From contig OX291544.1 in assembly GCA_946406115.1 (NCBI GenBank), forward strand, positions 29,095,521 to 29,159,520: a DNA stretch of 64,000 nucleotides, written 5' to 3'. Source of the DNA: Apoda limacodes. Taxonomy: Eukaryota > Arthropoda > Insecta > Lepidoptera > Limacodidae. The translations under genes and the position numbers were made by a program. The first letter of the stretch is position 1. The number at the start of each line of letters is the position of its first letter. This document shows positions 1 to 64,000 of this stretch, piece after piece. The notes below the pieces were generated by a model that saw nothing but the letters and a program-made list of their open reading frames with translations, was not told where the DNA came from and did not search any database.

Positions 1-312
1 CGACATAGAATATCTACATTTCCAGAATTAGAAACTTAGTATGAAGAGGTGTACGAAATTACTTTAGTGAAACACAAATCACTTAAGCCCAGACGAGGCC
101 GAATTGCGGCCGTGGCTCATCTCTCGGAAATCTATCTATTTCGGCAGCTTTAGTCCGGGGTGTTGGAAACGTCTCCCGCTTAATTCATGTTATACCTGTG
201 GAATTAAGCGATTGGATGGACCATTAGTTTAGAGGACAAAGTGTTTCTTGAGGTATTAATAACTTTTTGGGTATTTTTACTTACATCACATAATATTAAT
301 TTTCTCTTCCCT

Positions 313-380
313 GCACAGGACAAACATTTATGTGATGAACATTGGTGTTTGTTTTAGGTGTGGGTGCGTTTTATGTATAA
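313..380 (+). repeat. SINE fragment present in both arms
   Basis: The stretch around 'caggacaaacatttatgtga' matches the region just after the tRNA-like head of the SINE at 47150-47425. The same motif lies at 60170-60205 in the right arm, so this insertion predates the duplication. In the right arm the sequence beyond 'gtgatgaac' is replaced by an unrelated 200 bases. Confidence 0.5.
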
Positions 381-1307
381 TATATAAGTATTTAAAAAAA
401 CTAAAGAATAGCAGTCATCACCTTAAACATTGTTGATAGCAAATATTTTTGAAAAATCGTTCGTTTGAACCGATAATCGAACACATGAAATATGAAAAAA
501 GAAACGTCTATTTATAATTTGGATCGAAAGGTTCATTTCTAAGGATCAGTTTCTCTCAAATATTATAAATTAGAGTTTGCCAGCGGATACGCCCGCTCTG
601 AATTCGTATATCGGCGTGGAACTCCTTAATTAAACTAATGAATTACACATAATGTTATACGGGGTTCTTAAAACAATACTAAACTAATGAAGTTTGTTAT
701 AGCTGTAGCAATAGTTCGTTTGACCTCAATTATAGTTATTCCCTATTCCACGACCTAAACTATATGTGTGCCAAGTTTTACCCCTACCCGCCCAGTGATT
801 GAAGCGGGATTAAGTAACACCCATCCAAACTTTCACATTTATAATATTAGTAGGATTCAACTAGCAGCGGTTTATTAGATTTATTAAATTAATATTAAAT
901 AGTTATGATCGTGTTGATTTTAATTTAAGTTTTATTACGAAACAGTGTATTATTTTAGGTAATAGGGAAATACATTGACATTTTACTTCCAAATTATATA
1001 CTATCTTTAGTCAAAGAAATATCATAAAAGATAAAACATACTAAGCTAAAATTCACCTATTTAACTTCTGACTTACTTAACATAAGAACCAAGAGACCAT
1101 AAAAATTTAACGGTGTTAGATCCGATACTCTTAGGCCATCTAATGGTCCCGTTCGTAACTATCCATTTTTGATAAAATAAATTAAGTTGTTCAGAAAAAA
1201 ACGTAAAAACGAAAAAAATGTAATATCAAAAAATTCTTATAATTAAGCTTTGTATGAAGTGAGAACTAAAAAAAATTAATGGCGGCGCTAGATCGCTGCA
1301 AACTTTT

Positions 1308-1460
1308 TTATTGTATGTGTAACAATTTTATTTGGTAACAATTTTATTGTATGTTGCAACAATTTTACTGTATGTGTGAACAAATTAAATACATGTGGTA
1401 TCAATTTTATTGTATATGGTAACAATTTTAATGTATGTGGTAACAATTTTATTATTGACA
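1308..1460. repeat. 21-base minisatellite, left-arm copy
   Basis: About seven imperfect copies of a 21-base unit of the type 'gtaacaattttattgtatgt' plus g run through this stretch. The right arm carries the same array in reverse complement at 58085-58236, also with about seven units. The array therefore existed before the arms were duplicated. Reading frames of 60-75 codons through it are by-products of the 21-base period and are not genes. Confidence 0.85.
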
Positions 1461-1739
1461 TCATATCAGCATTGGAGACAAACCATATCACCCATCACAA
1501 GAGTTTCTTTCATAAAGATCAAACGCTTATCATGCATTTAGAAATATCCATAAAGAAAATTTTAAACTAAAATGCAATACGGTCAGTTACAGATTTGCAT
1601 ATAGAATTTCAAAACAAAATAGAATGGCAGCGAGGCGTAGTCACTCACACACTTAAAGAAATAAAGTAATATGTCTTGTAGAACCTGAGTAATATTAGTT
1701 ACATTTAATATTGTATATAATAATTTCACTAAAAAAGTT

Positions 1740-1828
1740 ATCGTATCCGTAGCCTAGTGGAAAGACGTATCAGATCTTAAAACGTGTACTCAGTGGTTGT
1801 GGATTCGAATCTTACCTTATGCCTTTCT
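1740..1828 (+). repeat. tRNA-derived SINE head
   Basis: The segment contains a perfect RNA polymerase III box A, 'tagcctagtgg', and a box-B-like 'ggattcgaatc' about 50 bases later, in the spacing of a tRNA gene. The T-arm pairs poorly and no clean cloverleaf closes, so this is a SINE head and not a functional tRNA gene. It lies within the left-arm-specific composite insertion (about 1575-6440). Confidence 0.55.
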
Positions 1829-1898
1829 TTTGGTTTTTGTTACATTTTACGACTTATGAATATTTTGTTTCGTTAAACAGCTTAGACCAATTTTCTAA

Positions 1899-2125
1899 TA
1901 GCTATTAAGTTAGATGCGGATACTACGTAGGTAGACATTTAATGTTTCTCGTTCGTTGCCGATTTGTTTCTGGGGGTATGTGCTGACAAGTTTGTTTGGT
2001 GTTTTCATTTAGCTATTCAGTTAGATGCGGGAATTACTTAGGTATCCATTTTTTTTTTGTTGTGGATGAGTTACTGTAGGTGCTTGTGTTGATAAGGGTA
2101 TTTTGTGTTTTTATTAAATTTCTTT
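1899..2125. repeat. Two-unit tandem repeat, about 110 bases per unit
   Basis: 'agctattaagttagatgcgg' at 1899 recurs as 'agctattcagttagatgcgg' at about 2010, and the following sequence stays loosely similar ('acgtaggtag' and 'acttaggtat'; T-rich stretches at the unit ends). The pair sits immediately upstream of the Tc1 transposase remnant and could be a subterminal repeat of that element. Confidence 0.45.
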
Positions 2126-2167
2126 GCTAAAAATAACATGCAGGCCAATATAAATATTTAAGAGAGG

Positions 2168-2762
2168 ATGCGTATTATAGAAATACATAATATGGGTTAC
2201 AATATTACTCAAATTTGCAATGAGACTGGTTTTACCGTAAGTATTTTATTTGATGATAATGTAATATCATAATTTTTTAATACCACACTTTTTTGTAAGT
2301 AATTTTCTAAAAAAAAATTAAAATATAATTTCAGTAGTTTGAAAAATGTTTATTTTAATCTGGCTATTTGGTTTTTAGTGGAGGGGAGTTTATCAACTCG
2401 ACCTCGAAGTGGACGCCCGCGGCACATTGATGCGACTCAAAGAAGATGCATGGTGGAACAATACGAGAACAATGGTTTCATACCGACTGCTGTGTTTGGA
2501 CACATGTTTCATACATCTACACACAGTTCGTCGAACTCTGCATATTGAAGGATTGCATCATAGAAAGCCAGCTAAAAAACCATATTTAACTAATATGAAT
2601 ATATATGACATTCTATATTTACCGTTCTAACCACTTTCAGATTTCCACCGCCTCTGTCAGACACCATAAATATAAACTAAATAGATTGTTGTTTGCAAGG
2701 GAGTATGTAGATTTTGACTGGGAGCACACATTATTCACCGACGAGAAGTTACGGTATTGGGA
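2168..2762 (+). pseudogene. Broken Tc1-like transposase, interrupted by a 70-base segment
   Basis: Three pieces of a Tc1-family DDE transposase can be read. At 2168-2236 'MRIIEIHNMGYNITQICNET' fits the first helix-turn-helix. At about 2375-2590 'EGSLSTRPRSGRPRHID' fits the GRPR linker and is followed by 'IEGLHHRKPAKKPYLT'. At 2670-2760 'RLLFAREYVDFDWEHTLFTD' carries the first catalytic Asp of the DDE triad. The stretch between 2237 and 2334 begins gtaagt and ends tttcag like an intron, but the phases do not join. Between 'KPYLT' and 'HKYKLNRLLF' lies a 70-base block (2600-2669) that is a near copy of 6423-6492. The 3' half of the gene, with the other catalytic residues, is missing and is replaced by a LINE on the opposite strand. 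A different Tc1 3' fragment lies at 27640-27770. Confidence 0.75.
2600..2669 (+). repeat. 70-base block duplicated at 6423-6492
   Basis: The block containing 'ttaccgttctaaccacttt' occurs here and at 6423-6492 in direct orientation with about three mismatches. The downstream copy adjoins ancestral arm sequence (6440 onward pairs with about 57860 and below). The upstream copy sits inside the Tc1 transposase reading frame. It may be a long target-site duplication, a template-switch scar or a small mobile piece. Confidence 0.7.
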
Positions 2763-2774
2763 AATATGGTCAAA

Positions 2775-4893
2775 TTTTCTTAAGTTGAAAATAAATCTTA
2801 TACAAAAATTGAGGAGACGATCAAGTTTATTGAGATGATTTTGGGTCAGATCCAAATAACAAACATCAGCATAATCAATTATGGGAATGATTAGAGTTTG
2901 TACTAGCAAGATTTTGGTTTTTATTGGTAGAAAATGTTTGAATCGATAAAGCGATCGCAAAGCGTTGAACACTTTTCGACTAACTTCTGCGATTTGATCA
3001 TGCCAACTAAAAGTATTGTCTATATATAGACCCAGATCTTTTACGCTAGAGGTAAAGGGTACTATAGTGTTTTCATAGTATATCTGTGACAAAGTACTTA
3101 AGTCAATCCTACTTAGTAACCTTGAGCTACCTACGAAAATTGATAAAAATAGAAAACAAAAGCGGGGAAAGGATTGCTCCTTGAGGAACTCCGGCAGAAA
3201 GATTGCGCCATTCAGAGGAATGTTGATCTATGTGAACAGACTGTTGGCGGCCATGAAGATAGGATGAAAACCAGTTTAAAGCATTAGGACAAATATTAAG
3301 GTTACTTAGAATAGATAGAAGTATATCATAATCAACGGTGTTGAGCGCGTTTGTGAAGTCAACTAGTACTAATACAGTAACCTTAGTGTCTTCCATTGCC
3401 AGTCTAATATCTTCTGTGACCTTAAGAAGAGCTGAGCTAGTGCTACGGCCAGGGCGAAAACCAGATTGAATTGATTCAGAATGTTGTTGTTGTAGATAAA
3501 ACTGGAAAACTGTCGATTCACGCACGCCTCCCAACACTTTTGATAAAAATGGCAAGATAGAAATTGGCCGAAAGTGGCAAGGAGAGGTAGGTTTGGAGAT
3601 TTTAGGCAGGGAAATTGCATAAGCTTTTTGCCAAATGAAAGAAAGAGTTGAATTTTCTAAGCTAACATTTGGTTTTCCAGCTCCAATAAAACGTAGAAAC
3701 TTCCATAAAGAATTGAGCGTGGAATCTGATATATAACTATGTATGTATAGACGTTTAGCTGTACGTATCATCAAGTTACATCGATTTCTTGCCACTTTGT
3801 AATTACTCCATCTTATTTCAGTGCGATCTTTTTTGAACTTACGAAAGGCACGATCTCTTTGGGACATAGCTATGTGAATGTCATTAGTCATCCAAGGTGC
3901 TAAGGGTGTTTTAATTTAACTTTGTGCAATGGAGCATGTTTGTCATAAAGTGCGGTTACAGAATTATTAAATATCGCAACTTTCGCGTCAATATCATCAG
4001 CAACTAACACCGGAGTCCAGTCTATTTCGGCCGCATCTATCATTAATTTTTCTACGTCCATTCGGGAAAAAGCACGAAGATATAAGACCTTTGGACAAGG
4101 CTTTGGAGGCTTAATATTGTAGGATAAGTATAGTAGGTCATGCCGAGAAAATCCAGGAGCTAAAAATTGTCCATATGAAGTAACGTGATTCTCAGAAGAG
4201 ATAAGGATTAAGTCAATCCATGTGTCATCAGTGTCAATGTTATGATGAGTAGGTGTTAGCGGAAGATTCGCAAAATTGACAGAGTCTATTTTTGATAAAA
4301 GATGGCTAGAACGCAGCGATTTACATGTCAGTGTTAAAATCACCCATAATTATGTGATGGCTGTATTCAGAAGTAATGGATTCTAAGACCTGCTCGAAAT
4401 CAGAGAAATAGTCAATTGAAGGCGGACAGTAAACTACTCCAAGGAGGGCTTTAATGCCTTTGACAGTGATTTCAAGAAATATATACTCAGCCGAAGCCGA
4501 GTATGCTGAATTCGAAGATGTAATCTGTCGAAAAGATATCTCACTACGTAAATAAATTGCTACACCTCCTCCACCTTTACCTATGCGGTCATTGCGAATT
4601 GCTACGAATCCAGGAAGAGAGTACATAGTGTTAGGTAGACACGGCTTAAGCCACGTTTCCGATACCAACACGGCATGTACAGTAGTAGTGGAAAAAACTT
4701 CTAAGAATTCAGAGTAATGTTTAGTCAGGCTCTTTGCATTAATATGGCAGACATTTAAACATTTAGGAAATTGCTTAAAGTTGTTCTCAACAAGAGTACC
4801 GAGAGTAGAGCGGTCCTCGTGTGAAGAGTCGAGACAGGAAACAAATGAAACATCAGAATCACAAATAGAGTGGAAGGAATCACTATGTAACAT
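2775..4893 (-). pseudogene. LINE A: decayed Jockey/CR1-like non-LTR retrotransposon ORF2
   Basis: The polyprotein of a target-primed retrotransposon reads right to left in several frames. The apurinic-type endonuclease lies at 4893-4321 ('CHINAKSLTKHYSEF', 'LVSETWLKPCLP', 'IIMGDFNTDM') and continues in a shifted frame to 3900 ('GFSRHDLLYLSY'). The reverse transcriptase lies at 3891-3127 ('FRPISILPFLSKVLG', 'GFRPGRSTSSALL', 'GVPQGAILSPLLFSIF'). The next frame (3092-2775) resumes at 'IVPFTSSVKDLGLYID', so the stretch that should hold the catalytic xADD box has been deleted. There are frameshifts near 4330 and 3895. The 3' end is cut off at the Tc1 remnant. The closest relative in the window is LINE C (45830-48030). 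It is part of the left-arm-specific insertion and is certainly inactive. Confidence 0.88.
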
Positions 4894-6440
4894 ATTAATA
4901 ATTATATAAAATGAATGGTAATATATATATATGTTTATATATGTGATTTATATTATACCTATTAATTTATTTTATATTTAAAAAAATATTAATTTGTCGA
5001 ATGTTTTTCTGCATTACCTGCCAGTCCGCTATTTCCAAAATTAATTTAAAAAAAAATTAGAATACACAAGTTGAAAACAAATAAGAACAACGTAGAATAT
5101 AAACGAACAAATTAAAATTTTACCTTAATTAGTAGTACATAATTTACATTTATGTGCTTTATGGAGAATAATTGTGATGACATCAATAAAAATTATATTT
5201 AGTACCAGTCAGTGAAAATCTATATTATCTATAAAAACGGCAAAAAAAATCACGTTTGTTGTACTAGAGCCCCCCTTAAATTTTTGTTTTATTTTAATTA
5301 AATTATTATTTTTAAAGTAACTATATAACTAAATATTTTGTAAATATTTTAGGCGACTATCTGTTGCCGTTATCAATATCGAGCAAAATCGAGCAAAAAA
5401 ATCACGTTTGTTGAATGGGAGCCCCCTTAAATACTTATTTTATTCTGTTTTTTTTAGTATTTGTTGTTATAGCGGCAACAGAAATATATCTTCTGTGAAA
5501 ATTACAACTGTCTAACTATCACGGTTCATGAGGTACAGCCAGAGCCTTAGTAATAGGGTTCCGCTAATTACCCTTTGGGTATGAAACCCTAAAAATAAAG
5601 TACTATTTTTCTTACAGATATTATTTTACATTTCGATATATTTAAGACATAACAAATTTTTTTTTTACTTTTTTGTTTTTTAAAATATACCAGCGTTACC
5701 GAATGAATAGTGACTTGTATTTTTTTTTTTATTCTTATGGTTAAGTTTCAATTTTCTTTTCATTACGAAAACGAATACTATAACCATAGGAAATATATAT
5801 AGTTTTCTATATATATTTCCTAGAGACATTTATCAAAAACAATATTTATAAAATTTTAATAAAAACCATTTTTATTGTATGTGTAAACACATGCATGTTT
5901 TAATTTTTGCAAACAAAACAAAAACTTCTCATACTAATTGTACTGTACCTTTACAGAGATAATAAGATGTCAAAACATAAAAAAAAGTAGTTCCTAACAA
6001 AAATACTCAATACGGAAGTAGCGAGAAATGAATCTTAGGCTAGCCAAATTAAGTCGCAGCGTCTATGGATAACACCACGGTGCAGACAACATTTAATGCG
6101 AAATAAACAATTCTTATGTAGAATAACACTGCTGTTTACACCTAATTAATTTGTTAGGTTAAGAAACCAAAAGATATAAGAACGGTTTAAATAAACTGGT
6201 TAGTATAAAGAAAACTTAACCTAATTTTGTCGATTTAAGGTTAATATTATTGACAGTTCTGATAATGTTAATGTGTGAGTGCGAGATTCACAGAATGGCT
6301 CCACGCAATTTTAACCTTAACACTATGCATGGACTTTAGCAAATGACAGTACGTATCGTTAATAGCAAAAACTCTAAAATCCTAAACATTGCTTTGGAAT
6401 GTACCTACATAGGCCGTGCAGACGAATATATATGACATTC
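4894..6440. other. AT-rich non-coding stretch inside the left-arm composite insertion
   Basis: No coding signal was seen. At 5230-5600 there is a minus-strand copy of the common repeat ending in 'gggttccg...accctttggg' (compare 17352-17643); it carries two direct sub-repeats around 'aatcacgtttgttg...gcccccttaaa' at about 5250 and 5400. The rest is low-complexity A/T. Ancestral arm sequence resumes at about 6440. Confidence 0.6.
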
Positions 6441-6494
6441 TATATTTACCGTTCTAACCACTTTCAGATTTCAACCGTCTCTTTCAGACACCAT

Positions 6495-8075
6495 TTCCAA
6501 TAGTTAAAAATATGTTGTGATATGTTGAAGTATTAAATAAACAGAGGACATCGAAATATATATCATGTGCGAAATTATTAAGTTATTTTTAGATTATAAG
6601 TGTACAGCAAATTAAGCATTTTCTTCTTACTCGTTGCTTTAAATAAAAACAAGGACAAAAATAACCTACACCAAGTTGTTGAAACCTTCTTTTTAATATG
6701 TTCAAAACAATGCGATAAATAAATTAGGTATTTTTATGACAGTATGATTTTTATTTTAAAAGAAATTTCACAGATATTACTGACTCGTTTGTTGATCCCG
6801 CGGCCGCGTGAAACAAGCAACTCTTGTTGTTAGAAAGAATTTAATAAAATATGTTTTATGAGTGACTTTTATTGGATTTTACCTCCTGCTATTTTTTATT
6901 AACTTGGATTTACAAAATTGTAATTACTGTGGTAAAATTTAACTACTTATACTTTTAAGGGTTACGTACCCGAAGCGTGCCAACTAGATCATTTTACCAA
7001 GACTATGCTGTCTGTCTATTTGTCCGAACTTAATCTCTTAGCTCTAATTTCTCAACAATTTTATTAATATAGATCTATAAAGATATATTTCGTTTCGATT
7101 TTTAATCTCTAGTAGGTTTTTTAGGTGAAAAAAGCGTTTAAAAAGCATTCATATCTTTAGGATTACACATTTGCATAAAATTTAATGACAAAGAGAGATA
7201 TAAAACATGAATAGCCGGTACACCGACGTCGTCGGACTACTTCCTTGCCATTGTTTTGAGCGACTTTACAGTGAACTTAGATAAAGCTCATTAATCTCTT
7301 GCAAGTCGCAAAAGCTCGAGATGCAAAGTTTGGAAAATAAGCTTAAAGTGAATGTAGCAAATAATAAAGCCAAGTAAAGTCAAGAAAACTAAGTTAAGGT
7401 GTAAATTGAGCTTGAGGCAAACTGAGTTTTATTTACTTTGTTGGTTATTATTTAAAATATATGCTTGAGTTTTTATTCTATATTTATTTCTTTTATGATA
7501 TTAAAAATAACAAAAACCATTTTTTTATGATATTTTGGTGTTTATTATAGAAGCGTCATCAGTTTTATTAACAGAATAAAATAACAATAAATATAAAGAT
7601 AGTTGACAATGTCAGTATTTTAAATGGTAGATATCGTTTGAAATGGTAGTTTTTATTTAAAATGGTAGATATGATTTTAAACATAAAAAGTATGAATACC
7701 TATAATCTGCTTGCCATCTAAGGATTTCTTAAAGAAATATCATTTTACAACTAAAGTATTTTAGTAAATATGAAAAAGGACGTGAATGTGTCAATGTATA
7801 AGTAACAGTGTATACGTGTGAAAATCTATAAGTATTATTTTAGAAAAACAATAAAAATGCATACTTCTTAAAGTATGGCAAGATATTATTAATGAAATTA
7901 TTAATAGGTACCATCGGTGAAATGTCGACGTTTATAACGTCTCTGACCACCCCTTTAGGTTGGTATTGAGAGTAAAAGCAGATATCTACTTAATCCTAAC
8001 TAATATACCTACAAAAATGCAAAATGTCTGTTCGTTATTCATAAGTCGTCCGATAGACCTAACCCTTGTACAAAT
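6495..8075. other. Shared arm sequence without recognisable genes
   Basis: This stretch pairs with about 55830-57840 in the right arm. It contains a degenerate 'gggttacgtaccc' repeat near 6958 that is also present in the right arm near 57370, and short left-specific reiterations of 'aaatggtagatat' at 7620-7675. No reading frame is conserved between the arms. Confidence 0.6.
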
Positions 8076-8340
8076 TATAAAAATATAATAAATAAATATT
8101 TTTGGACATCACAGCGCCATCTGACCCCAAACTTAAAGTGTTTACTATGGATACCAGACAACGGATACAATTACATAAATAAAGGTCTTTTTTTTAAAAT
8201 ATAAACATATTATTCATAGAAAGCACTTATAGATTCGAGATAAACACAAATGATTATCACATGATATTTAAAAAATCATATCAGCACATAGAATAGTTCT
8301 ACTACTCTTGAGATTAAGTGTTTTTATGTAAAAGTTTTCC
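8075..8340 (-). repeat. tRNA-derived SINE body fragment
   Basis: 'tttttggacatcacagcgcc' and 'taccagacaacggatacaa' match the 3' body of the SINE at 47150-47425. In the right arm (about 55775-55830) only the extreme end 'acacagcgcc' survives, so the insertion predates the duplication and the right copy was later deleted internally. Confidence 0.65.
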
Positions 8341-8551
8341 CGTACGCGTGGGTAAAACCGCGAGGCACTATTCCTTTACGTCGCAACGGAGTAACAGGGA
8401 TTCCTAGGTTTTGGCACACGGATAGCTGTAGGCGATATGAAACCTTTTTATCCCGATCGAGAGATCCCTTAGGACTATTCCATGGGTTCCATGGTTCACA
8501 TTGCAACAACGATTAGCATCACAGCATGAGTGGCTTGATTTTTAAGGGGTT

Positions 8552-9330
8552 AAATTCAAATTCAATATAATTTATTCAGTTTAGGCTACAATAATTGAGC
8601 ACTTATGAATGTCGCTACGCCATCGGTTCGTAAGTCTATAGGGCGGGAGACCTTGTACTGAGAAGAACCGGCAAGAAACTCAGCAAGGGCTTTTCTTTTC
8701 TCCCTTTCTCTTACAGCGTCCAATTAAAATATTAAAAAATGCCCTCCCTATCATAAAAGGACACTTTCCATTACAAACATAAAAAATATAAAGCACAAGC
8801 ACAACATAAAAAAGTATCTAACATAAAAAAAAGACAGTTTATGTTTTCCTCACTGATAAATAATCAATTTCTTACAGTATTAATAAACGAAACAAAAAAG
8901 TAAGACTAAATTCTAAGAATACAAAGAAGTTTGCAAGAGCAGACCAGCCTCCACCGGTGGCACCCGTTCACGAGTATGACACATGAATCAGCCATTGCTT
9001 CGCTCAACCATGTTTTAGGGAACATAACGACCCGACACACACGCCACCACCGCAGAGACACTTTGAGGGAGCATGACACACTCAAGCAACTCCAATAAAA
9101 CTTCGATTGTACTAGTTACAATGTGTGTAGTAAAGGAACAAAATATAAGAGGAGAAGATTGGAAGGTTCGTAATGCTTTACTACCGAGAAGAACCGGCAA
9201 TAAACTCAGCAGTTAATCTTTTATACATCATATAAAAATACAATATAGCCTTACACTAGGTAATAACATAATATACAATGTTTTAATTTAAAAAAATATT
9301 TCAAATGCCCAAATACAAATCAATTAAATT
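8552..9330 (-). mobile_element. 3' untranslated region of LINE B, possibly with a nested LINE tail
   Basis: The lepidopteran LINE 3'-end motif 'gaagaaccggcaa' followed by 'aaactcagca' occurs twice, at 8670-8700 and 9185-9215. This suggests either a duplicated 3' region or a second 5'-truncated copy. The left boundary of the left-arm insertion lies just before it: the right arm runs uninterrupted through 55440-55600. Confidence 0.55.
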
Positions 9331-12135
9331 CTAATTTTTCCAAGCATTTTTATCATTTATGTATTCATCAACTTTGTAATAGCTTTTTTTCAATAAACTA
9401 TCTTTGACTAATATTTTAAATTTATTTGAGGATAAATTAACCACATGTTCTGGAATTTTATTGTATAAAAATATACTTGCGAAAGAGCTATGTACCTTCT
9501 GAAGACGACATTTTGGAACTACCAATTTATCCTTATTCCTTGTATTAACACTGTCGAGGTCACTATTTTTAGCAAATAAGTGACAAATTTTTGCGTACAT
9601 ACATTAAACAAGCGAAGATATATTGGCAAGGGACAGTTTAAATATCAGTTTCCCTAAATAGTTCGCTAAGAGAAATTCGAGGTCCTAATTTATAGATTGA
9701 CCGTAGGTTCTGCTCTCTTTTGCAAAATAAAGACTGTATCAATTTCAGCTGCCTTACTCCAAAGCAAAATGCCATAAGACATGACGTAATGGAAATAGCT
9801 AAAGTAGACCAAGCGTGCAGTGTCAACATCTGTTAGCTGCCTAACTTTTCTAACTGCATAGGCAGCTGATCTAAGTTTCCCTGCAAGAACTGAAATGTGA
9901 GGGTTCCAATGCAGCCTATTGTCTAATGTAATACCTAGAAACACTGCTGAGTGTAATAGTTCTATTTCTTCGCCGTTTAGGGATAATTTTGTACTTATGT
10001 TTCTGACATTTGGCATCACAAATTTTACACACTTAGTCTTTTTCGCATTTAGAAGTAAATTATTTGCCGTAAACCATTGAAGAACCTGAGAAAGCGCACT
10101 TCTTACGTCGTCAAAATTAGTTTTATTTATGTCAACTTTAAATAAAAGAGATGTGTCATCAGCAAATAGTACAATCTTGCACAGCTTCTCCACAAAGAAA
10201 GGCAAGTCATTTATGTAAATTAAAAATATAAAAGGACCTAAAATAGAACCTTGAGGAACTCCTAATTTTACTTCTGAGCCATTGGATTTTACTTAATTGA
10301 TTTGAACCTTCTGCATTCTACTACTCAAATTTGAGCGGATAAGCTCAAGAGCCAAATCTGCAATATCATCATGACTCAGTTTCCGTATAAGAGTTTCATG
10401 TTGCACGCAGTTGAATGCCTTTGATAGATCACAGAAGATACCAATAGCATTTTGTGACTGTTCCCAAGCAGCAAATATATGCTTTATAAGGGCAACACCT
10501 GCGTCAGTTGTGGAACGCCCTTTTGTAAAACAAAACTGTTGAGGATGAAGTAATCCATTTAAGTTAAAATGTTTAAGCATCTGATTGAACATAAGTTTTT
10601 CAAAAATTTTGCTTAAGGCAGGCAGTATAGAGATAGGTCTAAAATTATTAGGATCATCTTTACTTCCACTTTTAAAAAGTGGTATTATTTTACTATATTT
10701 TATTAAGTCTGGGAATATCCCTTCGTCAACACACTTATTAAATATTATGGCTAAGATTGGTGCTATAATATCAATAATTCCGCAAAGGACTTTAACTGAT
10801 ATACCCCATAGGTCACAAGTTTTTTTCTGAGTTAGTAATTTAAATGTCTTTATGATGTCTTCAGAGGTAACATACTCAAATTAAAATATAGTCTTGAATT
10901 TATTTACATTACATTTTAAAAGTAACTCTGATTCTAATGGAGTGGAATTTAATGAATTAGTAGTAATTGTAGGCATTTCAGTAAAATATTTCTTAAAAGA
11001 GTCAGCGACATCAAGATCTGAATCAATTATTTTTGAATTTACAGTAAGTGAATAATGATTGTCACGCGGTTTAATTTTTCCATTATTACATTTCATGTGG
11101 CCTTTATTCTATTATCAGAATTTTTAATTTTATTACTTAAATGTATTGCTTTTGCAACCTTGCATACTTTTTTAAATATTTTTGAATACATTTTGACATA
11201 GTTAGTGAATGTGGGACTGTGGTTATATTGTTTCATTTCATACAACTCATACAACCTAGTTCGACTTCGGTGTATTCATTTTATCCTTTGGCCTAAAAGT
11301 TTTTATTTTAAACACTTGCTCGAACTCATTACTTAAGAAATCAAAAAAAATTTTATAAAGATTATTAGCATTATCATGCATGAAATGTAAAAATGGAATT
11401 TTCTTTTCAATATTTGCTTTAAAATTGTTTAATCGAGCAATGGTCACAGGTCTACAACTTACTAGTTGAGATTTTTTTTTATAGTTGTGTAGAATTTTTA
11501 TTATTTGACCACAGTGATCGAATGGCAAATTGTTAATAATAGATTTATCTTTTACTTCAACGTTATAGAAAATATTATCTAAACATGTAGCTGAAGTCGA
11601 TGTCATTCTAGTTGGTTCCAGAAACAAATAATTTAAGTCAAAACTTGTAAATAAGTTAATAAATCTATCTCTTGTTTGGGAACTCTCTAAAAGATCAATA
11701 TTAAAGTCACCACAAACAATAACTGACTTTTTAGAATGACAATTTTTTTTTAGAACTTGTTCCATTACAGGCTCAAAAGAATTATAATTTGCAGAAGGGG
11801 GGCGGCACACACAAAGTATAATATAATTCTTAAGTTCTATACAAGACAATTCTATAATGGGTTCAAGTGAGAGGCTAACTAACTATATCCCCTCGGTCTT
11901 TACACTGTATATTATTATTAACAATTATTAATGAACCCCCTCGAATAGCATTTTTTCGAATAAAGGCACTGGACAAATAATGATTGGGGAAACTAAATAT
12001 TAATTCATGTTTACTTAGCCAATGCTCAGTTACACACAACATATGTATATTATGACTTTTTAAAAATAATTCTATTTCCAATTCCTTGCCAGAAATGCCT
12101 TGTATATTTTGATGAACAATGTTAAAAAACAGGCA
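9331..12135 (-). pseudogene. LINE B ORF2: Jockey-group endonuclease and reverse transcriptase, decayed
   Basis: Reading right to left, the endonuclease starts at about 12135 ('VHQNIQGISGKEL'), goes through 'HMLCVTEHWLSKHEL' and continues at 11849-11256 with 'VIVCGDFNIDLLES' and the 'LDNIFYN' region. Reverse transcriptase pieces follow. At 10592-10293 'QQFCFTKGRSTTDAG' is followed by motif A 'GIFCDLSKAFNCVQHETL', which retains its Asp. At 10205-9690 the catalytic box is 'IVLFADDTSLLFKVD', followed by the thumb 'FLGITLDNRLHWNPHIS'. The C-terminal part at 9600-9331 has 'FLYNKIPEHVVNL'. Frame breaks and stops lie near 11870, 11100-11250, 10880, 10250 and 9650, so it is dead although the two catalytic Asp of FADD remain. 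A related copy lies at 34530-35780. The insertion is absent from the right arm. Confidence 0.9.
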
Positions 12136-12154
12136 TTGTCTGTTGTCAAAGAAC

Positions 12155-12925
12155 TCAGTTTAAAGTATGATCTAAAATAGGAACTGACTGGGTGCAGCTA
12201 ATAACATCAGCACTATAAGACATAGCACTAACGCTAGAGAGGTCAATAGAGTCCTTAATAATACTTAAATCTAAATCATGTATATTAGAAGCTAACAACG
12301 TAGCTATTCCTCGTCTACATTTCATAGGCATGGACATACCAGCCGGTGTCAATCTAAAATTATAAATAAATGTATTTATGTCAAAATATAAAATTGCATA
12401 GCTATGACGATGATTCAAGTTGTACAGATGTACATTCATGTTAAATATATGCCTATTTAGTTTAGTGAACAATATGGAAAACCGCTTATTATAAACTTAC
12501 ATCTTGTTTTATTGTGTAACTCCAACAAGGTACCTACTCCCTGTATGATGTCGTTCTTCTTTAATAATGAGCCATCACCAAACAATATGACAATTGTTGT
12601 AGTGCTATTTAGTTCACTGACAGGTATGTTTTTGACAATTTGACCAAAGGAAACACCTGGTGTACAAATGTTTGTTACCGAATGTTTTAAGCGGTTGCTA
12701 AGAAGTAAACCAAAGCCTTTGCCGAGTTTATCCGAGATTAAAATTGTTCTGCTGGGCAGCTGCTGATTGGAGACCAACTGATTGTTTAGCAGGTTTGGCC
12801 CTAGGATGTTACCAGATGAAACATTGATATAATGAGAATTGTTTTGTGACTTGGGTTGTGAAGAGGACCGAGATGACAGCGCACAAAAACAAGAGTAAGC
12901 TAAATATACAGAGAATAATGTAGAT
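12155..12925 (-). pseudogene. LINE B ORF1 remnant with an SGNH-hydrolase-like domain
   Basis: Upstream of ORF2 two minus-strand frames (12777-12457 and 12472-12155), with readable sequence up to about 12920, fit an esterase-type ORF1. The order of blocks resembles an SGNH hydrolase: 'RTILISDKLGKGFGLLLSNR' where a GDS-type block I is expected, 'CTPGVSFGQIV' (block II Gly), 'IVILFGDGSLLKKND' (block III) and 'RLTPAGMSMPM' where the DxxH-type block V would lie. The nucleophile Ser and the final His are not visible, so the enzyme is decayed. Such esterase domains are known in ORF1 of CR1-group LINEs; their presence here is my inference from residue pattern. The element is cut at its 5' end at about 12925, where right-arm-matching sequence resumes. 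Confidence 0.6.
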
Positions 12926-13323
12926 TAGTTTTGATTTCAGATAATCACGCTAGTTTGTTTGGAAGAGATCGCTTTCTAGTAATAAGACCGCCTTTTGTAC
13001 AAACTTTTGTATTTTGTTTTGTAGTCGTGTGCTCAAAATATACATATTTCAAGCTTGTATCTTATAAAGTAAAACTGTTCTAAAAATTACTGTCATGTGT
13101 CCACTCTCTTCGATGAGCATTATGGGTATATTATACAATATGTCATTTTCAAATCCATACTAATATATCAAGCAATCAGTTTTTTATCTGAGTGGACTTT
13201 TGTAAGACTAACTCATCACGCAGAACAGTTTGCACAGTTACAGTGCAACAGACTTTTTTACCTTCTGACCTTAGGTGTTTGGTTGTTAGTGTAGTTAGTG
13301 TTAGTTTACATTATTTCAGTATG

Positions 13324-13754
13324 TAGCGTAGCGTAAAAGTTACTTTTTGTCTAAATTATTGTTTATTGTTAGCCCTAGCTTTGTAATCATGTGTGTATTA
13401 AATTTAATTTCGTAGTGTGTGTGTATGTGAGCTATGAAAAAGATTAGGTACTCATTTGTTGTTGCTCTTTGGTAGTAAGTGAGTCACTCCTCCTTTTTAG
13501 GGTCGCACTGAAAATCAGTGCTTTGTTCATTGTAAGCACAGCGTTATGCTGAGTGGGATACCTATTTGGCTGATAAATGTATACAGTAAATTTCCAAAAG
13601 AATTTACATTTAAGATAATTTTGTTAACTATATTACATATATTTATATATATAGATTTATATGTATTTGTGCGGTTGTGTGTGTTTTTATGTTTATGTAT
13701 GATTATTAGTCAAATAAATGTGTTTTTTGTTCTAAAAATCCTAAGTCTGTGATG
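13324..13754. mobile_element. 0.43 kb left-arm-specific insertion of unknown type
   Basis: The right arm reads through this point without a break ('cagtttgccatactgaaat' region at 55088-55110), whereas the left arm has about 430 extra bases between 'tttcagtatg' and 'gatggcgactg'. The insert holds 'gggtcgcactgaaaatcag' and 'gttatgctgagtggga', followed by a T-rich tail. It looks like a 5'-truncated retroelement 3' end, but I cannot assign a family. Confidence 0.6.
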
Positions 13755-14051
13755 GCGACTGTAGTTTTAATTCTCGATCAACGGCTCAGAAAAGTTTGTT
13801 TTGCTGTGCTTTTAAATATCGTTGACAAGAAGCCGAGTTATTGCTATTGCTGAGCTTATGCTAACTTACATCACGTAAAAACGAGATCCAAGCAGGCGAA
13901 GAAGTGAAAAATAGCTAAGAGGGAATAAATCAAAACAGTTGAAAAAGGGGATGAAAATAGTAAAACAATTCAAATTAAACATGTATTTTAAATTTGCCAG
14001 GATTTCTATCATTCCAATGATACAACAGATTTTTTCGACCCTGCTATGTAA

Positions 14052-14963
14052 AAACCTTGGGTAACTCCAGATATAACTATATCTTTAGATATCTATCCGA
14101 GGCTGGATATGTTACAACTCCTTCACTTTGCGTGAAATAAACATGTCCTTTATCCCTGGAGTGAACGAACTAATCCAATTAAACAGCGGAGCGAGTCGCC
14201 CGTGGCGGAGGCGTGAAGTGGCCGAATAGCGATGCACGCATATCACTGAAAGTGAGGCAGAGAGCTAGCCTTGAAACTTGAAAGCGAAATAGTAACGTTG
14301 TCGTGCCTTGCTTATAAATAATCGATGTCAGCGCTTTTTAAAATCACGCCTGCTAAACACAATGCATATATGCATTGGGATATGATTTTCCGTGCATTTG
14401 GCTTTAAAGCACTTAAAGCTCTTATTAATTAAGTGGACGTTTTTTGCTTTCAATTCAATCGTTTGGTAACGTAAAAAATGTATGTACATACTATAGATTA
14501 GTACTTACTACAATACTTTTTAGTATTACCTCAGCTTTGTGACGTGCGCGTGAATATATATCAATCAATCAATGATAACTAGTGTATTTGATGAGTGTTT
14601 GTTTATAAATAATTTTGTTGTGTATAAGTACTAAACTATGTAAATATTTATACCTATAAAAATTTAGAGTTAAAATTGCTAATATTATAACTATTTGATT
14701 GATAGTCCTAAGCCTATTAAGTATGAAAGGATATCAAATAGTATCTATCTATAACAAACGAGGGATACACTAACGATTTGTATACTCATAATTGAAAGGT
14801 ACAAAATCGAAACGAGGATTCGTTTGACCGCGGTGTGCTGGAAAATTGCATATTTCCGCGGATATATGAAGCGGATTTATATATGCGAAGCGGATATATA
14901 TCCTTAATCGGAATGATATGTGACACATCCAATCTTTGTCCCGAGTTACTTAGCCCATGGCTA
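14052..14963. mobile_element. 912-base non-autonomous DNA-transposon-like insertion with 8-base TSD
   Basis: The insert is flanked by identical 8-mers, ctatgtaa, at 14044-14051 and 14964-14971. The right arm has a single copy in the corresponding place ('cttgctatgtagag' on the complementary strand near 54795). An 8-base duplication suits hAT-type elements. The ends are only weakly inverted: 'ccttgggtaac' on the left against 'ccatgggctaa' read inward from the right. The inside has no transposase frame; 14860-14900 carries three near-copies of 'gcggatata'. Short reading frames crossing 14786-15065 in both directions are chance frames. Confidence 0.75.
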
Positions 14964-16146
14964 CTATGTAATCCTTGCCAAGAAAAATGTAATCTAGGCA
15001 CTGTTGTGAACCAATTTTTAGTTCCCAAGACATTGTACATATTACACAACGATTCTCATCAATAGTTCTAAACATCTCGTATCTTTAATGATTTACGTGA
15101 AAAGATGCAACTCTCTTGAACCTCTCCTTGACATGAGCTCGACAGCATCGTCCCAACAGACACAGATTGTTATGTGCACAAACTTTACGTCATGGACTGA
15201 CTATAACTGATCGTTATGCTTCACATCTTAGACAAAAATTGATGTTTATCTTGAAGTTATCGATGGATAAAGGAATGAAATCCGTACTGTTAGAGTAACA
15301 AAATTATTAAAACAAAATCCAGAAGATTTTGTATTTTGTTTTTTCATATTGGATATAGTACCGTATACATATTTCAGTATTTTAAAAAGGTATATTTTAT
15401 ATATACGCGAGCAAAAATAACTAGTCACTTTCCTAAACAACTCATGAAAACTCTATAACGTCAAAGGATTACTGAAGCATATTTAATTGTAAAATAAAAC
15501 TCTTTTTAAATACTTTTTCTTTCATGAAGCTATCTTTACTAGTCTATGATATATCGTCGCTTATGAAAGTATAGTTATTTTTATGTATTTTAAGCTAGTT
15601 ATTTCGAACTTTTTGAAAATAGATACTTAAAACCACCTCAGTCAAGATATACTGTATCAAAAGCAATGTTGGCAGCGATGGACTTATCTTTAGAGCCAAT
15701 TTACATTGTTGAACAACCACAATGTTTCCGTTATTCTACGAAGGCTTTTCGGTGAAGAAAAATATCCTGAGGAAACCTGCATACGTTAAACAAAAGACGT
15801 GTGTGAAGTTTACAAACCATACTGGGCCCGCGTGTGGACTATGTCCCAAAATCGCTCTCAGCGGGGGATTCCAGAGATCAGCTAGTTCAAACAAAAAAAA
15901 CTCTAGTAGTATAATAGATATGTCAGTAGAAATGCAAAGTCTTCGGATCAAAAACATATGTGCGTACCTAAATATAATATCATCAGGGTTATAAAATTAT
16001 AGAATTAGCTGTTATTTACATTTTCTAATACTCCAATATTGTAATTAGCTATATTATTTAGATCAAAAATGGACAATGGCACATATAAAATATTTTCAAA
16101 ATTATTTCATGACCGAAGCTGCCGGGCACAGCTATACATGAAATTT

Positions 16147-16690
16147 GTTCTCCGATCCAACTGAATTTTGCATCCGTGTGTTTCCAGTGTCAAGGTATCA
16201 GGGGATACTAAAATATTAAGTCGATTTTTTGATATCACTAAATTTTAAGATTGCCGCCATAGTGATGTTTTATTGAATCCTATTATTCTCCCAAGCCTTT
16301 TAATCTCTCAGCAGGAGTCTCCGGGGGTGAAAATATTGTTTGGGGGTTTGAATGGTACCGTTAGTATGAGGATTTTTTAAGATTTTCAAAATGGCGGAAA
16401 ACAACATAGCCGCAAATACAAAACATTCAATTCAATGAAAGATATCTTAAAACAATTTTCTATAGGAACGGGGTGCTTGAACAAACATTGTAAAGAGTAG
16501 CTGCCTGGCGGAAAAAATTCAAGATGGCGGATTCGAAATGACGGTCGAAAATATTTGTTTACCGATCCGGCTGAAACTCTGCATCTCCGGATGGGGTTGT
16601 CGGGGTCGCGGATACGAAGCATTGAGTCTATTTTCAAATTTTCCAAAAAATTCAAGGTGGCCGCCATAGTGCTGTTTTATTTATGATTTA
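16147..16690. repeat. Two-copy repeat, about 130 bases each, 400 bases apart
   Basis: The segment 16147-16275 ('gttctccgatcc', 'ctgaattttgcatcc', 'attgccgccatagtg') recurs at 16545-16682 ('gtttaccgatcc', 'ctgaaactctgcatct', 'gtggccgccatagtg'). 'aagatggcgg'-type motifs lie between them. This resembles two periods of a 400-base repeat. It begins where pairing with the right arm stops (16146/50525). Confidence 0.6.
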
Positions 16691-17335
16691 TGTAATTTAT
16701 ATAATTTATGATTTTTTGTTTAATTTATTGCAAACAATATGAATATTGAATGTGATATTTGCCTTTTTGCTGAGCTTTATAGTCTTAAATATAATGGCTT
16801 GTTAGTCAACGTATCTTTTTTCTTAGTCAACTGAAATAACTAAAAATCTTCCGTAAAATTAAAAAAAAATATCAAATGGACTGAATTACAACCTATTAGT
16901 TATTTTACAACTGTATTGTATTAATTAAAATTGCCAATTTCCTCTACTTCTGCTTTCTCTATGCTACCCTTCTGATAATTTTCTGGTCCGTGTTTCTTTC
17001 TTTTCTCTCAACATATGTCCCGTCCAGCGTTTGAAAACTTAGTCATTCCTTTTATTCTTTTTGACCGTGTATTACCTCTTCTCCTTACTCCCAATACGCT
17101 TCTTTCTATTTATTCCATTCTGACAAGTATTTATTTTACTTTGTTGTTCTGTTAAGGTCCAAGTTTGGCATGCGTATTTCAGACATGGCAGGACGCAAGT
17201 ATTGATAAAATTAATACCTTGACTAACAAGCCAAACTCTTAAAATTATAAAGCTTATCAAAAAGGCAAATATCATATTCAATAATTATGTTGCTTGCAAT
17301 AAATAAAACAAAAATTCAAAATTGTGTAAAAGAAA
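16690..17335. repeat. Local fold-back: unit A, RTE LINE fragment, inverted unit A
   Basis: Unit A (16690-16935, 'tttattgcaaacaatatgaa...') and an RTE LINE fragment (about 16940-17205, minus-strand coding 'CVLPCLKYACQTWTLTEQQS') match 39831-40058 plus 40490-40790 in DIRECT orientation. Then 17212-17335 is the reverse complement of unit A and pairs with 39831-39945 in the INVERTED orientation expected from the arms. A switch of orientation therefore sits at about 17205-17212 in the left arm. The LINE fragment is far too short to be functional. Confidence 0.8.
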
Positions 17336-17351
17336 AATATTTTGATTATTT

Positions 17352-17643
17352 TTAGGGCTCCGTACCCAAAGGGTTAAAAACAGGGTCCCTCTATTACTAA
17401 AACTCCGTTGTCCCTCCGTCCGTCCGTCTCTCACCAGGCTGTATCTTATGAACCGTGATGGTTAGACAGTTGAAATTTACAAAGATGATGTATTTCTGTG
17501 GCCGCTAAAACTACAAATACTAAAAAAAGAATAAAACAAATATTTAAGGGGGCTCCAATACAACAAACGAGATTTTTCTGTCGTTCTTATAGATAATGGT
17601 ACGGAACCCTTCGTGCGCAAGTCCGACTCACAGTCGACCGATT
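17352..17643 (+). repeat. Common 'gggctccgtaccc' interspersed repeat, left-arm insertion
   Basis: The sequence runs from 'agggctccgtacccaaaggg' to 'gtacggaacccttcgtg' and a T-run. The right arm lacks it: 39790-39830 reads straight through. A minus-strand relative lies at 5230-5600, and shorter relatives at 6958, 18690, 28555 and 28900. The inward-facing start and end are partly complementary, consistent with a short DNA-type element. This is a frequent lepidopteran repeat. Confidence 0.65.
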
Positions 17644-17927
17644 TTTTTTTAAACTTTAAACGTCTCTACTGTTAAGTTGCAGTTTTACACGTTAGCCAAT
17701 TAGCTTTCCACCGTCGATATCATTCCGCGGAAACTTAATGCGACACGCTCTTGGCCGGTTTCTGCTAAAAGGGGACCATAGCCGCTATTTCTACGACGAT
17801 TTTATGTGCATATATATCATATATATGTGTGTGTGTTGTATATAATATATGAGTCGTAACGTATTAAGCATTTCTACAAGTAGCTGTTAATATGAATTAC
17901 CAGATAGTAACAAATTTGACAATAAAT

Positions 17928-17990
17928 CTGTCACACACTCACACCCAGAGACAAAACAAAACCTGTCACACACTCACACCCAGAGACAAG
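17928..17990. repeat. Tandem duplication of a 35-base unit, left arm only
   Basis: 'ctgtcacacactcacaccca' followed by 'gagacaa' occurs twice with a period of 35 bases. The right arm (39270-39295) carries one unit, so this is a small post-duplication gain in the left arm. Confidence 0.7.
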
Positions 17991-19215
17991 ACTAATGTAA
18001 CTACAAGACACAAAGGCTGGACCCACGTTACAATTAGATAACTAGATAACTGTCTGACAACAAGATAAAATATCTCGCAACTAGATGAATGTCTCATCTG
18101 GGACCTGCGGGAACATCAAAATTAAGTTAACGCCATCATTTTCGTAGACGGAAAATATCCTATGACATATTGTCAGCATCTACTGAATGGAAAAAGGAAT
18201 CCTTGAACAGAAAAAGAATCATTCCTATTGCTAAGTGTTCCTCAAGTAATTAATGGAATGGAATATTTTATAAAAAGTAGATACTTATATAACCATCCAA
18301 GTGCGACTTTGTTCATGCCTTCCGTACATACGTACAAATTATAAAATCAATTTTCTTGTTTGTATTTTTATACGAAGTGTTAGTTGGATTCCTCCTAATG
18401 AAAACTGAAAATTGTAAATGTCTAAAAATACTTGTGCACAACTTTTGTTCATAACAATTTTCGTCAAACTCATACAAAAACATACAAATAACTATTGTGA
18501 CGCAAAATTAATGACCAGAATTATTATTATCACTTTTTTTTCTATATGCCTTATTGAATTAAAAATAGAATTAATAACCTTGTTCATATTACAAATCTAC
18601 TGAACGGGGGTTTACATAGGACACCTTCTGCATTTGGACCGATTAAAAGATGGCATCGTTATAAGCCTGTGGCATATAGACGGGCAGACGGACGGACCTG
18701 ACGAAACTTTAAGGTTTCTGTGTTGCGCATTTGGTTAAGGAGCCTTGAAAAGGCATTTCTAATTGGACTTTTCATTGCTTAGAATCTACACTAGGTATTA
18801 TAAATATGTGACTTTGAAGTGTGTTTGTACAATTAAGAAGTTTAAAAGGTTCGGACATGGTAAATAGGCGTCCCTGACTATAACTCATCGATATTTTTAT
18901 TTTTGTCCGTCTATATGTTCGTTCAAGCATCACGCAAAAACTCCAGCTTCACCCAATTTGTTGAACTTTTTTGTGCTCACACGCTGATGATTAGACTTTT
19001 AAAACTAGTAGATATATAGGTATTTTATCTCATAACGATGCAAAATGAAACAAGCTAGATATACATATAGAACACTATTTAAACACAATTTTTAACAACA
19101 ATTTATGCAAACAAAGTCGCGAACAGAAGCCAGTACATGATAAAATGTGTAATAAGATAATATAAATTCAAAATATTCTTAATTTTAAGTGAATATCTAT
19201 CTAGAATATATTTCT

Positions 19216-19352
19216 CCATGGACTACAGTATGGGGTGCTTCAAGAAAGAACTTATTAGATTTTTGAAGTGCAAGCGTCTATAGGCTACGGTGACCGCTTA
19301 CCATCAGGCGGAGCGTAAGCTTGTCTGCCACCTCAGTGGTATAAAAAAAAAA
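19216..19352 (+). mobile_element. 5'-truncated Jockey LINE 3' end (family J)
   Basis: 'ggactacagtatggggtgct' through 'ggtgaccgcttaccatcagg' and an A-run match the 3' ends at 50150-50272 and 59270-59395. It is a very short copy of about 137 bases. Flanking 'ctag' occurs on both sides, and the right arm (about 37980-37990) is empty at this point. Confidence 0.75.
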
Positions 19353-19517
19353 CTAGAGATTTGACAGAAAGACATACTGAAAACATTTATGTTTTTCTGA
19401 GTTTTAACGTAGCTACTCTAAAATTTAAACCAACAAAAAAGTGTTCTCGGCTAAAACACGTCCAGTAAGTTGTAATGAAGCAAGTTAAAGAGAAATAAAA
19501 TGAGAATTTCAGCTTCC

Positions 19518-19529
19518 ATGCATTCACTA
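19518..19529. repeat. Target-site duplication, 3' side of the LOA element
   Basis: 'atgcattcacta' here is identical to 25211-25222. The right arm has the single-copy version 'tagtaagtgcat' near 37785, which gives the empty site. Confidence 0.9.
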
Positions 19530-19614
19530 GTTAGTTAGTTAGTTGGACTTATGTTTTCCGCACTTAGCCTCATAATAGGGCCATTGTACGTAGGTAACCA
19601 ATACCTGTCATTGG

Positions 19615-22600
19615 TTACCCATACCATCCCAGCTCCGTCCAAAAGTTAAGGAGGCATCTGATGTTATTCAGTGCCTCTCTCATGGTTTGTGGATTCTTAA
19701 GGAGCTTTGTCCGTTGGTCGCTCACGCTTTTGCAATGAAGAACCACGTGAGACGGTGTCTCCTCGGCTTCCATACATCCCCTGCATAGAGGACTGTCAGT
19801 AACGCCGATATTGAAAAAGTGCCTGTTTAGAGGGCAGTGACCTGTTATTATGCCAACTATGTAGCGTAGGTTTTTCCTGCTGAGTTTTAACAGTTTGTGC
19901 GACAGATTAGCGTCCACGGATGTAAGAACATTCTTGGTTTGTTTGCAATCTGTCTGTTCTGCCCACTGTTTGTTGTGTTGTTGTAAGGTTCTGTCACGTA
20001 ACCATGTTTTGAGTTGGATAAATGGTATCGGTACAATTGGTTCAGGTCCCATTATTTTAGTGCCCGATCCTCTCTTTGCCAATTCATCTGCCGCATCATT
20101 GCCTAGAGACCCACTATGACCACGTATCCATTGAAGAGTAACCCGGTTCTTCAATGCAATTTTTTGCAGTTCACAGTGACACTCCAGGATTAGTCCACTG
20201 TTGATGCGGTTGTTGTTGAGAGCTTGTAGCACAGCGGCACTGTCGGAGATGATGCGTATCGATGCATTACTTATGCCTTTAGACAAGACCGCTGTTGCAG
20301 CTCGGGTAATCCCAACACATTCTGCTTGGAAGATGGTGTTGAGTGCACCCAAGCTCGTTGACATGTTGATGTTCAGGTCATGGGAGAATACTCCTGCGCC
20401 CGTTCCTGATTCCGTTTTGGAGCCATCGGTGTAGATCCTGACTTCATGGATGCCGGAGCTATCTTTTTCTTCCTCATGAAGCTGGATACGGTATTTTTTG
20501 TCAAAGACAAAGGTTTTTGGGATGATATCACATGTCGCCTCTATCATCGGAAGCTCGTTTCCCACCGCCTCCTTGAGCCGTGCATGAGTGATTCTGCCGT
20601 CCCGTTTCCAGAGCCCTACTTTCTCAAGTCGTATGGCTGCAGCGGCAGCTTCTTGTTGTATAACAAGATGAAGGGGTCTGAGGTTGAGGATGACTTCTAA
20701 TGCTGTTGTGGGAGTCGTTTTCATACTGCCTGTGGTTGCTAGGCAGGCAAGACGCTGCAGGCTTTGTAGTTTGTTTTTTACCGTGCTTAACTGAGTTCGA
20801 GGCCACCAAACTACTGCACCATATGTTATCATGGGTCGTATTATGGCTGTATAGAGCCATAGAGTTATGGATGGCTTAAGGCCCCATTTCTTGCCTATTA
20901 GTCTTCTGCATTGCCAGAAGGTTGTACATGCCCTGGTTATTTTTGTGCTTAGATGCTTACTCCAATTTAGTTTGTTGTCTAAAATTACCCCAAGGTATTT
21001 GACTTCACTTGAAAGGGTAAGCTCAATGTCAAATAGCTTTGGCATGGTAGTTATTTGAATTTTCCTTTTATTTGTGAAAAGGACTAATTCTGTTTTGTTG
21101 GGGTTTACCGTCAGTTCATGGTGGTGACACCACTCTTCCAAGATTCTGAGGGCTAGTTGCATGCGGGTACAGATAATATTTTCTGAGTTGCCTTTAATCA
21201 GAATGGTAATGTCATCCGCGTAACCTACTGTGTAGTAGCATCTATCGTTAAGACGTTTCAGCAGATCATCCACCACGATGTTCCATAGTAAAGGAGAGAG
21301 TACTCCTCCTTGTGGGCAGCCTTTGGCTACAATGCCTCTCGTGGTGGTGTTAACTGTAAATTGCACTGCTCTTAGCTTCAGGAGTTGATCAATCCACCCA
21401 CTGATGGTTTGTTCGACTCCAAATCTACTAAGAGAGCGGCTGATGCTATTGAATTTCGTTTTGTCGAACGCTCCTTCGATGTCAATGAAAGCGCCTAGTG
21501 TCATCAGCTTATCAGAGAGGGCTGCTTCTATAGTTCCTACGACAGCGTGTAAGGCTGATTCTGTCGATCTACCCTTTCTATAAGCATGTTGTTGGCGGTG
21601 CATTGGCATGCGCGTTAGTGCACCCTCCCTTAGATATCTGTCTGTTAGCCTCTCCAGAGTCTTCAGCATGAAGGAGGTCAGACTAATTGGCCTGTAAGAT
21701 TTCGCTTGTGTGTAGTCAGATTTACCTGGTTTTGGTAAAAATATGACCTTGACTTCTCTCCACTGGCGAGGTATATAGTTGTGAGCTATAGAAGCTCTAA
21801 ATATATCAACTAGATGTGGCACAAGTGTTGTTTGTCCCCATTTCAGGAGTGCTGGAAATATGTTGTCCAGGCCAGCAGATTTGAAGGGTTGGAAGCTTTC
21901 GATTGCCCACACAACTCGGTCTGCAGTGACTATGGATTTGGCTATATTCCAGTCTGTAGGGGTTGGTTCTCTGCGTTCCACATTTTCCCAGTTTGGGTTG
22001 TTAGTGACTACACATCCTGGAAAGTGTGTTTCGATAAGCACCTCGCTTATCTCGCTATCGGAGGTCGCATATGTACCATCTAGTTTTTTTATTGAGCCCA
22101 GAGTTCTGTTATTATCTTGTGATAAAATTTTTTTCACTCTAGCTGCTTCATTGGTGGAATTAATGTTGTCGCAGAACCGCCGCCAGGATTCACCTTTGCG
22201 ATATCTTATGCGTTTCTTGTAGTGATACTGGGCTTGTTTATATCGTTCCCAGTCTATTTCAGTTCTTGTGTTTTTGGCTCGATTAAAGAGTCTTTTCAGA
22301 TTGAGTTTGAGTCTCTCTAGTTCTGGCCCCCACCAGTGAGACTTTCCCCCTATGATTGGTGTTGTAGGGGTGCAGGCTTGCTGGTAGCTGTGTTGGATAC
22401 ACGTGGTTAGTGTGTTTATATTATGTTCTATGTTGTCAGTGCTGTTGGTCATGTCTTTAAAGGTGATTGTGTCTACCTCATTTTGAAGAAGGGTCGTGTA
22501 CCTTGCAACGTCCGTCTTACGAGGGTTACGTTTTGGTTGCTCGTCCCTCTCATGCACTTGTATGGTATAGCAGATTCTTCTGTGGTCTGCAAAGGATGGT

Positions 22601-23256
22601 TCAGCGGAGACGTGCCAGTTTGACACAAGATCCGTTGCCCCATCGGATGCGAGAGTTACATCTACTATTGTCTGATATCTGGAATTAACAAAAGTGGGCT
22701 CCGAGCCGTTGTTAATTATAGAAAGGTTAGTTGAGAATATATACTCTGTTAGAGACTCACCTCGTTGGTTCGGTGTTAGGCTCCCCCAAAGAGGGTGGTG
22801 GGCATTTGAGTCAGCTGATATTATAATGTCCCAGCCATGATCTTCGCAGTGTTGCACTAGTTTAGTCAGCTCCTTAGACGGTATCACCTCATCCCCGGGC
22901 ATGTAGACTGAGGCTAGCACTAGCGTTTGTTTGTTTGTTCCTGTGTCAAGCCTTACAGCTGTAAGGTCTCTGGAACAGAAATTGGTTAGTAGCAAGGCTG
23001 GTATTGATCTGGGTATGTATATGCATGTTCTCGGTTGATTAGCCGAGATTTTGTGTAGTAACTTACCCCCGATGTTGTTAAGACCGCATATGTTATTTCC
23101 TCTAATCCACGGCTCCTGGATTAGGGCTATGGTCTTCTTGTCAACTTCCAGCAGTCTGCGCAGGGTAGCCGCTGCAATTTGCTTGTGCTGGAGGTTTGTT
23201 TGGATCACGCTAATCTGATAGGGACCCGAGAATTTTACTATCCAACGACTCCCCAT
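19615..23256 (-). CDS. LOA-type ORF2: endonuclease, reverse transcriptase, RNase H
   Basis: The protein nicks target DNA and copies the element RNA onto the cut end. Numbering below starts at an upstream GTG at 23280 (1221 codons); the first ATG is at 23256 (codon 9), which I take as the start. The apurinic-type endonuclease spans about 23-240: 'IALIQEPWIRG' with Glu56, 'ISADSNAHHPLWG' at 154-166 and the terminal 'DHRRI' near 232. The reverse transcriptase spans about 505-780: 'YRPISLTSFMLKTLERL', motif A Asp600 in 'FIDIEGAFDK', 'GCPQGGVLSPLLWN' and the catalytic 'YADD' at 687-690. RNase H spans about 946-1070: Asp952 ('YTDGSKTESG'), Glu987, Asp1013 and Asp1062/1065 after 'IRGHSGSLGN'. A CCHC finger, C-x2-C-x8-H-x4-C, lies at 1166-1183. 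All catalytic residues are present. The start overlaps the end of ORF1 by 47 bases in another frame, suggesting termination-reinitiation or frameshifting. Confidence 0.95.
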   Translation of the reverse strand: MGSRWIVKFSGPYQISVIQTNLQHKQIAAATLRRLLEVDKKTIALIQEPWIRGNNICGLNNIGGKLLHKISANQPRTCIYIPRSIPALLLTNFCSRDLTAVRLDTGTNKQTLVLASVYMPGDEVIPSKELTKLVQHCEDHGWDIIISADSNAHHPLWGSLTPNQRGESLTEYIFSTNLSIINNGSEPTFVNSRYQTIVDVTLASDGATDLVSNWHVSAEPSFADHRRICYTIQVHERDEQPKRNPRKTDVARYTTLLQNEVDTITFKDMTNSTDNIEHNINTLTTCIQHSYQQACTPTTPIIGGKSHWWGPELERLKLNLKRLFNRAKNTRTEIDWERYKQAQYHYKKRIRYRKGESWRRFCDNINSTNEAARVKKILSQDNNRTLGSIKKLDGTYATSDSEISEVLIETHFPGCVVTNNPNWENVERREPTPTDWNIAKSIVTADRVVWAIESFQPFKSAGLDNIFPALLKWGQTTLVPHLVDIFRASIAHNYIPRQWREVKVIFLPKPGKSDYTQAKSYRPISLTSFMLKTLERLTDRYLREGALTRMPMHRQQHAYRKGRSTESALHAVVGTIEAALSDKLMTLGAFIDIEGAFDKTKFNSISRSLSRFGVEQTISGWIDQLLKLRAVQFTVNTTTRGIVAKGCPQGGVLSPLLWNIVVDDLLKRLNDRCYYTVGYADDITILIKGNSENIICTRMQLALRILEEWCHHHELTVNPNKTELVLFTNKRKIQITTMPKLFDIELTLSSEVKYLGVILDNKLNWSKHLSTKITRACTTFWQCRRLIGKKWGLKPSITLWLYTAIIRPMITYGAVVWWPRTQLSTVKNKLQSLQRLACLATTGSMKTTPTTALEVILNLRPLHLVIQQEAAAAAIRLEKVGLWKRDGRITHARLKEAVGNELPMIEATCDIIPKTFVFDKKYRIQLHEEEKDSSGIHEVRIYTDGSKTESGTGAGVFSHDLNINMSTSLGALNTIFQAECVGITRAATAVLSKGISNASIRIISDSAAVLQALNNNRINSGLILECHCELQKIALKNRVTLQWIRGHSGSLGNDAADELAKRGSGTKIMGPEPIVPIPFIQLKTWLRDRTLQQHNKQWAEQTDCKQTKNVLTSVDANLSHKLLKLSRKNLRYIVGIITGHCPLNRHFFNIGVTDSPLCRGCMEAEETPSHVVLHCKSVSDQRTKLLKNPQTMREALNNIRCLLNFWTELGWYG

Positions 23257-24892
23257 CAGACGACGTATGGTCGTAGGCACCTGTGTTCGGTGTGGGAGCT
23301 ACGTGTGTGTCCATAGGTGCGTGTTCTGTGGAAGCTAAGGCTGAGGTAGTTGGGTTGCTAGGTGGTAGTGTGCCAGTAGCCTTAGCTCCGTTTGTGTTGG
23401 GTTCAACTGGGGATTCTGTGTCCGCCGAATCATCTCCACCCCCGACAGTGCTGAATTTGATGTACACACTGCCGGAGATGAAGGCGACTCGTCTATCCCT
23501 TCCCAGAATCTTCGCCACCTCGGATTCTGGAATGCCCAGGGTCAGGAAGATACCCTTCTCCTGCATGGTCGCGCCGTACAACTGCCATGATTTTACGTTG
23601 TACCATGGGTTCTGCGCGGTCAGCAGTCGATGGGTCCTCGTTAGGTCGACACCAATTGATTTCGGAAGCCACAGCGATGCGCGGACTCGCTTCGCTATAT
23701 CTGACTGTCGGATGACGGTCAGTTTGCTGTCCGAGATTGGTGACTGTAGGGTGGCTACAGTGTTTTTGAGCCAAGTTAGCGACTCATCATTCTCACACCA
23801 CATTTTGAGTACGCCTTCTGCTATGATAGGTTTCCCTCTAAATGCGGGTGCGAATGGTGGCTCGTTGTCTGTTGGTGAAGCAAGCGCTGCTTCAATAATC
23901 CTCTCTTCGATGGAGAGTTCGAGCTGCTGTGCTTGCTCCACCGTCAGGTCCGTGGCAGGCGTGACAGCAATAGCTATGAGCAGGTGCGTTTTACTCGCAT
24001 CGGCATAGCTAATTGCCGTCTTCCTTGGTGTCGGATCCAGCTTAGCGCGTTTCGGCCCGTCCCTTGGCGACAAGGTTTCATCGGGGCGCTCCCTCTTCGC
24101 CTTTGCAGGCGGTGCGGGATGTCCCAATTGCTCAGGTCGATTCGCTGCATAGCGTGATCCGCGCTTGTTAGGTCCGCGCTTCCGTTTTTTCCTCGGACTT
24201 GTTGTGGTTGCGATTGGTTGGGTTGACCTTGAGGTGTCCCTAGCTCGCTCCAGGAGTCCGCTTTGAGGAGCCTCGGACGTCGCCCCTCCCAGTGCTCCGC
24301 ACTGTCCAGTCGTGCTTGCGTTAGCCGTCATCATAGGCCCGCCCGCTGACTGTGTGGTTCCCGCACGCCCGTTGTGGCTGCGTTCCTCACTAAGCGCGTC
24401 GCAACTGGTCGAGGGCTTCGGCCAAGTCAACCTCGTAGCGGCATCGGTCAGAGCTGGGTCCTCTTGTCGGGTCTCCCCTTCAGTCGCGTTGGTTTGCTGT
24501 GCACCCTGGTCAGCGTTGGTCTTAGAAGGCTCGCTGTTTCCCGGTTGCACAGTGTTGTTTTTTGAGCGCCGTCCCCGGTGATGGCGGCGCCCGTTACGTT
24601 TTCTCCCTCCAGGGGCTGCTGGCTTGGCGGAGTTGACGGAAGCATTTCTGCGTTCATCTGCTCGACGCGGTGCAAGCTGCCAGGAGGCGTTAGAGGTTAT
24701 TTCTGCGCTGGGCATAGCGTTAGCTAGCTCGCGCAGGTTTATCGAGTGGGTTAGTGAAGTTTTGCTCCCCCCCAGAATACGTGGAGCAGCCTGAGCCCCC
24801 GAGCCTGAGCTCAAAGGTTCAGGAAGGGATTCTCCAGCGTCGTGGACGCTGGTACCCTCCTGGGGCAGTTTCCTTTTAAAATTCACTTCCAT
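23210..24892 (-). CDS. LOA-type ORF1: nucleic-acid-binding protein with DUF4780-like domain
   Basis: This 560-residue protein is the expected RNA-binding partner of ORF2; in this group ORF1 packages the element RNA. The N-terminal 290 residues are low-complexity, rich in Ala, Ser, Thr, Pro and Gly. They carry basic patches at about 97-111 ('RKRNGRRHHRGRRSK') and 234-247 ('RKKRKRGPNKRGSR') that could act in nuclear import or RNA binding. Residues about 295-482 form the only globular-looking part ('LTVEQAQQLELSIEERI', 'GVLKMWCENDESLTWL', 'VRASLWLPKSIG', 'GRDRRVAFISGSVYIKF'), which I match to DUF4780 found in LOA ORF1 proteins. There is no CCHC knuckle in this ORF. The start ATG at 24892 follows an A/T-rich 5' leader. 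The stop TAG at 23212-23210 lies inside ORF2. Confidence 0.9.
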   Translation of the reverse strand: MEVNFKRKLPQEGTSVHDAGESLPEPLSSGSGAQAAPRILGGSKTSLTHSINLRELANAMPSAEITSNASWQLAPRRADERRNASVNSAKPAAPGGRKRNGRRHHRGRRSKNNTVQPGNSEPSKTNADQGAQQTNATEGETRQEDPALTDAATRLTWPKPSTSCDALSEERSHNGRAGTTQSAGGPMMTANASTTGQCGALGGATSEAPQSGLLERARDTSRSTQPIATTTSPRKKRKRGPNKRGSRYAANRPEQLGHPAPPAKAKRERPDETLSPRDGPKRAKLDPTPRKTAISYADASKTHLLIAIAVTPATDLTVEQAQQLELSIEERIIEAALASPTDNEPPFAPAFRGKPIIAEGVLKMWCENDESLTWLKNTVATLQSPISDSKLTVIRQSDIAKRVRASLWLPKSIGVDLTRTHRLLTAQNPWYNVKSWQLYGATMQEKGIFLTLGIPESEVAKILGRDRRVAFISGSVYIKFSTVGGGDDSADTESPVEPNTNGAKATGTLPPSNPTTSALASTEHAPMDTHVAPTPNTGAYDHTSSDGESLDSKILGSLSD

Positions 24893-25210
24893 ATTTTAAA
24901 CTTTTTTTCTGCCGGTTTTGGTATGATGTGTGTTGTGTATGTGGTGAGTGGTGTTGGTGTGATGTAGTGGGTTGACTAGTGTGTGTCTGCGTGTGTGTGG
25001 GTTTGTGAGTTAGGGAAGGTGTGTGTGTGTGTGTGTGTATGTATGTGCATGTGTATGTATGTAGGACTGCATTTCCAAGTATGCCCGCTTTGCAGCTCAT
25101 TGGCTCCTTGATAAATGTAGGCCAGGGCCCTCCCCATTTATTCGGACTTGGGACCGGCACCGTCCAGCGTATACAGCACAAGTGCGTACACCTCTGCACG
25201 GGGTTGGGTT
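24893..25210 (-). promoter_or_regulatory. 5' UTR / presumed internal promoter of the LOA element
   Basis: The 318 bases upstream of ORF1 reach exactly to the 5' target-site duplication. They hold a purine/pyrimidine-alternating (GT)n-type tract (25019-25065) and a unique outer part (25080-25210). Non-LTR elements carry an internal polymerase II promoter at this place; no TATA-like or initiator motif stands out, so the promoter role is inferred from position only. Confidence 0.5.
25019..25065. repeat. (GT)n-type microsatellite within the LOA 5' UTR
   Basis: About 20 bases of pure gt repeat are followed by 'atgtatgtgcatgtgtatgt'. The tract belongs to the retrotransposon leader, not to the arm. 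Confidence 0.85.
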
Positions 25211-25222
25211 ATGCATTCACTA
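25211..25222. repeat. Target-site duplication, 5' side of the LOA element
   Basis: This 'atgcattcacta' is identical to 19518-19529 and marks the 5' end of the element. Ancestral arm sequence continues immediately after it. Confidence 0.9.
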
Positions 25223-25581
25223 ATGAAACTTTTAAACGAGTGAATTAAAACAAAAGAGGAAAATATATTTACGCCGCATCTACTTACTTGAGAAGCGTTT
25301 AAATACCAAGTTACAAAGTTGTAAACAAAACAATTAATTAAATATCCTGTAAGTTCACTAAATTTTAATTAGTTATTTTAAAAAGTGCCTTTAGATAATT
25401 ACTCGCAAAAAATCATCAAAGGATTTCGTGCTTATTTAGTCATAATTGTATTTTAAGGCAATTTTCCTGGCGTAGGTTATTTAGCAGCTTTATACTTAGG
25501 TAGGTAATTTTAACAAAGTGTTCAAAAACAATGATGTTGGCCAACATCGACGTTTTGTCTATATACGATAATCATCGGACA

Positions 25582-25872
25582 TTGATTTTATTTTATTTTC
25601 TTTATTGGGGATAACCAACAGTTATCACAATGAAACTTAATAACAAACGTATTTCATAGTTAAATCAATTATTGTGTATCACACACCGTTATCCACGGAT
25701 TTATAGATCGCGTCACTCGAAATACCTACTAACAAAATTATACTCAATAAATTTAAAAAAACCAAGACGTGTTACATTTTTTTTGTATAAGATATCTTAC
25801 GTACATTACGAAGAGCTTAGGTACATACAAGTATACAATATATATATAATATAAGAAGCTTTACTTTGACGT
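25582..25872. mobile_element. 0.29 kb left-arm insertion, retroelement tail-like
   Basis: Between 'atcggacattga' and 'cgatgttaaaaccctat' the left arm has about 290 extra bases compared with 37385-37410 in the right arm. It starts 'ttttattttctttattgggg', which looks like the complement of a retroelement 3' end, followed by AT-rich sequence. A 60-codon frame inside has no recognisable content. Confidence 0.55.
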
Positions 25873-26023
25873 TGACTTTTCGATGTTAAAACCCTATTAT
25901 CCCCATAGCTAACCAATTTTTTCACAATTATTTAGACCAGCAATCCTCATTTCCTCCTTCAAAACTTAGATTGAGAAGAAAATACTTTACATAAGAGCGA
26001 TAAATTACCTTGCATTACTGTAG

Positions 26024-26340
26024 CAAATTCAAAAACCGAACCCTTAGAATTTCTTTTTATTCGTCCGTTTGTATGTCCGTATGTCGCAGCATTGTAGGTT
26101 ACTAGCATTTGCTCGCAGTTCTATCCGCCTGTAATTCGGTTATCGGTGTAGGATATCAACGGCTTCATTCATAGAAGAAAAAAAACCGACACACGCTTGA
26201 CGTTTTCAAGTAGCCTTTCTTAGGACTAAAACAATCTCCATGCCAAATTTTATCTTAATCGATACAGCGGTTTAAGCGTGAAGAGGTTTAAGACGAACAG
26301 ACAGAGTTACTTTCACATTTATAATATTAGTATGGATTGC
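26024..26340 (+). repeat. Common lepidopteran interspersed repeat (long copy)
   Basis: 'cggtgtaggatatcaacgg', 'ctccatgccaaattttatct' and the end 'atttataatattagtatgga' match the copy at 48090-48366. Short end fragments are also present in the arms at about 825-855 and 59555-59590. This is one of the most abundant repeat types in moth and butterfly genomes. It forms the first sequence of the spacer. Confidence 0.7.
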
Positions 26341-26529
26341 TTTGCATAGATTGTCAAGCCTGCTTTTCGAGCGTAGGTATGTATGTCTAATCCTTTGGCA
26401 CGCTCTGAAGGCTAAACGGTTTGACGGATTTTAATATGTGAGGTATTTTTCACTATCATTAGATTCATCTTAACATAGGGTAGGTCCAAAAAAATATCGA
26501 ATCTATTTGAAACGAGAATAACAGCTATA

Positions 26530-27385
26530 GAGGACCATACGCGCTGCTTGCTGGACCTTCAGCTGACTATACGTCCGGACAGATATTCCGTCTCAGTGGA
26601 TGCGCCCCTTGGCTTCTCGGCTCACTGTCTCGTTTGGACTCAAGTGTCATGCACACTACTCGAATAATAATCATTCAGTTAGAAAATTCCAATACACGTG
26701 AAAAATATTCAGGCGACTAGCGAGCTATACCTCTGGGAGACGTGCTTTCTGGTCGCTTGCTAAAGCTGACTAGGCACTTTCCGTCTTCATGGAAGACTGC
26801 GAATGTGCACCCGGTGCCCAAAAAGGCGATAGATCAGATCTATCGAATTACAGGCATATCGCTATTACCTCTCTCCTCTCCAAGGTGATGGAGCGTGTGA
26901 TCAACACACAGCTTCTAAGATACCTAGAAGAACACGACCTGGTCAGTGATCGTCAATATAGCTTTCGCAACGGTTGCTCGACTAGTGACCTTATAGTGTA
27001 TCTCACACACCGATGGGCACTAGCCATTGAGAGTCAGGGGGAGGCATTGGCTTGTAGCCTGGACATAGCGAAGGCGTTCGATCGGGTCTGGCACCGGGGT
27101 CTTCTATCGAAGTAGCCATCTTACGAGTGCCCGAGGGTTTGTGCATATTGGTGGCTAGCTTTTTGTCTGGCAGACGCATACGAACCGTAGTTGATGGTAG
27201 TTGCTCTGATAGCATCGACATTAATGCTGGTGACCACACTGTCCAAGGTCTCTGACTGGGGACGGGTAAACTTGGTCCGATTCAACCCCACAAAGACACA
27301 CGTCTGCGCGTTAACCGCTAAGAAAGTCCCATTTACTGTGGTCCCACAATTCCAGAACATCACAATTCACACGGTATTGAGCTAG
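26530..27385 (+). pseudogene. Jockey LINE (family J) fragment: endonuclease end and reverse transcriptase start
   Basis: Frame pieces show 'LTIRPDRYSVSVDAPLGFSA' (end of the endonuclease), then reverse transcriptase 'LSNYRHIAITSLLSKVMERV', 'LVSDRQYSFRNGCSTSDL' and motif A 'ACSLDIAKAFDRVWHRGL' up to a stop at about 27112. The catalytic-box region is deleted; the copy resumes at 27240 with 'LSKVSDWGRVNLVRFNPTKT' and stops near 27385. The overlapping part is nearly the same family as 49418-50272. It lies in the spacer and has no partner. Confidence 0.85.
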
Positions 27386-27639
27386 TGGCCATAATCGTTC
27401 TGTCTGAGTTTTCAAACCACACATAGGGCATCTGCTGTGGTTTTATACCTGCTGTTATATCATGACAACAGTCACTGAGTCATCGGGTCCTGAACCTTAA
27501 AAACAGTCACTGAGCCATCTTTCGTGGAATCTATCTTATTATTTATTTTTATACTACCGGGGTGGCAAACAAGCTTACCATGTAAAATTTGTAATAAAAA
27601 ATTTCCACAATATATAGTATAAATGCGCTATTCAGCTAA

Positions 27640-27770
27640 TGCATGATAACGCCCCTTGTCATACGGCGCGGCTGATGTCGATCGCCCTAAGGAATAACGA
27701 TGTCCAGGTGTTAGGTTGGCCTGGAATCACCTGATCTGAATACCATTGAACGTGTTAAAGCGATTTAGTT
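27640..27770 (+). pseudogene. Tc1-like transposase 3' fragment
   Basis: The plus strand reads 'HDNAPCHTARLMSIALRNND' and 'VQVLGWPGIT', then after a one-base shift 'SDLNTIERVK'. These are the second catalytic Asp block (DNAPCHTA) and the third catalytic block (WPxxSPDLNPIE) of Tc1 transposases. The first catalytic block is absent. It may be the same family as the 5' half at 2168-2762, but the pieces do not overlap, so this cannot be tested here. Confidence 0.8.
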
Positions 27771-27779
27771 GAAATTTTT

Positions 27780-29340
27780 ATATGCTATTAGAATAAAAAC
27801 TTAAAAAGTTTTACTTTTTTTTAATTAAAACCTTTTTCAAAAAGAGAAAAGGTAAAAGACTTTGAGAATAGACTTTGAGACTTAATCTCATGATCTTGAA
27901 CTATCTACATACTCTCGGGCGAGCCAGGCTTGCATTCAGGAGGTTTTTTTTATCTTGCTTAATTTAATGCCTTCATTATTTTTTTTTTATTGAATAACAT
28001 TCACTTTTGCATAACAAATATTTTTATTTATTACAAACCGTTAAATTACCTTTTCATTGATACTCGTTTTATCTCTTAATTTTTGAATGTTTTTCTGAAA
28101 ACAATTAAATGGCCAATATCCCTAGATTGTGTTGATGTGCGTATACACTGTACTGTACCTTAGTACTGTTATTTGTCTATATAGGGTAACAGAAAATACG
28201 CAAAGCAAAGTTGTGCTCATATTTCAGAAATCTATACCATTTCATCAAAGCCGGCTCCGAAAGTACGAAACGTCTCAGGCTTAGTTTAAGTAATATTTGT
28301 ATGATCGGGCACTTGGTAGGGCCATTAAATTAGCGGGAAATAATAGAAAATGTAATGTACCATATTGTATTAAAATCAAATCTTTTTGTTTTTGATTTAT
28401 AACTAAAAAAAATTCGTACACCAACATACATTTTTTTTTGAAGGTGCTTGAGAATAGTGTGATGTAAATGAAAACAAAATCAAATTAAATCCAACTTGTG
28501 ACAGACGGACGTACGGGCTTGAAAATGATCTTGAATGGATTAGGTATTGTCTTTTAAGGTACGGAACCCTTAAAAATAAAATCGAAAGCGACCTAAAACA
28601 CATGATAATATAGTAGTATGAAGTATAACTTAATTAGAGTGTTAGTTGTAAATATTTTTTTTTACTTTTGTTTCTTAGTTTTGTTTAGATACATCGCTAC
28701 AGTAATTTTGTAATCTTTCTAACGTCACGGTTTTCATAATAATGTACTGAGTAAATGGTATCAAATTTCGTTACGCTGGCACTTACCGTATATTTTTAGT
28801 CAATTTGTAATTATTTTTATTTCATATTTTGATCGTTTTGGGGTGTTTTTTCTTATATTTAACTTTACCCTAAACAATATAGGGGAATAATAAGGCTTAA
28901 ATAAACCGACAGACGGACACAACGAAACTGAAAGGGTTCCTTTAAGATATTATGCTACCTAAAATTAGAAACACTATCATATGTTTCTTTTGTTAATTTC
29001 AAAATTTAAATTTGGAAAGTAAAGAATCATGCCAGGATGCTTTAAGTAACATGCCAATACATCGACAAATTAAAAAAAACCTCTTTCTTGTTATATTCTG
29101 TTATAAAACTGTTTTTTTTTGCAAAAGAGTTTATATGCATAAAATATGTTAGACAAATATAAACTATAATAAATTGACTAAGTACTCCTAACATTTTGTT
29201 TCAAATCACATTATCCTACATGAATTTATATATTACATCTAGGTAAAAAAGTCGTGAAAACTTAAAGTATCTATATCCTATAATAAAATTAATACTCTAT
29301 ACCTATCTTCTTTTTATATATAATCACTGTACATGTGTAT
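27780..29340. other. Spacer stretch without recognisable genes
   Basis: AT-rich sequence. Short repeat traces are seen at 28555-28585 ('aaggtacggaacccttaaaa') and 28900-28945 ('ccgacagacggacacaacga'), belonging to the same repeat class as 17352-17643. Reading frames of about 65 codons, such as the minus frame at 28403-28603, lack any family signal. Confidence 0.6.
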
Positions 29341-29344
29341 GCCA

Positions 29345-29500
29345 CTGTATTCCTCCTAAACGGCTGGACCGATTTGAATGTTTTTTTTTGTATGCGTTTG
29401 GGTGGCGCTAAACCATCCAGTTTAGATTCACAAATCAGCCCGGCAGATGGCGCTGCAGTCGGTATCATGCAGGAAAACGTCTGCCCGGTCAGCTAGTAAT
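29345..29500 (+). mobile_element. Helitron-like non-autonomous element end
   Basis: 'ctaaacggctggaccgattt' begins a segment that ends 'gtctgcccggtcagctagt'. A G/C-rich 3' end followed by CTAG and T is typical of lepidopteran non-autonomous Helitrons. No terminal inverted repeat or target duplication is seen, as expected for that class. Confidence 0.5.
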
Positions 29501-30670
29501 ATTATATTTTTTATGAGTTATTAAACACACTGTTATCATTCCCGATGACATTCTTAGGCTTTTATGTACTAACTTATCATAGTGACATTATTTATGGGAA
29601 TTAAATGAGGTAGTATTTCTGCTTAATGAAAGTAAAAAACTAACAACACCAATGTGATGATCTAATGTCAACAAGAAAAGAATATTTTAAATGTTTCACA
29701 ACAAACAAAGACAGGTATAATAAGATTTAAGTAAAACCACGAAGAATTCTAGGGCTTTAAAGAAAAACGACGATTGCAGCGTAACCACATAACCGTAATA
29801 CATGACAGACAATCTGCTCTTAGGCACAGAATAGAATAGCACGGTCAAACCAATGTAATGTGAGGTGGAGTACAATAAACCGCTTCAAATTATTCCGTGT
29901 TTTATGAGAAACAAGTTTTCTGTAGAGCCCTGTCTTGGTTTATATCCGTAAAACATGACTAGGAACCTGCTCTGGGGTGATATGTATGTAGTGCAAGACA
30001 CTGCATCTCAATCTAATCCAGTGGTTTCTTCAAGAACTGGTAACAGACATACTTATATACGCACTAACAAACTTTCACCCTAAATTCATATTGTATATAC
30101 CGTCTCGGCTCGTTCCGTCGCGTAGTCGTAGTGAGTAAAAAAAATACTATGATAAGATTTGTGTGTCTTTTTCTAGAGCAGAATTGCTACCATTTTACTA
30201 TATGGACGTCATTTTATTTAATTTTGTTTATTAATTTTGTAAAGTTAAGGATGTTTAATATGTGCCTGAAATTTGGCAAGGTAACCAGCATCATAAGGCC
30301 AGTCTGTCTCCTGCATAATTGGACAAGACAAGGAGTATTCTACATCTCACGGTACTGTCCAGATCTTGCCGAACAGCAATGCCGTCGCGAGACAGTGAGA
30401 GAGAACGAAAGCGGAAGGAAACTGCCCCGAAATTAACTGTTGCTTTCTTTCTGCGTTGGTTACTGTGATACAGAGAGATAGAGAGCGGAGGCAAATCCTG
30501 AGATTATTCTCAAATTTGCGACATAAAAATGTCTATAATTACAGTGCAACTTCTACATTACTTTAAAAACTAATTTTTTAAAATAAAATTAAATTAAACG
30601 CGAGATAATCGTGGACAAACATACATTCAAACGTACGGATCTAACTGAGAATCTCCTTTTTTGGAGTCGG
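29500..30670. other. Spacer stretch without recognisable genes
   Basis: No element could be assigned. A 101-codon plus frame at 30131-30436 crosses GC-richer sequence ('cgtcgcgagacagtgagaga') but has no family resemblance and no partner in either arm. Confidence 0.5.
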
Positions 30671-30678
30671 TTAAAAAT

Positions 30679-30710
30679 TAATAATTTCATAAATATTTAT
30701 GAAATTATTA
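30679..30710. repeat. Perfect 32-base palindrome
   Basis: 'taataatttcataaat' is followed directly by its own reverse complement with no loop. It is AT-rich and close to the 3' side of the YLDD retroelement. It may be a hairpin-forming relic or simple low-complexity chance. Confidence 0.8.
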
Positions 30711-30925
30711 TTTATTTTATTTGTTTATTACCGTAAGGGATGCAAATTATTATTATTTATGTTATGCAACTAAGTTTTTAAGGTATAAAACATTTCGTTT
30801 CGATTTGATTCGTTCCATTTCCGAGGTTCTGTTCAACTTATTGTTTTTTATAACTACATAATTTAAATTACAATGAACATTAGATATACAATAAAAATTA
30901 AAATTAAAATACATTTAAAATTATT

Positions 30926-33141
30926 TTATAAAAAGAATATCTCCTCCAGTGTACCGCCCTGTGGCATGGCGCCCATAATACTGGCGGCATTACCTTGCTG
31001 GATTGCTATGCTTAGCCTTTGAGCAAGGTAAAGACAAGCCCTAAAGTCACCAGAACTCAGCACGAGCCTTTTAGATAAATCCTTAAGAAAGGTTTTGGTA
31101 TCTGAAGACCATGGGCCCATTTTTAATAAGGTCTGAATATTTTCGGCGTTTGCGTAACTGTGCGAGTTCAGCCACGGCACCAGCTTTAGTAGACGCACTC
31201 TGAACGTAAGAAGGTGCTAAAGTGTCTGAACAGGTAGAATCCCATACCAAAGTGCGGCCGAGACTCCACGATACCAGAGTTGCACCATCAGGTTTCTTGC
31301 CATCATCTATAAACAAACCACATGGTTCTAACATTGTTGCAAGGTTTGCCACTTCATCACTAGAAAAATGCGGTTTGTTTAAAATACGACTAATGAGAGG
31401 AAGAGCTCCATGGGCAGACGACAGGAAGGTTGGAAGTGCTAAACTGGAGACTGTACGAATGCCAATACCGCCATACCTAACAGGGAGAGTCGCTTGAGGC
31501 TACGAACGATTATCAAACTGTAAATTCAATATTTTGGTAAGTTTGTTCTGAAATAAAGCATCAATTGAAACTGTTAAAGAAGAAAATTACCAAATAGAAC
31601 TACATTTAAGAAGATACATAAATTTTTATGTGAATAAATGAAAAAAATACCGTTACAGATAAATAGCCATATGTGGTTTGATTTCTGAAAGGTGATTAGA
31701 AAATTTATTAAATAGATTTAATTTAGAACTTACTATTGAAAAAATTGCGTCATCGAATATTGGAGCACCGAGAAGCGTAAAATTTGATCTATTGATCAAA
31801 CATATATTAGGTGCCACGGTACTAAATTTTTGCAAAAATTCATTTTTTATTTTTATATCTGTATTATCTGGAATAACTAGCTCACATTTACTAAAATTTA
31901 ATGATATGCCTAAAAGACAAAAACATTTTATTACGTTATTAAGGTCTTCCAAAACCGATGATACAGTTCCCCCAATAGATCCATCATCGAGATACCAGAC
32001 ATTGAAATTTGAAATGAGAGCAGATATAATAGGGTTAAAAGTCAAACTAAAAATTGTAGGCTCAAGAGGATCTCCCTGTTGGCAACCTACATTAGATGAA
32101 ATTTCGTCTTTTCCAAAGATTAGTTTAGCAGGTGTACCATAGCAATGCCACATATATTAATAAAATTCTGGAGTTTCTTTTAAAATTTCAGTTAGCAAAG
32201 CACCCCTGTCTACCGAGTTCAAAGCGTTTTTAACATACATTTTTAAACAAAATATGTACTGCACCTTCGCAGCCACCTTTAACGCCAAAACCTAATTGTT
32301 TGGGTTGAAAATGGGTAGCTAACTTGTCATGTAACTCATTACAACAAACTTTAGAAGCTAACCTTCTTATGGTACTACCGACGGCTATAGGTCGAATACC
32401 ACCATTTTTTTTCTTCAAAGCTATTAAGTTAGCGCCGTATAAAATTGGAACTATTTAATCTTAGTCCTTTCCAGATAACATCAAATTGATTAAAGCTGTT
32501 ATTTCTTTCAGTAAAGATTTCCCAGAATCACCAACTAAAGGACTGGTAAGATCTTTCAAATGTTGAGGTGATATTCCATCCACACCACCGGTAGACCCAG
32601 TAGGAAAACAATGTTTTGCAACTAAAGTATCAGATTCTGTTATAATTAAATGTTGTGATGTTGTAAAGACAAAACAGTCTCTGATGAGTTAGTAGCTAAA
32701 GAGTCATCAGAAAAAAGTAGTTTTGCCGCTCCTTTGATATTCCCATCAGATAGTTTATTCTCCACTGCTTTAATGACAGACCTGCGTGGTTCTCTCAACT
32801 GATTACTAATTATATCCGGGATTGTAATTGAGCTGGTATTTTGTTTAATTTTTGTAGTGAGAGATTTTTTTTCGTCTTTATTTTTTATATGTAAAATCGA
32901 ATAAGAAAACGTGAATAAATTCTGCCACGATTGAGGTGAATTTTCACTTAGGTACAACTGTATAGAATCGAATATTACTTCCAGGAGGAGGAATATTAAG
33001 TGTAGCGTTAGAATCGGAGGCACTTTTGTGACGTCTGTTTTTATGAATAGCTAAACCACGACGTCCTTTGTACAACTTACTGTCAAGACAAATAGGACAT
33101 TCAAGCAGTGATACAGGAGAAGCCATGATGTTACTAGACAT
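30926..33141 (-). pseudogene. Unusual retroelement: C2H2 finger, YLDD-type reverse transcriptase, PD...D C-terminus
   Basis: Reading right to left, 33141-32944 starts 'MSSNIMASPVSLLECPICL' and holds a C-x2-C-x14-H-x4-H finger. Next come 'WQNLFTFSYSIL' and 'NIKGAAKLLFSDDSLA' (33023-32646), 'FPTGSTGGVDGISPQHLKDL' (about 32590) and 'GGIRPIAVGSTIRRLASKV' (32418-32230). A junction at about 32225 removes the motif A Asp ('VKNALNSVDRGALL' remains). After 'GCQQGDPLEPTIFSLTF' comes the catalytic 'NVWYLDDGSIGG' (32153-31653). The end is 'TLPVRYGGIGIR', 'KPDGATLVSWSLGRTLVWD' and 'LSIAIQQGNAASIMGAMPQG' (31490-30926), with PDG...WD resembling a restriction-like endonuclease core. The YLDD box and layout differ from the Jockey and RTE elements around it. 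Similar proteins are, to my knowledge, multi-copy in marine invertebrates. Several frameshifts make this copy dead. Confidence 0.75.
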
Positions 33142-33790
33142 TAAGTAAAATATAGGTAGACTATTTAGTCTATAAACTAGATATAAGAATATTTACTTTG
33201 TTTAATCCACAATTCCGTATCAGTTTTTTTTTTTCAATCATCGTTTTCTAAAGTTTGGAGATACGAGTAGTTCCTAGGAAATCTAAACGTGTAATCGTGT
33301 GGGCGCAAACTGCCAATTTTCCGGGCGAGCGAGCGCCATCTCGAGTTCTGTTCGCAAACTGATATCGTCGAAATTAATCCCTGCCCTTATACTCCAATTC
33401 ACATAACGTACCAGGCGGAGCGCGCTGTCTTACTAAGAGTGCACTATTTCATTAAAAAATAAAAGCTCGTATTTTCGATATGTCGATAGATTCGACTTTT
33501 GATATTTTTTATTGCATTGTAAAGTTTTTTTTTTAATTCTATGTTCCTATTAAGTATGGAATAAAATATTAGGCAAATGGCCCCTGTAACTGTGATGACA
33601 GGCCATTCCTCTTTCAATGACATTTTGACAAAGATGTAGTTGTATCTCACCGATGACGTTTTGGATAGGCCTTGAGCTCTGTTAATGGTTAATTCGCATA
33701 AACTCGATATTTCACATAATCTAAAGAAAGAATTTGCACGGGGTTCAATTACATTATCTTGGTTGCCTGTAGACATAAGAATTTCGTAAA
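33140..33790. other. Spacer stretch, no assignable gene
   Basis: This includes a GC-richer block at 33300-33430 ('gggcgagcgagcgccatctc') and the C-terminal part of a minus-strand frame (33444-33790) whose first 28 residues are transposase but whose remainder I do not recognise. There is no partner in the arms. Confidence 0.45.
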
Positions 33791-33905
33791 AGATTTGGTC
33801 TGGAAACGGTAGCTGCAAAAAATCGATTTTTTTATGAGCAACGTGGCAGGTGGCACCGTACTGCTGAAGCCACATGTCGATGATCCATGCTATCCAGTTT
33901 AGGAC
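33790..33905 (-). pseudogene. Mariner-like transposase fragment with mutated second catalytic Asp
   Basis: The minus strand reads 'MWLQQYGATCHVAHKKIDFL'. In this superfamily the block is normally QQDGA; here the catalytic Asp is Tyr. The following residues drift away from the family after about ten codons. Terminal inverted repeats were not found nearby. It is a dead remnant. Confidence 0.7.
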
Positions 33906-34529
33906 ACAAGAACATGTTCTTGTAACGAACTATTCCGGCGTCATTTTTTTAAAACGTAAGGCCCAGTCACGCCGTTTGAATGCATCTCTTACTCATGGAT
34001 CGCGTGAGGGTATTCTGAGACCGAAATTCGTCAATTTTGTTTATTCACAAAGCCATTCAGATGGAATATAGTGAAGTTATTGAACATTTGAAAGGACTGA
34101 AGTGAAACGTAGTAGAAAAGGATACGGCTGGTGATTACGTCGTGTTTGGAACGTAAGATAGCGTTGCGACGCCTGGGTGACAATACCCTTTTTTTTCTGT
34201 TTAATCTAAGTCTCTTATCCCATTGCATCGATATCCTTAAAGTAAAACTCCTCTAATTAGCCAGGCCGCCTAACTGACGATAGGACAGACTGACAGTCTC
34301 AATAAGTTATAAACATATAATAGCTTTTGAATAATATTAGGAACTTTGTTGTATAACGATTCCCTATAAAAGAGTTACTAATTTTGTGTAGACGTGTATC
34401 ATGCACTAACCGCTTATTTTTACTTCTAGTACTTACTTTGTGAACGTCACTTTTCTTGCTGAGACTATTGATATTTTATTATATATTCATATTTTTATAT
34501 TATATGTTTACTGCGACGCTAAAATTAAA
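33906..34529. other. Spacer stretch without recognisable genes
   Basis: AT-rich; opposing 65-codon frames at 33874-34071 and 34031-34228 have no family signal. The LINE on the minus strand begins its readable 3' end near 34530. Confidence 0.5.
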
Positions 34530-35780
34530 ATATTTACTTCCCTAAACCTATTCCATAGAGATATCCTAGATCCTAATTTGTAAATAGCACGACTTGCCCG
34601 TTTTTGTTACACAAATATTGTATTTTCATCAGCAGCGCTACCCCACAATAACATATCATATGTCATTAATCCATGAAAATAGCTAAAATATACTATTTTT
34701 GCAGTGTCGACATCGGTCAATTGTCTTATTTTCTTAATCGCATACACAGCAAAGCTAAGTTTTTTGGCTAAGTTTTGAAAATGAGGACCCCATTGAAGTT
34801 TGGAGTCCAGCGTTATGCCAAGAAAGACTGTTGAATTAACAAAGTTCTAATTGTTCATCATTAATATTTATACATGTCTGGTTCTGACTAACATTATGTA
34901 ATGTAAATTTAACACATATGGTTTTTTTCTCATTAGTGAACAAACGATTAGCATTAAACCTATTTACAATCTTAGAAATTATTTAACTTAACTTTAAACT
35001 AAGGAGGAGTCGTCAGCAAATAAGACAATGTCATGGTTTTTAACATGATATGGGAGATCATTAATGTAAATAAGAAATAAAAAAAGACCTAAAATTGAGC
35101 CCCGTGGGACTTCCATAATGACTGCTGACCCCGAAGATCTTTCACCGTTGACATCTATTTTCTGTACTCCGCTACTTATGTAGAAGGTCAAAAGGTCGAG
35201 AGCTTTGCCTATAATACCATAGTCATGTAGCCTTCTGATGAGATTTTCATATTTGACACAGTCAAATGCCTTAGATAAATTAGAAAACACTCCAAGAGTA
35301 TCATGCGAAACCTCCCAGACGTCTAATATTTTATAATAGTGCCACTCCTGCATCGGTTGTGGAACAGCCTTTCATAAAGCCAAACTGTCTACTACTAAGT
35401 AGGTCATTAATACAGAAATCGCTTTACATTTGACAAAGTATGATTTTTCAAAAACTATACTGAGTACAGGTATTATTGAAATAGGTCGAAAAATATTAGG
35501 ATCTGTTGAACTACCTGATTTAAAAAGAGGTATAACTTTGTTAAGTTTCATTTAATCAGGAAAAACACCACCATCAACACAAGTATTAAAAATTTGGCTA
35601 AGGACAACCCTTAGCCTATAACATAAATTATTGAGTTTATAGTTTTTACAGAAAGTCCCCAAAGGTCTTCGGTGTTTTTTATTTCTAATGTTTTAAGTGT
35701 ATTTGTGATATCCGTTGTTTTAGTTTTAGTTAGCTGTAATATATATTGTTTCCTAGATGTATAGAATTTATAAAAATATT
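34530..35780 (-). pseudogene. LINE B-type reverse transcriptase, second copy
   Basis: From right to left: 'KLNKVIPLFKSGSTDPNIFR' (about 35560), 'RPISIIPVLS', then 35353-34994 with motif A 'GVFSNLSKAFDCVKYENLI' (Asp replaced by Asn), 'SRGSILGLFLFLIYINDL' type sequence and catalytic 'IVLFADDSSLV'. After a frameshift come 'FLGITLDSKLQWGPHFQNL', 'IRQLTDVDTAKIVYFSYFHG' and 'YKLGSRISL' at 34540. The family is that of LINE B (9331-12135), with similar wording throughout. Both ends are truncated and there is no endonuclease part. The motif A Asp change plus frameshifts indicate a dead copy. Confidence 0.85.
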
Positions 35781-35789
35781 TAAAAAATT

Positions 35790-36857
35790 ATTTTTCTAAT
35801 ATTTACAATCGAGAGTTTTGCAAGACGTTAACAGAGAGCTGACTTATAAGTGTACGTGCACCAAGAGGTTGCACTGAGCTGGATGGCCGAATGTCATGAT
35901 TTCTAATAATTTATTTACTTTAAGAAATTTGTACTGGCAACACAGATACTTTTTGTCTATTGCAAACGCCTTAAATAGGGGAACAAATGCCCAGGGGGCT
36001 AAGACTTCTTAAATTTAGCGTTACGAAAAAAAGAATGGAATCGAACAAAATGTATGAACATAAAGATTATGATGTCACTTGCTATCGATTGAAAAAAAAA
36101 TCATAGACTTGTTGCTTTTCTATGCTATGGATACTATCGCCAAGCCACTGTGGAACGCCGAAACGAAAGTTGTCTATACATTAGGTAGACATATTGCAAC
36201 TTTACAAACGCGATTTCTTTTTAATATTCGTTGAACTTGCGTTCGCCTAGACCCTACGGATAAGCTGTGCGATTGCAAATGGCGGCTTAAAATCTGTTGT
36301 GTATATTTATTATATTTTCAAAGAGTTTAAGTATTTTGTAAATTAGGTGTTAAAATGATGTTTGTATTTAATATTTGCATAATAGGTATCAATTTGTCTC
36401 CGATATGAAGAAATATACTATAAAAATGCTTATTAGATATATTGAATCTTTATTTATTGTCATATTTTAACAACATCATGAGCAACATTTTGTAATTAAA
36501 TATAATGGTATTATTTAAAATCTGTGTTTTACGTATTAGTCTAATTTCTAATTCAACAAAATCATAGTAGATTTTCGTTACTAGAAAGCTAGAATGTTTT
36601 TACGTAAATACCTAAACTTTTCATAACAATATACCTATTTAAGATAAACTAGGAACCTACTTAGAACATAAAAACATTTCAATATTCAATAAAAATAAAT
36701 ACCTATATTCTTCATTTTAAAACCAACGATAAGTAAGTTGAATGAAAATAAAAGTAATAATGAAACACCATGTTACATAGTATAAAAAAAACAAAATAAT
36801 AAGCGGTTTGTGATAATTAGCACAGATAATGTAGAGTTTTCCAGCCGACGCCCACGA
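35790..36857. other. Spacer stretch without recognisable genes
   Basis: AT-rich. The part at 35800-36000 follows the LINE 5' truncation directly. No frame, TIR or LTR pair could be supported. Confidence 0.5.
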
Positions 36858-36918
36858 AACAGCGTTTTCGATACATAAAGAATAAGTCTAATACGATCGT
36901 TTCGAAAACGCTGTATCT
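36858..36918. repeat. Inverted repeat, possible MITE core or hairpin
   Basis: 'acagcgttttcga' at about 36861 is mirrored by 'tcgaaaacgctgt' at about 36905, leaving a loop of roughly 30 bases. It lies close to the inner boundary of the right arm. Confidence 0.65.
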
Positions 36919-39317
36919 ATAGCGATACCGCACGATTTTTCGTATGTAACTTGTCTAAGACCCAAGAGCACTCTCTTGGACGACGCTTGCCAGATAATAC
37001 ATAATTACATAGTGGATTGTTATAATTACTACGGTTGATTCAGATGTTGATATGTCGATTTAGTATTTTAATTAAACCAATTGTTTAACCAGTGCATTTA
37101 TATACCTAATTTTCCATTTTCGTATAACGTAATACCTAACCTACATTTTTTTTTAGTTGATATATGTACCCAGGTTTAAACTTAAAAGACCTGTTTTGCA
37201 GAGTGTACAGGCCTCTTTATAACTACTTACCTATAATATTGATATCCTTATTATAGGATGAAATATTATAATAATGCAAGGTTATTTATCGCTCGTATGT
37301 AAAGTGGTGCTTTTTCTTCTGAACCTCTTAGTTTTGAAGGAGGAAATGAGGATTGCTGGTCTTAAGCTAAAGGGATAGCCATTTTTAAACATCGATAGGT
37401 CACCGTCAATGTTCGATGATTATTGTATATACAAAACGTCGATGATGGCCAACATCGATGTTTTTGAACGCATTGTTAAAATTACCTACCTAAATACAAA
37501 GCTGCTAAATAACCTACACCAGAAAAATTGCCTTAAAAATACAATCATGACTTAATAAGCACGAAATCCTTTGACGATTTTTTACGAGTAGCCATCTAAA
37601 GGCACTCGCTTAATTAAAATTTAGTGAACTTACTAAATAATTAATTAATAGTTTTGTTTACAACTTTGAAACTCGGTATTTATGAGTTTGCGTCACAAAA
37701 AAGTTTTTAAACGCTTCTCAAGTAACTAGATGCGGCGTAAATGTAGTTTTGTTTTAATTCACTCGTTTAAAAGTTTCATTAGTAAGTGCATGGAAGCTGA
37801 AATTCTCATTTTATTTCTCTTTAACTTGCTTAATTAAAACTTACTGGACGTGTTTTAGCCGAGAACACTTTTTTGTTGATATACATTTTTGAGTAGCTAC
37901 GTTAAAACTTAGAAAGTGTAAAAAGCTTTCGAAGGCATAAATGTTTAAACTATGTCTTTCTGTCAAATCTCTTGACAGATATCCACTTAATATTAAACAT
38001 ATTTGGAATTTGTTTTATCTTATTACAAATTTCGTCATGTACTAGTTTCTGTCCGCGACTTTGTTTGCATAAATTGTTTGTAAAAATGTTGTTTCTAAAT
38101 AGTTTTCTATATATCTAGCTTGTTTCATCATGCATCGTAACGAGATAACATTCCTATATGTCTACTAGTTTTAAAAGTCTAATCATCAGTGTGTAAGCAC
38201 AAAAAGGTTCAACAAATTGGGTGAAGCTTGCAGTATTTGTATGAAGCTTAAACAAACATATAAACGTGCAAAAATAAAAAAAACGATGACTTATAGACAA
38301 ATTCTAAATGTGCATGACAACTATAAAATGATTTTGAAACGATTTACTCCCCGGGAAACGGTTATTTTTCGAAGGCCTTTCCAGTGACAGTTGACCGGTA
38401 CGGGTTGACGCTGAACAGGCTGATATTCTACACGCAGGGCACCAAATTTTTATTTACACCATAAACAAATATTTTATTTTAATATAACACTAAACTTAGT
38501 AGTTCAAAATAACAATATTTTACTATTTTTATAAAAAAAAAATGTCAGCTGGTATACAGTTTGACTTGTCGTCAAACAACAATCGTCAGGCTTATAACGA
38601 TGCCATCTTTTAATTGGTCCTGATGCAAAAGGTGTCCAATGTAAACCCCGGTACAGTAGATTTGTAGTATTAAAAAGGTTATTAATTTTATATATAAAAT
38701 AGAAAAGCGATATAGAAAAAAGTGACAATAATATTTCCAAAGTCATTAATTTTGTGTCACAACAATAAAGCAACAATGAACAAAAGTTGTGTACAAGTAT
38801 TTTTAGACATTTACGATTTTCAGTTTTCATTAGCCAATCCAATTAACACTTCGTATAAAAATACAAACATGCAATTGATTTTATAATTTGTCATACGCAC
38901 GTAAGGCATGAACAAAGTCGCTCTTGGATGGTTATATAAGTATGTACTTTTTATAAAAAGAAAAAATCCTAGAAAACTTGGAAGAATTTCGAAATGTATT
39001 GAATAATTTTGCTGTTCAAGAATTCCTGTGTCCATTAGGTAGATGCTGACAATATGTCATAGGATATTTTCTGTACCTATACGAAAATAACGGCTTTAAC
39101 TTAATTTGATGTTCCCGCCGCTTTCAGAGCAGGCATTCACCTAGTTGCGAGATATTTTATCTTGTTTTCAGAAAGTTATCTAGTTACCTAATTGTAACGT
39201 GGGTCCAGGGTAGTCTTATAATGTTCAGTGGTCCAGCCTTTGTGTCTTGTTCTCACATTTGTCTAGTCTCTGTGTGTGAGTGTGTGAATGGTTTATTGCC
39301 AATTTGATTTTTTTGTT

Positions 39318-39418
39318 TTGTTTTATACCACTAAGGTGGCAAACAAACACACGGTCCGCCGGATGGTAAGCGGTTATCGTGGCCTTATAAACACCAGGGG
39401 TATCACTCGCGCGTCAGT
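39318..39418 (-). mobile_element. LINE 3' tail fragment, right-arm insertion
   Basis: 'ccactaaggtggcaaacaaa' and 'ggatggtaagcggt' are the complement of the usual LINE 3' end (gccacc...accgcttaccatc). The left arm at about 17900-17925 is uninterrupted, so this 100-base insert is post-duplication. Confidence 0.65.
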
Positions 39419-39830
39419 ATCTGGTAATTCTTATTAACAGCTACTGTTAGAATGCTTAATACATTACGACTCATATATTATAAACAACACAGACATGCAC
39501 ACATATATATATATATAATATAATACAGTTTTTACTAGTTTGGGAGCCTATGGATTCAAATAAAAAACAATGTTAAAAAACTTGGTACATGAAATAAATA
39601 TATTTGATATTTGATATTTATATACGATGTATAAACACATAAAACCGTCGTAGAAATAGCGGGTAAGGTCCCCTTTTAGCAGAAACCGGCCAAAAGCGTG
39701 TCGCATTAAGTTTCCGCGGAATGATATCGACGGTGGAAAAACTAATTGGCTAACGAGCAAAACTGCAAATTTACAGTAGAGACGTTTAAAGTTTTAAAAA
39801 AATCATATATATTTTACCTTTGACACAATT

Positions 39831-40058
39831 AAAAAAGGAATTTTTGTTTTATTTATTGCAAATAACATGAATATTCAATAAGATATTTTCCTTTTTACTG
39901 AGCTTTATAATTATAAAGATGGCTTGTAAGTCAAGGTATCGTTTTTTCTTAGTCTACTAAAATAACTAAGAAGCTTCCGCAAAATTTTAGAAATCTATCA
40001 AATTGACTGAATTACAACCAATAAGTTATATTACAATTGTATTGTATTAATTAAAATT
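39831..40058 (+). repeat. Unit A, right-arm copy
   Basis: This segment pairs in inverted orientation with 17212-17335 and in direct orientation with 16690-16935. It is the reference for the local fold-back in the left arm. Confidence 0.8.
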
Positions 40059-40239
40059 TCGCATATGCACTTAAATCTTTGATGACTTAATGATGTTTCT
40101 GGCATATATTTTTTTAATTTTAAGCAACAAATTGATTTAAATCAATAACTAGTTATTTAACTTTCTAAAAATTTCTAATGCTTAAATTGGCTTATCCAAT
40201 CTAATAATTGATTGAACAAATGAATGTCTGAAGTACATA

Positions 40240-41210
40240 AAGCGTAAAATAAAATAAATAAATAAATAAGCCTTTCTTGCTGTTATTTAACTAGTTTGAC
40301 AAACATTATTTAAAAGATTAAAAATAAAGGTAAAACTAATTATCTTAAACTAAATCTTCTCGGCATTCGATTAGTCTCCTGTCTTAAAAGCTTGTCCTTC
40401 TAAGGATTTCCACTTGTTTCTAACCTTTGCTGTACATAACCATTCTGAACCTGTTGCTTTCTTAAAATCAGCTACCCATCTCTTTGTCTGTCTTCCTCTA
40501 CTTCTTCTGCTTTCTCTATGTTACCATTCTGATATTATTCTGGTCCGTTTATCTTTCTTTTCCCTCAACTTTTTCAACAATGTTCTGCATACTGATTGGA
40601 CTTTTACAAACTTAGTCTTTTCTTTTATTATTTTTAACCGTGTTTTATCTCTTCTCGTTACTCCCAACACGCTTCTTTGTTCATTCTGACAAATATTTAT
40701 TTTATTTTGTTGTTCTGTTAAGGCCGAAGTTTGGCATGCGTATGTAAAACATGGCAGGATGCAAGTATTGATGGCTTTCCGCTTCTCCATTATTGGGTTT
40801 TCTTTATTTTTCAGTATTTCACTGAATGACCAGAATCTCTTCCAAGTCTTGGCTATTCTCCTTTCGTTTTATTTCTGCAGTTGGAGATATAAATTTTCCT
40901 AAATAGATGTACTCATTAAAATATTCCTATTGCTGATTATTAATACTAATAGTCTCTTTTTTTGAGAAATGCTCATTATTTTCGTTTTTGTAATATTCAT
41001 TATTAGACCTGCTTTAGTAGTTTCGTCTGATAACTGTTGTAGCATTTTTGCTAAAGCTTTCGGGCATTCTGCGAAAAGTATTAAGTCGTCAGAGACTCGC
41101 AGGTGACTTAATTTCTCTCTGTTCACGTTAAGTCCGAAATTTTCCCAACTCAGTCTTCTAAAGATCATCTTCAACACAGCTGAGAATATCTTTGTCGAAA
41201 TAGGGTCAAA
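40240..41210 (-). pseudogene. RTE-clade LINE reverse transcriptase and C-terminal fragment
   Basis: The minus strand shows 'GLNVNREKLSHLRVSDDLIL', in which the catalytic xADD box has become VSDD. It continues with 'QQLSDETTKAGLIMNITKTK' (41177-40899), 'INTCILPCFTYACQTSALTE' and 'GVTRRDKTRLKIIKEKTKFV' (40790-40521), and the C-terminal 'GRQTKRWVADFKKATGSEW' near 40480. This is the usual RTE order. The 5' part is missing. A direct-orientation fragment of the same element is at 16940-17205 in the left arm. Confidence 0.82.
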
Positions 41211-41212
41211 GT

Positions 41213-41420
41213 CAAAGTCAAAGTCAAAATGGTTTATTCAAATAAGGATTTTACAATCACTTTTGAATCGTCAAAGTTATAAAAGATTATTTTTTGAACC
41301 ACCTTGACGGACGCTTCTTTTAATTGGGAACTTGTCGCCAGACATTTCAGTTTTATGCGTGCTGTGCGTTTCCCGTAGATGATCTTCAGTAGGCATATGT
41401 TACTTTTTGGGGTCATTGAG
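41213..41420 (-). mobile_element. 5'-truncated LINE 3' end with (TCAAAG)n tail
   Basis: On the plus strand 'tcaaagtcaaagtcaaagtc' marks the 3' tail of a minus-strand LINE. The reading frame 41416-41234 ends 'QLKEASVKVVQKIIFYNFDD', a typical LINE ORF2 terminus. It abuts the RTE copy. Confidence 0.65.
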
Positions 41421-41793
41421 GTTGTAGTATACGTACAATACCAATTTACTTGATTTTTAATTTAATGCTAAACTACATATTATTAACATATTTGAGCCTC
41501 AATAAACGTATGACAAGTGATTCTTTTTTTACTTAACCATTATTTTATTTATATATCTTCTACACTTACAGAGTGCATCCTAAATCGTGTAAATGCAAAA
41601 TGTTAGAACCATGTAGGTATTTCGTCATTCTAAATAACTTGTATTATGACAACTTTTCAAATTTTACGAAATTTTTTAGAGTTTCCTATACAATAATAAA
41701 ACATCTGACAAGTCATTTGTATATACCTGTGTCACTTCTGTGGTGTAAACTCTATAAGGACGACGTAACGTTACACTACGTTGAACGACACGT

Positions 41794-41822
41794 GTAAGCG
41801 CCATAAAATTACTGGCGCTTAC
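41794..41822. repeat. Strong GC-rich hairpin
   Basis: Stem 'gtaagcgcca' (41794-41803) and 'tggcgcttac' (41813-41822) are perfectly complementary around a 9-base loop. It stands out in AT-rich surroundings and could be the centre of a decayed fold-back element. It has no partner in the left arm. Confidence 0.7.
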
Positions 41823-41879
41823 GACGTTTTGGCCGCGAGAAAACTATTTTCTATAAGCGATCCAGCGCTGTGTGTTTTA

Positions 41880-43290
41880 ATACTTTAATTAAATTACATA
41901 ATGAAGATTTAGCGCTACAACGAACTTTAGTTCTAACTTTTATCAGTATTTGAACAAATTGCTTACTATAATCCTATCAAGCGGACTGTTAGCTTATTTG
42001 CCACCTTAGTGGAATAAAAAAATAATATTCAGAATCGATGCACTAGCGTCAGAACTATAGGGCTGTGACATACCTCCGGACGGGCGGTCCGACATTACGA
42101 AATTATAAGGGTTTCGTTTTGCTATTTGTATACACAACCCTAAAAAAGCCCGTGTCGGGCGAACAAACAAACAAACATCTGGATAATTCTGGTGCAAAAA
42201 ACTAAAAGTAATAGAATTACTTAAATATATAAAATTGGAATAATGAGCTTGTTCATGTTTTTCTTTTTCTTTTGCTACGGGAATTTTATTAGTCTCGCAC
42301 ATGTTACTGAGGTGAAATTCCTAGTCCCAAGTGTACGAGACATCATTCAGAGATAAAACACACAACTCGTTCCTCAGAGAGGCAGTTTCACTGAACATCC
42401 ATCTAACAACTTATTTTGCAGATATCTTTTTGTGTCGTTTTTCTTTTGATGATATAATGACTATTGGGAATATTTTCTAAGGAGCGTTATGTCAATTGTT
42501 AAACCCGCTATTCGACTAAACGCCTAGTAATAAATATTTTTACTAGTCTCACGTGGTAAAATCTATTTTAATCGTTTTTTTATCGAATTCTAAAGTCGGA
42601 CGTATTCAAGATAGTTTTCAATAAGCTCTCAGGTCATTTAAATTGAAACAAAAAAGAACAGAAATCCCACTGAAAAAGTATAAAAGTTGGATTGGGTTCA
42701 CTTATTTACAACGTAGACCGAATCAAGTTCCATTAAATAATAAATTACCTGATATTTACAATCCTTGCTTAGTTTGGGACCAGGTGGCGCTATGTGTAAA
42801 GCTCAGAAAAACCAAGCTTTTTTTACCTATTTATTTATTAACTATGTACTGTGGAGCGGCCCAGTTACTTAGATTCGAGTGTCGAAAACGATATGCAATG
42901 TTAAGCAACTTCGACGGTGGTGAACATACCCCCCTACTCCGGCCAAACAATTCTAAATTAGAACAATTTGTTTCTGGCACTTCGCCAGCCTCTGCCGCGG
43001 TACGCTTCGCTCGGCTCGTGCGGTGTTGACCATGTAACCCAATGGCTCGTCGTTTCGCTCCTCACCACCTAACTTGGCAAGGTTTGGATTCGCTGCCATT
43101 TTTTTGTTTTTATTCGAGTATATAAATATGCTTTTCTATCGATTAAAATTAGAGAAAAGTAAAATCGATTGAATCCTGTGTTTATTAACTTCTCTTGAGA
43201 AGTTATTGGAATAGGTCCGAAAATCGAAGTCGAAAATTTTGTGTTTACGTTTCAAGACTTGGAGATCATTTGCAATCATTTTTAAAGTGA
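41880..43290. other. Right-arm-specific stretch, mostly unassigned
   Basis: It contains a plus-strand LINE tail at 41978-42020 ('cttatttgccaccttagtgg' then an A-run) and a repeat of the 'aacccttataatttcgtaatgtcggac' class at 42080-42165 on the minus strand. A 128-codon frame at 42643-43029 has no recognisable content. No left-arm partner. Confidence 0.45.
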
Positions 43291-43294
43291 TGTC

Positions 43295-43298
<4 letters not shown>

Positions 43299-43339
<41 letters not shown>
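43299..43339. repeat. (GT)n microsatellite
   Basis: About 40 bases of pure tg repeat, followed by 'tacgtatgtatgtatg'. Confidence 0.95.
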
Positions 43340-43342
<3 letters not shown>

Positions 43343-44439
43343 CGTATGTATGTATGTTTGTAGACATATTTTGGCTTTCGATTCCTCAATAACTACTGGA
43401 TCGAATTGCTCTGATCACATATGAATCGATACGCCACGTCATGACTTAGATCTGAAAGGAGTCTGAAAAAAATCGGTCCAGCGGTTCGTTTTTTATCCGT
43501 AAAAAACTGACTTTTTATGCACGCAACATAAATTTTATGTATAATTTCATGTATCGAGGGATAGTAAAGGGTTTTCGAGGGTGCTAATTTCGAATTTTTT
43601 ATCAGTTTTTTAAAATTCAAAATGGCGGATCCAATATGACGTAATTTTTTTTTTGTATAAGAATTTTTCTTAAGAGAAGTTGCATGTACGGTACTTGCTG
43701 CCGAACCATTTTTTTTTTCTTTAGGCTGGCAAGTATTTTTGTGAAAAAAAAAAGTTTTGTATTTTTAAATGTTGGTGAGTAATGGCGGATTTTGTATGAA
43801 ATCAATTTAGTTTTTTTCGTGAAAATCTAGTGTTCTCCGAGGGTTTTTGAATTTTATCTGTAATGTGGTGATCTATCAGTTAAAACCATCGTTACGTAAA
43901 AATCAAGGGTTCTTGGATGGTCGGGTAATACTAGTGAAATACATACACATATTGTAAGAGAGTATCATTAGTGTGAACCGATTGTTTGATGGCAGTCGTG
44001 CCATGTGTTTTTTCTAACCCCCGGTAGGTACATGTCAGATACGATACACCTGATTTCTTTGTCCGATTTGCCAGTTGATTTGAGCGTTAGAATGGAACTG
44101 AACGGACGTTGCGCAGCATGACGGAATCGTTTGATCTTAAAGCTTATTTTGGTATATTTTAAAAGCTCGTCAAATAAGTGAGGTGTACCGAATACATTTC
44201 CTTTGCTAATTGCAGTAAGCAAGCAGTTTATCGTCTATCTAACTAGCTCCAAAGATTTTCAGCTAGTTTTTAAGCTCAATGGCAAAAAAGCCAAACCCTG
44301 ATTGGTTCTAAGGTAGTGAGGGTCTGAAAATCTGATAGTTTTTATAAAAGTCGTGTATCGGTTACCTAAAACAAAACCTTAAGAATCCCACAATTTTTTT
44401 TCTGTGTTCTAAAAGAACTGAAGGTATTTTTAGGCGATT

Positions 44440-44800
44440 CAAAACGAACAGAATTGCGAAGCGATACGATGCGGTGCAACGCGAATGCAATGCGGTACGA
44501 CGCAACGACCTTGTCCTACATGCGCGCGAATGGCCCCGAATAAAAATGTTCTCAATCTGACATTATTTAAAACAAAAAGACAGTCGGATAACCGCCGCCG
44601 CGTCGCGTTGGCGCGAAAACATCAAACCAAGTGATCGCGCTCGCTTCGCTTCATGCCGCGCCGCACCCCGCGCGCGTTTTGTCACGTAGGACACTTCAAT
44701 ACGTATCGACTGTTTGTTGTTATCGCGCCGCGCCGCTTCGCATTCGAGTCAAGATCGCTCACGTAGGTCGCCGCGTTAAAGTTTCGGTAAACCGACGCGC
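44440..44800. mobile_element. GC-rich MITE-like element
   Basis: A strongly CpG-rich island in AT-rich DNA. Both halves are rich in 'gcgaagcg', 'cgccgcgcc' and 'gcgatacgatgcggtgcaac' motifs, and 'ttgtcctacatg' (about 44512) faces 'cacgtaggaca' (about 44683) in inverted orientation. No reading frame makes sense. The composition suggests a non-autonomous DNA transposon with subterminal repeats; exact ends were not found. Confidence 0.45.
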
Positions 44801-45115
44801 TATTCTAAAACCATTTTTTTGGTCGCGAATACAATCACGACTATTTTATTTTAATAGTAGGTATAAGGTATAATAAATCTTCACTTGGAAGAAACTTAAT
44901 GTTTGTAATAATAAAAAACTACTTTGAGCTATATATTTCTTGATTATTTTTATAATTATTTATTTCTTCAAGAAATATACCGCCTTTTAATAGTAACTAC
45001 ATATTTGAGGGTACAAAAATTGCTATGGATATCAACTTCTAGGTGTATCTCTGAAAACAGAAGATTTTTGTAAGTCGCTTTGTGTAACATTTCATTATAA
45101 AAATCATTCCGTGTC

Positions 45116-45258
45116 TTACTGCTGCAGCTTTACTGGTTACTGCTGCAGCTTTACTGGTTACTGCTGCAGCTTTACTGGTTACTGCTGCAGCTTTACTGGT
45201 TACTGCTGCAGCTTTACTGGTTACTGCTGCAGCTTTACTGGTTACTGCTGCAGCTTTA
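45116..45258. repeat. 21-base minisatellite, seven near-identical copies
   Basis: The unit 'actgctgcagctttactggt' plus t is repeated seven times with essentially no divergence, each holding a ctgcag site. The 21-base period keeps all frames open, giving apparent repeats such as YCCSFTG on plus and AAAVTSK on minus. These are not evidence of a gene. Confidence 0.95.
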
Positions 45259-45259
45259 T

Positions 45260-45829
45260 ACTGAGTGAGGTCCTTTTTGGCTTGGCGCAACAAAAGAGTA
45301 TCTCTTTAGTATTAGTAGTATAAATTATTTCTTTTTTTCTTTCTTTTAATTCGATAAAATAATATAGTGTAATATCACAATTTAACATATTTTGTTACCT
45401 ACATGGGCACATAAAGTATATTATATTGTAAAAATACGTACAATATACTAAGCATAAATCTTCATACGTAATAATCATTTAGAATGTTTTTTTATGGTGT
45501 AACTTTTAAGCAACTTGATCGGTTAAGGGTAATAATGCTATATAGTTTGTGAATCTGATGTTTTATTGGACTCGACCCTAGATAACATAATATTCAGGAA
45601 ATTATTATAAATATAATTTTGGTTTTATGACAACATTTCCTGCAAAATTACGTCAGAAAGAGCAAAGATTAAAGTGAAATTCAGCCACGCAATCTAACTC
45701 TAATCAAATACGGTTACAATTTCAAAACGCTACGCTAGTCGATTACATACTGGAATCACCTCAGAGACTTTGGGAATTTGATGTTTAAATTTATTTCTGG
45801 AAAAGTTGAGAAATCAGTGTAATAGAGTG
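45260..45829. other. Right-arm-specific stretch without recognisable genes
   Basis: AT-rich sequence between the minisatellite and LINE C; no feature could be supported. Confidence 0.5.
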
Positions 45830-46317
45830 TGCAGACATTCGAAACGACGTTATATTCACCGTTATATAGAAAAATTGAGATTCCTCTAATTTATGGAGAT
45901 TACTCAAGTCTTTGGGCATCAGAAAATCTCCAGACCACTCTTCAATTAATTATAATCTTAACTCGCTTAATAAACATTTTACTTCCACTTCTCACAATGG
46001 ATGACACAACTAAAAAGGTAACTTTAGCTCGTCTGTGGCCTGCCACGTCCTGACTTTAATGAATTTGAGTTCAAAATAGTCACTGGCCGTGAAGTTCCGC
46101 GTGCGATACGCAGCTTACGTAGTAAAGCAACTGGTAACGACAATGTAAGCATATTTATGATCCTTCCTATAATTGATGTCCTCCTTCCTCACATTACCAA
46201 TCTTCTAAATCTCTCACTTCTCACTAATAGTTTTCATGATAGTTGGAAGAAAGCTTTCATTATCCCTCTACTCAAAATTCCTAATTCTTCCACTCTTTCT
46301 CACTATCGTCCCATATG

Positions 46318-47113
46318 CAGAGGCGGCTCGTGACAATTTTTAATGGGTGTTCACTAAAAAACAAAAACAATGAGGAATTGCTTTAATGCTAACCTTTTAT
46401 TATGCTATTTAGAACTAAAATTCATTCGCATATTTAGATTTACAAAAACGCGTCGAGCGTGTATGCTTTCGTGTCATATTTTGTGACCCTTTGTTTTTAT
46501 TTCAAACTGAGTTACTAAAATCTTTTAGCACTTTTTAATAACATCACAATAACCACATTTTATTTTGCTATAGTTACTTATTAGACAATAAACAAACTGT
46601 TTATGTAGGTTTGTATTTATTTAATTTGTTAATCAAAAACTCGCGCACGAACTAAAGCATTTGTTGTGATAGGTAAGAGCGACAACAGCGCGCCCGCGCC
46701 CCGGTCGAACTGAAGGCCCCTGCCGCGGGGGTCAAGCTGGCAACGGGTTAAAAGCTTTTTAATTGCTAATTTTTCATACAAAATCTTCTGTTTCACGTGT
46801 AAGACTGTTTCGAACTTTCTCCTTCACACTTGTGGATTCTAGCTTTAAGTCTCTGTACTGAATTTCGTTTTATAGGAGCGCAATTGATAGCGCTAAACTT
46901 AGTGACCCAGTCTCCTCAGTGCAATTCCATACTAAATCTTTAGTTAACTGTGTGTGTATAGAATGATTTAGTGAAATGCTATTTTAACATAAAGAGTAAT
47001 AGAAGCATAATAATTAATTATTTTTAGTAAAATATAAAACATATTGTTTTTTAAGTAGATAATTATTTATGGGAGTGCGCTGCACCAGCGCTCTTTAGGA
47101 CGAGCCGCCTCTG
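46318..47113. mobile_element. hAT-like non-autonomous element inserted in LINE C
   Basis: The element begins 'cagaggcggctcgtgac' and ends 'gacgagccgcctctg', a near-perfect 15-17 base terminal inverted repeat of the CAGAGGCGG type seen in hAT elements. Its 796 bases contain no transposase frame; a GC-rich patch lies at 46680-46740. It interrupts the reading 'LSHYRPI...LLPLLSKV' of LINE C. A clean 8-base duplication is not visible (cccatatg against catagata), perhaps because a SINE inserted next to it. Confidence 0.8.
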
Positions 47114-47149
47114 CATAGATATTAAATTTTTTAAATATTAAAATTTTTA

Positions 47150-47425
47150 AATATTAAGATTATAAATAAATATTTTTAGGACATTACACACAGCGCCGTC
47201 TGGCCCAAAAGTAAGCAAAGCTTGTGTTATGGGTACCAGACAACGGATACAAAAACATATAATTACTTTTTTTTTTATAAATTCATACATATCATATATA
47301 AATACACCCAGACTCCAGACTCCAGACCAACACAAATATTTATCACATAAACGTTTGTCCAGTGCGGAAATCGAACCCACACCCTTTGCACAGCAGCTGG
47401 CCACACTACCAACTGGGCTGGGCTT
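47150..47425 (-). repeat. tRNA-derived SINE, best-preserved copy
   Basis: On the minus strand the head 'agcccagttggtagtgtggc' (one mismatch to box A) is followed by 'gggtgtgggttcgatttccg' (box B region). The body has 'ttgtctggtacccataacac' and the end 'cagacggcgctgtgtgtaat'. Fragments of the same SINE are at 313-380, 8075-8340, 58367-58648 and 60170-60205. It separates the hAT element from the rest of LINE C. Confidence 0.8.
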
Positions 47426-48089
47426 CTACCTTTACTTTCTAAAGTGCTTAAGCGATTAGTCCCTGAATAACTGAGTCAATTTCTTCTCTCAAATAACCTT
47501 CTCAGCCCTTCAATTAGGTTTTCGTCCAGGTCACAGCACTATCAGCACCTTTTTGAAAATTACAGATGATGTGAGATATAACATAGAAAATCAACGTTAT
47601 ACTGTGTAAACTCTCGACTTCAGCAATGCTTTCAGTACTGTTGACTTTAATATACTACTGCGTACTACGTACCCTTAACATATCTCCGGCAGTGACCATG
47701 TGGTTTAAATCCTATTTATATGATCGCCAACAATGCATACGAACTGACTCTGGCTCCTCACATCTCCAATTATATACAGGTTCAACATTAGACCAAATTG
47801 ACAATGCTATCAATATCATTAATCATAACCTTGAAATTATATCAGATTAGGTAAATTCCTTTGGACTGATTCTTAACCCCAGCAAATTCCAGGCTATAAT
47901 AGTAGGCAGCAAACTTCAGATGGCCAATCTGGACGTGGATAAAGTAGCACTGATTGCACACAATAGTACACCAATTCCTTTTGTTCAAAAGGTAAAGAAC
48001 CTCGGAATACTAATAGTAGAATTATAGATTTCAACGGTAACTCCTCAGTGTTAGAAAAAGAACTGTCTCACACTTGTCATTTTCAAGTG

Positions 48090-48366
48090 GGCCATGTTCT
48101 TCCCCGGGCTCAAACTATATCTATGCCAAATTTGCCGGCGGTTCTACCTGCCCTAAATTCGGTAATCGGTGTAGGGTTTCAACGGAAAATTCAAAATTAT
48201 AGAAAAAACCGACTTACACTTGACGTTTTAGTCTATGACCTTTACCTTGACTCAAACTATCTCCATGCCAAATTTCATCCTAATCGGTGCAGTGGTTTGA
48301 GCGTGAACAAGACGGATAAACAGACGGACAGACAGAGTTACTTTCGAATTTATAATATTAGTATGG
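48090..48366 (+). repeat. Common lepidopteran interspersed repeat (second long copy)
   Basis: The sequence matches 26024-26340: 'ggtaatcggtgtagggtttc', 'ctccatgccaaatttcatcc' and the terminal 'tttataatattagtatgga'. It starts with a tandem-like duplication of the 'catgcc' segment. Confidence 0.7.
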
Positions 48367-48513
48367 ATATTTATCTATCAGTATATTATAAATATTTCCT
48401 GTAACGACCAAAAAAGTTTATTTCTTTAAAGTATTTTTTTACATGCGGTTTTTGGAAAATATATTTTTAAAAATATATTTTTACTCAAACATGCCCGAAC
48501 ATGTTCGAAAATA

Positions 48514-49292
48514 CGAGGGCGGTATGATAAGTAACTAGCCTAATTATTAAACACTTAACTTTCCGTAATAAAATTAATTTTATTTTGCGGCATAGTCTTC
48601 GTGAACCTCTACGCACTTATTCCATCTTCGTTCTAAAGCAGTAATGCCTTCCCTAAAATGATTTCTTTCGAGGCCTGCACAATTCTCCTCTACAGCGGCT
48701 ATGACGTCATAATTTGTGGCAAATTTCTGTCCGCCCAAAAAGTTTTGAGCTTAGGGAATAAGTGGAAGCAGATCATACTTCAATTCGTTGATTTTTGCCA
48801 TAGCTTTAACACATGTGTGAACCCTAGGTTAACCTATCTTGATGGAAGATGATAAAAAATCGGCCTTATTACTCTGAAAACGGTCCAGACATTCTTTTGA
48901 GTTTTGCACCCGAATCCTTTTTTGATCGTGCGTAAGCAATCGCGGCACCCAACAGGCCATGACACATGTACGACCACGTTTTAACCTAGCCAACCAGTTT
49001 TTTACCGTGGTATAAGGAGGAACACATTCACCCAAAACATTCTTTAACTCGTCATAGATATCTTTCCCCTTCATGCCCTTCATATGCAGAAACTTTATCA
49101 CCGCTCTTTGTTCAATCTTATTAGTTGACGAAATATATTTTCAAATGACAACAAATCAATAAAATTTTCACGCCACCATATTTAAATTGAGAACACAGGT
49201 GGCCAGAGATACGAATTTAAAAATGACATATATATTTTTTTAATTTTAACTTTTTAAATAGCAGTGGCGAGTTACTTATCATCCCGCCTACG
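48514..49292 (-). mobile_element. Mariner element with both TIRs and TA duplication, internally deleted
   Basis: The ends 'cgagggcggtatgataagta' and, read inward from the right, 'cgtaggcgggatgataagta' form a 26-base imperfect inverted repeat flanked by TA (48512-48513 and 49293-49294). The 779-base body carries a minus-strand transposase remnant (about 49101-48829). It reads 'MIKFLHMKGMKGKDIYDELK' and 'VKNWLARLKRGRT', then jumps to 'MACWVPRLLTHDQKRIR', so the stretch between the first helix-turn-helix and the WVPRLL block (normally over 60 residues) is gone. The catalytic DDD region is not readable after 'NKADFL'. It may still be mobilisable in trans. Confidence 0.9.
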
Positions 49293-49417
49293 TAGGACAC
49301 TGAAAGTACGTAGTTGAAAGATTGTAAAAAAAATATTAAAATTACTTCAAGAACACCAGGAATATTTTAGATTAAGACTAAGATTTCGAGTCCTTTAATC
49401 TTTTCTATGGACTATGG

Positions 49418-50272
49418 ATGATATGTTGGACATCAACAACATACATTGCTATGCAGATGACAGTACTGGAGACGCTTATTACACGGGTCGTGCAAGCATC
49501 CCTCGTTCCGTTGTGGAGGAAAAACGTGCAGAACTTGTGTCTCAAATCAAGATCACTCTGTCCAAGGTCTGATTCAACCCTACAAAGACACAAGTGTGCG
49601 CGTTCACCGCTAACAAAACCCCATTCACTGTTGTCCCACAATTCCAGAACACTCCCCACTCTATCTCCAAGAGCATTGGGATCCTTGGTGTTGACATCTG
49701 CAGCGATGTTCAGTTCCGAGATCATTTGCTAGACAAGGTAAAGCTGGCGTCCAAAAAACTTGGTGTACTCAACAGAGCGAAGCAGTACTTCACGTCGGGG
49801 CAAAGGTTGCTACTTTACAAGTCGCAAGTCCGGCCCCATATGGAGTACTGCTGCTATCTCGGTGCGGGTGCACCCGGATACCAGCTTGGCCCTTTTGACT
49901 CGGTTCAACGACGGACTGTGAGAATTGTCGACGATCCCAAACTCACTTGCGCTTGTACAATGGATTGTGTTCTGAGGAATTGTTCGAAATGATGCCCACG
50001 GCTACTTTCTACCATCGCACCGCTCGCCATCGACAGGGAATCCATTCTCACACTTTGGAACTGAAATGGTCGCGTACAGTGCGGTTTCAGAGAAACTTCC
50101 TCCCGCGAACGCTTGGGTTGTGGAATGAGCTCCCTGCCAAGGTTTTCTCTAAGGACTACAGTATGGGGTTCTTCAAAAAAGAAGTTATTAGATTTCTGAA
50201 GGGTCGGCAACGCGCGAGTATTGCCCCTGGTGTTGCAAGCGTCCACAGGCTACGGTGACCGCTTACCATCAT
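49418..50272 (+). pseudogene. Jockey LINE (family J), 3' half of ORF2
   Basis: The copy starts just before the catalytic box ('NNIHCYADDSTGDAYYTG') and continues 'VVEEKRAELVSQIKITLSKV'. A short deletion follows, then 'FNPTKTQVCAFTANKTPF', 'SIGILGVDICSDVQFRDHLL', 'KLGVLNRAKQYFTSGQRLLL' and 'GAPGYQLGPFDSVQRRTVRI'. After a frame break come 'PRTLGLWNELPAKVF' and the 3' tail 'ggtgaccgcttaccatc' with a poly-A run at 50272. A deletion after 'DPKLT' is evident from comparison with 58853-59395. It is the longest family J copy in the window. Confidence 0.88.
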
Positions 50273-50777
50273 AAAAAAAAAAAAAAAGTGTAAATAAAAA
50301 ATTGACCTCACTTAATGTGCACACGACGGAGTTATCATCACGCGTTCCGTCAATATAAATTAGGTTACCGTGTTTCATTTCCTTTTCTCTTCCTTTTGAC
50401 ACATTTTATGTCACACAAGTTGAGTCAGAAGTCGGAAAATTCAATTTAAATATTGTTCATTTTCTTTTTATATAAAAATACAAAATGGTAACTTTTTATT
50501 TATACGATCCACCGAACTAAGGTTTCATGTATACAACTATCTGTGCCCGGCGGCTTCGCTCGTGAAATAATTTTAAAAATATCTTATATGTGCCATTGTC
50601 CATTTGTATTCTAAATAATATACATAATCACAATATTGCTGTATTAGGAACCATAAATAACAGCTAATTCTTCAAGTTTATAACGCTGATGATATTAGAC
50701 TCTGATACGCAACATATGTTTTTGATCCGAAAACTTTGCATTTCTACTCAAATATCTATCTATAATTCTACTACTGT

Positions 50778-52795
50778 AGTGGGCGATTAGAAATGCTTGA
50801 AATTTGCACCTACTTAAAAAAAAATACCAATAACACCTTATGAAATAACACGTGCAACATTCCAGTGAGACACTTCTTACAAAGTTATGAAAACTAACAA
50901 ACGAGTGCTTAAAGTCATTTCATCTGCTAAGACACAGTATCTAAACAAAAGCTTTTATAGAAATGCTAAAACTCAAACAGTAATAAATATTCTTAAAATG
51001 ACAAAATTTAGAATTGCCTCATATGTTTCGCAGAAATTGACTTAAGTATTACCAAATGTCTAAAAGTTTTAACTGCTTCATCCAGTGTGCCACCAGTTAC
51101 AAAAAAAATAGGACAGACGTCCTATTGTCTTATGACCCACCACAAACAAGTGCGCTATTTTTGATCTATCCCTCTTGGAATTAAGTTATAGTTTAGTACA
51201 GGAGTAAAACGCTTCCTGGCTATTTTTACTGCCACACTTAACCTTTGTATCGCAGAATTAAAAACATAATTTAGCACAAATAATATAAATGGATATTATT
51301 ATTACCTTGGCATCAAATGGTAGTGAAGTAGCTATGGAATACGAGAGACCTTTAATTTCGGGACAGCGACCAAAAATCGTGGCTTTCAATCTTAAGAGTT
51401 GATGGGACACACCCGTGCCCTGAAATAAATTTAGATTTTAAGGAAATTGAATTTGATTTAAAATAAACGAAGTTGTTTCTATTCTTATAATTTATTAAAA
51501 GTTCTTATTAAATTTGTAATTAAGTTTGGTGTTCTACAAAAGCCGATAAACGAGCATAAGTATTTTACATCTTACTTAACCATTTTTTGTTATTCCAGCA
51601 ATGTTACAAATATATGTGTAACTGTAATAAACTTACTCGTCAGTTTTCACTGGTGAATAATTGTTTGTGTTACCTTAAATATGTTTAAAATAGTAATCAA
51701 GTAATTTCCTTGGGCTCATGAGATTCCAGCCGATCGCTGAAACCTTTAATTTCTGTGATATGGTTGTATTGTACTGTGTGCTAATTTATTTATATGTAAT
51801 TAGTTTGAACCGGCCAAAAGGAGGTTGTTTGAAAGTTGGATATTCTCCTCCTTTTTAGGGTTTTGGGCGGTTAGTTAAGAAAATAGACAAAGTTTCGATG
51901 GTAAATTTTTTAGTTGCATCTACCTATTAAACTTAAATATTCAGTTCTCGTAAGAAACGTTGTCAGGCTTATATATCAAAGACTTACAAAAGGGGTAAAA
52001 TATCATAGCAAGTAAATTGTTTAATAGACCTTTTTATACTATTATTTCGTTACAACAAAGAGCTTCTATTAACAAATTATATGAAATAAACGACCACGCA
52101 GAATACATAGCTATCTCTTCTTTAACGATATAATATTGACTGAAAGTGTTCCTACTATAAGAAATAGAGCAGGACTGAGAGTTTGACAATTGATTTTTCT
52201 TCTTATAATAAATAAAAGGTACCTTAAAAAAATGATCATTAAAAACTTAATTGGCCAATCAAGGCGGCTGGACGTTACCAGCTTGGGCCTAGCACAATGA
52301 ATCAAATAAAGAGAGAATCAATCTATCTCGCCTCAGAGTCGTATTCGGATACGATACTGCCGAAATCTCTGGTTTTAGTATAATACCTATTGTCCTATTT
52401 AAACTGATCACCGAATACACTTATCTAAGTTGATAAATCATTAAAACGATTACTATTTATTTTCATTGTAAAAGTTACAGTAAATATAACGCAACTTGTA
52501 ACAATAGGATCACTATTTAAGTTGTTTCAACAACAATTAACGATTTTTGCCAAAATACCTATGAAAACTGACTTTGATACGAAAAATACCTAGGACCAAA
52601 TAACCACTTCCTTCTAAAATAACGATCACAAAAATTATTAAAGTACACAGGGCTTGAACTCCGAGTACAAGCGACGAACTTCGACGAGATTTTCATCTAT
52701 TCAAATTAATTTAACACTCGCAATATTAGGTAAACAATTTAGTTAGACATCCGACTAGAGATTAATACCTTCTAGATACGTCTGGGGTTCATCAC
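50778..52795. mobile_element. 2.0 kb right-arm-specific segment of unknown type
   Basis: The left arm passes directly from the counterpart of 50770 to that of 52800 (15895-15900, 'actctagtagtataat'), so about 2 kb is extra here. The right ends read 'ctgtagtgggcg' and 'catcacactactag'. No transposase, reverse transcriptase or long frame is present; the content is AT-rich with sporadic GC motifs (51380-51420). Either a non-autonomous insertion or sequence lost from the left arm. Confidence 0.5.
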
Positions 52796-53329
52796 ACTAC
52801 TAGAGTTGGTTTTGTTTGAATCCGCCGCTAAAAGCGATTTAGGGATAGTCCACACGCGGGCCCAGTGTAGTTTGTGAACATATTTACATACGTCTTTAGT
52901 TTACCTAACTTATGCAGGTTTCCTCAGGATATTTTCTTCACCGAAAAGCCTTCGTAGAGTAACGGAAACATTGTGGTTGTTCAACAATGTAAATTGGCTC
53001 TAAAGATAAGTCCATCGCTGCCAACATTGCTTTTAATACAGTATATCTTGACTGAGGTGGTTTTAGGTATCTATGTCCAAAATGTAATAAATAACTAGCT
53101 TGAAATAAATAAAAATAACTATACTTTCATAAACGACGATATATCATAAACTAGTAAAGATAGCTTCATGGAATAAAAAGTATTTTGAAAAGAGTTTTAT
53201 TTTACTATTAAATAAGTGATTAGTTACGCATCAATGTTCCTTAGACAGTATACAGTTATCATGAGTTTTTTAGGAAAGTGACTCGATATTTTTGCGCGCA
53301 TATATATAAAATATACCTATTTAAAGTAC

Positions 53330-54360
53330 TGAGGAACCAATTTATCACGTACGTCTCCGAGTATATCACTAGGTCCAGTCGTGGCTCGGAAGATATCAAA
53401 ATCCTGAAGATTGGGGCTGGAAAAGCATGCAAACATTTGGATGCCAATACAAACTTTCTAGCCTCCAGCACCCCCTGATCTTATGAAATTAATTTTCTGC
53501 AGATGCAAAGGAAACTGTGGAAGCATGTGTGGCTGCAGAAAAGCAGGCCTGAAATGCTCTACAGTATACCTCCATTGTTCTGGCGAAACATGTAGCAGCA
53601 TTATGGAAATGTCAAAGTTAATGGAAGAAAATGAATTCGAAGATGAACTTCCAACTATGACTCCAATTTAAACTCCTGTCATTCCTCAAACTTTTACATT
53701 TGACGTTGATTAAGAGATTCTGAGCCACAGCCTGGACCATCGAAGAAAAGTAGATTAGAGTTGCTAGCTAATCAGTGATTGAAAATATTATGATGTCGAG
53801 GATTATCTTATAAGTAAGATGTCCGTGGAGTCCCAGTAGGCCTACAGGGAATACAACGTAAAAAAACGCGCCTACAGACTCTCCCTCATAGGTGGCGGGG
53901 AAAACAGTTAGGAATGAAGAAGTAGAGTTGTACGAATTTAACAAAAAAAAATTAAGAATATATTTACAATAAAAAACAGAAATCAAAAATAAGTTAAACA
54001 TTTCGTTTTGACCGGATTCTCATGAGCATTGACGAACCCGGTCAACTTTGGAGCGCTGTAACAGCGTTTTAAATGAATAAAATTAAAAAAAATAACAGAG
54101 AAAAATTTTCCTCAAAAGATCATCAACAAGATTGGTCTGAGGTAATTTATTACAAATAAATTAAAAAAAAAAAAGTTATACAGCAAAAAATATTTTTTTG
54201 CTTATAGCTTCTTTAATTTTTAATTTACGGCAAAAATTTATATAAACATATTTGTAGGAAAAACAATTTGCTAGAAATTAGTCTTCACGAATTTTTTATA
54301 AGACGCATAGTTTCCGAGATATCGCGAAAAAATTGCGTCCTCTAACAAATGCAAAGCTCA
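53330..54360 (+). mobile_element. 1.0 kb right-arm insertion carrying a cysteine-rich ORF
   Basis: Relative to the left arm (about 15340-15400) the right arm has about 1 kb extra between 'tatttaaagtactgag' and 'ggactatatccaatataa'. Upstream of the cysteine-rich frame, another frame reads 'ILKIGAGKACKHLDANTNFL', which looks like the preceding part of the same protein. The 3' third (53700-54360) is AT-rich and non-coding. The class of element is not clear. Confidence 0.6.
53483..53671 (+). CDS. Cysteine-rich CXC-like tail, probably the end of a mobile-element protein
   Basis: The 62-residue frame begins 'MKLIFCRCKGNCGSMCGCRK' and continues 'AGLKCSTVYLHCSGETC', ending in an acidic stretch. The spacing C-x-C-x3-C-x3-C-x-C-x6-C...C-x4-C resembles tesmin/TSO1-type CXC cysteine clusters, which bind DNA. 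I recall similar tails at the C-termini of multi-copy insect proteins of presumed transposon origin but cannot name the family. The upstream frame (53278-53478) ends three codons before and is probably the same gene after a frameshift. It is likely a fragment. Confidence 0.45.
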   Translation: MKLIFCRCKGNCGSMCGCRKAGLKCSTVYLHCSGETCSSIMEMSKLMEENEFEDELPTMTPI

Positions 54361-56796
54361 TGTTACATTTCAATGGACTATATCCAATATAAAAGAAACA
54401 AAAACTTCTGGAATTCCTTTCTTATTATTTTGTTACTCTAACAGTACAGATTTCATTCCTTAATCCATCGATAACTTCAAGATAAACATAAATTTTTATC
54501 TAAGATGTGAAGCAAAACGATCAGTTATAGTCAGTCCATGACGTAAAGTTTGTACACACAACAAACTGTGTCTGTTGGGACGATGCTGTCGAGCTCATGT
54601 CAGGGAGAGGCTCAAGTGATGGATCGTTTCATCTTTTCACGTAAATCATTAAAGATACGAGTTGTTAAGAACTATTGATGAGAATCGTCGTGTACGATGT
54701 ACAATGTCGTGAGAACTAAAAATTAATTGCTTTACAATAGTGCCTACATTACATTTTTCTTTGACTAGGAATTCTTCTAGAGTAATAGCTCTACATAGCA
54801 AGGTCGAAGAAATCATTTGTATCATTGGAATGATACAAACCTGGCAAATAAAAAAAAAAAGTTTTGATATAGGTAATTTTTCCAGAAAAACTATTCTTCT
54901 CTGATCCCCTTTTTAAACTGTTTTGATTTATTTCCTCTTAGCTACTTTTCATGACTTCGCCTGCGTGGATCTCGTTTTAATGTGATGTGAGTTAGCATAG
55001 GCTTAACAAAACCAATAACTCGGCTTCTTTACGATGACATATAAAAGTAGAGTGCAACAAACTTTTCTGACCAGTTGATCGAAAACTACAGTTGCCATAC
55101 TGAAATGGTGTAAACTTACAACGACACTAGCGACCAAATACCTAAAGTCAGAAGGTAAAAAAAGTTTGTTGCACTAAAAAAACTGTTCTGCGTGATGAGT
55201 CTGTTACTGACAAAAGTCCAGACAAATAAAAAATTGCATTGCATAAGTTCGACTAATTTTATTAAAGTTAGATATAGTATAGATTTGAAAACGATATATT
55301 GTTTCATATACTAACAATGCTCATCAAAGACAGTGGACACATGACAGTAAGTTTTAGAACAGTTTTACTTTATAAGAAACTACCTTTTGCCCGCGGCTAC
55401 GCTTGAAACTCTTTAAATAAATAAATGAAGGAAATATGTTTATATTTTTTTGCACACAAGAACAAAACAAAACACAAAAGTGTGTACAAAAGGCGATCTT
55501 ATAACTAGAAAGCGACCTCTTCCAAACAAACTAGCCACCCCTTGTTTTACTGAAATCAAAAAAAAATTACATTTAGCTAACCCCTTAAAAATCAAGCCAC
55601 CAATGTTGTGGTGGAAATCGTTGTTGCAATGTGAACCATGGACTCCATGGAATAGTCCTGAGAGATCTCTCGATCTGGATAAAAAGGTTTCATATCTCCT
55701 TCGTCCTTCCAGCTATCTGTGTTAAAAACCCAGGACGCCCTGTTACTCCGTTACGACGTTAAGGAATACTGCCTCGCGGCGCTGTGTTATGTCCGAAAAT
55801 ATTTATTTAATATATTTTTATTATTTGTACAAGAGTCAGGTCTATTGGATGACTTATAAATAACCAACAGACATTCTGCATTTTTGTAGATATATTAGTG
55901 AGGATTAAGAAGATACCTGTTTTTACTCTCAATACCAACCTGAAGGGGTGGTCAGAGATGTTACAAAGGTCGACGAATCACCGATGGTACCTATTAATAA
56001 TTTCATTAATAATATATCACCATACCTTTCATTCATGCATTTTCATTGTTTTTCTAAAATAATACTTTAAGATACACCTTCACATGTGTTCACTGTTACT
56101 TATACATTGACACATTAACGCCCTTTTTCATATTTACTAAAATACCTTACTCGTAAAATGATATTTCTTGTAACAATCCTGGGATGGCAAGCAGATTTTA
56201 GGTAGTCATACTTTTTTTGTTTAAAGTGATATGTACTGTTTAAAATGATATCTACCACTGAAAATACTGACATTGTCAACTATCTTTATATTTATTGTTA
56301 TTTTATTCTGTAAATAAAACTGATGACGCTTCTATAATAAACACCAAAACATCATAAAAAAATTCTTGTTTGTTATTTTTATTATCATAAAATAAATGAA
56401 TAAAGACTAAAAACTCAGGCACATATTTTAAATAATAATCAACAAAGTAAATAAAACTTAGTTTGCCTCAAGCTCAATTTACACCTTAACTTAGTTTTCT
56501 TGACTTTACCTGGCTTTATTATTTGCTAAATGCACTTTAAACTTATTTTGCAAACTTTGCGTCTCGAGCTTTTGCGACTTGCAAGAGATTAATGAGCTTT
56601 ATTTAAGTCCACTGTAAAGTCCCTCAAAACAATAGCAAGGAAGTAGTTCAACGACGGCGGTGTACCGGCTATTCATGTTTTATATCTCTCTTTTTCATTA
56701 AATTTTATGAAAATGTGTAATTCTAAAGATATGAATGCTTTTCAAACGCTTTTGTCACCTTAAAAAACCTACTAGAGATAATAAAACGAAACCAGC
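54361..56796. other. Shared arm sequence without recognisable genes
   Basis: This stretch pairs with the left arm in pieces: 54430-54690 with 15060-15300, 54800-55480 with 12950-14050, and 55570-56790 with 7080-8550. No frame is conserved. The site at about 54795 is the empty target of the left-arm element 14052-14963. Confidence 0.6.
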
Positions 56797-57235
56797 CTAT
56801 AAATTATGATAAAAGACTAAGATTAATGAAAAGGTTAAATAAAATAATATCTGATGATAACAGTTATATTTTTATTACAATTTGAGTATGTTTAGCATAA
56901 GCAGTCTTTACCTACTGCTGCACCGTTTTCAGCATTTTAGTCATTATCGCACTAGTACCTTTTACTTTACAGTTTTTATTAAATTTTTAGGAAGAAAAGA
57001 GCCTATGAACTAAGTTTCTTTAAGTGTGCTGAGAACAGTCGTATGACACTCGTGGGCTCTCCTCTCTTGTGTCATATCGTACTATTATTAAAAAAATATT
57101 ATGTATTGTAATATACTATTATTTAACGGCCGAACAAACACAAAACACCTTAAGGAAACATGGAGATTGACTTTTAATATTGTTTTTTTTATATTTATTG
57201 AAAAATACGTCACATTAACACCAAAGTGCATGAAA
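56797..57235. mobile_element. 0.44 kb right-arm insertion of unknown type
   Basis: The left arm at 7085-7100 reads 'gatatatttcgtttcgattt' without a break. The right arm has about 440 extra bases between 'ataaaacgaaacc' and 'aaatatatctttatt'. It contains no frame or clear terminal repeat. Confidence 0.55.
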
Positions 57236-58084
57236 TATATCTTTATTACTATATTTTTAGAGACATTAATAAAATAGTTGAAAAATTAGAGCTCTTTACA
57301 GTTCAAACAGACAAACATACAGAAAGACAGACAGCATAGGTTTGGTATCATAATCTAGTTGGCACCCTTCGGGTTCGTAACCCTTAAAAGTATAAGTAGT
57401 TGAATTCTACCGCAGTAATTAAAATTTTGTAAATCCAAGTTAATGTCAAAACTCGGCGCCTAATAAAAAATAACAGGCGGTAAAATTCAATAAAAGTCAC
57501 TCATAAAACATATTTTATTAAATTCTTTCTAAAAACAAGAGTTGGGCCATTTCGCGCGGCCGTGGGATCAAGAAACGAGTCAGTAATATCTGTGAAATTT
57601 CTTTCAACATGAAAATCATACTGTGATAAAAATACCTAATTTATTCATCGCATTTTGCAACTTGGTGTAGGCTATTTATTTTATGTCCTTGTTTTTATTT
57701 AAGGCAACGAGTAAGAAGAAAATGATTAATTTTCTGTACACGTATAATCTAAAACTAACTTAATAATTTCGCACATGATACATATACCTAAACATATCAC
57801 AACTTATTTTTTATCATTGAAAATGGTGTCTGAAATGTAGAGTGTCAAAGCAAAGACAAAAATTCACGAGCCAAACTTGCATTCGACAGTTTTTATTATC
57901 AACAACAATGCTTATGATATTTTCGTTTGTCCGTTGGTCCATCTCAGTCTTTCACAGTGGAAAAACTTTGTATTTGAGATTGAAAATTTTTTTGATTGAT
58001 CTTTATGATCGTTTGATATTTATGAGAGATACTCTTGTGACGAATGACATGGTTTGTCTCCAATGTTATCTGACGTCACTAATA

Positions 58085-58236
58085 AAAATTGTTACCACGT
58101 ACGTTAAAATTATTACCACATAAAATAAAAATGTTACCACGTACATTACAATTGTTACCACATTCAACAAAATTGTTACCACATACAATAAAATTGTGAC
58201 CACATACAATACAATTGTTACCACATACATTAAAAT
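58085..58236. repeat. 21-base minisatellite, right-arm copy
   Basis: Seven imperfect units of the type 'gttaccacatacaataaaat' plus t form the reverse complement of the array at 1308-1460. The two arrays have diverged in sequence but not clearly in copy number. Confidence 0.85.
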
Positions 58237-58366
58237 AGGCCAAATTTGGGAAAAAAAAGTTTGTGAGGGAGGGAGGGTTTGCTAGGGAGGGAACTAGCGC
58301 CGCCATTATTTTTTTTAGTTTTCACTTCATACAAAGCTTAATTATAAGTATTTTTGAATATTACAC

Positions 58367-58648
58367 ACTGCGTTTTCTGATTCCAAACCAAAAAAAGCTT
58401 GTTCTATAGATACCAGACAAGGGATACAAATTCCTAAACTGGTTAAAAGAAAAGGCGGTCATTGGAAGAAAAACTTGATAACAGAAAATTTTAAAACAGC
58501 CTGTATTTTATGATTATGGTAGAAAGGGTCACTAAAGGATCAATCTCTTCTTAGTTACCTGGTATGAGAATAAATGCAGATTATTAATTTATTATAGTAT
58601 AAAACGGTACTCTTGTAGAAAACGGTGCTCTTGCTCCTGCCGTTTAGT
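58367..58648 (-). mobile_element. SINE fragment, right-arm insertion
   Basis: 'ataccagacaagggatacaa' matches the SINE body of 47150-47425. The left arm at 1195-1225 is uninterrupted. The remaining 200 bases, with a repeated 'aaaacggt(a/g)ctcttg', were not assigned. Confidence 0.5.
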
Positions 58649-58852
58649 AGATTTTTTTCTGAAAAACTTAATTTATTTTATCAAAGATGGATAGTTACGA
58701 ATGGGACCATTAGATAGCCTACATCGGATCTAACACCGTTAAATTTTTTAAGGGGTCCTGTTTCTTATGTTGAGTAAGTCATTAGTTAAAAAAGTGAATT
58801 TTAGCTTAGTACCTATGTTTTATCTTTTATGATCTTTCTTTGATTACAGATA

Positions 58853-59395
58853 GTATCACGTCGGGGCAAAGGTTGCTGCTTTACAAGTCGCAAGTCCGGC
58901 TCCATATGGAGTACTGCTGCCATCTCTGGGCGGGTGCACCCGGATACCAACTTGGCCCTTTTGACCCGGTTCAACGACGGGCTGTGAGAATTGTCGACGA
59001 TTCTAAACTCACTTGCGGTATCGAGCCCTTAAGTCTGAGGAGAGACTTTGCCTCCCTGTGTGTTCTATCGCTTGTACAATGGGTTGTGTTTTGAGGAATT
59101 GTTCGAAATGATGCCCACGGCTACTTTCTACCATCGCACCGCTCGCCATCGGCTGGGAACTCATTCTCACACTTTAGAATCGAAATAGTCGCGGACAGTG
59201 CGGTTTCAAAGAAGCTTTCTCCCGCGAACGCTTGGGTTGTGGAATGAGCGCTCAGCCAAGGTTTTCTCCAAGGACTACAGTATAGGGGTTCTTCAAGAAA
59301 GAAGTTATTAGATTTATGGAGGGTCGGCAATGCGCAAGTGATACAGTACAGCTTTCCATCAGGCGGACCGTAGGCTTGTATGCCACGTTAGTATA
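58853..59395 (+). pseudogene. Jockey LINE (family J), 5'-truncated, right-arm insertion
   Basis: It reads 'TSGQRLLLYKSQVRLHMEYC', 'GAPGYQLGPFDPVQRRAVRI' and 'LTCGIEPLSLRRDFASLCVL', then decays with frameshifts to the 3' end 'ccatcaggcggaccgta'. 'agtat' flanks both ends. The left arm has the empty site near 1008-1015. It retains a segment deleted in the 49418-50272 copy, so the two are independent. Confidence 0.85.
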
Positions 59396-59965
59396 TCAAT
59401 AATAAAAGTATATAATTTGGGAGTTAAATGCCTAATTTATTTCCCAATTACCAAAAATAATACACTATTTTATTATAAAACATAAATTAAAATCAACACT
59501 ATCAAAACTATTTCATATTAATTTAATAAATCTTATAAACCGTTGCCAGATGAATTCTACCAATATTATAAATGTAAAAGTTTGGATGGGTGTTACTTAA
59601 TCCCGCTTCAATCACTGGGCGGATCGGGGTTAAACTTGGCACACATATAGGTCAGGTCCTGAAAAGGGAGTAACTATAACCGAGGTAAGACGAACCATAG
59701 CTACAGCTATACAAACTTCATAAGTTTAATTAAGGAGTTCCACGCCGATAAACGAATTTAGGGCGGGCGTATTCGCTGGCGAACTCTAGTTTATAATATT
59801 AGAGAGAAAATGATCCTTTCGATCGAAATTATAAATACATGTTTCTTTTTTCATATTTCATGAGTTTGATTATCGGTTTAAAGAAACAATTTTTCAAAAA
59901 TATTTGCTATCATCAATATTCAAGGTGATGAATATTGATAACTTTTCTTTAGTTTTTTTAAATAC

Positions 59966-60168
59966 TGTTACGAGCTAGGGTAACTAAAATGCCGTTTGGT
60001 GATGAAGATTATTTACTGCACTTTACTTCACACAAAATTACAGAATCCTAATTGTAAACCAACATTCAGTAATCCGTTTAAACCTCGCAGTAGTCGTATT
60101 CAGGTTTAATCGCTTTCCGAAGTAATTTCGAACGCAGTTTAAAACCAAAACTGCGGCGTATTGCGGGG
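59966..60168. other. 200-base right-arm replacement within the old SINE
   Basis: Between 'aaaaaaactaaag' (pairs with 395) and 'gtgatgaac' (pairs with 345) the arms carry different sequence: about 50 bases on the left, about 200 on the right. The right side has 'gttacgagctagggtaacta' near its start. No class can be given. Confidence 0.45.
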
Positions 60169-60502
60169 GTTCATCACATAAATGTTTGTCCTGTGCAAAG
60201 GAAATCAATGTTATGTAATGTAAGTAAAAATACCCAAAAAGTTATTATTACCTTAAGAAACACCTTGTCCTCTAAACTAATGGCCCTTCCAATCGCTTAA
60301 TTCCACAGGTATTACATGAATTAAGCGGGAAACGTTTCCACCACCCCGGACTAAAGCTGCCGACATGGATAGATTTCCAAGAGATGAGCCACGGCCGTAA
60401 TTCGGCCTCGTCTGGGCTTAAGTGATTTGTGTTCCACTAAAGTAATTTCGTACACCTCTTCATACTAAGTTTCTATTTCTGGAAGTGTAGAGGTTTTATG
60501 TC

Positions 60503-61370
60503 AATTCAAATATTATTTGTTTTTTGTCATTAAGTTACTGACATAGTTCCAATAATTAACTAATTCAAGTGGGGATGGGCAGGCCCTATGAAATTGAACA
60601 AATTCAATTTCTGAAACTACAAGGGAAGTGAAAACTGAAGTATAATAGCAGTGATTTGTTAAGAATTTGAGGAAACCACTTACCACTGCATATATCTAAA
60701 TCTTGAGCGGATGGACCTACGCCATCACCTATCACGGTAGGTAAATCTCCTGCGTAGATCGAACTCTTGAGCCTGGTGAACCCACGGCATCACCAATATG
60801 TGGATTTTTTACTTGCTTGCCTCAGACATAACAGGGGCAGGGCAGGGGCACAGGCCTCTCGTTGGAGTTAACGGCTTAGCCCATAGTCCACTGCGCTGAC
60901 CCAGTGCGAATAGGCGGAAATTTTCCAGCTACTCGACTGTCATAGTTTTGAAGCCACCCTAATATAGGCCTTATATCTATATTACTATACTTATTATTAT
61001 TAAATACATACATAAAAACTTATGATAATTTTACGAAACAATCAAAATTGAATTTTGCATCTCAAAATACACCTTTAAACATTAGCATGAGTATAGGATG
61101 TTTGCAGCTTTTGTTAGATTCTCTTCTGCAAAATTCTCGGAGTATTTTATTATTATGTAAATCGTTGTCAACCACATCACGCGTGATTATACCACTTAAC
61201 TTTACTAATTTATATGGTAATTGCCAAACTCAGCACTTGGTACTAACTGTGAATATGCAATGGAAAACGATTTAAGCTGGTACTTTCTCTCTTCTTTAGT
61301 TGTTTTTTTACTATAATGCTATGATTTTAAGTGTAACTAAGTATGCAAAGGGGAGTGTTTTTTTTTTAGG
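60503..61370. other. Outer flank beyond the visible palindrome
   Basis: Any partner would lie upstream of the window. It includes a repeat-like stretch at 60840-60960 ('cactgcgctgacccagtgcg', typical of lepidopteran retroelement tails). A 75-codon frame at 61048-61275 has no known features. Confidence 0.45.
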
Positions 61371-61473
61371 ATGCCTAAAATAGTAGATTATACAACAAGT
61401 GAAAAAAGAGGGAATTTAATTCGAGGGACTAAGTTGGATGCCAAGAGAGCAAAGGATGCTAGATTAGAATCCT
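61371..61473 (+). pseudogene. Possible Helitron N-terminal fragment
   Basis: 'MPKIVDYTTSEKRGNLIRGT' continues into a basic, Arg/Lys/Glu-rich stretch ('KLDAKRAKDARLES', stop, 'AERRIQESRKK') of the kind seen at the N-terminus of Helitron proteins. It lies 0.7 kb upstream of the Rep remnant on the same strand. The match is weak. Confidence 0.3.
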
Positions 61474-61799
61474 GAGCGGAACGAAGGATACAAGAATCGA
61501 GAAAAAAAATTTATTTCACGTGTTATGTACTCTGCTTTTTACCATTGACTGCGAAAAAATAAATAGTAGTATAGTGTTAATAGCTATCATTTTATATTAT
61601 AATCTAAATATATAAGAGAACATATCAACGCGCAGCCCAACAAGTAAAAGGTTTGTGTTTGTGTGAGTGTGTATGTTTTTGTTTCTTTGGCGCGTTACTT
61701 ACTTATCACCTGAGAAGAGAAGAGATATAAGGGATGTACTAAGAAATCATTTTTCTAAATTAAATTAAAATTAATGGTTTGAAAGGGGAGCCAAAGTTC

Positions 61800-61985
61800 A
61801 TATGAAAATTTATTATTTTTAACCTTCTTCTTCTTCTCAGCCTGGGGACGTCTACTGCTAAATCCCTCCCCCATATGTTTCTACAAAGATCAGTCGAATG
61901 CCGCCCGCGCCCAACTACTACCGACAGTTTTAACCGGATCATCTTTCCATCCAAACCAGATAGGTATTTAGTATTTTTCAACCTG
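61800..61985 (-). mobile_element. RTE-type LINE C-terminal/3' fragment
   Basis: The minus strand has 'VGRGRHSTDLCRNIWGRDLA' and 'VDVPRLRRRRR', ending in a (ttc)n run on the plus strand. This is the typical end of RTE-related LINEs ('...cgtccccaggctgagaagaa'). It separates the two Helitron-like parts. Confidence 0.45.
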
Positions 61986-62141
61986 CCTACTTCCTATCGA
62001 TAAATGAGTTAACAAGAGTTTAAGGATTTTTGACATTTTACGTTCAAAGTTCAGGGGCAGGTATATCATAGACTTGGAAGTTTACTCCCACAACCTACAC
62101 AGCCAGCACGGTTTCTGCAGATCTTCTTTGTCGGTGAAGAG

Positions 62142-62160
62142 AGAGAGAGAGAGAAAAGAG
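62142..62160. repeat. Short (GA)n tract
   Basis: About 19 bases of ga repeat immediately upstream of the Helitron frame. Confidence 0.9.
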
Positions 62161-62184
62161 AGTTAAATTTACGATCCTTAAACT

Positions 62185-64000
62185 ATCCTAACTTGAAATT
62201 GGGCCTTATCAAACACATACAGAAAATGCTTCACGAGGTAAATCGATACATAAAGGATTTGAAGAGTACCCTCGACAAGGTCCCACCCTCTTGTGAATCA
62301 TTTAAGGTGGTCATCCATGCTGAAAAGAAACCGTCAGAGGAGTACAGGGGTCGTTTTAATGCTCCGACTACCAATGAAGTTGCCATAGTAACACATTGAA
62401 AAGAATTAGCGAGATGCACCGGTCTTACGATGCCTTACAATACCCTTTATACGGAGACGATCGGTACTCTATTGATATGCCCCAACTTGATCCCAGAACG
62501 AAATAGCCTCCAAAAAAACAGTTTCTGCAGCAAGTTTTTATTCCCATCGCTTAATGGTTAGGAATGGGGAAGAAAATCCACTGGCACATTTCTGTGCTCT
62601 CTTCAGCCAATTTTTAGTTGACGAATATGCCAAAAGAGAGACTGAGAGGTTAAATTATATTAAAAATAATCAGGGTAAATTGCGCGTTGACAGCTTTATT
62701 CATCTTACGGATGCCGTCAGTAGGTCAGATGCCGATCCTAATCAGATGGGTCAGTTGATAGTATTGCCATCTTCATTTACGGGTGAACCAAGATACATGC
62801 ATGAGCGGACTCAAGAAGCCATGACGTATGTTCGTCATTATGGTCGCCCAGATCTATTTATCACTTTTACATGTAATCCTAGGTGGGCAGAAATATCTAA
62901 AAATTATTCACACGATCGCCATGACAGTATAGCTAGGGTGTTCCGTCTTAAAGTGAAAAAAATTATGGACTTATTGATAAAGGATCAAATATTCGGAGAA
63001 GTACGTTACGAAATACCCCATCTAAAAAGTGATCCCAAACTATATGAAATTGTAAAGTCCAACATGATACATGGACCATGCGACAGTTTTAAGCATAAGT
63101 CACCTTGTATGAAAAACAATAATTGCTGTAAAAGGTATCCCAGGCTTCTAATTAGTGAAACATAACCCGGGGACGACGGTTACCCGCAATATAGGAGACG
63201 TTATTCAGACGAAGGTGGCTTTACTTTAGACATTAATGGAGTAGAGATTGACAACCGTTGGGTATTTCCATATAATCCGGTTCTTTTGAGAACATTCGAC
63301 GCGCCTATAAATGTCGAATTCTGTCACTCTGTTGAATCAATAAAATATTTTTGTAAGTACATAAATAAGGGTTCCGACCAGGCCACTTTTGCTCTAGAAA
63401 ATGAAAAAGATGAAATAAAGAATTACGAAAGTAGCAGGCACATATAAGTAGTTCAGAGGCGGTATGGCAAATTCTTGGATTTCCGATTCATGAACGCTTC
63501 CCCACCGTGTTTCATCTTGCGGTACACCTGGAAAATGGCCAAAGAGTATATTTTAATCAGCAAAACCTAGGAGACAAAGTTACGAAACCTCCAAAAACTA
63601 CACTTCTTGCCTTCTTTAAGTTGTGTCGTACTGATGATTTTGCATAAACCCTGTTATAAAACCAAGAACCAGCATATTATGTTTGGACCAAATCTCAGTT
63701 CGAAAGGAAAAAACGTGGAGTGGACGTAGATGGATGGACAGGCGTTAAAAAAGAACATGTTCTGGGCAGAGTGTATACAATAGGGTGTATTATAACAATA
63801 CGGAATGTTTTTACCTTCGAATGCTACTCCATGAAATTCGAAGCCCCACGTCATTTGAAGCGTTAAAAACAGTGAATGATGCAGTACACTCTACTTTTCA
63901 GTCTACTTGCAAGGCTTTAGGCTTGCTTGAAAACGACGAACACTGGCAAACAGCAATGAGTGAGGCCGCACGGTGTCGCCACATATGCTACGCGAACTTT
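62185..64000 (+). pseudogene. Helitron Rep/helicase gene, HUH motif deleted, runs off the window
   Basis: Helitron transposase replicates the element by rolling circle. In order: 'IQKMLHEVNRYIKDLKSTLD' and 'YRGRFNAPTTNEVAIV' (62193-62399). After frameshifts 'MVRNGEENPLAHFCALFSQF', 'LIVLPSSFTGEPRYMHERTQ' and 'YGRPDLFITFTCNPRWAEIS' follow (62554-62900), then 'IFGEVRYEIPHLKSDPKLYE' (about 63000). In this family about 35-40 residues holding the metal-binding HUH motif (GLPHAH) normally lie between 'FGEVR' and 'EIP'; they are absent. After a nonsense TAA (63163) come 'NRWVFPYNPVLLRTFDAPIN' and the two-tyrosine motif 'KYFCKYINKGSDQ'. A frameshift near 63447 precedes 'GFPIHERFPTVFHLAVHLEN' and 'DVDGWTGVKKEHVLGRVYTI'. 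The helicase domain would follow beyond 64000. Confidence 0.9.

Follow-up and report, generated by a model that had tools for sequence, protein, structure and literature searches.

The window, a stretch of 64,000 nucleotides of Apoda limacodes DNA on contig C4, contains two inverted arms that are very probably two of at least three copies of a low-copy segment flanking elongase genes in a cluster of about 2 Mb. The segment would have been duplicated locally in both orientations, after which the copies decayed independently. Several copies are present in both orientations, their divergence is similar, each carries private insertions, and elongase (ELO) exons are collinear with the flanking segment in two of them. 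The palindrome looks like the product of ordinary gene-cluster growth, with no special sex-chromosome structure.

Self-comparison of the window pairs positions 2-26022 with 60502-37267 as collinear reverse-complement blocks, the top one of which (1035 bp, 88%, E = 0.0) is far above chance. The two arms, copies A and B, are laid out as follows in window coordinates.

1 to 26022, plus strand: copy A (left arm), unit blocks broken by insertions
about -26.9 kb opposite B and about -59.5 kb opposite the third copy, C: leftward reach of copy A
37267 to 61383, minus strand: in-window part of copy B (right arm), with more blocks up to about 81.2 kb
7092 to 8118, plus strand: longest A/B block as it lies in A (B: 56792-55778, 88%)

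A preliminary description had proposed a palindrome of about 60 kb. The collinear similarity in inverted orientation was confirmed, but the homology is sparse, amounting to about 20 blocks and about 7 kb in total out of 26 + 23 kb, scattered between insertions that have enlarged each arm separately. The pair is also longer, spanning about -26.9 to 81.2 kb (about 108 kb). Position 2, formerly taken as an arm end, is the window edge, which truncates the left arm; the match continues at -147, -2451, -4475 and about -26925, and B extends rightward to about 81192. Past 81.2 kb, resemblances between B and either C or A (for example at 91.7-92.6, 94.8, 107 and 116-121.7 kb) were taken by eye as dispersed repeats and left uncounted; B would be longer if some are real. 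Collinearity is interrupted by a small inverted segment (16710-17206 against 39838-40772).

Divergence between the arms is 10.5% (K2P 0.113) over 20 blocks and 7162 aligned columns, and the mismatch over 19 trimmed blocks is 10.2% (703/6923). Values for individual blocks lie between 6.9 and 14.7%, so that the 6-7% first estimated holds in the best blocks only. The longest identical run is 75 columns, unexceptional against a shuffled mean of 66 (p = 0.20). The arms have aged separately, as had been proposed, with no sign of recent homogenisation, and they are not the near-identical arms that gene conversion maintains in ampliconic palindromes.

Each arm does have its own transposon load, with clean presence or absence of insertions. 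One of them is a LINE with two long open frames (reverse transcriptase, endonuclease and RNase H; DUF4780), which is missing from B and C; B holds a single empty site. Insertions and repeats in the arms are the following.

19530 to 25210, minus strand: LINE private to A, 5.68 kb, with a 12-bp target duplication
8119 to 8357, plus strand: insertion of 239 bp in A, found likewise in C and partly in a further fragment, D; absent from B
17353 to 17642, plus strand: insertion of about 290 bp, its sequence common to A and C; absent from B
58366 to 58651, plus strand: insertion of 286 bp in B that C apparently has too; absent from A
40773 to 50522, no strand: stretch of some 9.75 kb separating unit blocks of B, lacking an A counterpart
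576 to 857, plus strand: older dispersed repeat occupying matching positions in the two arms (B about 59790-59520; start and B coordinates by eye)
1306 to 1453, plus strand: 21-bp minisatellite, 7.3 copies (counterpart B 58085-58236, 7.2 copies)

Relatives of the dispersed repeat lie at 26224-26338 and 48226-48396. Because the two arms carry it in matching positions, the unit is a genomic segment that already contained a repeat.

The palindrome is not alone, as first supposed. Some 143 to 92 kb to the left of the window there is a third copy, C, oriented like the right arm. It is collinear with B in direct and with A in inverted orientation, and the order on C4 is C >, < A, B >. The central 11 kb had been read as a spacer, yet stretches of it are also present in C and belong to copy A.

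27368 to 30582, plus strand: spacer part belonging to copy A, matched three times in inverted orientation by copy C (C4:28952010-28954712)
17643 to 19529, plus strand: second genome probe; in the best 40 of 2930 candidates, A, B and C are the only long copies

The three spacer matches are 27368-28671 (80.7%), 29947-30251 (71.9%) and 30259-30582 (88.3%). Two stretches of the unit served as probes against the genome. Among the best 40 of 102 candidates for the first, 6482-8118, all long copies (A, B and C) are on C4 and no match on another contig exceeds 309 bp; an extra 371-bp unit fragment, D, lies at C4 34.487 Mb. For the second, every match on other contigs in the best 40 falls within a single dispersed insert some 140 bp long. 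On the best candidates of these two probes, the unit is a low-copy segment repeated on one chromosome, that is, a segmental duplication, with A, B and C lying within about 200 kb.

Over 4717 gap-filtered columns the three distances are 10.6% for A-B, 9.4% for A-C and 10.7% for B-C (A/C against B/C, p = 0.0008). The copies have diverged nearly equally, and A-B is not the closest pair. An unfiltered count (A-B 14.1%, A-C 11.3%, B-C 11.4%; heterogeneity p = 3e-11) was discarded as inflated by poor alignment around gaps. Site patterns among the three copies are clustered to a degree that none of 1000 shuffles reached. This is a hint of old exchange among copies, to which locally uneven rates could add, and it speaks against a flat exclusion of gene conversion. 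On the order of duplication, insertions shared by A and C contradict the one shared by B and C.

No host gene was recognised in the window among 30 frames compared with Pfam, 13 of which matched, all to transposon proteins. Of the 19 unit frames with a length of 70 aa or more, 10 were compared with Pfam and gave no match up to E = 0.1, and neither Rfam at gathering thresholds nor ARAGORN found anything in the window. The label "gene-free" agrees with the recognised frames of the window but not with the unit, for outside the window copies C and A run on into fatty-acid elongase exons. Two exons of C carry the ELO domain (PF01151, E = 6.9e-13 and 1.3e-35, both above cut-off), and the second also matches the solved structure of ELOVL7 (6y7f). 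Copy A has exons matching those of C; the second is 95.7% identical in amino acids over 163 residues, and the match to the first contains stop codons outside a 53-residue core. The typical motif of the ELO (GNS1/SUR4) elongase family is HxxHH, and exon 2 of both C and A contains HVYHH, so that domain and motif both place the exons in this family. An ELO exon was sought in B and none was detected; with its convincing homology ending at about 81.2 kb, the direct link to a gene family holds for A and C and not for B alone.

C and A form a supported group (98/97) with a gene at 29.2554 Mb, here called E. Two exons per gene were examined. Between C and A, exon 1 has 6 differences in 159 bases (dN 0.016, dS 0.129) and exon 2 has 6 in 309 (dN 0.008, dS 0.066). 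With an estimated dN/dS of about 0.12, the ELO exons are under apparent constraint, while the flanks decayed. Of 77 ELO exon matches, 55 are clustered in some 2 Mb at C4:28.99-30.94 Mb, where both strands carry them.

These observations suggest a route by which the segment and its gene would have been duplicated locally more than once, in both orientations, through ordinary repair or replication errors such as template switching. The breakpoints are hidden in transposons, so the mechanism of duplication is not visible. The copies would then have decayed each on its own, with some old exchange between them, while selection preserved the elongase exons; the arms would have no function as a palindrome. 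B would be a partial copy whose gene was lost or never present. As an addition to local duplication, B and E may, quite tentatively, be one earlier copy split by an inversion. E retains the gene together with the flank next to it (A -52.6 to -44.4 kb) and B the far flank only, but a match of the break positions is presumptive, E being read as far as 29.2805 Mb, and some 10 kb of C is found in neither. It is rather doubtful that the cluster expands by repeated inverted duplication, every copy facing the previous one and later exchange mixing the copies. If it does, the window records the expansion of a lipid-gene cluster in alternating orientation, perhaps linked to cuticle or pheromone chemistry.

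The lack of Pfam matches in the unit frames and the presence of several copies could also fit two independent insertions, in opposite orientations, of one large non-coding mobile element. This is very unlikely: with both probes, among the best candidates, long copies are confined to about 200 kb of C4 with one short fragment besides, not dispersed over the genome; the older dispersed repeat occurs in corresponding positions of the two arms; and in C and A gene exons lie collinear with the unit. Arm ends were inspected by eye for shared termini or target duplications; the inner ends of A and C differ from that of B, and the outer ends lie outside the window. A lone inverted duplication, produced by a single fold-back in heterochromatin without genes and perhaps located on the W chromosome, is also highly improbable. 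The collinear inverted arms and a window whose recognised frames are all transposon proteins agree with it, but there is a third copy, the smallest distance is not that between A and B, and the unit extends as far as elongase exons. Against a W location, C4 bears ELO exons at 5.8, 12.2-12.5 and 29-31 Mb, and C1 to C27, C4 among them, are apparently numbered by falling size (for contigs of known size or reach; C28, over 52.5 Mb, is out of order), which weakly suggests that C4 is an autosome. An assembly artefact in which divergent haplotypes or repeats were fused head to head is highly improbable as well, given synonymous divergence in exons and a chromosome-scale contig, and joined haplotypes appear unlikely with three or more copies, divergence near 10% and many private insertions.

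Local duplication in an elongase cluster thus replaces a misleading claim of a lone, gene-free and possibly W-linked palindrome with a testable cluster of duplications in both orientations. Near-equal flank divergence, private insertions and constrained exons would allow the expansion and decay of lepidopteran clusters to be traced. In the portions of the open-access literature available, no comparable lepidopteran W palindrome stood out, and no lepidopteran elongase cluster made by inverted duplication was among the matches listed. By names and contig sizes, the cluster resembles the clustered ELO/ELOVL genes of Tuta absoluta (O0L34_g16686/16687), Parnassius apollo and Scirpophaga incertulas, which have multiple elongases with adjacent locus numbers or on equal-sized contigs. 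Human Y-chromosome palindromes are likewise large inverted repeats, but they are reported to exceed 99.9% identity through gene conversion (PMC3723533), whereas the Apoda arms are about 90% identical and decayed. Another case is the hexapod palindromes of the springtail Folsomia candida, which are inverted gene blocks that arose by inverted duplication, contain amplified genes and show a wide range of Ks for which, according to the authors, concerted evolution does not account (PMC5490193). Unlike those gene blocks, the Apoda arms consist of transposon-filled flanking DNA with a third copy nearby.

The left arm (A, window 2-26022) and the right arm (B, 60502-37267) of the inverted pair are two diverged copies of a low-copy segment, termed the unit, which has a third copy (C) farther left on the same contig, OX291544.1 (C4), and flanks fatty-acid elongase (ELO) genes. 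Self-alignment pairs A with B as reverse-complement blocks in collinear order, as the preliminary description held. The longest block is 1035 bp at 88% identity, all blocks together contain ~7 kb of aligned sequence, and the remainder of each arm is mostly without a counterpart in the other. Mismatch is 10.5% over 20 blocks and 7162 columns (K2P 0.113; 336 transitions, 415 transversions) and 10.2% (703/6923) over 19 trimmed blocks, among which divergence is somewhat uneven (chi-square p = 0.002). Per-block values run from 6.9 to 14.7%, so that the 6-7% initially proposed describes the best blocks only. If mutations arise at ~3e-9 per generation, as in Lepidoptera, 10-11% divergence would correspond to ~20 million generations, a figure that is only a guide.

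The window (C4:29095521-29159520; C4 has 35,624,660 bases, in an assembly of 800,300,627 bases and 31 contigs) truncates the structure. When the self-comparison is repeated with 60 kb more sequence on either side, the A-B match goes on past position 2 to -147, -2451, and -4475. Low-copy blocks, the majority of them present in C too, carry the match to ~-26925 in A and ~81192 in B. The whole pair is therefore ~108 kb and not contained in ~60 kb. Weaker matches farther out were judged by eye and taken for dispersed repeats. Within the supposed spacer, stretches of 27368-30582 match C and belong to copy A. Copy A thus extends to ~30.6 kb, which places the palindrome's inner boundary at the start of B.

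Features of the window and of copy C
19530-25210: LINE with a 12-bp target duplication at its flanks and two long open frames
62491-63162: Helitron helicase-like N-terminal domain (PF14214), right end of the window
C4 28968331-28969627: match of copy C to probe 6482-8118

The palindrome is also not a lone one. Among the best 40 of 102 candidates, probe 6482-8118 has long matches on C4 alone, namely A, B, C, and a fragment at 34.487 Mb (D) that spans 371 bp of C; matches on other contigs are at most 309 bp. Among the best 40 of 2930 candidates, probe 17643-19529 has long matches in A, B, and C alone, and its other-contig matches all fall inside one ~140-bp insert. Copy C spans ~-143.5 to -92 kb in window coordinates. 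It is oriented like B and directly collinear with it, and is collinear with A in inverted orientation through a chain of 40 blocks, the first four of which resemble LINE matches.

With columns near gaps removed (4717 columns remaining), distances are 10.6% for A-B, 9.4% for A-C, and 10.7% for B-C. A and B are not the closest pair, though the differences are small. Two insertions are common to A and C and not in B, and one is apparently common to B and C and not in A. Fragment D holds part of the first A and C insertion, and B therefore probably lost it. The shared insertions thus conflict over the order of the duplications.

That the arms aged apart is borne out by the LINE, which A holds where B has a single empty site. 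Copy C also lacks this LINE, which is likely a young insertion, and the closest named relatives of its protein are lepidopteran. The longest identical A-B run is 75 columns, where shuffling gives a mean of 66 (p = 0.20), and so shows no sign of recent homogenization. The arms had been described as not kept identical by gene conversion. The agreement pattern among A, B, and C varies along the unit beyond any of 1000 shuffles; this hints that copies exchanged sequence long ago, with a possible share from locally uneven rates.

Several other repeats lie in the window and its flanks. At ~1578-2595 is a ~1 kb member of a dispersed family with 39 other copies at 85-91% identity on many contigs (best 40 of 1695 candidates), and at 45116-45258 a 21-bp tandem repeat of 6.8 copies is 100% identical and open on both strands. 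Downstream are a 2.9 kb tandem duplication (81600-84472 / 84459-87308, 95.5% identity) and a 1188 bp inverted repeat (103837-105024 / 113704-112517, 99.4% identity, ~7.5 kb apart) that is much younger than the arms. Upstream, an inverted pair of ~530 bp (-65836 to -65306 / -60968 to -61503, 95.9%) sits near the midpoint between C and A, and frames at ~-13 to -8.5 kb resemble, by eye, pieces of a retrotransposon, putatively BEL/Pao.

The structure had been called gene-free. Of 30 window frames submitted to Pfam, 13 match, every one to a transposon-type domain (RVT_1, endonuclease, RNase H, DUF4780, Helitron_like_N, HTH_48), and none of the 10 frames from the unit within the window does. The description holds to that extent, but A and C carry elongase exons outside the window. 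Copy C has two exons of an ELO gene, one near C4 28.9917 Mb (E = 6.9e-13) and one near 28.9988 Mb (E = 1.3e-35), and A has both in mirror orientation, its first-exon match having stop codons outside the core; a search for an ELO exon in B detected none. The second exon is 95.7% identical in amino acids between A and C over 163 residues, matches solved ELOVL7 (6y7f; E = 2.9e-26), and, in the best 120 of 1553 proteins, matches elongases of Lepidoptera and other insects.

Of 77 ELO exon matches genome-wide, 55 fall within C4:28.99-30.94 Mb, where both strands carry them. Another 10 are spread over other parts of C4, and C1, C2, C8, and C22 account for the remaining 12. The search reads across introns, so many matches contain stop codons and the count is one of exon matches, with intactness not implied. 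The cluster around the window spans ~2 Mb, includes at least 18 central exons, which occupy both strands, and is rich enough to deserve annotation. Eighteen central exons were taken from it (16 plus those of C and A), and two more came from C4. tblastn matched all 20 exons, and a tree was built from the 18 whose matches are 70 aa or longer. In it, C joins A (93/84), and the two form a group with E, an elongase copy at 29.2554 Mb (98/97); only 3 of 15 inner branches are well supported. From few differences, and hence roughly, dN and dS are 0.008 and 0.066 for C-A exon 2, 0.016 and 0.129 for C-A exon 1, and 0.021 and 0.177 for C-E exon 2, by which the elongase exons are constrained.

A W-chromosome location for C4 is unsupported, given elongase exons along it at 5.8, 12.2-12.5, and 29-31 Mb and its place within an apparently size-ordered contig series. 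The simplest account, and the one preferred, is that the elongase cluster grew through local duplication in both orientations, after which the flanks would have decayed while the exons were retained. Structures of this kind are already known, since a study of a springtail (PMC5490193) describes palindromes that arise by inverted duplication and have a wide Ks range.
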